From NCBI GenBank assembly GCA_964023275.1, contig OZ029918.1, positions 37,464,977 through 37,528,976 of the forward strand: a stretch of 64,000 nucleotides of DNA. Direction: 5' to 3'. Shown piece by piece: positions 1 through 64,000 of the stretch. The stretch's first letter is position 1. The number at the start of each line of letters is the position of its first letter. Below the pieces are notes generated by a model that did not search any database, was not told the DNA's origin, and saw only the letters and a list, made by a program, of their open reading frames with translations. The translations under genes and the position numbers were made by a program. This DNA is from Norana najaformis. Taxonomy: Eukaryota; Annelida; Clitellata; Crassiclitellata; Hormogastridae.

Positions 1-220
1 TCATGTTATTCTTCTTGAGCCAGCAATGGACGAATCCCAAGTTCCTGAATATGGGCCAATGCGTCGCAAGACTAACCATTGACTTCCCAGCTTATGACGC
101 TAAAAATTCTACTTTATGGTAAAGAAGAAGTAATATACAGTAAACAATTGTATTGAAATTGATCTTCTGAATCATCTAAACTCCATCAACGGCAGATTAT
201 ATCTATTATGTTTTGCCCAG

Positions 221-1018
221 GTCTTTGCTAACGCTTTCAGTGCTCATATGGATCCAAAGTCCTGGAAAGACCCGGAGAACTTCAGACCAGAGAGATTCCT
301 GAGTGAAGATCACACTATAATTGGTGGTGAAAAAGTAAACGCATTTGGACTGGGTATGACTTTGCAAATATGTTCTTAGTTTCTGAGAGAAGCTCATCAA
401 TTTCGACTCATTTAGACATTGCGACTTATGTTTTCCATGATCTGTTTTAGTCCGATTTAGCTTCTGCGATTTATAACTGGTTTGGACAACGGTTTCTTTT
501 TAAGCACCATCGATTGATGCCATTTGTAATATTATAACGACGCCGTAGAAGTTCTAAAATTATGTGGGATTTTGTCATATTATCCTAGAAGCATAAACTT
601 GATGTTTTTATACTTAATTGAACTCCACCAATGTTGCTTGATGAACTAGGATTATGAAATTTGTTTCTCTAACCACAGCAACCAAACTTCAAGGCTCCGA
701 CTGGAAACTCAGGGTATAAATTAATGTCTCACATACCCACACATATCTGCTCACATCAACTGAGTGCAAGTCTCAACGATTCGTTTAAATTAGGTGACCC
801 AATATCTAATCTTGTGGTCTCTTCTAGGAAAGCGTTCTTGCCCCGGAGTGATTCTTGCTCGTCAGGAGATCTTCCTCTTTCTCACCAGTCTCGTTCAATG
901 CTTCGATATCCGACCACCAGAGGGTCAGGATTCGATCAGAGTGAAGGAGGCTATAACTTCAGTAATCCGCCTTTCGGTCTTCGCAGTGAGCCTGATTCCG
1001 AAAACGAAGATGAACTGA
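221..1018 (+). CDS. P450-0: CYP2-like cytochrome P450, 3' part only (coding exons 4 and 5)
   Basis: Two coding exons are present, 221-353 and 828-1018; the first three lie beyond the left edge. Exon 4 follows a TTTTGCCCAG acceptor and encodes the meander with FRPERF, ending in AFGLG. Exon 5 follows TTCTAG and completes the heme loop GKRSCPG, whose cysteine is the expected axial heme ligand. The C-terminus is KTKMN and the stop is TGA at 1016-1018. Exon phases match the complete copies (133 nt; codon split G|GA). Predicted role, from family knowledge: microsomal heme-thiolate monooxygenase of CYP2 type; substrate unknown. The usual LGE after the cysteine is PGV here, and the tail has [14 protein letters not shown] where other copies have a PSEFEVRL-type end, so this copy is somewhat diverged. 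Confidence 0.88.
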
Positions 1019-1888
1019 AGATTTGGAAACTTTCGACAGCTGGTGCTTTGCTGCTGTCGCAAAAATAAGATTTGTCGGAATTATTTAAGTAGGGCTAATG
1101 GTTTTCTATAAATTGACCATTCACTGAAGTTATACGTGGTTATACCTTATTATACCTTACACGAAGTTATACCTTGATATAGGGAACAGATTCCTATCAG
1201 AGTCTTACATGGGCATTGTAATAATCTCTTTACTTTATAATTAGACTTGTGTCTTTGTCAATTTTTGAAAATTGAGAATGAATGAATGAAAAAAACGCTA
1301 CTGTCAACGTGATTGAATTTTAAACACAACACTGTATACGGTTCGCTGACTTCTCAGAACCCTTGAGGAGTCTAACCAATAATGCATGTAGGCTTGTCTT
1401 CGCATTAAATTGGCATTTACTGTAAAAACTGTTTCACAATTTCGAGATCGAAAAACATTTTAGTGTAGAGCTAAAGATCGAGCGTTGACAATTATCTAAC
1501 TTTACAAAGCAATCATGCTTGTTCAACCGTGTTTGTCTTTTCTTCACCCTCCTCATTTAACCTTTTCCTGAATGGTCTGGGACCGATACAAGATGCGATG
1601 GTCACGCAATGTGAGGCTGTTGCTGAAAGCTATTGTATGGTTAGAAACTTCTGCTGTCCATCCATAACTCAGATGCTGGCTAGTGCATTTTTTTAGTAAA
1701 CTTACTTGCTCTGAACACATTACGCGAAACCCTACGTGTATATTCTATGTAACCTTTTCAGAAAACTCATCCAATGTGTTACCAAACTGATAAGACTCAA
1801 CCCCTCCACTTTTGTTATCAGGCTTACACCAATGGACTTATATTCTATTTATTAAGTGAAACTTACTGTATTCTAAAAACTAAGACTA
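1019..1888. other. 3' flank and spacer after P450-0
   Basis: No gene seen. The first 300 bases resemble the 3' flanks of the other P450 copies (CTTTGCTG..., then a GAATGAATGAATG run near 1280). A spacer motif GGTTCGCTGACTTCT near 1340 recurs after every copy. No clear AATAAA was found close to the stop. Confidence 0.6.
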
Positions 1889-3017
1889 AAAATTATTGTA
1901 AATATCGTATTTCTATTCAGCAGAGTAAGATTGACGAAAATGACTGATTTCATCACTGAAACATTTAGGATGTTGACCAGTGTACTAGGAGTGTCAAAAC
2001 TGTTCTGAAGTGAAATGTTCTTTATGTGAATATTAAAACTGTTATTGGTTTATGGTTACAATAAAATTACTGCATCAATCAATGCTAGATATTCTCTTGT
2101 CTTTGCCGTCTTTTCGGCGAAGATTGGCCGCACCACGGACACATTTCTCTTCCCCTCTCTCCTTCAAAACTGATCAAACGATAATTCAGCCAGTAATTTG
2201 ATGTTGTAGATTCATGCCACCATAGATCCTTCCAAGTTCGGGATCCAGGAGTTGTGCCATGGATGATTTTCTTCAGGCAATCTCCACTCTTTCTTATTTG
2301 TATTTTGTCTTTGTATAAGTTGTTATAATACGTTCAAGCGATCGTGTCCAGGTATTTCCTTCCTCTCCCAGTTGTGGCCAGGTTTATGTGGGAAAAACAT
2401 TTGAAATATCTTAGATGGAATAGTGCAACGCTATAGCTGATTTGACATGAAATTACAAAACTCAGGCCGAATAACTCAACCTAAGCTTATACTAAGCACA
2501 GGTCCTCATTGCATTATCGTGCAAAAAGCAACCTGGCTTTCTTTTCTAGATTACGATTACGACCCAAAATAATAAATTATGTATCTGTATTTTTATAAAT
2601 TAAATACAGAAGTGCATGGTAATTGGCTGAGAAGACCTGTCGTACCGACAGTAGGGCCCAAACAGTATGCCTGCGCAATAAAGCAATGTAAGTTATGGCT
2701 AAATTGATTTTTTAAATTTACTAAATTCAGAGCGCGTTTGGGAAGCGAAAGCTACTTAACACCCACAATTCCCTGAAAGCCGCTACCTTATTTTTAGCTA
2801 TATCGCTGCATGTCATCATATGTGTATATAATAATAAAAACATATATGTATAACGAAAGTAAATATGTGTCCCAAATGTTTTGAGAGTTAAACAATTTCG
2901 CAATAAATAACTTGGTCATATCCTTATATTTCGTATTTTTTAAGCAGTCTGGATTTCAAGGTGTCGTTGAATGTCCTGATGATGTCAATAGGCCGCCCCT
3001 TTAAGATTATCGGCTTC

Positions 3018-3070
3018 GAATGAACGAATGAACGAACGAATGAACGAATGAATAACTAAATAAATAAATG
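3018..3070. repeat. GAAC/GAAT tetranucleotide microsatellite
   Basis: Tandem GAAC and GAAT units followed by AAATAAATAAAT. The same tract recurs at 35310-35365 in the second copy of the spacer block, and shorter GAATGAATGAATAAA tracts form the polyadenylation-signal regions of P450-1, -2 and -3. Confidence 0.7.
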
Positions 3071-4189
3071 GGTTACTGCGTGAATGAGGGAATAGGGCCA
3101 ACTCCAAGCTAATTAAAACCTCAGCAAATCGCTGACTACAGTTCTTTATGTTAAGTTCTCAAATTCCTTGACGCGGTTGACTGACGATGCATGAAGGCCT
3201 ACGTCTACGCATTAAATTTCTCTACAAAACTGTGGGAGACGGTGAAAATATTTTGATCTAGGGCTACAGAACGGAAAGCAACCTTCCTCTGATTTCCATA
3301 AAGTAGACGTGTTCGTTCAACCACGTACTGTCTTTCGTTCAGCCTCTTCCAGTAAACTGTCTCCGTATGGTCTGGAAGCGTTTCAAAATGCACTGGTCTG
3401 GTACTAGGATTCATAAGATGTCAAAGCAGACATCTTGTTAGAAGCCATTGTTTTTGATTCACAGTTCAGAGGTTGGCCATTTCATTCTTTTAGTACCTCC
3501 ACTGTACATAGTAGTCGTAATCATATGTGCACATTTATAAAACGCATTTTCATATATATGCTCCAGAGTCCTGACCTGAAAAAAGAAGGTTCATGCAAAT
3601 CCAATTATGTCCATATGCTTACACTAATGAACATTGGTGGAAAACTGTTAATCTTCACCTACGTTACCATGTCTACTTCAGTGAAGCCGGTTCGTGGACA
3701 TAAGTTGACATACGTTGACATACGTTCAAGTTTTATTCGATAACAAAGACATGTTTTGACAAAGGGGACGAAAACTTTAGCAACCCTCCTTGAAGCCCTG
3801 CTGTCACAAAACTCACAAAAGTATAAATTTTTAGTTATAAGGCGAACAGCATTCGCATACAGTAAAGACTCACGGGACACGGGCTGAAGATTTCATTTGA
3901 TCCTGCCTTGGATCCATTTTTCATGTTAGCAGACGACTTTTGTGTTAGCTAGCATATGAATCAACTGTCTCAAAACCAGATTGTTGACTAAAAATCCCGT
4001 ACGAAAATAATAAATCAGCGAAAACATGCAGTATGAGTTGCATGAGTTGCTTGTGTTGAAACGAATTCCTAAAGGTTAGCTGTGGCTTGAACAAAAATCG
4101 ATTGCTGCCTTGTGCATTATGATACCAGTGCTATAAAATTTATAAGACGAAATGAGAAAACTGATTGCAACTTCATTATTTTTATCATT

Positions 4190-5536
4190 GTAATTGTAAT
4201 TGTAATTGTAATCTGACATTTATAAAGCGCCACTTTAAGAATAGACTCATCAGAAGCGCTCCCGACCCGAACCAGTGAAACCACTTGCAAATAATACAGA
4301 CTTCAGGCGCTTGCGAAACTGCGGAAGAGACAAACTGAGGAATACTAGCCGGAGCTCTCGGGAAAGGCGATTCCAGCTATTGGGTCCAACATAGGCAAAG
4401 CTTCTAAACTGCGCTGTAGCAGTGCGCATACGAGGGACAGACAGAAGTCCAAGGGAGGCCGACCGGAGAGTGCTACGGCCTGGAACAAAGGAGGCCGAAA
4501 TGCAGAAGTCCTTAAGATATGATGGAGCAGAGCCAACGAGACAATTACGCATAAGCGTTAGGATCTTGAACTGGATACGCTGCTGAATGGGAAGCCAGTG
4601 TAGAGTGTCCCGTATAAAGGAAGTTATATGGCCATACCTGGGGACGCCTCCAATAAGACGGGCAGAAGCATTGAGAACAGATTGAAGCTTGGAAATATTG
4701 GCAAGTGAGAGTCCAGCAAAGATAGCGTTACCAAAGTCCACCCTGGTGCAGATAAGGGCATGAATTAGAGTAGTAACGGCATGAAAGGAGAGGGAGCGGC
4801 GGATGGTACGAAGCTGACGAAGGTGGTAGAAGCATGAGCGGGAGACACTGTTAACATGATCGGTCAAGGAGAGTTCCCGGTCCAGAACAACCCCAAGATC
4901 ACGGACTTTGGAACAGAATTGAATGTCCGGAAACCTCTGGCGTAAGGATGATGAATCTATCTTTGCCAGCTGAGCACGACCACCAAGCCAGATGAACTGG
5001 GTCTTAGCAGAGTTCAGTCGGAGGCGATTGGAGGACATCCAGAGACCAAAGGCAGATGTTGCGTCAAGAATACTCTCAACCAGAGAGGAAGCCGCTTCCG
5101 ATGGGCCATGAACGAAAGCCTGAGTGTCGTCTGCATACTGATGGACAGCAACACCCATGGGAAGGAGAACCCGTGCCAGGTCGGCAGTGTACAGAATGTA
5201 GAGGAGAGGGGCCAGAACAGAACCCTGAGGAAGGCCAAAAGGTATAAGGGACCACGCGGAACGTGTAGGCCCAAAGATAACAGAATGAGAGTGGTCTGAG
5301 AGGAATGACTGAAACCAAAGAAGGGCCGTATCAGAAATGCCAAAAGATTTTTCTAGACGCTCCAAAAGGATAGAGTGATCCACAGTGTCAAAAGCAGCAC
5401 TAACATCATAGAGGGCAAGAAGAGTAACATGTCCACGGTCAAAAGCTCCAAAGACGTCAGCCAGGAGACGTGTAATAAGTGATTCAGTAGAGTGGAACTT
5501 CCTAAATCCGGATTGAAGAGGAGGCATGAGGGAGTT
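4190..5536 (-). mobile_element. 5'-truncated CR1/L2-type non-LTR retrotransposon (LINE)
   Basis: The insertion is bounded exactly by comparison with the empty homologous site near 36489. It reads on the minus strand and ends in four ATTACA-type units (GTAATT repeats on the + strand at 4190-4212), a microsatellite-like 3' tail as seen in the CR1/L2/Rex group. At most 2 bp of target-site duplication is visible, which agrees with the weak or absent duplications typical of CR1-like elements. The reverse-transcriptase frame is open to its stop. The 5' part (endonuclease and early reverse transcriptase) is missing. Confidence 0.92.
4250..5536 (-). CDS. Reverse transcriptase, C-terminal two thirds, of the CR1/L2-type LINE
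   Basis: An uninterrupted minus-strand frame of about 428 codons inside the LINE; the frame runs on to 5560, but its first eight or so codons are flanking DNA. Counting from 5560, the motifs in order are: GFRKFHSTESLI (18-29), the palm motif with YDVSAAFDTVDHS (51-63), GLPQGSVLAPLLY (109-121), the catalytic YADDTQAF box (142-149) and, in the thumb region, DTLHWLPIQQRIQFK, NSWNRLSREL and a basic FRKRLKS end. It would copy its own RNA at the target site, but lacks the endonuclease and the start of the protein, so it is a dead fragment. The lack of frameshifts or stops means the insertion is young. Confidence 0.88.
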   Translation of the reverse strand, partial: NSLMPPLQSGFRKFHSTESLITRLLADVFGAFDRGHVTLLALYDVSAAFDTVDHSILLERLEKSFGISDTALLWFQSFLSDHSHSVIFGPTRSAWSLIPFGLPQGSVLAPLLYILYTADLARVLLPMGVAVHQYADDTQAFVHGPSEAASSLVESILDATSAFGLWMSSNRLRLNSAKTQFIWLGGRAQLAKIDSSSLRQRFPDIQFCSKVRDLGVVLDRELSLTDHVNSVSRSCFYHLRQLRTIRRSLSFHAVTTLIHALICTRVDFGNAIFAGLSLANISKLQSVLNASARLIGGVPRYGHITSFIRDTLHWLPIQQRIQFKILTLMRNCLVGSAPSYLKDFCISASFVPGRSTLRSASLGLLSVPRMRTATAQFRSFAYVGPNSWNRLSRELRLVFLSLSLPQFRKRLKSVLFASGFTGSGRERF

Positions 5537-6589
5537 ATTAAGCAGACATTTATTACTCACGCAAGTAAGTTTAACAACAGCTTAACTGCACGTGCTACGA
5601 CCCTAAAAAAGAACTACCTAGTAATATCAATATTAATATTATAGTTTATAGATCAATAGGAATGGCGAGAAATCTAGGCAGACCTATTTAACATGTAAAA
5701 TGTTAAGTTTCTTATTGAAACTTGTTATTGGAAGAGTGTTATCTTTGATGCTAGTCGTCAAGGCATTCCACGGAGACATTGATAGTTTTTATTGGAGTTA
5801 ACTTGTTCATAAAGAATCCCATTCCCTCTGTTTTCGTATTTGAATTGTTTTGTAAGGTTTTCATGAACAGCAGGAATATTGTCAACGTAAATATTTCGTT
5901 TTTCGTCCAGGATTGTCTGGAAAAAGTGTATGAGAGATGTTTTAGATGGTATCATATAAACCTCTGCCTGATATGTCATGAAATTACCAAAATTTAGGCC
6001 TACGAACTCAGCAGAAACTATTACTTAGCAGTGCTCCTCAGCGCAAAAGCATGCATGTAGGCCTAGCAAATTGGCCTTTTGGGGCGCTGTTTAATAGTGC
6101 ATGCTACCTGACTTAGTAGATTTGTTATAGCGACAGTGAACAGTAGATCCGTACAATAAAGCAATAGTTTTCAAGTACTTGGCACAAGGGTATTTACTAG
6201 AATAAGGATAGTGATAAGTAAAGCGAAAGTGTCCGCAGCTTTCTGCCAGGTACTTATTATTTGCAATTCCCTGGTAGTTTCAAGGTCATTTAAGCTCGGC
6301 TTCGCCCAAGCGTTTAGCAGCCTCATTAATATTCATGTTGCACATAATGCACCCAACTGTCAGGCCTAAATAAAGCAATAAATTTCAAACATCTGGCGCA
6401 TAAGTTGCTTAATTTATTAGCGTTATAAGAGAAGCGAAGCGCCTTCGATTTGCTACCAAATACCTCAAAATTTTCTGATAGCCTATAGTTCATTTATAGC
6501 TCGCCTCTGCCGAGGCATTTAACAGTCTCATTAATATTCATGCTGGCTATCTGGCATCCGAATTTCAGTCCTAACTGTCTGTGAACTCG

Positions 6590-6747
6590 ATTTCATCCTA
6601 AAAATAGCTCGTGAATCCCGCAGCGGCCTTCGACTTTGCCTTGCCGTCTCCGTTGTTGCTCTGTATACCATAAAAGCTGAGTTTTTTAGAATTCAAGCAT
6701 ACACAGACAAGACGTGGACAAATTTGGAACCGTCAACAACATACAAG
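6590..6747 (+). promoter_or_regulatory. Conserved promoter block and non-coding leader exon of P450-1
   Basis: The block aligns with those of P450-2, -3, -4, -5, -6 and -8. It contains an A-rich box CTAAAAATAG (6598-6607), a CAGCGGCC box, a pyrimidine-rich GCCGTCTCCGTTGTTGC box and a TATA-like CATAAAAGC at 6669-6677. About 30 bases further the leader exon should begin. It ends at CAACATACAAG, followed by the donor GTAAAG at 6748. The start of transcription is inferred. The first box fits the MEF2-type consensus here but not in the other copies, so factor identity is not claimed. Confidence 0.6.
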
Positions 6748-6859
6748 GTAAAGATCCAGGTTTTTCAATTATTTGTATTAATTGTTAAACGACAATATAT
6801 ACTGTAATGACAAGTATGTGCCTACTGTATGTAGATATGTTGTTAATCATATATAAAGA

Positions 6860-7600
6860 TGCGCGATAATCAAGTGGTTAACATGTTGGAATATCAACTC
6901 AGGGATCGGGTTTCAAATCTACCCTACGACGCATATATTACTCCAAACTTGACTTTTACAATGCCCTCTTCTGTAATCTCCACCAGAACGCATATATCAC
7001 TCCAAACTTGACTTTTACAATTCCCTCTTCTGTAGCATCGTGACTTATCTCAACGGCTACAAACAATTCAGAACGCTCTTGTGCATGCAGTAACCAATAT
7101 CTACAAATACATAACCCCATAACCTCAGTTTTCTAACCATTCATTGGCTTAAGGTCCCTCAGCGCATCCTGTACTAAATCGTATCTCTTATCTACAATGC
7201 CCTTAAAACTTCTGTAAAATTCGCCGACCATTCACTATCCAACCGCTCAAATACTCTCGCTCTTTCTCATGCCGATCTCCATATCGGTCTTTAGTTTTCT
7301 CCTCTCTGAAATTTTGCAAACCTCTCCTCATATCAAGGAGGCGCACACTCTTTGGAACAGAAGCCCCATGGCCTCCGCCCGTTTGTCATCCAAGCCTGTC
7401 AAAACGAGAACTCCTCTGATCGCCATCTCCTGCAAATATCCACTCAAAACCTAACAATCCAAGATATCATATTCTGCTTCTGCACATTCCACTTTCTACT
7501 CCTGGTCCATCTCCTGACTACCATCACCACCGATTTCCACCGTTGCACCATACTGTCCACCTGGTTTGACTTCTCGTTCCGTTTTTGACCTAGCACCGAA
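6860..7600 (+). mobile_element. tRNA-like SINE head joined to LINE reverse-transcriptase C-terminal remnant
   Basis: A tRNA-like promoter is visible: an A-box-like AATCAAGTGGTTAA (about 6867-6880) and a B-box-like GGTTTCAAATC (6909-6919). The downstream part, read in shifting frames, gives decayed reverse-transcriptase C-terminal phrases (TIHYPT, SFLLSEILQT, TLWNRSP) with several stops. The same head-plus-tail arrangement occurs at 50294-50870. It could be a SINE with a LINE-derived tail, or an old tRNA-like insertion next to a LINE relic. Confidence 0.5.
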
Positions 7601-8196
7601 ACTGAACAAATAACCAGTGGACTTAGTTTGATAATTGTGAGCCCAACGAAAGCTCAGGTGAAAATGATTATCTTCCTGATGCAGCATTTGTTTTGAGCTG
7701 AGGTTTTTGGAGACTTATTTTCTGCTTCCATTTGCGTTTTCAATACCTCGGGTTAAGGGTCATGGGCGGAACAAAGCGAAGTACTTTACACGGAGAGGAA
7801 TCATGCTTTATGTTAATCTTAGCTTTTAGTCCATTCCATGACCTTTTGACCCTAGAAATTGGAAACAGTCCGCCAGGGCAAAAAGCTATTTCGTGATTTC
7901 TCATCCATTAGTGCGCCATATCGAAGTCAGCAATAAAATGAATACATTGACCGTAGACTAGCTATCGCTGGGAAGAGCAGGTGGTGTGGAAGAGCACTGG
8001 CCATCATCCACCATTTGCTGAAAGCTAAGAAAAATGAAGTCGCAAATACTTCATGCTATACTCATGGATTCCTCTCTGGGTTCACATCGGGCACTGCTAT
8101 CCTCTCATCCTAATCGTCAACCACACGTCAACCATTTTTGCTATAATGGTTGTGTACACTGTCAACGAACTCTCACAAAGTACCTGATCGAGGATC

Positions 8197-8345
8197 AAAT
8201 CGTAATCGTAACCGTAATCGTAATTCCGAGATTTCTACAGCGCCCAACGAAAGCCGCGCCGCGGGGACCAGCTTATTCACAACAAAATCGACAGGCAAAA
8301 GGGTTTGGTTCCAGATCAAGATCCAAAAGTCAAGCCGAGAGACAG
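8197..8345 (-). mobile_element. Short LINE/SINE 3' end with ATTACG tail, inverted
   Basis: The + strand reads a tail of CGTAATCGTAACC units, then ATTTCTACAGCGCCCAACG and AGCTTATTCACA. This is the reverse complement of the 3' module seen in + orientation at 9660-9795, 16420-16562 and 24115-24252. Comparison with 16093-16110 shows that it was inserted between GATCGAG and CGATCCACCC of an older + oriented relic, because P450-2 and P450-3 lack it at that point. Confidence 0.65.
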
Positions 8346-8984
8346 CGATCCACCCGATTTAACGCCGAGCTTAATAGCGACTCAGGGTCCTATGAGGTTC
8401 TTGATGCATTAAAAATCATAACAACCGAATCTTTACAGATGTTTGGTACAGCCACAGTAATCAACCTTACAAACTCATGCAATTCCGCCTTGCAACAACG
8501 TCGAACAACAATCTACCATAAGACCAACTATAACCTCTTAACCAATTGCACCCTAGTCTATCTGACCCTCGACTCAACATAATTTCACCGTCGATTATCT
8601 CAGACCTCGAACCAAACTAACTTCGATTGCTATCTTCTGCGTACCGAACATGGCACACCCCCCGTTGTATACCTATTATGCGCCCGTTCATCAGCTCGGC
8701 AAACACACATCCACATTACCACTGCACACGCGCAAGCTCTAAAAAATTCCCAACGCGTCGTTACAAAGTCCACAAAAATGGGTTGACATAGCTAAATAAT
8801 TGAGCTTTGGGCAACAGAACCTTTTAGTTCATTTCTGTTTCATAACACGGTAATTTCATCACTAAAAGCAAAAATCTATTTGCCTCTTATTAATTAGAAA
8901 TGCAATTCTAATCTACTTACTTACATTGCGCTGTTATTGGGTCTTGAAATCTTCACCTGAAATTGAACCCTGTTACCAATAAAT

Positions 8985-9065
8985 TTTTAACTGTATAAGC
9001 TGATCCTCGTGACGTGGCTTTCATTGGGCGTTGTAGAAATTTTGAGATTGCGATTACGATTATGA
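8985..9065 (+). mobile_element. LINE/SINE 3' end remnant
   Basis: Reads TATAAGCTGATCC, then TTTCATTGGGCGTTGTAGAA and an ATTGCGATTACGATTATG tail. This is a diverged short copy of the ATTACG-tailed 3' module. Confidence 0.55.
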
Positions 9066-9559
9066 TAACGATTATTTTAATGCACAGAGCATTATTCGAT
9101 AGTCGCTTAAAGTAAAATTCTAGGCAGAGTTGTAATCCATTGAAGAAGCCCACTAAGAAACTTGATCGATCAAGAAATGGAACTCCCCAACTTTGGGCAA
9201 TCCATTAGAAAGCACTACAACTGTAATTTGATTCTGCTCTCTTCTTAAAGTTCAGAAATGTACATTGAAGCCGGGCAACATGAAGCATTAAAACCAACAA
9301 ACAGTCTGGGAAAACTGAAAATACCAGATACCAGAAACCCACACGTACCTCTGTCACCAAGAAGTAGGCCTATCATTTGTTAACGCTTTCAGCTGGGAAA
9401 TAAACGGTAAGTCCAGCAATGGACCTGTTCCGTGTCCAGGATCTTGGGATTCGACCAAGGCCATTCAAGGGTCGACGACAAGATAACGAGAGCCTTAGCT
9501 GAGTTCCACTAGGTATGTTGTAGCTTTTAGCTTGCTTTCTTATAGAACGCCATGATAAA

Positions 9560-9795
9560 TACCACAGATCCTATCCTGACACCCCTTCTTTCTCTTATCT
9601 GCCTCTGCTATCCAGCCCCAAACATCACCCACCCTAGCTGCCACGCTGTCTCTCTGCCTGACTCTTGGATCTTGACCCGGAACCGAACTCTTTTGCCTTT
9701 CGATTTTGTTTTGACTGAGGCCTGTGAATAAGCTGGTCCCCGCTGCGCGGCTTTCGTTGGGCGCTGTAGAAATCTTGGGATTGCGATTACCATGC
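9560..9795 (+). mobile_element. LINE 3' end remnant (reverse-transcriptase tail and 3' UTR)
   Basis: It starts in the coding end (AGATCCTATCCTGACACCCC, equal to the SYPDSPSF phrase near 24020) and runs through CTTGGATCTTGACC, GATTTTGTTTTGACTGAG, AAGCTGGTCCCCGC and GGGCGCTGTAGAAATCTTGG to an ATTGCGATTACC tail. Confidence 0.6.
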
Positions 9796-10262
9796 GGCTG
9801 GAACATTGTAGCCCCTTTTGGGTTCAAATTTGTTCATGCATGGCACTAAAGTGTTCAGAGATAAATTTTCTACATTTTTTATTGAACAATAAGATATCTG
9901 AAACAAAAACTGAAATACAGCATTGATTGATGGCGCTAAGCACTGCGCTCAAAACCTTGCGCATTGTTCGGTTCAGGCAAGGTTCGAAAATGCATACCTG
10001 ATCGTGAAAGTGTAAGAACAAATTCAGATGCATCGGGTGTAATTGATATTATGACGACCAGTTCTGTGATCAGTGAGAAAATATGAATTAAGCAGTTTCA
10101 TTAATCCTAAAACTCACGAGACCGAGGCATTAAAGCAAGATCAAGGCTGCTGGAACCATGACAGCTAAAACCTCTAACTTATTCTTGGGAGAAAACAAAG
10201 GTTTGTTCTAACCTAAACAACAACGTATCCTGTATACGTAAGATTATTCTTACACGTCTTAG

Positions 10263-13200
10263 ATGTTTGAAAACGGCGAGTTGTCGCTTGTCCTCACAAC
10301 GGTTGCAGCGACTGGAGTCATCCTCTTCATCCTTCTCTTCATCAAGCGAAACGGAACGAATGATGCAAGAAGACGATATCCACCTTCATTACCAGCTCTA
10401 CCACTCTTCGGTGCCATTCTTCGTGGAGGGATGAGCATCCTGCCAGGCTACTTCATGAAATCAGCTGAGAAACTTGGTCCTATGTTTTCGTGTAACGTAG
10501 GAGTAAGGTAGGACAAAAAATATGGTATCAGTGTGCTAGAGATGACGTCAACTATGTAACCCTCGATGGGAACCTATGTGTGTGCTTGAGCACGCGAATG
10601 GTGAATTCTCAGGTTTCTGAGCATTATGAGGTTCTAGATGAATTAGTTGTCCTTAAGAAACTTCACGCGCATTTAGGCTGGCGAAGACAACGCTCTTTTG
10701 AGGGTACTTGGAAGGTGATATGTTAATGTCTAGATACAAAAATCCACACACACATATATACATACACTCATTCATGGTCTCAGCTAATCCCAGGCTCTGA
10801 AATATATAGCCCAATTTCGTTCGTGCTGTTAATTCTGTGATGTCAATCACGTCTAAAATGAAGACGCACATCTTTCAACCTGCTTACCCACTGTGACCTG
10901 GCTTCTGGTTTCCATGATCTATCAGAATTCGAACCGGCGTTCTCTAATGGATTATGACTTTGATCGCGACAATAATTTGAAGCGACCATCAGCTGATGCC
11001 TTGGACATTATGATAATGGAGTGTTTATCACTGATTTTACTTGTTCTGGTCTTGAGCGCTCCTGTTGAGCTCACCCCCTCCCAAGAGGTGCTTTACAAAT
11101 CTTAAATTACCAAAAATAGAATTAAAGTGGACCTATGGAAGTTTTTACATTCGACACATACATGCAAAAATCCATGATTACATATGTACAAAAAACAAAT
11201 ATACATGCATATATACATTCATTCATTCATACATACATACATTCTATCATGCATGCATTCATGTATACATATATACATCGATCCATGTATGTAGACGTGA
11301 GATTCTGTAAGCCATAGCTTTGCCTTTTTTCAAGAACGAACCAAAATTTCTCCAAATTCTGGATCGAAAAATTGTGCAGAAACTTCTGAATCTTTATTGT
11401 TGATTCATATTTTAATATTTACACAGCCCTACTTCATCAAAATCGCTGAAAAATCGTCATCGAAAAGTTAAGGAGAGGGGTAATTTCTACATATATGCCA
11501 GGTTTTAAATGTAGAACGAGTCACATATTCTTAAGATAACCTTGGTTAATTTATTGTCACCTATTCAACAAACAGGTGACAATAAATATACGTCATGAAT
11601 ATGTGACGCTGATGATAGAAATCTATAAGTTCCAAATGCTTTAAATCTGATTAAATGAGCCGATTTAAAAGCTGAATCTGAGTGAAAACGTACAAATCAT
11701 AGAAACATACAATCACTGTCACATCAACAGTGTCCCTATTGAGCTAATTTTCTACTGCGTATGTGTTTTTGTCCAGAGTGGTCGTCATCCTCAGTAGTAA
11801 ACAGGCGATTTCAGAAGCCTTTCTTAGACAATCGGAAGCCTTTGCCGACAGAATTGATATGTGGACAGAGAAGAATATTCTCAACCCAAGCCTCAGAGGT
11901 TTGTAGATCCAGTAATTAAGTTATTCACCATGTTTAAGTTACTGACTATGCGATATGCTGTTCTCCACATTAGGCGGAAGTGGCGCCTTGAAAGCATGTT
12001 CACGTATCGGGTTGTGTTGTCCCTTACTGAACTGTAATAAAACGTTACTTTACACAATTGTATTGAATTGTATTGTATTACACCGTGCTCTATTTTATTG
12101 CATCGCATTTTAGTGTATTGTAAATAAACTGGATTTTATTGTGTTATATTGAAATAAACCATGTGCTACAAACATTGAAGATTTTTATTATGCAAAAAGC
12201 ATGTATATATCTACTTGATAGAGAGGTGGGTAGTTAGTTAGATAGATCAATCGACATACGGACAGACACACTGACAGACTCAACAAGTATATACTACATA
12301 AGTATCGTATGTTTGCAACACGTTGATTTGCGATCTTTTATAATAACATGGAGCTTCAATTCAATGAAATGACTGACACTTTTTCTTGACTAGGTATAAT
12401 TTATGCAAGATACAACGACGCTTTAAAGAAGAACCATAAGCTGTGTCTCACCATCCTCAAGGAGTTTGGATTCGGAGTCAACAGCGTTTCTGAGACTCGA
12501 ATTCTTCAAGAAGTGGAATCGCTAAACGAGGAAATTCTTAAACTTAACGGCCATCCATTCGATCCAAAAATGTTGACTGTTTTATCAACCTTCCGTGTAG
12601 TTTCAAGTATTCTTTTTGGAAAAACATTTTTGTCCTCGGGCAATTGGCATAAAAGAATAGCTGAAGGCATCAGAGAGTATGCGAAAAACACCGAATTTTC
12701 ATTCAACTTTGTCCCTTTTTTGAGGTTTCTGCCCTACTTTCGTAGGAAGATCTCCGCTTTGGAGCAGTGCCGGGAAATGATTCTGAAAGGCATTGATGAA
12801 GGAATCGAATGCAGTAAGTCTAATGATCGCGAGTCAACATTCGTGAGAAGATTTATAGAAATTCAGGGGACCAAATACGACCATCACGACCTTCTCTACA
12901 TCGTTCGAGATCTGTGCTTAGCTAGTGCAGAGACCGTATCAACAACCCTGCATTGGGCAATGGTGGAATTAGCCAACCATCTTGAAGTTCAGACCCGTTT
13001 ACAAAAGGAAATCGATGACGTGGTACCAGAGGACAGGTTTCCTTCACTCGATGATAAACCGCGTTTGCCTTACACAGAGGCTGTGATCCTAGAAGTCATG
13101 AGACGTCGTACTGTTGTACCGCTTTATCTACCACACGCGACACTCAAGGACACGGAGGTTCTCGGATACTACATACCAAAAGGATGCATGGTAATCATCT

Positions 13201-14319
13201 AGTTGTATGATTTTCGAAGTATGCCATTATTGTGGCTGGCGAATAGCACTTGTGTGTGGTTAAAATTATACGCTATAGCAATGAATAGATACTGACCACA
13301 ATATTGCTTCAGTGATTCGTAGGAAGTTGTCATCTTTAATGTGCCCTATTGTGAAAAAGCTAATATTTTATAGTATTATTGTTTTACGATCGGTAATAAT
13401 TGAGAAGTTAGCAATTAACATCTTCTGGATGTTTAAAGCTTGTCTCAACTGCAAATTACATTGATTTTGTTTTCATAGGTTCTCGCTAACGCCTTCTGTG
13501 CTCACATGGACCCAAAATCCTGGAGAGACCCGGAGAACTTCAGGCCGGAGAGATTCCTGGATGAAAATCACACGATAATTGGAAGTGAAAAAGTAATACC
13601 ATTTGGACTGGGTATGATCCTGCGGATATATACACATATTTATTTTTAAGAATTATTTTAATTATTGCGAAGATTTATAAATTTCAACTCGCTTAGCTAC
13701 CGTCGCTTGACTTCCATTTTCTTTGACCTGTTGCATTTCGACTTGAATTATCAACACTTTACGGAACTTGGCAACGGTGCCACGTTCAACTCCCATCAAT
13801 TAATGCCTTGTGAATATTGAGAGCAGCGCTCTAGAAGTTGTTAAATGACGCTGGATTATATCATCTTATCCTTGAAGCATAGACTCTAATCACTTACACT
13901 TTACTGAACTTCGCTGATGTTGCCATTTGAACTAAGCAAAAAATTTCTTTTCCTTGCCATTGAAACCAAACCTCAGTACTTGAAACTGGAAGTTTCAAGT
14001 TCATAAAGAGTGTCTCACTGATCCTCATACTAATATATGCCACTGAAATTCACATCCATTGTGTACAACTTCTGAAATCTTAGCTGATTTATTTGACCCT
14101 ACTGCTTTCTTTTGGTATGTTCTAGGAAAGCGTTCTTGCCTTGGAGAGATTCTGGGTCGTCAGGAGATCTTCCTCTTTCTCACGAGTCTCGTCAAACGCT
14201 TCGATATCAGACCACCAGAGGGTCAGGACTCGATCAGAGTGAAGGAGATTATAACTTCAGTAATGCGCCCTTCGGAATTCGAAGTGAGACTAATTCCCAG
14301 AAGGAAGATCAAGAACTGA
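10263..14319 (+). CDS. P450-1: CYP2-like cytochrome P450, complete, 496 aa
   Basis: Coding exons: 10263-10507, 11777-11898, 12394-13190, 13479-13611 and 14126-14319 (1491 nt with stop). Introns are GT-AG. The ATG directly follows a CTTAG acceptor. Residues 8-27 form a hydrophobic anchor, and 37-47 the basic and proline-rich hinge [11 protein letters not shown]. The C helix has L133 and H137 where WxxxR is usual. The I helix has a normal acid-alcohol pair, E302-T303 (SAETV). ExxR is E356-R359, PERF is 411-414, and the heme loop [10 protein letters not shown] has its ligand Cys437. Expected role: endoplasmic-reticulum monooxygenase using electrons from P450 reductase; substrate not deducible. 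AATAAA lies at 14581-14586. Of the closely related trio it is the one that keeps the canonical I-helix pair. Confidence 0.94.
11150..11300. repeat. CATA/CATG microsatellite in intron 1 of P450-1
   Basis: Tandem ACAT, ATAC and ATTC units. The same tract lies at the same place in intron 1 of P450-2 (18890-19010), P450-3 (26560-26690), P450-6 (46030-46160) and, shorter, P450-8 (61940-61985), and in the relic at 33950-34183. The tract is therefore older than the array. Confidence 0.75.
11520..11607. repeat. Nested inverted repeat in intron 1 of P450-1
   Basis: Outer arms GTCACATATTC (11520-11530) and GAATATGTGAC (11597-11607) are perfect complements. Inner arms of 14 bp (11549-11562 and 11574-11587) are also perfect. 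The element recurs in P450-2 and P450-3. It may be a small palindromic MITE or a structured intronic RNA. Confidence 0.7.
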
Positions 14320-15449
14320 AGATTTGGAAATATTTAGTTTCACCTGGAAAAAACGTTGCTGTTGCGCAATGGTAATATTTTCAAGAATAATTCGAATAAT
14401 GGCTTCACTATATATTGAGCATTCACTGAAGTCATTTGCAGTCTCATGTATTGCTTGTTAAAAGGCGGCCCTTGCTAGGCGGAATTAGATACAGCAGGGA
14501 CTGCCGTTTGCGCTGATGTAACCTGTTTACTTTATAATGGACTTGTATCTTTGTCGCTTTTTGTAAATGCCGAATGAATGAATAAACGCATGAATGAGTA
14601 GGCCCAACTGCCAAGGCGTCTAAATCCTAAACACAGCGCTGAATACGGTTCGCTGATTTCTCAAACCCCTTGTTGCGGTTAACCCAGAAATTGGGCCAGA
14701 ATGCATGCATCTAACATCTTCGCATTAAACTTCGTGCTTAAAACTGGTGGACAAGTTCGAAACGGTGAAATCATTTTAACATAGAGTCAAAGAACGTACG
14801 AGATGTGAGGTTTTTGATGTTCTTTTCCACGCAATATCCACACTTTCGTAATTGTTTTGTCTTTGTCTTGGTTCGCAGAGGAAGTTGAAGGTAGCCTGTA
14901 TGAGTCAATTTTTCTTATTTTGCCGTGTTATGGCGAGAATTATCTATGGAAAAATATTAGAAATACCGTCGATGGTGTAGTGTAATGCTCAAGCTGATTT
15001 GACACGAAATGACCAATTTCAGGCCTACAGCCTAATCGGAAGTTGCTACCAGGCACTCGCGTGCAAGTAGCAATCAGGCTTTCTTTCGGGTGCTGTAAAA
15101 ATCTTGACTAACGATTTTGACTACAAATTCACAATCATAAATTAAGCAGAATATTGCCGGCTACTTAGTTTACTTAATATATAGCGACAGGTAACAGTAA
15201 CACTTCCCAAAAAGAACAAGAAATTGAATTTGCTTAATTTGTTACCTTTAGAAATGTATAAATTTACTAGAGTGATAAAGAAAACGAAAGCGTCTGCAAT
15301 TTGCTTCCAGATACAGATTGGGCCTACCAACAATTTTCCGATTGGAACTACTTAATTTTTATCTCGATTCCGCTGAGGTGTTCAGCAGTCTTGTTAATAG
15401 TTGTGTTGTCTGCGATGTATTCATATATCAGTCCTAAGTTTTATGTGAC
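14320..15449. other. Spacer between P450-1 and the P450-2 promoter
   Basis: No gene seen. It holds the 3' UTR with AATAAA at 14581, the recurring GGTTCGCTGATTTCT motif near 14650, a TTTGTCTTTGTCTTGG stretch near 14855 and a decayed LINE 3' end (GGGTGCTGTAAAAATCTTGA, 15088-15107). The same order recurs at 22023-23144 and 29720-30840 with high similarity. Confidence 0.65.
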
Positions 15450-15614
15450 CTCGTTTTCATCTTAAAATAGCCTGTACTACCAGCAGCGGCCATCTACCTA
15501 ACCTCACCGCCTCCGTTTGTTGCCCATATATGAGCAAAGGGCGAGTTTCTTATAATTTAAGTAGACACATTCACGACATTCACACATTTAGATCTGTCAA
15601 CAACATGCGACAAG
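15450..15614 (+). promoter_or_regulatory. Conserved promoter block and non-coding leader exon of P450-2
   Basis: CTTAAAATAGCCTG, CAGCGGCCATC, CCGCCTCCGTTTGTTGCCC and a TATA-like CATATATGAG (about 15525) occur in the same order as in the other copies. The leader exon ends CAACATGCGACAAG, with the donor GTAAGG at 15615. The matching acceptor is CTTAG just before the ATG at 17986, giving a 2.4-kb 5'-UTR intron. Transcription start inferred near 15555. Confidence 0.65.
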
Positions 15615-17985
15615 GTAAGGATCATGGTTTGTATCTTGTATGTATTAATTGCTAAGCGACAATATCTAATGGCAAGCCTGTATCTATTTGTCAATATAGC
15701 CGAGACTGCGAACTGATTATTAATCAAAACTGGAACGAAACCATACTTAGAAGAAACTGAAGAAACTGAAGATTAAGTAGTTAATTTCATCTACCGTCTT
15801 CGGTATGGTCTGATATTGTCTATTTAGAGAGTCTCTCTCCCTCTCTATTTAAACATGTCCGGCACTCCCTCGGGTCAGGTAAGAGGGGATCAGGCGGTGA
15901 GGGAGAAGACAGGTCACCAGCTCTCATATGCTGAGGTTGAGCAAAATGAAGACGTAGATACTTATGGTTTTACATATGGATTCCTCTCAGTGTTAACGAA
16001 CGGGACAGCCATTCTTTTTCTTATTCAATCACATTTCTACCATTTGTATATTAGTAAGTATGCACATTGTCAGCGAACTCTCTCGAAGTAACTGATCGAG
16101 TATCGAATCTCGATCCACCCGATTTAGCGTCGAGCTGAATAGCGACGCAGCCTCCTTGGAGGTCCTTGATGTATTAGAAATCAAAACAACTGACTCGTTA
16201 AATAAACTCCCCCCCAGAACTGCGACAGTTTTCTGACCAATCATACGAAGTCACCTATGCTCCACCGCTTGCAATTTCTGCTTCGGCCTTTCACTCAAAA
16301 CTGAAAACATTCCTCTTCCACAGATCGCACCCAGACTCCCCTTCTTCCTCTTATCTGTCTCTCCTCTCCAACTCCAAACACCACCACCCCATAGCTGCCA
16401 CTCTGTCTCTCCATCTGACTCTTGGATCTTGACCTGGAACAGAACCCTTTTGCCTATCGATTTTGTTTTGACTGAGCGCCTGTGAATAAGCTGGTCCCCG
16501 CGGCTCGGCTTTCGTTGGGCGCTGTAGAAATCTTGGAATTACGATTACGATTACAATTATTTAGTATAGCCGCAGCAATGATCCTTTCTAGTTGACCAAA
16601 GACCGCCTTGCTACAATGTCGTTCACCCAGAACAACAATCTACCATAGCATCATCTATAGCCTCTTAGTCAATTGCACACCAGCCGATCTGACCCTCAGC
16701 TTAACCTAATTTCACCATCGAGTACCTCAGACCTCGAGCCAAACCAAAATTCGACTACTATCTTTTGTGTACAGTACTGCACACACCCAATTGTATACCT
16801 ATCATGCGCATGCGCACCAGCCCTGCAAACGGACACTCACATTCCCCTTGTGCACGCGAAAACCTCTTCAAAAATTAGAACGCGTCGCTACAAAGTCCAT
16901 AAAAATATGCATTGACATAGTTACATAGTTGAGCTTTGGACAACAACGCCTTTTAGTTCGATTCTGTTTCATAACAAGGTAATTATTATGATCACTAAAA
17001 GAAACGATGTTAATACCTTTGAATAATTAGATATGCAGTGAAAATCTAATTACTCTATTGCGCTGTTATCACAAAGCCCAAAGAATGATTCGATGACAGC
17101 GTAAAGTAAAATTCTGGCCAAAAATGTTTATCCATTGGAGAAGCCCAGTCAAAACTCAGCGGATCAAAAACTGGAACTCCCAAACTTTTGACAATACATT
17201 ACAGAGCAATACAACTGTAATATGCCACTGCGCTCTTCTTAAAGTTCAGGGATGTACATTGAAGCCGGGCAACATGAAACATTAAAACCAAAAAACAGAC
17301 TGAACAAACTGAGAATACCAGATACCAGAAAACCACTCATGCCTCTGAAAACAAGCAGTAGGCCCATCATTTGTTGGCGCTATCAGCTGTGAAATGAACG
17401 GCAAGTCCTGCAATGCACCTGTTCCGTGTCCCGGATCCTGGAATTCGACCAAGGCCCATTCAATGGTCAAAGATGTGATATCGAGCGCATTTTCTGCGTT
17501 CCACTAGGTTCTTTGTAACGTTTAGCCTGCTTTTATATAGAATGCCTTTATAAATAGAATGCGTCTTGAACATTGTTGTTCCTTTCGGGTTCACCTTTGA
17601 TAATCCATTGCACCATAATGTTCAGAGATAAATTTTCTAAATTTTTCATTGAACAATAAAAAATCGAAAAACAATATCGGTTCAGGCAAGTGTGGGAAAT
17701 GCAGCAGTCCATTTCCGAGCTGATCGTGCAAGTATCGGAACGGATTCAGATGCATCACGTGTATTTGATATAACCTCGACCAGTTCTGCGACCAGTAAGA
17801 ATTTATTAAGCAGTTCCATTAATCGTAAAACTGACAAGACCGAGGCATAGAAGCAAGATCAAGGCTGCTGGCACCTGCATGACAGCTAAAACCTCTAACT
17901 TATTCTGGAAAGAAAACACGAAAGTTGATTCTCACCTAAACAACAACGTAGCCTATCTAAGTAAGATTATTCTTGCATGTCTTAG
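15615..17985 (+). other. 5'-UTR intron of P450-2
   Basis: Non-coding 2.4 kb. It contains a CTCTCTCCCTCTC tract near 15833, the LINE 3' relic at 16093-16562, a stretch resembling old retroelement sequence (16590-16920) shared with P450-1 and P450-3, and then sequence shared with the other copies up to the ATG. No host gene seen. Confidence 0.6.
16093..16562 (+). mobile_element. LINE 3' end relic (reverse-transcriptase C-terminus, 3' UTR, ATTACG tail)
   Basis: It encodes a decayed form of the phrase NKLPPELRQFSD...FHSKLKTFLFHRS, typical of the extreme C-terminus of CR1/L2/Rex-type reverse transcriptases. An extra C in the run near 16215 shifts the frame compared with the copy at 23778-24252. 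It ends GGGCGCTGTAGAAATCTTGG and ATTACGATTACGATTACA. Because it sits at the same place in P450-2, P450-3 and (cut) P450-4, the insertion predates their duplication. Confidence 0.75.
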
Positions 17986-20900
17986 ATGTTTGAAAACGGC
18001 GAGTTGTCAGTTGTCCTAACAACGGTTGGAGCGATTGGCATAATCATCTTCTTCCTTCTCTTCATGAAGCGAAACGAAACGAAGGATGCAAGAAGACGAT
18101 ATCCACCTTCATTACCAGCTCTACCACTCTTTGGTGCTATTCTTCGTGGAGGAATGAGCATCCTGCCAGGCTACTTCATGAAATCAGCTGAGAAACTTGG
18201 TCCTATGTTTTCGTGTAACGTAGGAGTAAGGTAAGACAAAAAATATGGTATCAGTGTGCTAGACATAACGTCAACTATGTAACCCTCGATGGGAACCTAT
18301 GTGTGTGCTTGAGCACGCGAATGGTGAATTCTCAGGTTTCTGAGCGTCATGTAGTTAGAGATGAATGAGTTGTCCTTTAGAAACTTCACGCTCATTTAGG
18401 CTGGCGAAGACAATGCTCTTTTGTGGGTACTTGGAAGGTGATATATTAATGTCTAGATACATAAATGCATACACACATATATACATACACTCATTCATGG
18501 TCTTAGCTAATCCCAGGCTCTGAAATATATAGCCCAATTACGTTCGTGCTGTTAATTCTGTGATGTCAATCACGTCTAAAATGAAGGCGCATATCTTTCA
18601 ACCTGCTTACCCACTGTGACCTGGTTTCTGGTTTCCATGATCTATCAGAATTCGATCCGGCGTTCTCTAATGGATTATGACTTTGATCGCGACAATAATT
18701 TGAAGCGACCATCAGCTGATGCCTTGGACATGTTGATAATGGAGTGTTTATCACTGATTTAACTTGTTCTGCTCTTGAGCTCTCTTTTTAAGCTCACCCC
18801 CTCCCAAGAGGTGCTTTACAAATCTCAAATTACCAAAAATACAATTAAAGTGGACATATGGAAGTTTTTACATTCGACACATACATGCAAAAATCCATGA
18901 TTACATATGTACAAAAAACAAACATACATGCATGCATTCATACATACATACATACATTCCATCATGCATGCATTTATGTATACATATATACATCGATCCA
19001 TGTATATAGACGTGAGATCCTGTAAACCATAGCTTTGCCTTTTTTCAAGAACGAACCAAAATTTCTCCAAATTCTGGATCGAAAAATTATGCAGAATCTT
19101 CTGACTCTTTATTGTTGATTCATATTTTAATATTTACACAGCCCTACTTTATCAAAATCGCTGAAAAATCGTCATCGAAAAGTTAAGGAGAGGTGTAATT
19201 TCGACATATATGCCAGGTTTTAAATGTAGAACGAGTCACATATTCTTAAGATAACCTTGGTTAATTTATTGTCACCTATTCAATGAATAGGTGACAATAA
19301 ATATGCAAGTCATGAATATGTGACGCTGATGATAGAAATCTATAAGTTCCAAATGCTTTAAATCTGATTAAATGAGCCGATTTAAAAGCTGAATCTGAGT
19401 GAAAACGTACAAATCATAAAAACATACAATCACTGTCACATCAACAGTGTCCCTATTGAGCTAATTTTCTACTGCGTGTGTGTTTTTTTCAGACTGGTCG
19501 TCATCCTCAGTAGTAAACAGGCGATTTCAGAAGCCTTTCTTAGACAATCGGAAGCCTTTGCCGACAGAATTGATATGTGGAGAAAGAGGGATATTCTCAA
19601 CCCAAGCCTCAGAGGTTTGTCGATCCACTTATAAAGTTACTGACAATGCGATGTGTTTTTGGTCACATTAGATAAGTGGCGCGCTGAAAGTATGGTGAAG
19701 TATTGCGTTTTGTTGTCCCTTACTCAACTGAACTGAAACGTTCTTTCACTCTACTGCATCGCATTGTATTGTATCGCATTGTACTACATTGCTTCCTTAT
19801 GCAATGCATTGTTTTGTATTGTATTGAAAAAACCACATGCTACAAACTTTGAAGATTTTAAAATGCGAATACTGTCTACTAACTATTGGCATGATAGATA
19901 GTAAATAAATCCATTGATCAACGGTCGCACGGACTGACGCATGGACAGACTCAATAAAAATCGTCTAGTTAAATACAGTAGGCTTAAGTTTGTAACACGT
20001 TCAACTGCGATCTTTTTAAACAACGTTAAATCTCAATTCAATTAACTGCCCAACATAATATTCTTGGCTAGGTATAATTTTCGCAAGATACAACGACGCC
20101 TATAAGAAGAACCATAAGCTTTGTCTCAGCATCCTCAAGGAGTTTGGATTCGGAGTCAACAGCGTTTCTGAGACTCGAATTCTTCAAGAAGTGGAATCAC
20201 TAACCGAGGAAATTCTGAAACATAACGGTCACCAATTTGATCCCAAAATGTTGACTGTTTTATCGACCTTCCGTGTAGTTTCAAGTATTCTTTTCGGTGA
20301 AACATTTTTGTCGTCGGGCAGTTGGCATAAAAGGATAGCTGAAGGCGTCAGGGAGTATTTGAAAAATCTCGAATTTGCATTCGACTTCGCACCATTTTTG
20401 AGGTTTCTTCCCAACTTTCGTAGGAAGATCGCCTCTTTGGCGCAGTGCCACCAAGACATACTGAACGGCGTTGAAGAAGGAATCGAGTACAGCAAGTCTA
20501 ATGATCGCGAGTCAACATTCGTGAGAAGATTTATAGAAATTCAGGGGTCCGATTACGACCACCAGGATCTTCTACACATTCTTCGAGACCTCTGCTTCGG
20601 TAGTGCAGGGAACGTAGCGACAACGTTGATGTGGGCATTTGTGGAATTAGCCAACCATCCAGAAGTCCAGACACGCTTTCAAAGGGAAATCGATGACGTG
20701 GTACCAGAGGACAGGTTTCCTTCACTCGATGATAAACCGCGTTTGCCTTATTCGGAGGCTGTGATTCTGGAAGTCATGAGACGTCGTACTGTTATACCGC
20801 TTTATCTACCACACGCGACACTCAAGGACACGGAGGTTCTCGGATACTACATACCCAAGGGATGCATGGTAATCATCTAATTACATGTTTTGCGAAGTTT

Positions 20901-22022
20901 GACATTATTGTGGCTGGCGATTAGCAACTATGTGTGGTTAAAATTATACTCTATGGCAATTATCATTGAAGAACACAATATTGCGAATCTGAGTTGCCAA
21001 TTGAGACTTTCGTTGTCATATTTACTGTGCCCTATTGTGAAAAAGCTATCACATCTTAGTATTATTATTTTACGATCGGTAATAATGACAAGTTAGCAAT
21101 CAACATGTTCTGGATATTTTAATCTTGTATCAAATGCAGATATACTGATTTTTCTTAACCTAGGTCCTCGCTAACGCTTTCTGTGCTCATATGGACCCAA
21201 AATCCTGGATAGACCCAGAGAACTTCAGACCAGAGAGATTCCTGGACGAAGGTCACGCGATCATTGGAAGTGAAAATGTAATACCATTTGGACTGGGTAT
21301 GATTCACCGGATATATTGTTAAGAATTATTTTAATTTATAAGGTAAAAGTTAGCAATTTCAACTCGCTTTACCATCGTAGCCTGACACCTGTTTTCTCTG
21401 ACTTCCTGTTATTCGACTTAACGTATTCAACGCATTACCAGTTTTGACAGCGGGTTCGCTTTTAACGACCATTGATTGATGCCTTATATTGTGTCATAGC
21501 GATTATATAGGATATATTGTATTCTAAAACAGATTTTCTAATATTCTAGATATGTTGGATTAAGTCATATTACCGTTAAATCATAGACTTTACTGACTCA
21601 TACTTAACTCAGCTCCACGGATATTGTTTGCTCAATTAAGATTATAAATTTTCTTTTTCTCAAAATAGAAAGCTAACCTCATTTCTCCAGATTGGCAATT
21701 CAGGGCATTAGATAGTGGCTGACTGACCCATACATATCTCGCATAAATGTTCACAGCGAATGAAATATACGTCTGAAGGCTTCGCAGAATTAAAATGAAC
21801 CAACTGCATTTCTTGTGGTCTGTTCTAGGAATGCGTTCTTGCCTTGGAGAGATTCTAGGTCGTCAGGAGACCTTCCTCTTTCTCACCAGTCTCGTCAAAC
21901 GCTTCGATATCCGACCACCAGAGGGTCAGGACTCGATCAGAGTGAAGGAGATCATAGGTGCGAGCATAAGTCCTTCGGAATTTGAAGTGAGACTGATTCC
22001 CAGAAGGAAGATCAAGAACTGA
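17986..22022 (+). CDS. P450-2: CYP2-like cytochrome P450, complete, 496 aa, altered I helix
   Basis: Coding exons: 17986-18230, 19493-19614, 20072-20868, 21164-21296 and 21829-22022, in the same phases as P450-1. Anchor, hinge, ExxR, PERF and the heme loop (GMRSCLG, Cys437) are present. The I helix reads FGSAGNVATT: residues 302-303 are G-N in place of the acid-threonine pair that delivers protons to bound oxygen in ordinary P450s. The frame is intact and all splice sites are good, so the change is not obvious decay. Exon 2 has WRKRD where neighbours have WTEKN or WTENN. It may do peroxide- or rearrangement-type chemistry, have slow monooxygenation, or be an early pseudogene. AATAAA at 22285-22290. 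Confidence 0.93.
19235..19324. repeat. Perfect 39-bp palindrome nested in a second inverted repeat, intron 1 of P450-2
   Basis: Inner arms 19264-19282 and 19284-19302 are perfect 19-bp complements around one base. Outer arms 19235-19245 and 19314-19324 are perfect 11-bp complements. It is the most complete of three copies. Confidence 0.8.
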
Positions 22023-23144
22023 AGATTTGGAAATATTTAGTTTCAGCTGGAAAAAACGTTGCTGTTGCGCAATGGTAATATTTTCAAGAATAATTCAAAT
22101 AATGGCTTCACTATATATTGAACATTCACTGAAGTCATTTGCAGTCACATGTATTGCTTGTTAAAAGGCGGCCCTTACTACGCGGAATTAGATACCTGCT
22201 GGGACTGCCGTTTGCGCTGATGTAACCTGTTTACTTTATAATGGACTTGTATCTTTGCCGCTTTTTGTAAATGCCGAATGAATGAATAAACGAATGAATG
22301 AGTAGGCCCAACTGCCAAGGCGGCTAAATCCTAAGCACAGCGCTGAATACGGTTCGCTGATTTCTCAAACCCCTTGTTGCGGTTAACCCAGAAATTGGGC
22401 CAGAATGCATGCATCTAACATATTCGCATTAAACTTCGTGCTTAAAACTGGTGGACAAGTTCGAAACGGTGAAATCATTTTAACATAGTCAAAGAACGTA
22501 CGAGATGTGAGGTTTTTTATGTTCTTTTCCACGCAATATCCACACTTTCGTAATTGTTTTGTCTTTGTCTTGGTTCGCAGGGGAAGTTGAAGGTAGCCTG
22601 TATGAGTCAATATTTCTTATTTTGCCGTGTTATGGCGAGAATTATCTATGGAAAAATATTAGAAATATCGTCGATGGTGTAGTGTAATGCTCAAGCTGAT
22701 TTGACACGAAATGACCAATTTCAGGCCTACAGCCTAATCGGAAGTTGCTACCAGGCACTCGCGTGCAAGTAGCAATCAGGATTTCTTTCGGGTGCTGTAA
22801 AAATCTTGACTAACGATTTTGACTACAAATTCACAATCATAAATTAAGCAGAATATTGCCGGCTACTTAGTTTACTTAATATAGCGACAGGTAACAGTAA
22901 CACTTCCCAAAAAGAACAAGAAATTGAATTTGCTTAATTTGTTGCCTTTAGAAATGCATAAATTTACTAGAGTGATAAAGAAAACGAAAGCGTCTGCAAT
23001 TTGCTTCCAGATACAGATTGGGCCTACCAACAATTTTCCGATGGAAACTACTTAATTTTTATCTCGATTCCGCTGAGGTGTTCAGCAGTCTTGTTAATAG
23101 TTGTTTTGTCTGCGATGCATTCGTATATCAGTCCTAAGTTTTAT
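22023..23144. other. Spacer between P450-2 and the P450-3 promoter
   Basis: No gene seen. A close copy of 14320-15449 with the same 3' UTR, polyadenylation signal, spacer motifs and decayed LINE end (near 22790). Confidence 0.65.
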
Positions 23145-23314
23145 GTGACCTCGTTTTCATCTTAAAATAGCCTGTACTACCAACAGCGGCCATCTACCTA
23201 ACCTCGCCGCCTCCGTTTGTTGCCCGTATATGAGCAAAGGGCGAGTTTCTTATAATTTAAGTAGACACATACACGACATTCACAAATTTAGACCTGTCAA
23301 CAACATACGACAAG
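23145..23314 (+). promoter_or_regulatory. Conserved promoter block and non-coding leader exon of P450-3
   Basis: Same boxes as P450-2: CTTAAAATAGCCTG, CAGCGGCCATC, GCCGCCTCCGTTTGTTGCCC and a TATA-like GTATATGAG. The leader exon ends CATACGACAAG, with the donor GTAAGG at 23315. The matching acceptor abuts the ATG at 25646. Confidence 0.65.
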
Positions 23315-25645
23315 GTAAGGATCATGGTTTGTACAGTATCTTGTATGTATGAATTGCTAAACGACAATATCTAATGGCAAGCCTGAATCTATTTGTCAAT
23401 ATAGCCGAGACTGCGAACTGATTATTAATCAAAACTGAAACGAAACCATACTTAGAAGAAACTGAAGATTAAGTAGTTAATTTCATCTACCGTCTTGGGT
23501 TTGGTCTGATATTGTCTATTTAGAGAGTCTCTCTCCCTCTCTATTTAAACTTGTCCGGCACACCCTTGGGTCAAGTAAGTGGGGATCAGGCGATGAGGGA
23601 GAGGACAGGTCACCAGCTCTCATATGCTGAGGTTAAGCAAAATGAAGACATAGATACTTATGGTATACATATGGATTCCTCTCAGTGTTAACGTACGGGA
23701 CAGCCATTCTTTTCTTATTCAATCACATTTCTACCATCTGTATAATGGCTAGTATGCACATTGTCAGCGAACTCTCCCAAAGTATCTGATCGAGTATCGA
23801 ATCTCGATCCACCCGATTTAGCGTCGAGCTGAATAGCGACGCAGCCTCCTTGGAGGTCCTTGATGAATCAGAAATCAAAACAACTGACTCGTTAAATAAA
23901 CTCCCCCCAGAACTGCGACAGTTTTCTGACCTATCATATGAAGTCACCGATGCTCCACCGCTTGCAATTTCTGATTCGGCCTTTCACTCAAAACTGAAAA
24001 CATTCCTCTTCCACAGATCCTATCCTGACTCCCCTTCTTTCTCTTACCTGTCTCTCCTCTCCAACTCCAAACCCCACCCACCGTTGCTGCCACGCTGTCT
24101 CTCCATCTGACTCTTGGATCTTGACCTGGAACAGAACCCTTTTGCCTATCGATTTTGTTTTGACTGAGCGCCTGTGAATAAGCTGGTCCCCGCGGCTCGG
24201 CTTTCGTTGGGCGCTGCAGAATTCTTGGGATTACGATTACGATTACAATTATTTAGTATAGCCGCAGCAATGATCCTTTCTAGTTGACCAAAGACCGCCT
24301 TGCTACAATGTCGTTCACCCAGAACAACAATCTACCATAGCATCAGCTATAGCCTTTTAGCCGGCTTAACCTAATTTCACCATCGAGTATCTCAGACGTC
24401 GAGCCAAACTAAACTTCGACTACTATCTTTTGTGTACAGTACTGCACGCCCCAATTGCATACCTAATATGCGCCCGCGCATCAGCCCTGCAAACGGACAC
24501 TCACTCTCCCCTTGCACACGCGAAAGGATCTCCAAAAATTAGAAACGCTTCAGTACAAAGTCCATAAAAATATGCATTGACACAGTTACATAGTTGGGCT
24601 TTGGACAACAACGCCTTTTAGTTCGATTCTGTTTCTTAACAAGGTAATTATTATGATCACTAAAAGAAACGATGTTAATACCTTTGATTAATTAGATATG
24701 CAGTGGAAATCTAATTACTCTATTGCGCTGTTATCACAAAGCCCAAAGAATGATTCGATGACAGCGTAAAGTAAAATTCTGGCCAAAAATGTTTATCCAT
24801 TGGAGAAGCCCAGTCAAAACTCAGCGGATCAAAAACTGGAACTCCCAAACTTTTGACAATACACTACAGAGCAATACAACTGTAATATGCCACTGCACTC
24901 TTCTTAAAGTTCAGGGATGTACATTGAAGCCGGGCAACATGAAGCATTAAAACCAACAAACAGACTGAAAAAACTGAGAATACCAGATACCAGAAAACCA
25001 CTCGTGCCTCTGAAAACAAGCAGTAGGCCTATCATATGTTAGCGCTATCAGCTGTGAAATGAACAACTCCTGCAATGCACCTGTTCCGTGTCCAGGATCC
25101 TGGAATTCGACCAATGATCATTCAGTGGTCAAAGATGTGATATCGAGCGCATTTTCTGCGTTCCACTAGGTACTTTGTAACGTTTAGCCTGCTTTTATAT
25201 AGAATGTCTTTATAATTAGAATGCGGCTCGAACATTGTTGTTCCTTTCGGGTTCACCTTTGATAATCCATTGCACCATAATGTTCAGAGATACATTTTCT
25301 AAATTTTTCATTGAACAATAAAAAATCGAAAAACAAAAATCGGTTCAGGCAAGTGTGGGAAATGCAGCAGTCCATCTCCGAGCTGATGGTGCAAGTATAG
25401 GAACAGATTCAGATGCATCACGTGTATTTGATATAACCTCGACCAGTTGTGCGACCATTAAGAATTTATTAAGCAGTTCCATTAATCCTAAAACTGACAA
25501 GACCGAGGCATAGAAGCAAGATCAAGGCTGCTGGAACCATGACAGCTAAAACCTCTAACTTATTCTGGAAAGAAAACATCAAAGCTCATACTCACCTAAA
25601 CAACAACGTAGCCTATCTAAGTAAGATTATTCTTGCACGTCTTAG
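23315..25645 (+). other. 5'-UTR intron of P450-3
   Basis: Non-coding 2.3 kb, a close copy of the P450-2 intron, with the LINE relic at 23778-24252. No host gene seen. Confidence 0.6.
23778..24252 (+). mobile_element. LINE 3' end relic with open reverse-transcriptase tail
   Basis: The frame at 23850-24110 reads through KLPPELRQFSD, SAFHSKLKTFLF and RSYPDSPSF, a typical non-LTR reverse-transcriptase C-terminus, followed by the 3' UTR and an ATTACGATTACGATTACA tail. It lacks the extra C that breaks the P450-2 copy. Confidence 0.75.
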
Positions 25646-28600
25646 ATGTTTGAAAACGGCGAGTTGTCAGTTGTCCTAACAACGGTTGGAGCGATTGGCA
25701 TAATCATCTTCTTCCTTCTCTTCATGAAGCGAAACGAAACGAAGGATGCAAGAAGACGATATCCACCTTCATTACCAGCTCTACCACTCCTCGGTGCTAT
25801 TGTTCGTGGAGGAATGAGCATCCTGCCAGGCTACTTCATGAAATCAGCTGAGAAACTTGGTCCTATGTTTTCGTGTAACGTAGGAGTAAGGTAGGACAAA
25901 ACATATGGTATCAGTGTGCTAGACATAACGTCAACTATGTAACCCTCGATGGGAACCTATGTGTGTGCTTGAGCCCGCGAATGGCGAATTCTCCGATTTC
26001 TGAGCATTATGTAGTTAGAGATGAATGAGTTGTCCTTTAGAAACTTCACTTTCATTTAGGCTGGCGAAGACAATGCTCTTTTGTGGGTACTTGGAAGGTG
26101 ATATATTAATGTCTAGATACATAAATGCATACACACGTATATACATACACTCATTCATGGTCTTAGCTAATCCCAGGCTCTGAAATATATAGCCCAATTT
26201 CGTTCGTGCTGTTAATTCTGTGATGTCAATCACGTCTAAAATGAAGGCGCATATCTTTCAACCTGCTTACCCACTGTGACCTGGTTTCTGGTTTCCATGA
26301 TCTATCAGAATTCGATCCGGCGTTCTCTAATGGATTATGACTTTGATCGCGACAATAATTTGAAGCGACCATCAGCTGATGCCTTGGACATTATGATAAT
26401 GTAGTGTTTAACACTCATTTAACTTGTTCTGGTCTTGAGCTCTCCTGTTGAGCAGACCCCCTTCCAAGAGGTGCTTTACAAATCTTAAATTACCAAAAAT
26501 ACAATTAAAGTGGACCTATAGAAGTTTTTACATTCGACACATACATGCAAAAATCCATGATCACATACATGTATGTACAAAAAACAAACATACATGCATA
26601 CAAACATTCATTCATACATACATACATGTACATACATTCCATCATGCATGCATTTATGTATACATATATTCATCGATCCATGTATGTAGACGTGAGATCC
26701 TGTAAGCCATAGCTTTGCCTTTTTTCAAGAACGAACCAAAATTTCTCCAAATTCTGGATCGAAAAATTATGCAAAATCTTCTGACTCCTTATTGTTGATT
26801 CATATTTTAATATTTACACAGCCCTAGTTTATAAAAATCGCTGAAAAATCGTCATCGAACAGTTAAGGAGAGGTGTAATTTCGACATATATGCCAGGTTT
26901 CAAATGTAGAACGAGTCACATATTCTTAAGATAACCTTGGTTAATTTATTGTTCCCTGTTCAACGAATAGGTGACAATAGATATGCAAGTCATGAACATG
27001 TGACGCTGATGATAGAAATCTATAAGTTCAAAATGCTTTAAATCTGATTAAATGAGCCGATTTAAAAGCTGAATCTGGGTGAAAACGTACAAATCATAGA
27101 AACATACAATCACTGTCACATCAACAGTGTCCCTATTGAGCTAATTTTCTACTGCGTATGTGTTTTTGTCCAGACAGGTCGTCATCCTCAGTAGTAAACA
27201 GGCTATTTCAGAAGCCTTTCTTAGGCAACCGGAAGCCTTTGCCGACAGAATTGATATGTGGACAGAGAACAATATTCTCAACCCAAGCCTCAGGGGTTTG
27301 TTGATCCAGTTATTAAGTCATTGACAATGCGATGTGTTGTTGTCACGTTAGACAAGTGGTGCGCTGAAAGTATGGTGAAGTATTGCGTTTTGTTGTCCCT
27401 TACTCAACTGAACTGAAACGTTCTTTCACTCTACTGCATCGCATTGTATTGTATCGCATTGTACTACATTGCTTCCTTTTGCAATGCGTTGTATTGTATT
27501 GTATTGAAATAAATCACATGCTACAAACTTTTAAGGTTTTAAAATGCGAATACTGTCTACTAACTATTTGCATGATAGATAGACAGTTAGGTAAATAAAT
27601 CCATTGATCGACGGTCGCACGGACTGACGCACGGACATGCAGACAGACTCAATAAATATCGACTAGTTAAATATAGTAGGCTTATGTTTGTAACACGTTC
27701 AACTGCGATCTTTTTAAACAACGTTAAATCTCAATTCAATTAACTGCCCAACATTTTATTCTTGGCTAGGTATATCTTTCGCAAGATACAACGACGCTTA
27801 TAAGAAGAACCATAAGCTTTGTCTCAGCATCCTCAAGGAGTTTGGTTTTGGAGTCAACAGCGTTTCTGAGACTCGAATTCTTCAAGAAGTGGAATCACTA
27901 ACCGAGGAAATTCTTCAACTTAACGGTCACCAATTTGATCCCAAAATGTTGACTGTTTTTTCGACCTTCCGTGTAGTTTCAAGTATTCTTTTCGGTGAAA
28001 CATTTTTGTCGTCGGGCAGTTGGCATAAAAGAATAGCTGAAGGCGTCAGAGAGTATATTAAAAATCTCGAATATGCAATCGACTTCGCACCATTTTTGAG
28101 GTTTCTTCCCAACTTTCGTAGGAAGATTGCCTCTATGGCGCAGTGCCACCAAGACATACTGAGCGGCATAGAAGAAGGAATCGAGTACAGCCAGTCTAAT
28201 GATCGCGAGTCAACATTCGTGAGAAGATTTATAGAAATTCAGGGGTCCGATTACGACCACCAGGATCTTCTACACATTCTTCGAGATCTGTGCTTAGCTA
28301 GTGCAGGGACCGTAGCGACAACGTTGATGTGGGCATTTGTGGAATTAGCCAACCATCCAGAAGTCCAGACCCGCTTTCAAAGGGAAATCGATGACGTGGT
28401 ACCAGAGGACAGGTTTCCCTCACTCGATGATAAACCGCGTTTGTCTTACACAGAGGCTGTGATTCTGGAAGTCATGAGACGTCGAACTGTTATACCGCTT
28501 TATCTACCACACGCGACACTTAAAGACACGGAGGTTCTCGGATACTACATACCCAAGGGATGCATGGTAATCATCTAATTACATGTTTTGCGAAGTTTGA

Positions 28601-29719
28601 CATTATTGTGGCTGGCGATTAGCAACTATGTGTGGTTAAAATTATACTCTATGGCATTTATCATTGAAGAACACAATATTGCGAATCTGAGTTGCCAATT
28701 GAGACTTTCGTTGTCATATTTACTGTGCCCTATTGTGAAGAAGCTATCACATTTTAGTATTATTATTTTACGATCGGTAATAATGACAAGTTAGCAATCA
28801 ACATGTTCTGGATATTTTAATCTGTATCAAATGCAGATATACTGATATTTCATAACCTAGGTCCTCGCTAACGCTTTCTGTGCTCATATGGACCCAAAAT
28901 CCTGGATAGACCCGGAGAACTTCAGACCAGAGAGATTCCTGGACGAAGGTCACGCGATCATTGGAAGTGAAAATGTAATACCATTTGGACTGGGTATGAT
29001 TCACCGGATATATTGTTAAGATTTATTTTGACTTATAAAGTAAAAGTTAGCAATTTCAACTCGCTTTACCATCGTAGCCTGACACCTGTTTTGTCTTACT
29101 TGCTGTTATTCGACTTAACGTATTCAACGCATTACAAGTTTTGACAGCGGGTTCGCTTTAAACGACCATTGATTGATGCCTTATATAGTGTCACAGCGAT
29201 TGTATAGGATATATTGTATTCTAAAACAGATTTTCTAATATTCTAGATATGTTGGATTAAGTCATATTGCCGTTAAATCATAGACTTTACTGACTCATAC
29301 TTAACTCAGCTCCACGGATATAGTTTGCTCAATTAAGATTATAAATTTTCTTTTTCTCATAATAGAAAGCTAACCTCATTTCTCCAGATTGGCAATTCAG
29401 GGCATTAGATAGTGGCTGACTGACCCATACGTATCTCGCATAAATGTTCACAGCGAATGAAATATACGTCTGAAGGCTTCGCAGAATTAAAATGAACCAA
29501 CTGCATTTCTTGTGGTCTGTTCTAGGAAAGCGTTCTTGCCTTGGAGAGATTCTAGGTCGTCAGGAGATCTTCCTCTTTCTCACCAGTCTCGTCCAACGCT
29601 TCGATATCCGACCACCAGAGGGTCAGGACTCGATCAGAGTGAAGGAGATCATAGGTGCGAGCATACGTCCTTCAGAATTTGAAGTGAGACTGATTCCCAG
29701 AAGGAATATCAAGAACTGA
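25646..29719 (+). CDS. P450-3: CYP2-like cytochrome P450, complete, 496 aa, altered I helix
   Basis: Coding exons: 25646-25890, 27174-27295, 27770-28566, 28861-28993 and 29526-29719. Closest to P450-2 and P450-4 throughout, introns included. The I helix reads ASAGTVATT, so the acid at 302 is glycine while Thr303 remains. ExxR, PERF and heme loop GKRSCLG (Cys437) are intact. The C-helix position of WxxxR has Y133 and H137. Expected microsomal heme-thiolate enzyme; loss of the acid alone suggests changed coupling or substrate-assisted proton delivery (inference). AATAAA at 29983-29988. Confidence 0.93.
26915..27004. repeat. Decaying copy of the nested inverted repeat, intron 1 of P450-3
   Basis: Same element as in P450-1 and P450-2, but both arms carry mismatches (TTCCCTGTT in the inner left arm; GAACATGTGAC in the outer right arm), so pairing is not being kept here. 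Confidence 0.6.
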
Positions 29720-30840
29720 AGATTTGGAAATATTTAGTTTCACCTGAAAAAAAACGTTGCTGTTGCGCAATTGTAATATTTTCAAGAATAATTCAAATAA
29801 TGGCTTCAATATATATTGAGCATTCACTGAAGTCATTTGCAGTCACATGTATTGCTTGCTAAAAGGGGGGCCTTGCTAGGCGGAATTAGATACCCGCAGG
29901 GAATGCCGTTTGCGCTGATGTAACCTGTTTACTTTATAATGGACTTGTATCTTTGTCGCTTTTTGTAAATGCCGAATGAATGAATAAACGAATGAATGAG
30001 TAGGCCCAACTGCCAAGGCGGCTAAATCCTAAGCACAGCGCTGAATACGGTTCGCTGATTTCTCAAACCCCTTGTTGCGGTTAACTCAGAAATTGGGCCA
30101 GAATGCATGCATCTAGCATCTTCGCATTAAACTTCGTGCTTAAAACTGGTGGACAAGTTCGAAACGGTGAAATCATTTTAACACAAAGTCAAAGAACGTA
30201 CGAGATGTGAGGTTTTTGATGTTCTTTTCCACGCAATATCCACACTTCGTAATTGTTTTGTCTTTGTCTTGGTTCGCAGAGGAAGTTGAATGTAACCTGT
30301 ATGAGTCAATATTTCTTATTTTGCCGTGTTATGGCGAGAATTATCTATGGAAAAATATTAGAAATACCGTCGATGGTGTAGTGTAATGCTCAAGCTGATT
30401 TGACACGAAATGGCCAATTTCAGGCCTACAGCCTGATCGGAAGTTGCTACCAGGCACTCGCGTGCAAGTAGCAATCAGGCTTTCTTTCGGGTGCTGTAAA
30501 AATCTTGACTAACGATTTTGACTACGAATTCATAATCATAAATTAAGCAAAATATTGCCGGCTACTTAGTTTACTTAATATAGCGGCAGGTAACAGTAAC
30601 ACTTCCCAAAAAGAACAATAAATTGAATTTGATTAATTTGTTACCTTTAGAAATGCATAAATTTACTAGAGTGATAAAGAAAACGAAAGCGTCTGCAATT
30701 TGCTTCCAGATACAGATTAGGCCTACCAGCAATTTTCCGATGGAAACTACTTAATTTTTATCTCGATTCCGCTGAGGTGTTCAGCAGTCTCGTTAATAGT
30801 TGTTTTGTCTGCGATGCATTCATATATCACTCCTAAGTTT
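29720..30840. other. Spacer between P450-3 and the P450-4 promoter
   Basis: No gene seen. Third close copy of the spacer at 14320-15449. Confidence 0.65.
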
Positions 30841-31010
30841 TGTGACCTCGTTTTCATCTTAAAATAGCCTGTGCTACCAACAGCGGCCATCTACCTAACC
30901 TCGCCGCCTCCGTTTGTTGCCCATATATGAGCAAAGGGCGAGTATCTTATAATTAAGTAGACACATACACGACATTCACACATTTAGATCTGTCAACAAC
31001 ATACGACAAG
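30841..31010 (+). promoter_or_regulatory. Orphan promoter block and leader exon in front of the P450-4 pseudogene
   Basis: All boxes of the P450-2 and P450-3 promoters are kept, including CTTAAAATAGCCTG, CAGCGGCC, CCATATATGAG and the leader end CATACGACAAG with donor GTAAGG at 31011. The coding exon 1 that should accept this donor has been deleted. Confidence 0.6.
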
Positions 31011-31486
31011 GTAAGGATCATGGTTTGTATCTTGTATGTATTAATTGCTAAACGACAATATCTAATGGCAAGCCTGAATCTATTTGTCAATATAGCCGAG
31101 ACTGCGAACTGATTATTAATCAAAACTGGAACGAAACCGTACATAGAAGAAACTGAAGATTAAGTAGTTAATTTCATCTACCGTCTTCGGTATGGTCTGA
31201 TATTGTCTATTTAGAGAGTCTCTCTCCCTCTCTGTTTAAACATGTCCGGCACTCCCTCGGGTCAGGTAAGAGGGGATCAGGCGATGAGGGAGAAGACAGG
31301 TCACCAGCTCTCATATGCTGAGGTTAAGCAAAATGAAGACATAGATACTTATGGTATACATATGGATTCCTCTCAGTGTTAATATACGGGACAGCCATTC
31401 TTTTCTTATTCAATCACATTTCTACCATTTGTATAATAGCAAGTATGCACATTGTAAGCGAACTCTCTCGAAGTATCTGATCGAGT

Positions 31487-31579
31487 ATCGAATCTCGATC
31501 CACCCGATTTAGCGTCGAGCTGAATAGCGACGCAACCTCTTTGGAGGTCCTTGATGTATTAGAAATCAAAACAACTGAC
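31487..31579 (+). mobile_element. LINE relic cut by the P450-4 deletion
   Basis: It matches 23793-23888 up to CAAAACAACTGAC and stops abruptly at 31577-31579, where intron 2 sequence of a P450-3-like gene takes over (ATGCAGACAGACTC, matching 27637 onward). This is the left side of the deletion junction. Confidence 0.8.
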
Positions 31580-31712
31580 ATGCAGACAGACTCAATAAAT
31601 ATCGACTAGTTAAATATAGTAGGCTTATGTTTGTAACACGTTCAACTGCGATCTTTTTAAGCAACGTTAAATCTCAAATCAATTAACTGCCCAACATAAT
31701 ATTCTTGGCTAG

Positions 31713-33660
31713 GTATATCTTTGGCAAGATAAAACGAGGCTTATAAGAAGAACCATAAGCTTTGTCTCAGCATCCTCATGGAGTTTGGATTCGGAGTCAA
31801 CAGCGTTTCTGAGACTCGAATTCTTCAAGAAGTGGAATCACTAACCGAGGAAATTCTGAAACATAACGGTCACCAATTTGATCCCAAAATGTTGACTGTT
31901 TTATCGACCTTCCGTGTAGTTTCAAGTATTCTTTTCGGTGAAAGATTTTTGTCGTCGGGCAGTTGGCATAAAAGGATAGCTGAAGGCGTCAGGGAGTATA
32001 TGAAAAATCTCGAATTTGCATTCGACTTCGCACCCTTTTTGAGGTTTCTTCCCAACTTTCGTATGAAGTTCGCCTCTTTGGCGCAGTGCCACCAAGACAT
32101 AATGAACGGCATTGAAGAAGGAATCGAGTACAGCAAGTCTAATGATCGCGAGTCAACATTCGTGAGAAGATTTATAGAAATTCAGGGGTCCGATTACGAC
32201 CACCAGGATCTTCTACACATTCTTCGAGAAGTGTGCGTAGCTAGTGCAGAGACCGTAGCGACAACGTTGCACTGGGCATTTGTGGAAGTAGCCAACCATC
32301 CAGAAGTCCAGACCCGCTTTCAAAGGGAAATTGATGACGTGGTACCAGAGGACAGGTTTCCCTCACTCGATGATAAACCGCGTTTGCCTTACACAGAGGC
32401 TGTGATTCTGGAAGTCATGAGACATCGTACTGTTGTACCGCTTTATGGACCGCACGCGACACTCAAAGACACGGAGGTTCTCGGATACTACATACCCAAG
32501 AGATGCATGGTAATCATCAAATTATATGCTTTTCAAAGTATGACATTGGTGTGACTGGCTCAAGGCACTTGTGTTTGGTTCAAATTATACGCTATAGCAA
32601 TGGGTAGCTGCAGAACACAATACTGCTTTTGTGTTTCGTAGGATGTATCATCTTCGCTGTGTCTTGCTATGAAAACGCAAATACTTTATTATGTAATTAT
32701 TTTGCGATCGGCAGTTTTTGAAAAATTAATATGTTCTGGATGTTTAAAGCATGTCACAATTGCAAATTATATTGATTTTGTCTGCATAGGTCCTCGCTAA
32801 CGCTTTCTCTGCTCATATGGACCCAAAGTCCTGGATAGACCCGGAGAACTTCAGGCCAGAGAGATTCCTGAACGAAGGTCACGCGTTCATTGGAAGTGAA
32901 AATGTAATTCCATTTGGACTGGGTATGATTCAGCGGATATATCCTTAAGAATAATTTTTGTTGTTACGGATAACATTCATGAATGTCAACTCGCTTTACG
33001 ATCGTAGCCTGATATCTATTTTCTCTTATTTCCTGTATTCCGACTTAACGTATTTCATCACATTACAAGTTTTGACAACCGTTTCACTTTAAGCGGCCAT
33101 TGATTCGTGCCTCGTGTTGTATAATAACGGTGGTATAGAATATATGTTTTATTCTAAAATAGATTTTCTAATATATTGGACATGTTGGGGTGAGTCTTTT
33201 AACCGTTAATCCATAAATACTCTACTGACTCATACTTAACTCAGCTCCATTGATATTGCTATCTGAATTACGAATATAAATTTCCTTTTCCTCGCCATAG
33301 AAGCCAAACATCCAGCATCGACACCTGAAATTCAGGGCATCTGTTAGTGGTTCATGGATCCACATATATGTCCAATAAATGTTCACTGCGAATGAAAAAT
33401 ACATCTCAATGTTTCGCTGAATTTAATTCACCCAACTGCTTTTCTTGTGGTCCGTTCTAGGAAAGCGTTCTTGCCTTGGAGAGATTCTAGGTCGTCAGGA
33501 GATCTTCCTCTTTCTCACCAGTCTTGTCCAGCGCTTCGACATCCGACCACGACCACGAAAGGGTCAGGAATCGATCAGCGTAAAGGCGCTTATAGGTTCG
33601 GTAATGCGCCCTTCAGAATTCGAAGTGAGAATGATTCCGAAAACGAAGATGAAGAACTGA
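31713..33660 (+). pseudogene. P450-4: CYP2-like P450 pseudogene (exons 3-5 only, stop codon in exon 3)
   Basis: Remaining exons: 31713-32509, 32790-32922 and 33461-33660. Exons 1 and 2 were removed by a deletion of about 3.75 kb relative to P450-3. In exon 3 the codon equal to Tyr129 of P450-1 is TAA (31730-31732), in the context GCA AGA TAA AAC. The rest of exon 3 is open and an internal ATG at 31778 gives a 258-codon frame, which a gene finder could mistake for a protein. The I helix is canonical (ASAETV); ExxR, PERF and the heme loop are kept. Exon 5 has two extra codons (RP duplicated in IRPRPRKG), and the last codons of exon 3 read KRCM for KGCM. Without an anchor or the first third it cannot make a working P450. 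Confidence 0.9.
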
Positions 33661-33734
33661 GGAATTGGAAATATTGAGTTTCAGCAGCTAGGTGTTTTGC
33701 TAATGCACAACACTAAGAATCGGAGAAATTATAA

Positions 33735-34183
33735 AGTCAGTGCAAGACTTAACATCAACTGTCCACGCTGGATGGGAACCTAAGTGTGTGCGAGATCCCG
33801 CCAGTGGCGAATTCTCCGGTTTCTGGGCATGATGTAGTTAGAGATGAATGAGTTGTCCTTTAGAAACTTCAAGGCCATTTAGGGTGGCGAAGGTATCGCT
33901 CTTGTGGGGGTATTTTAAACGTGATATACTAATGTCTAGTTATATGCAAGCATACAATACATACACACCTACAGATAAGCATGCGTTCGTGATACACACA
34001 TACATGCATACATACATACATACATAAATACATTCATACATGGTCTGAGCTGGTCCTAAGCTGATGCTTTGGAGATTATGATAACGGAGCCATAGAAGTG
34101 TTTAGATTATTCAGGTACATGCAAATATCCATAAAAATATATGTGCAAAGAAACATACATACATATATACACACATGCATACA
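33735..34183 (+). pseudogene. Relic of intron 1 from a lost P450 gene
   Basis: Just after P450-4 exon 5 the sequence turns into intron 1 sequence: GTCAGTGCAAGAC, GATGGGAACCTA, GAATTCTCCGGTTTCTG, GATGAATGAGTTGTCC, the TACAT microsatellite and GCTGATGCTTTGGAGATTATGATAA. These match 45815-46160 (P450-6) and 18240-18740 (P450-2) in order. No exon 1 or 2 flanks it. It ends where the 3.13-kb spacer duplication starts. Confidence 0.75.
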
Positions 34184-37100
34184 TAAAATTATTGTAAATG
34201 TCGTATTTCTATTCAGCACAGTAAGATTGGCCAAATGACTGATTTCATCACTGAAATATTTAGGATGTTGACCAGTGTGCCAGGAGTGTCAAAACTGCTC
34301 TGAAATGAAATGTTCTTTATGTGAATATAAAACTGTTATTGTTTATGGTTACAAAACAATTACTGCATCAATCAATGCTAGATATTCTCTTGTCTTTGCC
34401 GTCCTTTCGGCGAGGATTGGCCGCACCACGGACACATATCTCTTCCCCTCTCTCCTTCAAAACTGATCAAACGATAATTCAGCCAGTAATTTGATGTTGT
34501 AGATTCATGCCACCATAGATCCTTCCAAGTTCGGGATCCAGGAGTTGTGCCATGGATGATTTTCTTCAGGCAATCTCCACTCTTTCTTATTTGTATTTTG
34601 TCTTTGTATTAGTTGTCATAATACGTTCAAGCGATCGTGTCCAGGTATTTCCTTTCTCGCCCAGTTGTGGCCAGGTTTATGTGGGAAAACATTTGAAATA
34701 TCTTAGATGGAATAGTGCAACGCTATGGCTGATTTGACAAGAAATTACAAAACTCAGGCCGAATAACTCAACATAGGCTTATACTAAGCACATGTCCTCA
34801 TTGCATTATCGTTCAAAAAGCAACCTGGCTCTCTTTTCTAGATTACGATTACGACCCAAAATTATAAATTATGTATCTGTATTTTATAAGTTAAATACAG
34901 AAGTGCATGGTAATTGACTGAGAAGACCTGTCGTACCGACAGTAGGGCCTAAACAGTATGCCTGCGCAATAAAGCAATATAAGTTATGGCTAAATTGATT
35001 TTTTAAATTTACTAAATTCAGAGCGCGTTTGGGAAGCGAAAGCTACTTAACACCCACAATTCCTTGAGAGGTGCTACCTTATTTTTAGCTATATCGCTGC
35101 ATGTCATCATATGTGTGTATATTAATAAAAACATATATGTATAACGAAAGTAAATATGTGTCCCAAATGTTTTGAGAGTTAAGCAATTTCGCAATAGATA
35201 AGTTGGTCATATCCTTATATTTCGTATTTTTTTAAGTAGTCTGGTTTTCAAGGTGTCCTTGAATGTCCTGATGATGTCAATAGGCCGCCCCCCTTTAAGA
35301 TTATCGGCTTCGATTGAACGAATGAACGAACGAATGAACGAATGAATAACTAAATAAATAAATGGGTTAATGGGTGAATGAGGGAATAGGGCCAACTCCA
35401 AGCTAATTAAAACCTCAGCAAATCGCTGACTACAGTTCTTTAAGTTAAGTTCTCAAATTCCTTGACGCGGTTGACTGACGATGCATGAAGGCCTACGTCT
35501 ACGCATTAAATTTCTCTACAGAACTGTGAGAGACGGTGAAAACATTTTGATCTAGGGCTAAAGAACGGAAAGCAACATTCATCTGATTTCCATAAAGTAG
35601 ACGTGTTTGTTCAACCACGTACTGTCTTTCGTTCAGCCTCTTCCAGTAAACTGTCTCCGTATGGTCTGGAAGCGTTTCACGATGCACTGGTCTGGTAATA
35701 GGATGCATATGATGTCAAAGCAGACATCTGGTTAGAAGCCATTGTTTTTAACTCACAGTTCAGAGGTTGGCCATTTCATTCTTTTAGTACCTCCACTGTA
35801 CATAGTAGTCGTAATCATAAGTGCACATTTATAAAACGCATTTTCAAATATATGCTCCAGAGTCCTGACCTGAGAAAAGAAGATTCATGCAAATCCAATT
35901 ATGTCAATATGCTTACACTAATGAACATTGGTGAAAAACTGTTAACCTTCACCTACGTTACCATGTTTACTTCAATGAAGCCGGTCCGTGGACATAAGTT
36001 GACATACGATGACATACGTTCAATTTTTATTTGATAACAAAGACATGTTTTGACAAAGGGGACGAAAACTTTAGCGACGCTCCTTGAAGCCCTGCTGTCA
36101 TAAAGCTCGCAAGAGTATAATTTTTTAGTTATAAGGCGAACAGCATTCGCATACACTAAAGACTTTCACGGGACACGGGCTGAAGATTTCATTTGATCCT
36201 GCCTTGGATCCATTTTTCATGTTATCAGACGACTTTTATGTTCGCTAGCATATGAATCAACTGTCTCAAAACCAGATTGTTGACTAAAAAGTCCCGTACG
36301 AAAATAATAAATCAGCGAAAATATGCAGTATGAGTTGCATGAGTTGCTTGTGTTGAAACGAATTCCTAAGGTTAGCTGTGGCTTAAACAAAAATCGATTG
36401 CTGCCTTGTGCATTACGATACCAGTGCTATAAAATTTATAAGACGATATGAGAAAACTGATTGAATCGTCATTATTTTTATCATTATTAAGCAGACATTT
36501 ATAACTCACGCAAGTAAGCCTAACAACAGCTTAACTGCACGTGCAACGACCCTAAAAAAGAACTACCTAGTAATATCAATATTAATATTATAGTTTATAG
36601 ATCAATAGGAATGGCCAGAAATCTAGGCAGACCTATTTAACATGTAAAATGTTAAGTTTCTTATTGAAACTTGTTATTGGAAGAGTGTTATCTTTGATGC
36701 TAGTCGTCAAGGCATTCCACGGAGACATTGATAGTTTTTATTGGAGTTAACTTGTTCATAAAGAGTCCCATTCCCTCTGCTTTCGTATTTGAATTGTTTT
36801 TGTAACGTTTTCATGAACAGCAGAAATATTGTCAATGCAAATATTTCGTTCTTCATTCAGGATTATCTGGAAAACGTGTATGAGAGATGTCTTAGATGGT
36901 ATGATATAAACCTCTGCCTGATATGTCACGAAATTACCAAAATTTAGGCCTACGAATTCAGCAGAAACTGTTACTTAGCAGAGCTCCTTAATGCATTACA
37001 TGCTTGTAGGGCTAGCAAATTGGCCTGGGGCGCTGTGTAATAGTGCATGCTACCTGACTTAGTAGATTTGTTATAGCGACAGTGAACAGTAGATCCGTAC

Positions 37101-37316
37101 AATAAAGCAATAGTTTTCAAGTACTTGGCACAAGGGTATTTACTAGAATAAGGAGAGTAATAAATAAAGCGAAAGTGTCCGCAGCTTTCTGCCAGGTACT
37201 TATTACTTGCAATTCCCTGGTAGTTTCAAGGTCGTTTTAGCTCGGCTTCACCCAAGCGTTTAGCAGCCTCATTAATATTCATGTTGCACATAATGCACCC
37301 AACTGTCACGCCTACT
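34184..37316. repeat. 3.13-kb spacer duplication, right copy (LINE-free)
   Basis: Second copy of the block at 1889-6366. The LINE of the left copy is absent: TTTTTATCATT runs directly into ATTAAGCAGAC at about 36489-36490. No host gene is seen; short open frames (for example minus strand 35499-35708) show no sign of protein-level constraint. Confidence 0.85.
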
Positions 37317-37320
37317 TTTT

Positions 37321-37468
37321 CTTGCCTTGATTTCATGTTAAAATAGCATATACTGGCTCAGCGGCCGTCTTTCACGCCTTGCCGTCTGTGTTCATTGCCA
37401 CGTTTAGAATTTCAGGAGATTCATTTAAGACTTCGACAAACGTATCGCTGTCAACGATATACGATAAG
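37321..37468 (+). promoter_or_regulatory. Diverged promoter block and leader exon of P450-5
   Basis: TGTTAAAATAGCAT, CAGCGGCCGTC and GCCTTGCCGTCTGTGTTCATTGCC match the boxes of the other copies. No clear TATA-like site is seen. The leader exon ends GATATACGATAAG, with the donor GTGAGG at 37469. The matching acceptor CTTAG abuts the ATG at 38331, so this 5'-UTR intron is only 0.86 kb. Confidence 0.55.
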
Positions 37469-38330
37469 GTGAGGATCTAACCTTTTCACTCATTTCTGAT
37501 AGTCGTAAAGCGAAAAATCTATTGGCAACAATGTGGCTGCTTCTTTATTCTAATATAGTCCATTCAAATACGGATTCGCGATTGTCAAGTCGGCACATAT
37601 TGCTACTTACTTACTTAGTGCGCAGTCAGTCCTTCCTGTGCATGTCAGTGCGTAGTCAGTCCTTCCTGTGCATGTCAGTGCGTAGTCAGTCCTTCCTGTG
37701 CATGTCTGCACAGCGGGCAACGCAGCTTCTCCTTTCATCTCTGTCGACCGCCAGTTGTTTTCCTGCCTCAACCCACGACATCTCCAAACACCCAAGGTCG
37801 TCTCTGATGGTGTCTGGCCAGTTCTCCCTTGGTCTTCCCTCCTCCGTTTCCCTCCAGGAATCCAATTCATTGCTTGATTGGCTCTCGTATCTCTGTCCAT
37901 ACGAATTACATGTCCCATCCAATTCAGTCTTCACTTTCTGATGCAATATACATCCTCTTGTCTCGTCCTTTCTCTTATTGTTTTATTTGATATCTTATCA
38001 GGTCACGAAATGGTATTGCTACACTATAAATATTTTGTGTTTTTGTTTGCAGCTGATTATTTATATGCACACAGCTCTTATAAGGACCTTGCATGATAAG
38101 ATATGCATTATCAGTGATACCAAACAGGAGCTCTCCATATACCTGACTACTTCAAATTTCGCTTCTGAATCATTTTCGACATCATGGCGCTATATAAATT
38201 GTATAATTATTTTACTATTCTGTTTTGTACTAAGATTACTTTAAACAGCGTTTGGAGAGGCTTCCTGAAAGGCTTTAGATGAATTACATGTAACTTAGGT
38301 CCTATTTTACTTTTCATTTACCTGTCTTAG
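37469..38330 (+). other. 5'-UTR intron of P450-5
   Basis: Shortest 5'-UTR intron of the array. It has a decayed SINE-head trace (GATTGTCAAGTCGG, 37580-37593), the RTE-type LINE end at 37618-37946, and AT-rich sequence with no gene. Confidence 0.55.
37618..37946 (-). mobile_element. RTE-type LINE C-terminal remnant with a 30-bp tandem triplication
   Basis: On the minus strand, two frames together show MGHVIRMDRD, NWIPGGKRRR, then GRPRENWPDTIRDDLGCL and MSWVEAGKQLAVDRDERRS. This is the typical C-terminal tail (GHV.RM.....GKR..GRP...W) of many RTE-like and related LINE proteins, broken by at least one frameshift. Its end at 37618-37707 is three tandem 30-bp copies containing CAGTCAGTCCTTCCTGTGCA. 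Confidence 0.75.
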
Positions 38331-44410
<6,080 letters not shown>

Positions 44411-44580
44411 TGACCTACATTTCAGCTTAAAATAGCCTGAACTTCCCTAAGTGGCTGTCTGCTGCACTTTGTCGTCTTCGTTTTTTGACCCGTTTATCTT
44501 AAAAGGCTGAGTTACTTAGACTGTAAGCAGACACATTTGGGACGTGCACAAACGTAGAACTATCAACTGTATTCGACAAG
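44411..44580 (+). promoter_or_regulatory. Promoter block and leader exon of P450-6
   Basis: GCTTAAAATAGCCTG, AAGTGGCTGTCTGC, TTGTCGTCTTCGTTTTTTGACCC and a TATA-like TTATCTTAAAAGG (about 44494) follow the common order. The leader exon ends TGTATTCGACAAG, with the donor GTATAT at 44581. The matching acceptor CCTGAG abuts the ATG at 45560. Confidence 0.58.
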
Positions 44581-45559
44581 GTATATATCCAAATTGGTCA
44601 CTTATTTCTATTAACTACTAAATGGCAAGCATGTGCATCCTGTATTTCAACGTACCTTAATCAATTATAGGACTGTGCGGCAGTCAAGTGGTCTGTCCCT
44701 TAACCTACCCTGCACCAACTCTTTGGAACGAACTACCGAAATACCACCGTCGGTTCGTCATCCCTCTCTCCTGCAGCTTTTCACTCAAACCGTACTAACC
44801 AAGCTATCCTATTCTGCTTCAGAACATTCCCTTTGTCCTTCTGCACCATCGCATCAGTAACCATCAACAACGTTTCCTCCCTAGGACCATGCTTTCCATT
44901 GCTGCTCCTTTTGGGTTCACCTTTTCACACCCATGATACTTAAGTGTTCCCTGAAATATATTCTAATTTTGTAGTGAACAATAAGGTATCCAACACAAAA
45001 AAGAAATGATCGATGGCGCTAAGCACTGTGTGTTAACAGCTTGTTCAAGGTCAAGCGCAGTGTCCACTTCAGGCGAGGTTCGAACCTGCAGCACACCTCG
45101 CTGCTAGACAAGCGCAGAGTCAGTGAGCCAACATGTCGCATGCCTGACCGTAGTACTTGGGTTACAAATTATGTGAAATTGATACTTCCTTGGTAAGCGG
45201 TGTGACCCATATGAAAATATTATGTAATTCATTCAGGAGTCCAAAAATGTCAATCTCTTTAAAAACAGCTGAAATTCTATTTACTGCACAACTCTTAGTA
45301 CTTGGGCTGACTTTTGACTTTGTAAAGCACCCCAGAAGTAGCCTGCTACTTACGATCCTATATAAATTGTCGTCATTACATTACCTTACAATTCCATTAA
45401 AACTGACGTGGACGAAGCAAAAAAGCAAGATCAAGGTTGCTGTATCCATGACAGCTAAAACCTCTGAATTATTTTCTGGTGAGGTGTTTACTTCGGTTGC
45501 ACGTAATTTCTCTCCCTTACTGAATTATTGTATCATTACATTTCACTCAAGTGCCTGAG
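44581..45559 (+). other. 5'-UTR intron of P450-6
   Basis: Non-coding 1 kb. It starts with a SINE-head trace (GCGGCAGTCAAGTGG, 44677-44691) joined to a reverse-transcriptase tail relic (CTTTGGAACGAACTACC, 44720-44736, and onward to about 44870). A second tRNA-like piece follows at 45060-45140, then host-like sequence shared with the other copies (ATGACAGCTAAAACCTC near 45448). Confidence 0.55.
45060..45140 (-). mobile_element. tRNA-derived SINE head, minus strand
   Basis: On the minus strand an A-box-like TGGCTCACTGACTCTG is followed about 45 bases later by the perfect B box GGTTCGAACC. The flanks do not form a full tRNA cloverleaf. Partial copies of the B-box end lie near 9970 and 17690 in the matching introns of P450-1 and P450-2, so the insertion looks old. 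The B box is palindromic, so strand rests on the A box. Confidence 0.45.
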
Positions 45560-48500
45560 ATGTTTGACATCGGCCAAGTGTTTGGCGTCGTGACAACGGT
45601 GGCAGCGATTAGCATCGTCTTCTTCATCCTTCTCTTCATCAAACGAATCGGAACGAAGGATGCAAGAAGACAATATCCACCTTCATTACCAGCTCTGCCA
45701 CTCCTCGGTGCAATTCTTCGTGGAGGAATGAGCATCTTGCCTGAATACTTCATAAAGTCAGCGGAGAAACTAGGTCCTGTGTTATCATGCAACGTAGGAG
45801 GAGGGTAGGAAACAAAACATGGTATCAATAGTCAGTGCTAGACGTAACGTCAACTTTGAATCATGAGTGGGAATCTATATACATGCGAGATTCCGCCAGT
45901 GCTGAATTCCCCGTTTTCTGGGTATAATTTGTTTGCAGATCAAAGTGTTGACCTAGGGAACTTTAACGCCATTTAGGCTGGCCTAGATTGCGCTTATATG
46001 AATTACTTTAAAGCCGCTATATTACTGTCCAGATTCATTCCTGCATGCATACTTGCAAACATAGATACATAGTTACACGCATACATGCATATATTGATAC
46101 ACAGATAAATACAAACATAGATACATATTTAACTACATACATACATGCATACATAAACCTACTAGGCGTCGCCAGAATGTAAAACTTTCAAACCACATAT
46201 ATCATACATTTTATGTGACTACCACATTGTCCGTATTAAAGTAGTTTCCCACTTCGTATGAGTTTTTTCAGACTAGTGGTAATTCTCAATAGCAAGACGG
46301 CGATTTCAGAAGCCTTTCTTAGACAGCCGGAAACCTTTGCTGACAAACCTGAGTTCTGGACAGAAAGGAATGTCCTCAACCGACAACTCAGAGGTATGCT
46401 GATCCATTTATAAAGTTATTGACTATGTTTAAATCACTGACTATGCGACATGCTGTTGATTGCAAAGAGTGTAAATGGCACAACTGAAGTGCTTTTTGTA
46501 TTGTAATGTATTGCAACACACTGATCTGTACGCTACTTTACTTTACAGTATCATGCAGCATTGAATAGCACTTCATTGCATTGTACTGCATTGTATTGTA
46601 CTTCATTGTATTGTCTGCATTGTATTGTACTTCATTGTATTGTCTGCATTGTATTGTACTTAATTGTATTGTACTTCATTGTATTGTACTGCATTGTATT
46701 GTACTTCATTGTATTGTCCGCATTAAATTGTACTTCATTGTATTGTACTTTATTGTATTGTACTGCATTGTATTGTAGTTCATTGTATTATACTTCATTG
46801 TATTCTACTGCATTGTATTGTACTTCATTGTATTTTCTGCATTGTATTGTACTTCATTGTGTTGTACTTCATTGTATTGTACTTCATTGTATTGTACTTT
46901 ATTGTATTGTACTGCATTGTATTGTAGTTCATTGTATTATACTTCATTGTATTCTACTGCATTGTATTGTACTTCATTGTATTGTACTGCATTGTATTGT
47001 CTGCATTGTATTGTACTTATTGTATTGTCTGCTCTGTATTTCCTGCATTGTATTGTACTTCATTGTGTTGTAGTTCATTGTATTATACTTCATCGTATTG
47101 TACTTCATTGTATGGCACTGCATTGTTTTATCATTGCGGAGTTATACAATGTGCAAAAATATTTCGTGATTTTTAAGCATTTTCAAATCTGTGTATTATT
47201 TGGTTGTACTTCTGGACAAAGGTGTGCTGTTGGAAGTACTGGAAGTCACAGCAAGTTAAATTTGCGGTTGGAAACCTGCAGGCTTTCATCCCAGAGACAT
47301 ATTATGAGAGTGTCTTTCTTGTAATTTTATAATATAAATGGATGGATGGATGGATGGACAGATGTATGGATGGATGGATGAAACGATGGATCGATGGATC
47401 AATGGATCGATGGATCGATGAATCGATGAATCGATGGTTGGATGGACAGATGCACAGTTAGGTATGACGATCGATGGAAGATAGTACGGACAGAAAGACA
47501 GAGAGACAAAAATGTTGTTAGAATTTATACAATATTTTTTATAGCACGTTCAACTCCGCTCTTGTTAGGTCAACGCTAAGTTAAGTTCAATTCAAGAAAT
47601 CGACTATAATGTATTTTTCTTCACTAGGTATAGGTTTCGCCAGATACAACGACACATTTAAGAAGCAACACAGGCTGTGTCTTTCTATCCTCAAGGAGTT
47701 TGGATTCGGAGTTAACAGCGTCTCAGAAACTCGAATTCTTCGCGAAGTGGAATCACTGACCGAGGAAATTCTTAAACTCAACGGCCAATCATCCAATCCC
47801 AAAATGTTGTTAGCTTTTTCAACCTTCCGTGTAGTTTCAAGTATTTTGTTCGGCAAAGCATTTGTGTCGTCTGGCAACAGCCACAGAAGGATAGCCGAGG
47901 GCGGCCTCGAGTTTGTGAAACACATCGAAATTGCTTTCAATTTCGCCCCTTTTTTGAGGTTTCTGCCCAACTTCCGTAGGAAGATCTACGCTATGGCGCA
48001 GAGCCACAAAGACATCTTGAACGCCATCGAAGAGGGAATCGAGTGCAGCAAGTCTAGGGAATGCGAGTCTACTTTCGTGAGAAGATTTATGGAAATTCAG
48101 GGGAGCGATTATGACCACCAGGACCTGCTCTTCATCCTTCGAGATCTGTGCTTAGCTAGTGCGGATACTGTAGCGACAACACTGATGTGGGCATTTGTGG
48201 AATTAGCCAACCATCCAGAGGTTCAGATGCGTTTTCAAAAGGAAATCGATGACGTGGTACCAGAGGATAGGCTTCCGTCACTCGATGATAAGCCGCGTTT
48301 GCCTTACACGGAGGCTGTGATCCTCGAAGTCATGAGACGTCGTACAGTAGCCCCTCTTTATGCACCGCGCGAAACACTCAAAGACACAGAGGTTCTTGGA
48401 TTCTACATACCAAAGGGATGCATGGTAATCATCGAACAAAGATGCCTATAGAAATTTAACAATGCTGGCGAGTAGTATCTTCGTTTGTTTCTGAGAATGC

Positions 48501-49801
48501 GCTATAGAAATGGCCAAAAACACAGTACATTATAACTTGACACTTTCGTAAGAAGTTGTCTTCTCTGCTGTGCCCTATTCTGAAGTCGCTTATATTTTAT
48601 AGTAGTACTGCCCTATAAACGGTAGCGTATCCTAGACCTTCTGCGGGGACCCTATGTAATTTTTAATCTTGGGTAATGCTCCTGCATTTGCGTGTTAAAA
48701 ATGATGTATGAGATTTGCTTTTACCGTAATACCTTGAATGAAAAGAAGAATTATAACTACGTTGTGTTACAAAAGTCCTGTAAACGTGGGCACCATAAAG
48801 CTCTCATACCTTATAATGGAACGTAGCGAAGGCGCTCATTTCATTCTCTTTTTCACCTTGAGCCAGGAATGGACGAATCCCAAGGTGGATCGTATAAGGT
48901 CAGAGCATTGTGGGACTTACCTTTTACTTCGCACCTTACGCCGCTACCAGATTCTATCGGTTCGTGTAGAAGAACTTCTTTGCAAAGATCAAATGCAGGT
49001 AGAATGATCTTCTGGATGTTTCAAACCTGTACTAATGACGATTTATATTCATCACTTTTGGCTAGGTACTCGCTAACGCTTTCAGTGCTCATATGGACCC
49101 AAAGTCTTGGACAGACCCTGAGAACTTCAGACCAGAGAGATTCTTGGACGAAGATGAAGCAATTATTGGAAGTGAAAATGTAATCGCATTTGGACTGGGT
49201 ATGATTCAACTGCTATACTCCTAGGAATTATTTTGGAACTGTGGTTAAACTCAGCAGTTTGAAATCGCTTAGCCCTTGTTCCGACTTAATTTTTTCGATG
49301 CATTACTAGTTTTGACAACGGTTTCACTTTAAACTACCATGAGTCATTGAGTTATATTGGATTGTGTAATATTAGTCCGTAACGCCTAGAGTCAAGCACT
49401 CATTCTAAATTGAGCTTGAATGATGTTACTGAACTTAAATTAGGAACCAAACTTCAAAACTCCATATTGATTATTTAATTTGATCAGCAGTTTCCAGGAA
49501 GCCACATATCTCTGCTATCAAAGTTCACGTTCCATAAATAAAATATTTTAGCGCTTCGTTGAATTTAGTTGACCAAACTTTCTTCTTATGGGCTGTTCTA
49601 GGAAAGCGTTCATGCCTTGGAGAGATTCTTGCTCGTCAGGAGATCTTCCTCTTTCTCACCAGTCTCGTCCAGCGCTTTGATGTCCGACCACCAGAGGGTC
49701 AGGACTCGATCAGAGTAAAGGAGATCATAGGTGTGAGCATGCATCCTTCGGAATTCGAAGTGAGACTGATTCCGAAAACGAAGATCAAGAACTGCAACTA
49801 A
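45560..49801 (+). CDS. P450-6: CYP2-like cytochrome P450, complete, 498 aa
   Basis: Coding exons: 45560-45804, 46272-46393, 47628-48424, 49066-49198 and 49602-49801. The start is the ATG right after the GTGCCTGAG acceptor; a GTG nine bases earlier is upstream of the splice site and not used. The hinge reads [12 protein letters not shown]. The I helix has a conservative D302-T303 pair (SADTV). ExxR, PERF and heme loop GKRSCLG (Cys437) are intact. The codon split by intron 1 is Gly here and Arg in most copies. The stop has moved two codons downstream, giving KIKNCN. The region after ExxR reads [12 protein letters not shown], different from P450-1 to P450-3, which suggests another substrate. Expected microsomal monooxygenase. 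AATAAA at 49970-49975. Confidence 0.93.
46500..47130. repeat. Expanded TATTGTACTTCATTG minisatellite in intron 2 of P450-6
   Basis: About 630 bases of units such as ATTGTATTGTACTTC and ATTGTATTGTACTGC. Short seeds of the same repeat lie at the same position in intron 2 of P450-1 (12056-12130), P450-2 (19740-19830), P450-3 (27425-27515), P450-5 (39765-39830), P450-7 (55030-55120) and P450-8 (62815-62870). The long apparent Cys/Leu/His-rich frames here are repeat artefacts. Confidence 0.92.
47335..47460. repeat. GGAT/GATC tetranucleotide tract in intron 2 of P450-6
   Basis: GATGGATGGATGG units followed by GATCGATGGATC and GATGAATCGATG units. Confidence 0.8.
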
Positions 49802-50293
49802 GCGCTTTGCTGTTGCGCAATAATAAGATTTTTCAGAATTATTTATGTAATGGTGTAACTACATATTGAGCATTTGCTGAAGTTATTCGTTGCCACCTGT
49901 ATCGCTTGTTAATTGGCGGCCCTTTTTAGTCGGGAATAGATTCCAGTCAGGGTCTGTCGTTTGCACTGTAATAAACTGTTTATTTTATGTAAGACTTGAA
50001 TATTTGTTAATTTTTGAACGAATGCATCAGCCCAACTTCCAATTTGATGCTTTCATTCGCACAGCCCTGAGTACGGTTCGCTGACTTCTTAAAACCATTG
50101 ACGCGGTTAACTATCAATGCTAGGCCTGTGTGTACGCTGTTATAATTTTTTTTTTGAAAACTGTTGTAGAAGTTCGAGACCATAAAAGCAGTTTAATGTA
50201 GAGCTAAAGAGCGGTGGATAAAATTTATTTAACTTCGAAAAACAAACTTAGGTTGTTAAAACATGTCTGTCTCTCCCTTATCCCACAAACGTA
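49802..50293. other. Truncated spacer after P450-6
   Basis: Holds the 3' UTR, AATAAA at 49970 and the recurring motif GGTTCGCTGACTTCTT near 50073. It then runs straight into a SINE head at 50294 without the usual second half of the spacer or the promoter block. No gene seen. Confidence 0.6.
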
Positions 50294-50870
50294 GGGATGC
50301 GATAAGTGGTCAGCGTGTTGGAATGTCAATCGAGACGTCGGGATTCAAATCTCCATGTTTTACAACTCCATCTCCTGTAGGATCGACTTTTCACAAATGA
50401 AACATCTGAAACCAGTCGGCAATGCTCTTGTCCGCGCAGTAACCAATACCTCGAAACACGACCGCATAACCACTGTGGTCAAACAACGCCATTTAGTTAA
50501 AGTTTCTCAGCGTATCTACTCCCTAATTGTATCTCTAACCTGCCCTTGTCTAAAAAATTTCTATTACATTCGCCAGCTATTCACTATCCAACCTTCCAGA
50601 TATCTTCGCTCTATCTCATACCGGCCTCCATCTCGACAACTAGTCTCCTCCTCTCTCAGATCTTGCAACTGTCCCTTAATTTATGCGGCGCCAATTCGTT
50701 GGAACGAAGTCCCGAAAGACTTCCCTCGGTTCAAGCATCTCTCTTTCTTATCCGTCAATGCAAGCACTCCACCGATCGCCAACTCTCATGCAGTTTTTCA
50801 CTGAAGACTGCAACCCGAACTCTTAAAGCTATCATGTCCTGTGTTTGATCGTATATCATTACATGAGCAC
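50294..50870 (+). mobile_element. tRNA-like SINE head joined to LINE reverse-transcriptase C-terminal sequence
   Basis: The head has GATAAGTGGTCAGCGTG (about 50300-50317) and a B-box-like GGATTCAAATCT (50341-50352). The downstream part, with frameshifts, encodes ALVRAVTNTSKHDRITTVVK (50424-50483), FTIQPSRYLRS and SSSLRSCNCPLIYAAPIRWNEVPKD, then HAVFHSKL. These are typical phrases of the thumb and C-terminus of CR1/L2/Rex-type reverse transcriptases. This is the clearest copy of the composite also seen at 6860-7600. Confidence 0.62.
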
Positions 50871-50877
50871 CATCACC

Positions 50878-51030
50878 AACGATCGTAATCGTAATTCCGA
50901 GATTTCTACAGCGCCCGACGAAAGCCACGACGAGGGGACCAGCTATTCACAGGCACTCAGTAAAAACAAAATAGATAGGCAAAAGGGTTCGGTTCCAGGT
51001 CAAGATCCAAAAGTCAGACGGAGAGACGAT
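50878..51030 (-). mobile_element. ATTACG-tailed LINE/SINE 3' end, inverted
   Basis: Reads ACGATCGTAATCGTAATTCC, then GATTTCTACAGCGCCCGACG, AGCTATTCACAGGC and TCAAGATCCAAAAGTCAGAC on the + strand, the reverse complement of the common 3' module. Confidence 0.65.
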
Positions 51031-51439
51031 TTCCACCATAACAGCCTGGTTTATCTCAGATTTGACCCCCGTTCCGGTTTCTAACCTGATTCAACACGAA
51101 GTCCATCGATGTATGCGCTGACATAGTAACATCGCTGAGCTTTGGACAGCAGCGCCTTTTTAGTTCATTTCTGTTTCATAACATGGTGATCTGTTGAGTA
51201 AAAGCATTAATGTTAGCGCCTATAATTAAAGTTAGAATTAGTAGGCCACAACTTCTACTGATCGGCGTTAATCGGTTGGCAGAAGACAAAGTTTCATCAA
51301 TAATCAAAACAATGCAGCGCATGATAACGAGCAATTTTTTTCGCCTACCTTAAGATCAGATACCACATATTCACATTTTGCTGATTTTTTGTACGAATGG
51401 GATACCTGACATTGTTTCTGCAGAAATTTTCAAGATCGC

Positions 51440-51545
51440 GCGATTAGCAAATTAGCTGTTCACAATTTTTAAAGGCTCGGCGGGCCAGATGAACCCATTC
51501 AGCGGGCTGAATCATGGCCCGCGGGCCGTATGTTAATCAATGGTC
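51440..51545. mobile_element. hAT-like DNA transposon terminal fragment
   Basis: CGGCGGGCCAGATGAACCC, CAGCGGGCTGAATC and GGCCCGCGGGCCGTA form the GC-rich hairpin-like end that is common in hAT family elements. It stands out in this AT-rich region. No transposase frame is seen. Confidence 0.45.
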
Positions 51546-51849
51546 GCTTAAAGTAAAATCTTTGAACAAAAATTTTAATCCATTGAAGAAACCCGGTCAA
51601 AATTCAATGGGTTAAGGAAACCAGAACTGAAATTCCATAACTTCAGACTATACAGTACAATGCAATTCAGCTGTAATTTGATACTGCCCTCTCTTAAAGT
51701 TCCGATAAGTACACTGAAGCCGGACAACATGAAATATTAAGAACCATACATCGCCTTGGAGAGATAATTGTACAATATAATTAGTTGCTCACTTGCTTCT
51801 GACACCAAACAGAGTCATTGTTCACGCTAACATATGGTAAATAAACAAA

Positions 51850-52135
51850 AGATCAATCGTAATCGTAATTGTAATCGTGATGTAATTCTGAGATTTCCAC
51901 AGCGCCCAACGAAAGCCACGTCGCGGGGACCAGCTTATACACAGAAGCTCAGTCAAACAAAATTGACAGGCAAAACAGTTCGGTTCCAGGTCAAGATCCA
52001 AAAATCAGACGGAGAGACAGGGTGGCAGCTATGAGGGCGGCGTTTGGGGTTGGAGAGGAGAGAGAGAGATATACAGGAGGAAGAAGGAGTGTCGGGATAG
52101 GATCTGTGAGAGGAATGTTTTCAGTTTTGAGTAAG
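51850..52135 (-). mobile_element. ATTACG-tailed LINE 3' end, inverted, longer copy
   Basis: The tail AATCGTAATCGTAATTGTAA is followed by ATTTCCACAGCGCCCAACG, AGCTTATACACAG, GGTCAAGATCC and then into GGCAGCTATGAGGGCGGCG and a GAGAGAGAG stretch, which corresponds to the region just before the 3' UTR in 9560-9660. Confidence 0.65.
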
Positions 52136-52329
52136 CGGCAAATTGCAATAATTCCATTTTGGAAACAAAAACTAATTCCACCGCGCCAACTCGGCAACAG
52201 AAAAAATCCAAACTGATAAAATTGCCAAGGAGATGTTACGTTTAGACAAAATAATCCGTCAAAAATGAACACGGAAATAGCCAACGACCGTTATCACCGC
52301 GGACATGCGCATAATCCAAAGTAGGTCAG

Positions 52330-52445
52330 TGTTCTCAGAGCAAGCAGGTCTGCGCTGTACAAAAACCCAGATAAATACTTGCACACAAACATTTTACATT
52401 TGTCCGATCAACCTTCGTTATTGTCTTGCCTGAAATTCTCTTGAG
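52330..52445 (+). promoter_or_regulatory. Possible replacement promoter and leader exon of P450-7
   Basis: The standard promoter block is missing upstream of P450-7. This stretch, about 1 kb before its ATG, has CAGATAAATACTTGC (TATA-like position), then CACACAAACATTTTACATTT and TCCGATCAACC, which loosely resembles the leader exon of the other copies, and a possible donor GAG|GTACGA at 52446. The likeness is weak; it may be chance. Confidence 0.25.
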
Positions 52446-52767
52446 GTACGACTTATAACATGCATTTACTCTTATTTGAAGTTAGTTCATTGCAAATTTA
52501 TATAGTTATCTTATGTAGGGTTGTGTAACAAACTAATCGTCCACCATGATCACTACGCTCCACTGTAGCACCGGACTGTATCACACCAGCTTGACCACCG
52601 TTTTATGGATACTGATCTGGTACCGAAACTGATCGAGCAGTCAGGATCTTGCTGACTTGATTGATATATAGCCTGCGATTAAGATGGTCACTCCGAGAAT
52701 TACATTATGTCACAATCTTAGTCTTGACATCTTTAGCTAAGTAAAATCTAGGCGCACAGTTACTTTA

Positions 52768-52930
52768 TCTAATCTAATCTGATCTGATCTGATCTGATCT
52801 GGTCTGATCTGGTCTGGTCTGGTCTGACCTGATCTGATGTGATCTGACCTGATCTGACCTGAACTGATCTGATCTGATCTGATCTGATCTAATCTAATCT
52901 AGCCTAATCTAATCTAATCTAATCTAAAGG
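52768..52930. repeat. Pentanucleotide tract (TCTGA and variants)
   Basis: About 160 bases of TCTAA, TCTGA, TCTGG and CCTGA units, with the TCTAA form at both ends and the TCTGG form in the middle, upstream of P450-7. Confidence 0.88.
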
Positions 52931-53461
52931 CTTCTATAGCGTCGTTATCCTAAGGCTCAAGGCATCAGTCGATGGTCGCTTCAAGTCAAAATCGCAGTCA
53001 AAAATAAAAAACCGTTGGAGAAGCCGGGTCGAATTCCAGTGGGCCAGATAAACAAGAAACTGAGGCTACGGGTTGTAGGCAAGTTGGGGTTAGTCTCGGT
53101 CACAACAACATGTAGTAGTGGAATTTGACACCAGTCCTCCGTGGCTGGAAACTAACAAATAACAGGCCATATTTTTTTCATTCAAAACATTCATGTCTAT
53201 TTTTGCATCTGTACACTCGTACAAGGTTTATAAAAGAACCTCGCATGTTAAAAGATGCACTCATGATACCAAATCTGAGTCTGGCTTTCAAAATATTTGT
53301 TTCTTAATCATTTTTGCAATGCCATAGCTTTGTAGAAGTTGTTACATTGATTTTTGTCATGTTCTACAATCACCTCAACAAGACAACATTGTAGCGAGGT
53401 TACTGAAGGGTTTTGGATAAAGTGCTTGTATTTAACATTACATAACATTTACCTGCCTCAG

Positions 53462-56400
53462 ATGTTTGACAAAGGCGACTTCTCTGTTGTCGTTACAACG
53501 GTTGCAACGACTGGAATCATCTTCTTAGTTTCCTGGATGAAGCGAAACAGATCGAAGGATGCAGAAAGACGATATCCACCTTCACCATCATATCTTCCAC
53601 TTCTTGGTGCAATTCTTCGTGGAGGAATGAATATGAGTTTGCTACCAGATTACTTCATGAGATTAGCAGAAAAACTTGGGCCTGTGATTTCGTGCAACGT
53701 GGGAGGAAGGTAGGATACAAAATATCGTAGACTCTAGACATCACATCAGCTGTCAAGCCCGGACGGAACTCACTTCCGTCAACCTCACTACCTTCATCGT
53801 ATATGATTCTCAAGACTTGACAGTACTCCACTTAATCTTCTGAATGTCTCACTCAGTCTGTAACGAGGGAAAGAACAGCTTCTGGTGTTGCACCTCTACC
53901 GCTGCTGGCCCCAGACTGTAAATCTTTGCCCACATAAGTTCGCTCTACAGAGGTTGCTCTGGCTATAGTACTCGATCTTAAAACTCATCTTTTGCTGGAG
54001 GTATTCCTCTGTAGGCTTTTTCTATGTTTCCTCGGATTTTTCTCTTCACCTTCGATCGGACTTACCCTGGATTTTGGCATTCGTATCGACATTGCTTAGC
54101 AACGGCTATATGGTAATATCTTGAGCATCATTACAGAGGCGCAGTAGAAAGCCTCGAATTATTATTATTAATATTATCGCAGCATAGGTTCTTCGGCCAA
54201 ACAGGGCACTCAGTAGCTTCATGTTTCAACAGGGTCTATGAAATTAATGATGACTGATGAGGGTTACTGTTTGAACTTCTAGAAATGCAATAAAACTGTT
54301 AGAGGTAAACTATATGAAGAAGAGCTTAGGGCTTTAAGTGTATCCGCTTCCACTACAGCCGTCAAACATGTGTTTAGTTATGGTGGTGTAAAACCAAATA
54401 CTCGTGTATCTAACATCATTGATTAGATAATCACAACTTTAATATTTCTTAAAGGCAATCCTAATGAATGGATATGTCTTATGGCATAATCTGTGAAAAT
54501 AGCTGTTTGATTTAGTCTAAATTCTTCATGATCTCGCAGAAGGTACATGTACTTGAAATCTAACCAAAGCACTTGAGACGTTGAGACCCAAGTAGGCCTA
54601 CTTATATTATAGATATGCTTGAGATTAAAGTACTTGTAGTGAAACTTGTTCTTGAAACCTAAGAATTTTTGATATCTAATACATACATATATACAAACAA
54701 TATATTCGTGTGACCCTTTCCTGTTCGTAAGAATCTGCCCAAACTAACTTCAGCATTAGCATTTAACAATTAATTGACAATCTTTCACTGCGAATGTGTA
54801 TTTTTAAGACTGTTGGTTATTCTCAACGGCAAGAAAGCAATTGCAGAAGTGTTTCGTAGACAATCGGACGTTTTTGCAGACAGATGTGAGTTCTGGACAG
54901 AATCGAATATACACAACCGCAATCTCCGAGGTGTGTTTACCCAGTTACTAAGTTAATGAATATATTTAGCTCTTGACTTCACAATGTGCTGTTTGCCACC
55001 ACAGATATAATTGGCACTCTAGTAATGCAGCGTCGTAATATATTTTATTGTATTGCTTTGAATTATGTTGTATTGAACTGCAATGCAACGCGTTGTAGTG
55101 TATTGTATTGTATTACAACCAAGTTCCTGCATGTGCTATGAAAGTATCGGATTATTAAGCATTGCCAGAACCTTACATAACCATGTCGCTCTGCTTCTGG
55201 ACAAAAGTATAATGTATGGTTTCATAGAGAGTAAGGCAAGAAAAGGAAGACTGCTGGAATTGCTCGACGACCTAGAAGACTAGTGACAAGTTAACGTCCA
55301 CATCTTTTGTCTGGCAGCGCCAGACAGAGAACGCCAGACAGATCACACGTGCCTCAAGTAAAATATTAGTAAATATAATAGTAATTATAAAAATAATTAC
55401 AGTAATAATAAAAATAGTAAAGTTGCAATAGTAGTAATAATAATAAAATAAAAATGTTAATATTAATAATAATAATAGTAATTATTGTAGGCCTAGTAAT
55501 AATAATACCAGTTATACTGGTAGTTGTAGTCGCAGTAGTAGAGATAATATATGAATATGTGTTTCTGAGAAGGGCAAACAAAATTTTGGTAAATCAACGA
55601 TACCTCCATTTTGATTAAACTAGCAACATTTTCTTCTTTCGACTAGGTGTAATTTTCGCAAGATATAATGCTGTGTTTAAGAAGTACCATAAGCTGTGTC
55701 TCACCATCCTCAAGGAGTTCGGGTTCGGAGTCAGCAGCGTTTCTGAGACTCGAATTCTACAAGAAGTGCAATCATTGAACGAGGAAATTCTTCCACTCAA
55801 AGGCCATCCATTCGATCCCAAAATGTTGACTGTTTTATCGACCTTCCGTGTAGTTTCAAGTATTCTGTTCGGTAAGACATTCGCATCGTCGGAGAACTTC
55901 CGCAGGATAGCTGAGGACGTCGGCGAGTATTGGAAAAACATCGATTATTTAATCAACTTCGTCCCTTGTGTGAGATTTCTGCCCAACATCAGTATGAAGG
56001 TTTCTGCAATGGTGCGGCTACACGAAGACATATTGAAATGCATTGAACAGGGAATCGAGTGTACAAAGTCAAAGGAATGCGAACCAACATTCGTCAGTAG
56101 ATTTGTGGAAATTCAAGGGACCGATTATGACCACCAGGACCTGCTCTACATCCTTCGAGATCTGTGCTACGCTAATTTAGATACTCTATCGACAACGTTG
56201 TTGTGGGCATTGGTGGAATTAGCCAACCATCCCGATGTTCAGACCCGCTTTCAAGAAGAAATCGATGACGTGGTACCAGACAACAGGCTTCCTTCACTCG
56301 ATGATAAGCCGCTTTTGCCTTACACGGAGGCTGTGATCCTGGAAGTCATGAGGCAACATGATCTAGTTCCGCTTTTCTTGCCGCGCTTGGCGCTCAAAGA

Positions 56401-58141
56401 CACAATGGTTTTGGGATACTACATACCCAAGGGAAGCATGGTAATCGCTAAATTAAGATTGTTATCAAACTATAACATTACTAAGGCTGCCGAGAAGCAC
56501 CTGCGAGTGTTTCTTCCTTCCTAGCATGTCATGAACATTTTATGGGGCCTACATGTGGCTGATAAAGCCCAATATGGGAATAGGTTGCCATATGAGGCCC
56601 ATGTTGAGAGCCGGCAGGGTTAGAAATAGCGCTATCTAAATGCCGATATACAGACAATATTTCGTGAATCTCTCGGCAGAGCTTTTCATTGTTCTCGGGC
56701 TTGTTTTCTACAATCGGTAAATTAAATTACCCTGAACCTATTCTAAGGACCATAAATTGCTCTTAAACCTCCATAATCACCTAGCAATGTAAGTTAAGAA
56801 CGATGTCTCAGGTTTTCCTTGAACTTATGATATTAAATGACAAGAAGTGTTAAAATGCAGAGCCAATATATTGTGATATAAAGTAAAGGATTATGTAAAA
56901 TAAATTCCAGTGTTCTACAGAGGAACGGAAGGAAGGCCCTGATTTCTTACCTTTAGGGTCTTGAGACGGCAATGGACGAATCACAAGGTCCTGGATAATG
57001 GTCAAGTGCATCGAAGAAATTGCCATTTACTTTTCAGCTTACTCCACTGGTTGGTATAAAAGAATGAAATGCAACGAACAAATGTATTTGTTTATATCTC
57101 CTGTGCCTCTGAAATAAATATGTTTCATTTTAATTCAGTGGCGAATGATATTCATTATGTTCTGGCCAGGTCTCTGCTAACGTTTTCAGTGTTCATATGG
57201 ACCCAAAGTCCTGGAATGACCCGAAGAACTTCAGACCAGAAAGATTCCTGGACGAAGATGACACGATAATTGGAAGTGAAAATATAATCGCATTTGGACT
57301 GGGTATGATTCAACGGTTATATTCTTAGGCATAGATTGAGAACTCCGATAAAAATCCTCAAATTCAACACGCCTAGCCACCTTAGCCTGATTTCCGTTTG
57401 TTTTCTGATCTTCTGTATTTGGAATTAAATTTGCCAAAGCATTAAGAAATTTGACAACGATTTCAGTTTTTGATTTCCTTTGGAGTTGCCTTGTGCACTT
57501 TAGGACTGTTCTCCAGATAAAATTATTAGAATTTATTTCACTTCATTCATTTCATTTTATTACTCCACAAAAGACAACAGCATATAACATACTACATTTT
57601 TAAAAAATCATGTGGTATGGAAGAGGCAATCCCAGAAAGAACCATGTTCAGCTTATTAGGGACATCTACGTCCCTAATAAGCGGAATTATGTCATATTAT
57701 CTAAAATGCATTGACTTGAAGGACTCATATTTCACTGTTAATATGCCAGCTGAACTGATATTATGAAATTTCGTTTTTCTCACCAACCAATACCAATTTT
57801 CAAACCTCAAGATGGTAATTCAGCGTTCTAACAATTTCCAACCTAGCCACATGTATCGGGCATTGCTCTTCACATCTCAAAATTATAATATTTTAAGACT
57901 TCGTTGAATTTAGTTGACCCAATGTCTTTTCTTGTGTCCTGTTCTAGGAAAGCGTTCTTGCCTCGGGGAGATTCTTGCACGTCAAGAGATCTTCCTCTTT
58001 CTCACCAGTCTCGTTCAGCGCTTTGACATCCGACCACCAGAGGGTCAGGACTCGATCAGAGTCAATGAGGTCCGAGGTGGAAGCATATGTCCTTCGGAAT
58101 TTGAAGTTAGATTGATTCCGAGAACGAAGGCCAAAAACTGA
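53462..58141 (+). CDS. P450-7: CYP2-like cytochrome P450, complete, 496 aa
   Basis: Coding exons: 53462-53709, 54809-54930, 55647-56440, 57170-57302 and 57948-58141. The ATG follows the CCTCAG acceptor; an upstream in-frame ATG at 53354 lies in the intron. Exon 1 has one extra codon ([13 protein letters not shown]) and exon 3 one fewer. The I helix is D302-T303 in an unusual context ([10 protein letters not shown]). The SRS5-like region after ExxR is [20 protein letters not shown], quite unlike the others and closer to vertebrate CYP2 (DLVP...KDTM). PERF and the heme loop GKRSCLG (Cys437) are normal. The most diverged intact copy after P450-5. AATAAA at 58633-58638. Confidence 0.92.
55366..55560. 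repeat. AAT-type trinucleotide tract in intron 2 of P450-7
   Basis: Degenerate AATAAT, AGTAAT and AATATT units; it produces a spurious Ile/Thr/Tyr-rich minus-strand frame. Confidence 0.75.
57651..57682. repeat. Perfect 13-bp stem hairpin in intron 4 of P450-7
   Basis: GCTTATTAGGGAC and GTCCCTAATAAGC flank the six-base loop ATCTAC. The preceding 110 bases (from about 57540) are absent from the other copies' intron 4, so the hairpin may be the end of an inserted element. Confidence 0.7.
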
Positions 58142-59760
58142 AGATTTCAAAACATTGCTTTTTAGCAACGAGGCGCTTTGCTGTTGCAAAATACTAAGAT
58201 TCGCAGGAACTCTTCATGTTATAGTTTCACTCTACAGCATATTAAATATTCAGTTATGAATTGGATCTGCATGAGAGATTTTGGGAAGGAGAGGGATCAG
58301 GATAGTTTGTGCAGAAGGAGAGTGTTTTCAGTTTTGAGTGGAAGACCTCTGCAGAGATTGCAAGGGGTAAAGTGATGGTGAGTTTGTATTATGGATGAGA
58401 TAATTGTCGTAGCTATGCACACTAAAGATACGTTTTTCTTTGAATTTCAATTCTGGTCGTATGTCTTTTCTTTACTGCTACCACCCACAAATCGCAGCCT
58501 GAGATTTATGGTTGGCAACTGTGGGGAAATTAATGTGAAACTGTAAAATAATTTGTCAAAGTACATATTTGCTTGACTCCAACACTTTCCATCTTAACAG
58601 CTCGTTCGGCTTAATAGCCTATTGTTTGGAAAAATAAAGAAAACATAAATATTTTGAACCAATACTTTATGAGTTCAGGATTTCTTTAGCTGAGATGCAG
58701 ATTCTGAACTGCAGTCTGTCACTAACAGATTTCATACTGACTTCTGATTCGCTCATGGATACATCTCATAGATTTCATGAATATTAATTAGACTGCTGAT
58801 TCGAAGACCCTGATGATACAAGGTCTAACTTGATCTTTTATTTTGTTTGTAATAAAAAGTCATTATTCCTAAAAATAGGAGCGTGATATTTGTTCACTAG
58901 TAAAATTAGTGTTATTCGTGGAAGTTTAAATATTGCTACTGGTTATTGGTGATAATTAAACAATAATAATTACTAATAATTAAATTATTAGTGAAAATTA
59001 AATTAATCAATCGATTATTTGTATTGTCTTGTATTTCCTTGTTTTATTTAGTAACTAGTTTAACGATACTTCAGTGCACGAATCGATGCTGTCGATGTAT
59101 GTCATCATAGGTCTTCCACGAATTTATGATCCAGGAATTTTAAAGTAGTTCATATTTTTTCCAGGCAATATCCACTCTTTCATAAATTTGTATTGTCTTT
59201 GCAAACGTTTCATAAGTAGGACAAGGAATCATGTTTAAGAAAATATTTCATCTTTCGCCCAGTTGTAGCAAAGATTATCTGGAAAAATATTAGGAACATC
59301 TGAGATGTTATGATGTGTAGCATTGGATGAATTTACACGAAACGACCAAAAAACTTCAGACCTATAAAATTAAGCAGTGTTTCTTATTGACCAAAACAAC
59401 AGTATGCAAATAGCAACTAAAACTATAAATCAGACACAATAGACTCTGTTAATTGATATAATAGACTTGCTAAAGCGAGAGTAGACTCGTGTTACAAAAA
59501 AATACATCTAAACATTTGGTGCAAGAATTTGGTATACTGATTCGCCGAATTTACTAAAATAGCATACACGACAAAGAAACCGAATGCAGTATTCTAACAG
59601 ATATTTAATGTCCGTAATTCCCTGATAGCCGTGCGTCATTTATTAGATTTTACTGGATTTGAAACCGTTGCGTTATTGTTAGGTCGCTCCGCCGAGGTGT
59701 TCACCAAATTTCATTAGCATTCAACTTGTCTATGACGCATCCATCTACCATTCCTGTCTT
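58142..59760. other. Spacer between P450-7 and the P450-8 promoter
   Basis: No gene seen. AT-rich. It holds an AATAAA at 58633, an ATAATTAAATTATTAG palindrome-rich part near 58960-59010, and the recurring spacer motifs CAGGCAATATCCACTCTTTC (59162-59181) and ACTCGTGTTAC (59487-59497). It is the most diverged spacer of the array. Confidence 0.6.
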
Positions 59761-59907
59761 CTGCCCTCAATTTTATCTTAAAATAGCCTGTATTCGCCAT
59801 TCAGCGACCATCAAGCTAGCCTCGCCGTCTGCGTTCGTTGCCCTATTTACACAGCAGACACATTTAGGGCATTCACATATGTAGACCTATCAACAACACA
59901 CGACAAT
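59761..59907 (+). promoter_or_regulatory. Promoter block and leader exon of P450-8
   Basis: TCTTAAAATAGCCTG, TCAGCGACCATC, CCTCGCCGTCTGCGTTCGTTGCCC and a TATA-like CCTATTTACAC keep the common order. The leader exon ends AACACACGACAAT, with a full donor GTAAGT at 59908. The matching acceptor is CTCAG before the ATG at 61470. Confidence 0.62.
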
Positions 59908-60010
59908 GTAAGTATCCCAGTTTCTCGTTCATTTCTTAAATTCATAAAGCGAAATAGTATAATAGCAAGCATCAGCCTAATGTATTTCAGTAAATTTTAA
60001 TCAGATATGG

Positions 60011-60300
60011 GGACGCGAGATAGTCAAATGGCTAGCGTGAAAGAGTATCAACCAAGTGGGTGGAGGTTAAGATCCCCGCCCGGATCTTAACCGTAATCGC
60101 GTATCCCGAGATTTCTACAGCGCCCAACGAACGCCACGCACGGGTACCGACTTATTCAAAGGCGCTCAGTCAAAACAAAATCGATAAGCAAAAAGGGTTC
60201 GGTTCCACATACAGACCAAAAAGTCAGGAAGAGAGATAGCGAGGCAGCTACGGTGGGTGGTGTTTGGGGTTGGAGCGGAAAGGAAGATACGAAAAAGAAG
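60011..60300. mobile_element. SINE head followed by inverted LINE 3' end
   Basis: The SINE-like head has GATAGTCAAATGGCTAGCG (60019-60037) and a poor B box. It is followed by AACCGTAATCGCG, ATTTCTACAGCGCCCAACG and TCAAAACAAAATCGATAAGC, an inverted copy of the common LINE 3' module. Confidence 0.5.
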
Positions 60301-60639
60301 AGGAGTCAGGACGCATAATTCAGCCCAAATTTGACTACTGCAACCCTGTATTGTACATGATCGACTCTTTTCCCTGCACGTACCAAAACTCCCAAACACT
60401 ACCACCTGACTCCAGTTCTCAAATCACTTAATTAGCATAAGGTCTCTTAGTGCCTCCAGTACAAAATTGTATAATATTGTGTTACTTAGAATACCCTTCA
60501 TGCTTCTCAACCCTCTTATAATCGTCCAATAATCACTATCCAACTGCCCAGATCTCTTCGCTCGTCCTCATACTTTTCTTTTTCTCGACATCCAGTCTGG
60601 TCCTCTGTCTAATTCTGCAACCGCTTCTTGACCTGGAGC

Positions 60640-60765
60640 CGAATCTGACACTTCCTGGCTATCAATTTTGTTTTGATTGAGCCTCTGTGAGTAAGCTGAT
60701 CCCCGCGAATTACTTTTCTTTTGGGTGCTGTACAAATCTTTAAATTTACAATTACGGTTGACCCG
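60640..60765 (+). mobile_element. LINE 3' end remnant
   Basis: TCAATTTTGTTTTGATTGAG, TAAGCTGATCCCCGCG, TTTTGGGTGCTGTACAAATC and an ATTTACAATTACGG tail, matching the 3' module in + orientation. Confidence 0.55.
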
Positions 60766-61469
60766 GAACATCAAACTACCAATGAACCAGCCATAACCTC
60801 AGAGCTATTCGCACCCTAGTCGAGCTGACCCTTGACTCAAGCTAATTTTACCCTCGAGTATCTCATATTTAGAGCCACGCATCACTTCAGTTGCCATTTT
60901 CAGTTCACGCCCTCAATTGTATACATAGCATGCACCAGTGCATCAGCGCTGCAGGCCACATACACACTATTTTTGCACACGCGCAAGCCTCTTCAAAACA
61001 TTCCATACAATGTGCATAGTTCATACACATATGCGCTTACATAATAGGCCTAACATAATCATAATCGTAAACTCCAAATTTCTAAAGTGCTACTTAAAAG
61101 CTAAGCCCATGGCACCGGCTTATTCATGAGCGCCGCGTCAGGTCAGTGGTGTTCTCCAAAGATGTCAATCCAGTAAACCGCCATGTCTCATGGTATGCAT
61201 ATATGGGGTTCAAATTCAGATAAATTATGTTAAATTTACATTTATTGACCAGAAGTGTGACCGTAAGAAACGTTGTGCAGTTCCATTAATGTTAAAACTG
61301 ACGAGACAGAAGCTGAAAAGCGAGATCAATGATGCTGAGACGTCCTTGACAGCTAAAACCTCAAAATCATTGTGGGTGTTGGCTCAGCTGTGTTTGAAAA
61401 GAAACTAGTTTATTCACGCCTGTTACGCACCGTAACCTGTCTACGTTATATTACTCTTCCATATCTCAG

Positions 61470-64000
61470 ATGTTTGACATCGGCGAGTTGTCTGTTGTCG
61501 TCAAAACGTTTGCAGCAACTGGAATAATCACCTTCATCCTTCTCTTGATCAAACGAAACGGAAAGAAGGACGCAAGAAGACGATATCCACCTTCATTACC
61601 CATTCTACCACTTCTTGGTGCAACTCTGCGAGGAGGAATGAGCGTCCTGCCAGGCTACTTCATGAAATCAGCAGAGAAACTAGGTCCTGTATTATCAGTC
61701 AGCGTAGGAGGAAGGTAGGAAATAAAGCATGGTATCAATCTTCAGCTCTGGATATGACGTCAGCTGTCAACCTTGAATGGGAATCTACGTGTATGCGAGA
61801 TCCCACCAATGCCGACTTCTCCAATGTCTAAGCATTACTTGCTCAGAAATGATTTTATTGTTGCTGCCATAACTTGAACGAGTTAAACTAGAGTAGGTAG
61901 GGCTTATATGAAGTACTTAAAAGATACTAGTTATATTAATACCTAGATGCATGCATGTATGCATACATACACACATGCATAAAATATGCATAAGTTAGAC
62001 TCTGAACCGCGTTGTATTTTTAAACTTGAAAGAAAATTGCGCAAAATCTTAAGGCCTGTTACTGTTGATTAATTTTTGACCATATGTTTAAATATTTCCA
62101 CTGATCCATTTTTAAGAGCCTATCAAATGAGCTGAAACATGGCTTTCAAACAACATCAGTCATACCAGGTTTTTGCATTTTGAAGCTCGTCACATTCTCA
62201 TCGCCTTAACCCTGCTTTCCAAATCGTCCATTCTTGAAAGAATAGCACTCTCATCGTTCAGCTCATAACTCATTAAACGTTGAATAATCTATACAAACTC
62301 AATGGTGGATTATGTGGACGTGAAAAATATTCCATAAATTCTGTGATTTGGATGGCTTGGCACACAGTTGACACAAAGTATCACTTTTTGAACGCCTCTG
62401 AAGAAGGTCAACGAGTATTATATCAGTCAACGAATTCATGAAATAAGTGACATTGATGATATATATCTTCATTTTGTCACTCTGGGGCACCTGACTCGGT
62501 GAGCAGGTGCATAGGCTGACGCTGTGTCACCGGCATGTAAAAGTGCCCAAAACGTAATCGAACTTTTGTAGCTTCCGCAGAGTTTCAAATGACTAAGTTA
62601 TCTACTAAATATGTGGTTTTCAGACACTTGGTTATTCTCGATAGCAAGGAGGCGATTTCGGAAGCCTTTCTTAGGCAATCGGAAGTCTTTGCCGACAGAG
62701 CTGAATTCTGGACAGAAAGGAATCTTCACAACCGACACCTCCGAGGTATGCTGAACTAGTTACTAAGTAATTGACTATGTTTAAGTTACGGGCTATACAA
62801 CAGATGTAGTGTAGCAGGGTATTGTATTATAGACCACTGTATTGCATTGCATTGTATTAAAATACTACCGAGTTCAGCCAATTATTACAAATTTCGAGGA
62901 ATATTAAAAATTGCGAATACTGTGCATATATTATTTAGCTGAGCTTCTGGACAAAAGATTCATGTCGAGTATAGCAGCGATCGGCATTCGAACCGGCCTT
63001 CTGAAGTTCAAAGGCCAATTGACGTATGCTATGCAAAATGTAGCTAACTGCGTGTTTTCGTTGTATTTTATATACGAGGAATTATTCGTAATATACATAA
63101 TACATAAGATACATGGCATAGTGCACAGTTGACTGAACACGCTTTAGAGTTCGCTATGTCGCAATTACAAAAAGTCGCACTCATTAGCATGCACAGTCTT
63201 CTGATTGTCTTCTACTGAAAATTAAAAGATTTTGCTAAAATTTACTTTAGGTCCAAAATTGAGTACCTGGCTAACTTATTTTTCTTCACTAGGTATAGTT
63301 TTCGCAAGATACAACGATGCTTTTAAGAAGTACAACAAGCTGTGCCTCACCATTCTCAAGGAGTTTGGATTCGGAGTCTACAGCGTCACGGAGGCTCGAA
63401 TTCTTCAAGAAGTGGATTCATTGAATGAGAAAATTCTTAAACTCAAAGGCCATCCATTCGATCTCAAATTGTTGCTTATTTCTTCCACCTTCAGTGTGGT
63501 CTCCAGCATTCTTTTTGGTAAAACATTCGCATCGTCGGGCAACTGCCACAGGATAGCAGAAGAAATCAGTAAGTATTCGGAGCAAATTGAATTTACATTG
63601 AACTTCGTCCCCTTTTTGAGGTTTCTGCCGAACTTCAGGAGAAAGATTTTCGCCATAACGCAATGCCACAGGAACATATTGAAGGGCGTCGAAGAAGGAA
63701 TTGAGTGCAGCAAGTCTAATGAATGCGAGTCAACATTCGTGAGGAGATTTGTGGAAATCCAGGGAACCAGTTATGACGATGAAGACCTGCTCTATATCGC
63801 TCGAGATTTGTGTTTCGGTAGTGCAGAGGCCGTATCTTCAACGTTGCAGTGGGCATTGGTGGAATTAGCCAACCATTCAGAGATTCAGATCCGCTTTCAA
63901 AGAGAAATTGATAACGTGGTACCAGAGGACAGGCTTCCTTCACTCGATGATAAACCGCGTTTGCCTTATTCGGAGGCTGTGATCCTGGAAGTCATGAGAC
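61470..64000 (+). CDS. P450-8: CYP2-like cytochrome P450, 5' part, cut by the window edge
   Basis: Coding exons: 61470-61714, 62624-62745 and 63293 to beyond 64000 (still open at the edge). Exon 3 lacks an early ATG and has no stop in the window, so a simple frame search misses it, but it is open for all 708 bases. The anchor and the hinge [12 protein letters not shown] are normal. Exon 2 reads [24 protein letters not shown]. The I helix reads FGSAEAVSST: the acid (E301) is kept but the threonine is Ala. The frame reaches EVMR of ExxR at the edge. The heme loop is not in the window. The C helix has F and N for W and R. Confidence 0.9.

Follow-up and report, generated by a model that had tools for sequence, protein, structure and literature searches.

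A tandem array of CYP2-like cytochrome P450 genes in Norana najaformis with altered I-helix acid-alcohol pairs

Organisation of the array

The window, the 64,000 nt stretch of Norana najaformis DNA that was analysed, contains duplicated animal cytochrome P450 genes lying in a row, all on the + strand and numbered here as copies 0 to 8. Six of them, copies 1, 2, 3, 5, 6, and 7, are complete, with five exons each, and encode 492 to 498 amino acids; their reading frames and splice sites are intact, as are ExxR, PERF, and the heme loop. Copy 1 (10263..14319; 496 aa) has exons at 10263-10507, 11777-11898, 12394-13190, 13479-13611, and 14126-14319. It is followed by copy 2 (17986..22022; exons 17986-18230, 19493-19614, 20072-20868, 21164-21296, and 21829-22022; 496 aa) and copy 3 (25646..29719; exons 25646-25890, 27174-27295, 27770-28566, 28861-28993, and 29526-29719; 496 aa). 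Further along are copy 5 (38331..43183; exons 38331-38572, 39555-39676, 40407-41194, 41922-42054, and 42990-43183; 492 aa), copy 6 (45560..49801; exons 45560-45804, 46272-46393, 47628-48424, 49066-49198, and 49602-49801; 498 aa), and copy 7 (53462..58141; exons 53462-53709, 54809-54930, 55647-56440, 57170-57302, and 57948-58141; 496 aa).

The other three are incomplete. Copy 4 (31713..33660) is a pseudogene made up of exons 3 to 5 (31713-32509, 32790-32922, and 33461-33660) with one in-frame stop in exon 3; tblastn found neither exon 1 nor exon 2 of this copy in the window. Copy 8 (61470..64000) is cut by the window end, with exons at 61470-61714, 62624-62745, and 63293-64000 (incomplete), and its gene structure and motifs are traceable as far as ExxR. 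Only exon 4 (221-353) and exon 5 (828-1018) of copy 0 (221..1018) are inside the window, so its acid-alcohol pair cannot be scored and all pair counts refer to copies 1 to 8. Copy 0 has the 11-residue heme loop, in which Pro-Gly-Val follows the Cys. Exon 3 identity to copy 2 ranges from 68 to 94% across the paralogs.

Family membership and conserved motifs

The genes belong to the Cytochrome P450 superfamily, having the Pfam p450 domain, the heme-Cys loop, and ExxR. PF00067 was found in the exon 3 frames of copies 1 to 7, which were the set submitted, at E 1e-41 or better (E 2.1e-45 for copy 1). ExxR is present in all eight copies with an exon 3, and the heme loop FxxGxRxCxG in all eight with an exon 5 in the window. 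This compact loop is of the CYP2 type. No Rfam match was found in the window at gathering thresholds, and a scan of prokaryote genomes for relatives confirmed none of 141 pattern matches. An AlphaFold model of copy 2 exon 3, made with the eight window paralogs, had a mean pLDDT of 39 and was discarded.

Similarity searches were made against PDB sequences with copy 1, copy 5, and an eight-copy profile as queries. In all three CYP2B leads the matches (best 60 of 103, 139, and 83), and for copy 1 exon 3 the best were CYP2B (E 1.4e-34), 2R1 (E 4e-32), and 2E1 (E 1.1e-30). Among these PDB matches the closest similarity is to CYP2, as expected of clan 2.

Two other motifs depart from those of CYP2 enzymes. 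The CYP2 I-helix oxygen-binding consensus is [AG]Gx[DE]T[TS], and none of the eight copies matches it in full. Its Gly is replaced in all eight, by Ser in seven and by Asn in one. The motif is given as GxE/DTT/S in PMC11927401. The canonical C-helix WxxxR is also absent from all eight, seven having L/Y/F-xxx-H and copy 8 FxxxN in the stretch that aligns with GERWRALRRF of CYP2B4.

The acid-alcohol pair

The I-helix pair, read from gene models built from the window, is ET in copy 1 (12930-12935, GAG ACC; residues 302-303), GN in copy 2 (20608-20613, GGG AAC), GT in copy 3 (28306-28311, GGG ACC), ET in pseudogene copy 4 (32249-32254, GAG ACC), HS in copy 5 (40934-40939, CAC TCC), DT in copies 6 (48164-48169, GAT ACT) and 7 (56180-56185, GAT ACT), and EA in copy 8 (63826-63831, GAG GCC), all on the + strand. 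All eight identities given in the preliminary description were correct. The pair is altered in four of the eight copies (2, 3, 5, and 8). The acid is missing from copies 2, 3, and 5 and the Thr from copies 2, 5, and 8; copy 5 retains an alcohol as Ser, and copy 8 retains the acid.

An alignment to CYP2 structures, proposed earlier as a check on these readings, was run, and the pair falls without gaps on the Glu-Thr of CYP2B4, residues 301-302. Copy 1 exon 3 aligns gap-free across the I-helix with the CYP2B and 2R1 chains, as do the eight-copy profile and copy 5 exon 3 with CYP2B4, with E/T or H/S under its Glu-Thr. Judged from these alignments, the register of the pair is secure.

Evolutionary rate of the I-helix hexamer

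The oxygen-binding hexamer has an omega of 0.92-0.94, against 0.40-0.42 for the rest of exon 3 (p = 0.012 and 0.007), and for six consecutive residues of exon 3 (positions 175-180) the values are 1.1 and 0.4. For the pair alone omega is 1.5, against 0.42 elsewhere in exon 3 (p = 0.007). By parsimony the pair has undergone 7 amino-acid changes, a number reached by 3.4% of two-codon windows in exon 3, which places it among the faster-changing sites of that exon. An explanation by positive selection on these two residues finds no support: the omega of the pair is not significantly greater than 1 (p = 0.33), and under M2a the posterior for omega > 1 at residue 302 is 0.010. What the pair shows is loss of the usual constraint.

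M2a is significantly preferred to M1a when copy 4 is included (p = 1.3e-4) but not when it is excluded (p = 0.063). The highest posteriors for omega > 1 among the eight copies are at copy 1 residues 309, 219, 368, and 125; with copy 4 excluded, only residues 219 and 309 have a posterior > 0.5. These four residues lie in the I-helix and, judged from SRS definitions and the CYP2 alignment, in or near other substrate-recognition regions.

Constraint on the altered copies

The intact frames, splice sites, ExxR, and heme loops of copies 2, 3, and 5 had been put forward as an argument against simple decay, and the codon tests agree: for the altered copies jointly, exon 3 omega is 0.41 (p = 2.5e-8 against 1). 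Taken singly, exon 3 omega is 0.33 for copy 2 (p = 0.045), 0.37 for copy 3 (p = 0.047), 0.54 for copy 5 (p = 0.016), and 0.32 for copy 8 (p = 1e-5). Pseudogene copy 4, the positive control, has an omega of 3.3 with no constraint seen. Under two alternative topologies copy 5, copy 8, and the joint set remain significant, but copies 2 and 3 singly do not reach 0.05 (p 0.07-0.12). An omega near 1, named earlier as grounds for refutation, was not found in exon 3 of any altered copy, although for copies 2 and 3 alone the significance of this is lost on the other two trees. The power of the branch test is limited, because canonical copy 7 also fails to reject omega = 1 in exon 3 (omega 0.61, p = 0.078). 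Gene conversion between copies can distort such tests. The evidence for constraint is strong for copy 8, good for copy 5, and marginal and topology-dependent for copies 2 and 3.

It is these last two, and perhaps copy 5, that might be in early decay, drifting at the pair while other copies cover their function, with frames still open through recent duplication. An omega near 1 in the hexamer would fit this, as would the neighbouring true pseudogene, copy 4. Copies 2 and 3 differ by a dS of only 0.07, and their nonsynonymous divergence (32 changes in about 1155 sites, the site number being estimated) is not clearly lower than their intron divergence (94/2544; p = 0.17). Over its whole coding sequence copy 2 has an omega of 0.53 (p = 0.16 against 1). 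Copy 2 also has Met for Lys in its heme loop, FGLGMRSCLGE (column 436), and Thr for Ile at column 449, both positions being invariant in the seven others in which they are present. Against decay, copies 2 and 3 together show exon 3 constraint (p = 0.0036, one tree shape), and their unique nonsynonymous to synonymous changes are 14:10, compared with 22:2 in copy 4 (Fisher p = 0.017). Copies 5 and 8 diverged long ago, with a dS of about 0.45-0.66 to other copies (all sites or exon 3), yet their frames are open and exon 3 constrained, although on such long branches the constraint could predate the pair change. Early decay is, on balance, rather unlikely.

Phe-Gly upstream of the pair and probable gene conversion

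In copy 2 the altered pair ends the stretch F-G-S-A-G-N (20596..20613, +), which corresponds to copy 1 residues 298-303. The Phe-Gly just upstream of the pair is found in all three Thr-less copies (GN, HS, and EA) and in none of the other five (p = 0.018, post hoc and with non-independent copies). The codons for it, TTC GGT, are common to copies 2, 5, and 8.

Gene conversion among the copies is likely. In run tests on exon 3, the pairs 2/7 and 4/7 stand out at codon columns 181-198, and no shuffle out of 600 gave such a run (p = 0.0017 for either pair, uncorrected for the 28 pairs compared). Copy 2 also has clustered changes at columns 297-305. These features, together with the TTC GGT that copy 2 has in common with copies 5 and 8, are what could be expected if the odd pairs were artefacts of assembly, sequencing, or gene-conversion mosaics. 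Such an origin is nevertheless very improbable, there being four distinct altered pairs in four copies with every frame open. Conversion within the window was also rejected as the source of the pairs: copies 2, 5, and 8 have GGG AAC, CAC TCC, and GAG GCC, codons shared with no other copy in the window, and conversion there cannot supply them whole. The pairs may yet stem from conversion by a copy beyond the window, and the Phe-Gly in copy 2 may be a product of conversion.

Implications for reaction chemistry

The altered-pair pattern, in proteins whose overall sequence is kept, is real and unusual, and first points to active-site diversification, ahead of any new chemistry. We hold with moderate confidence that this is a CYP2-like (clan 2) tandem array evolving by birth and death, with diverging active sites, in which the altered copies are probably still O2- and reductase-dependent enzymes. 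The copies would process changing small-molecule substrates, the substrate class being a guess as no orthologues were found, so that the active site diversifies, and by now even the acid-alcohol pair would be affected. Copies 1, 6, and 7 (ET, DT, and DT) are expected to be ordinary monooxygenases. Copy 3 (alcohol without acid), copy 5 (His-Ser), copy 8 (acid without alcohol), and copy 2 (neither) most likely still use O2 and electrons from the reductase, with the iron-peroxo intermediate protonated by way of water, an adjacent side chain, or the substrate, comparable to P450eryF and P450cin, which function without the canonical pair. More leakage of H2O2, or a shift towards peroxo chemistry, would probably accompany this. 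The loss of Thr is accompanied by a change of Ala to Gly (and by Phe) immediately before the pair, as though the space above the heme had been remodelled in one piece.

Exceptions to the acid-alcohol pair are already known elsewhere. In P450eryF and P450cin the Thr is replaced by Ala and Asn. Copies 8 (EA) and 2 (GN) resemble them in this. P450eryF and P450cin are named, along with peroxygenases, as exceptions in PMC9366932, which cites for P450eryF a reference titled as substrate-assisted catalysis. Unlike the array genes, these are bacterial enzymes of other families, and in copy 2 the acid is missing too. The same paper reports that the aromatase Thr-to-Ala mutant T310A keeps 36% of its activity, uncoupled and with more H2O2, and that D309N loses 95% towards 19-oxo-androstenedione. 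By analogy with D309N, loss of the acid in copies 2, 3, and 5 may be severe, a point against the reading preferred here. It had been proposed that the array may mix monooxygenases with peroxide- or isomerase-type enzymes. The pair changes behind this proposal stand, but the assignment of classes does not follow from them: P450cin, P450eryF, and T310A, as described in that text, work without the full pair, and a changed pair alone therefore defines no reaction class.

Peroxide or isomerase chemistry is possible in the altered copies. CYP74, CYP152, and prostacyclin and thromboxane synthases use peroxides or lipid hydroperoxides; the anchoring Arg of CYP152 sits at the pair position, and CYP74-type P450s have an enlarged heme loop. 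If copies 2, 3, 5, and/or 8 were of the peroxygenase, isomerase, dehydratase, or epoxyalcohol-synthase type, an altered pair and a fast six-residue stretch would be understandable. According to PMC10813956, the reaction type of CYP74 enzymes is marked by an SRS4 groove of six residues in the I-helix, and mutating that groove alters the reaction type. The groove residues of the CYP74 clan (allene oxide and epoxyalcohol synthases), considered here with CYP5A1 and CYP8A1, differ from those of monooxygenases and steer the reaction, as PMC10813956 describes for CYP74. Loss of WxxxR from all eight copies would also fit, although half of these retain ET or DT. Unlike that clan, the array has CYP2 similarity and, with ExxR and PERF, the compact 11-residue heme loop of CYP2-type monooxygenases, and its pair is altered in only four of eight copies. 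CYP74, CYP5, and CYP8 are not named among the best 60 PDB matches (of 103, 139, and 83). Nor is there an Arg at the pair in any of the eight copies, the conserved residue that anchors the substrate carboxylate in CYP152 peroxygenases (PMC9112060). Chemistry without O2 is accordingly considered improbable.

A bolder proposal is that the hexamer is an exchangeable cassette for reaction type. Against a background in which every copy had lost the C-helix Trp-Arg and had Ser or Asn for the I-helix Gly, a residue that might substitute for the hydroxyl of Thr, the pair would have become dispensable, and individual copies would have moved under selection to substrate-assisted, peroxo-nucleophile, or hydroperoxide chemistry, with the Thr-less copies gaining Ala-to-Gly and Phe. 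This is speculative and distinctly doubtful.

Close paralogs with ET, DT, GT, HS, EA, and GN constitute a natural mutant series within one family, in genes that are otherwise intact where readable (pseudogene copy 4 apart) and, in copies 5 and 8 at the least, constrained. The series bears on which of the two residues is dispensable in evolution, how its loss is made up for, and whether the chemistry shifts. Among the titles and abstract openings listed, mostly of non-subscription literature, none reports an animal array of CYP2 genes whose acid-alcohol pairs vary, which is weak evidence of absence. The CYP2 microsomal monooxygenases (CYP2B4, 2R1, 2E1, 2C, and 2D6) are the best solved relatives and are alike in ExxR, PERF, heme loop, and gap-free I-helix, differing from the array in the pair, the I-helix Gly, and WxxxR. 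A P450 expansion in the spider Heteropoda venatoria, described in PMC11927401, is similar in its loosened I-helix motif, GxxTx, in which the acid is not fixed. That expansion belongs to the CYP3 clan, its authors removed sequences that lacked any of the motifs, and its motif list retains WxxxR and Thr, whereas in the array Thr has been lost from three copies and WxxxR from all eight.

Results and discussion

P450 exons were found by tblastn, exon ends were set on splice sites and the models were then translated, identifying nine copies in the window, all on the plus strand and numbered here 0 to 8. Copies 1, 2, 3, 5, 6 and 7 are complete, having five exons of approximately 245, 122, 797, 133 and 194 nt, GT-AG introns, products of 492 to 498 aa and no internal stops. 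Within the window, copy 0 has only exons 4 and 5, copy 4 has exons 3 to 5 with one stop, and copy 8 has exons 1 to 3, reaching the window end. Pfam p450 matches the exon 3 frames of copies 1 to 7, which are the frames submitted. Exon-intron organisation and resemblance to CYP2 point to an animal source. The heme exon of copy 0 (828-1018) has Pro-Gly-Val following the heme Cys and further changes absent from the other copies; from these changes, this copy may be decaying. In exon 5 of copy 2 (21829-22022) the heme loop is FGLGMRSCLGE, with Met where the seven other exon 5 copies have Lys, and 13 residues after this Met a Thr replaces Ile.

The position assigned in the preliminary description to the I-helix acid-alcohol pair (E302-T303 in copy 1, whose residue numbers are used throughout) is upheld: it aligns ungapped with the I-helix Glu-Thr in chains of CYP2B and 2R1 and in CYP2B4, where we take these to be residues 301-302. 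The acid is present in five of eight copies (1, 4, 6, 7 and 8), with Gly, Gly and His in copies 2, 3 and 5. Thr is likewise present in five (1, 3, 4, 6 and 7), with Asn, Ser and Ala in copies 2, 5 and 8, and both residues are present in four of the eight. One or two nonsynonymous base substitutions separate each altered pair, those of copies 2, 3, 5 and 8, from ET or DT.

Pairwise dN/dS among the nine copies is 0.25 to 0.55 for all coding sites. Terminal branches were tested singly by likelihood ratio in a custom-written GY94 codon model with F3x4. Exon 3 omega, with p against omega = 1, was 0.31 (0.0005) for copy 1, 0.33 (0.045) for copy 2, 0.37 (0.047) for copy 3, 3.3 (0.14) for copy 4, 0.54 (0.016) for copy 5, 0.32 (3e-5) for copy 6, 0.61 (0.078) for copy 7 and 0.32 (1e-5) for copy 8; jointly, the four altered copies gave 0.41 (p = 2.5e-8). 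Canonical copy 7 also fails to reject omega = 1, thus power is limited. When the exon 3 tree or a third topology is used instead, copies 5 and 8 and the joint set remain significant, and constraint on copies 2 and 3 singly is not (p 0.07-0.12). With all coding sites, omega was 0.52 for copy 5 (p = 0.0009), 0.36 for copy 8 (p = 2e-6) and 0.44 for copy 3 (p = 0.047); omega = 1 was not rejected for copy 2 (0.53, p = 0.16) or copy 4 (0.79, p = 0.53).

The ratio of nonsynonymous to synonymous copy-unique changes is 7:4 for copy 2, 7:6 for copy 3 and, for the copy 4 pseudogene, 22:2. Singly, copies 2 and 3 do not differ significantly from neutral expectation (p = 0.31 and 0.09); combined, their 14:10 differs from the 22:2 of copy 4 (Fisher p = 0.017). 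Between copies 2 and 3, nonsynonymous divergence (approximately 32/1155) is not significantly different from intron divergence (94/2544, p = 0.17). Constraint on copies 5 and 8, which on these long branches could predate the pair change, is well supported, that on copy 3 moderately and that on copy 2 weakly. The codon tests argue against simple decay for copies 5 and 8 and for the joint set; for copies 2 and 3 singly this is topology-dependent.

The oxygen-binding hexamer (residues 299-304) has an omega of 0.92 against 0.42 for the rest across eight copies (p = 0.012), and 0.94 against 0.40 without copy 4 (p = 0.007). For the pair alone omega is 1.5, an excess over 1 that is not significant (p = 0.33 and 0.34). 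Model M2a is favoured over M1a with copy 4 (p = 1.3e-4), the comparison giving p = 0.063 without it. With copy 4, posteriors for omega > 1 are highest at residues 309 (0.998), 219 (0.972), 368 (0.914) and 125 (0.853), and just 0.010 at residue 302; without it, only residues 219 (0.979) and 309 (0.794) exceed 0.5. By the CYP2 alignment and the usual SRS definitions, we place these four residues within the I-helix and within or close to other substrate-recognition regions. In amino-acid change the pair is among the top 3.4% of two-codon windows, and the region near residues 214-221 changes faster. Most simply, the active sites of the array are diverging and the altered copies are part of that divergence.

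One paper describes good conservation of the pair, naming peroxygenases, P450cin and P450eryF as the exceptions; of two aromatase mutants reported there, D309N has 95% less activity towards 19-oxo-androstenedione, and T310A keeps 36% towards androstenedione with raised H2O2 (PMC9366932). In other work, disruption of the pair prevents Compound I from forming directly, with H2O2 favoured (PMC9112060), P450cam with Thr changed to Ala or Val has oxidase activity (PMC10750395), and a CYP2B4 mutant set including T302A has altered affinity and rates (PMC10302094). Because of this mutant and exception literature, the altered copies would most simply depend on O2 and deliver protons by a substitute or leaky route. 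In CYP74, reaction type is described as tracking a six-residue I-helix groove (PMC10813956). Peroxide or isomerase chemistry would be a less probable alternative for the altered copies. Of these, copy 2, with GN and its heme-loop Lys to Met change, is the most probable candidate for failure or for the greatest change.

Within residues 295-306, Cys297 is the sole invariant position, and residues 307-308, 310-311 and 313-314 do not vary among copies. In the [AG]Gx[DE]T motif, the conserved Gly (residue 300, codon 12924-12926) is Ser in seven of eight copies and Asn in copy 7; a hydroxyl or amide here, near the oxygen site, could substitute for Thr. The canonical C-helix WxxxR, which contacts heme propionate, is missing from all eight exon 3 copies (12423-12437 in copy 1, and equivalents), which read LxxxH, YxxxH, FxxxH or, in copy 8, FxxxN. 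This array-wide loss may say more than the I-helix pair does. P450 motif lists applied to a spider (PMC11927401) and a gastropod (PMC8270824) include WxxxR.

Phe-Gly (codons TTC GGT) is found in the Thr-less copies 2, 5 and 8, the other five having Leu, Val or Tyr followed by Ala (3/3 vs 0/5, p = 0.018, a post hoc test on related copies). Three Gly changes are required on the tree used, indicating three origins or conversion. Around the pair, five differences between copy 2 and copy 3 cluster within 24 bases, and copy 2 has two of them in common with copies 5 and 8; conversion may therefore have supplied its Phe-Gly. No other copy in the window has the pair codons of copy 2. Run tests suggest gene conversion among copies, with the strongest signal in exon 3, where codon columns 181-198 stand out for the pairs 2/7 and 4/7 (0 of 600 shuffles reached the run, p = 0.0017 each, uncorrected for the 28 pairs compared). 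Exon 5 of copy 5 (42990-43183) has a dS of 0.12 to 0.21 to copies 2, 3 and 6, against 0.49 to 0.56 for its exon 3, suggesting that this heme exon was converted.

Positions 9792-23888 match 17559-31579 at 91% identity, showing that copies 1 to 3 are tandem units of approximately 7.7 kb (9792-31579, 91% and 86% identity). Copies 0 and 4 also have related flanks, as 1889-4189 matches 34185-36485 at 95.5%, and the duplicated stretch is larger, since two blocks of approximately 95% identity lie downstream of these copies (1889-6368 and 34185-37314). A 443-aa ORF on the minus strand (4250-5581), probably LINE-type, has a reverse transcriptase domain (Pfam RVT_1, E 7.3e-21). It occupies a gap, approximately 4190-5534, separating two stretches which adjoin each other in the 34-37 kb copy, and thus appears to have been inserted into one duplicated block.
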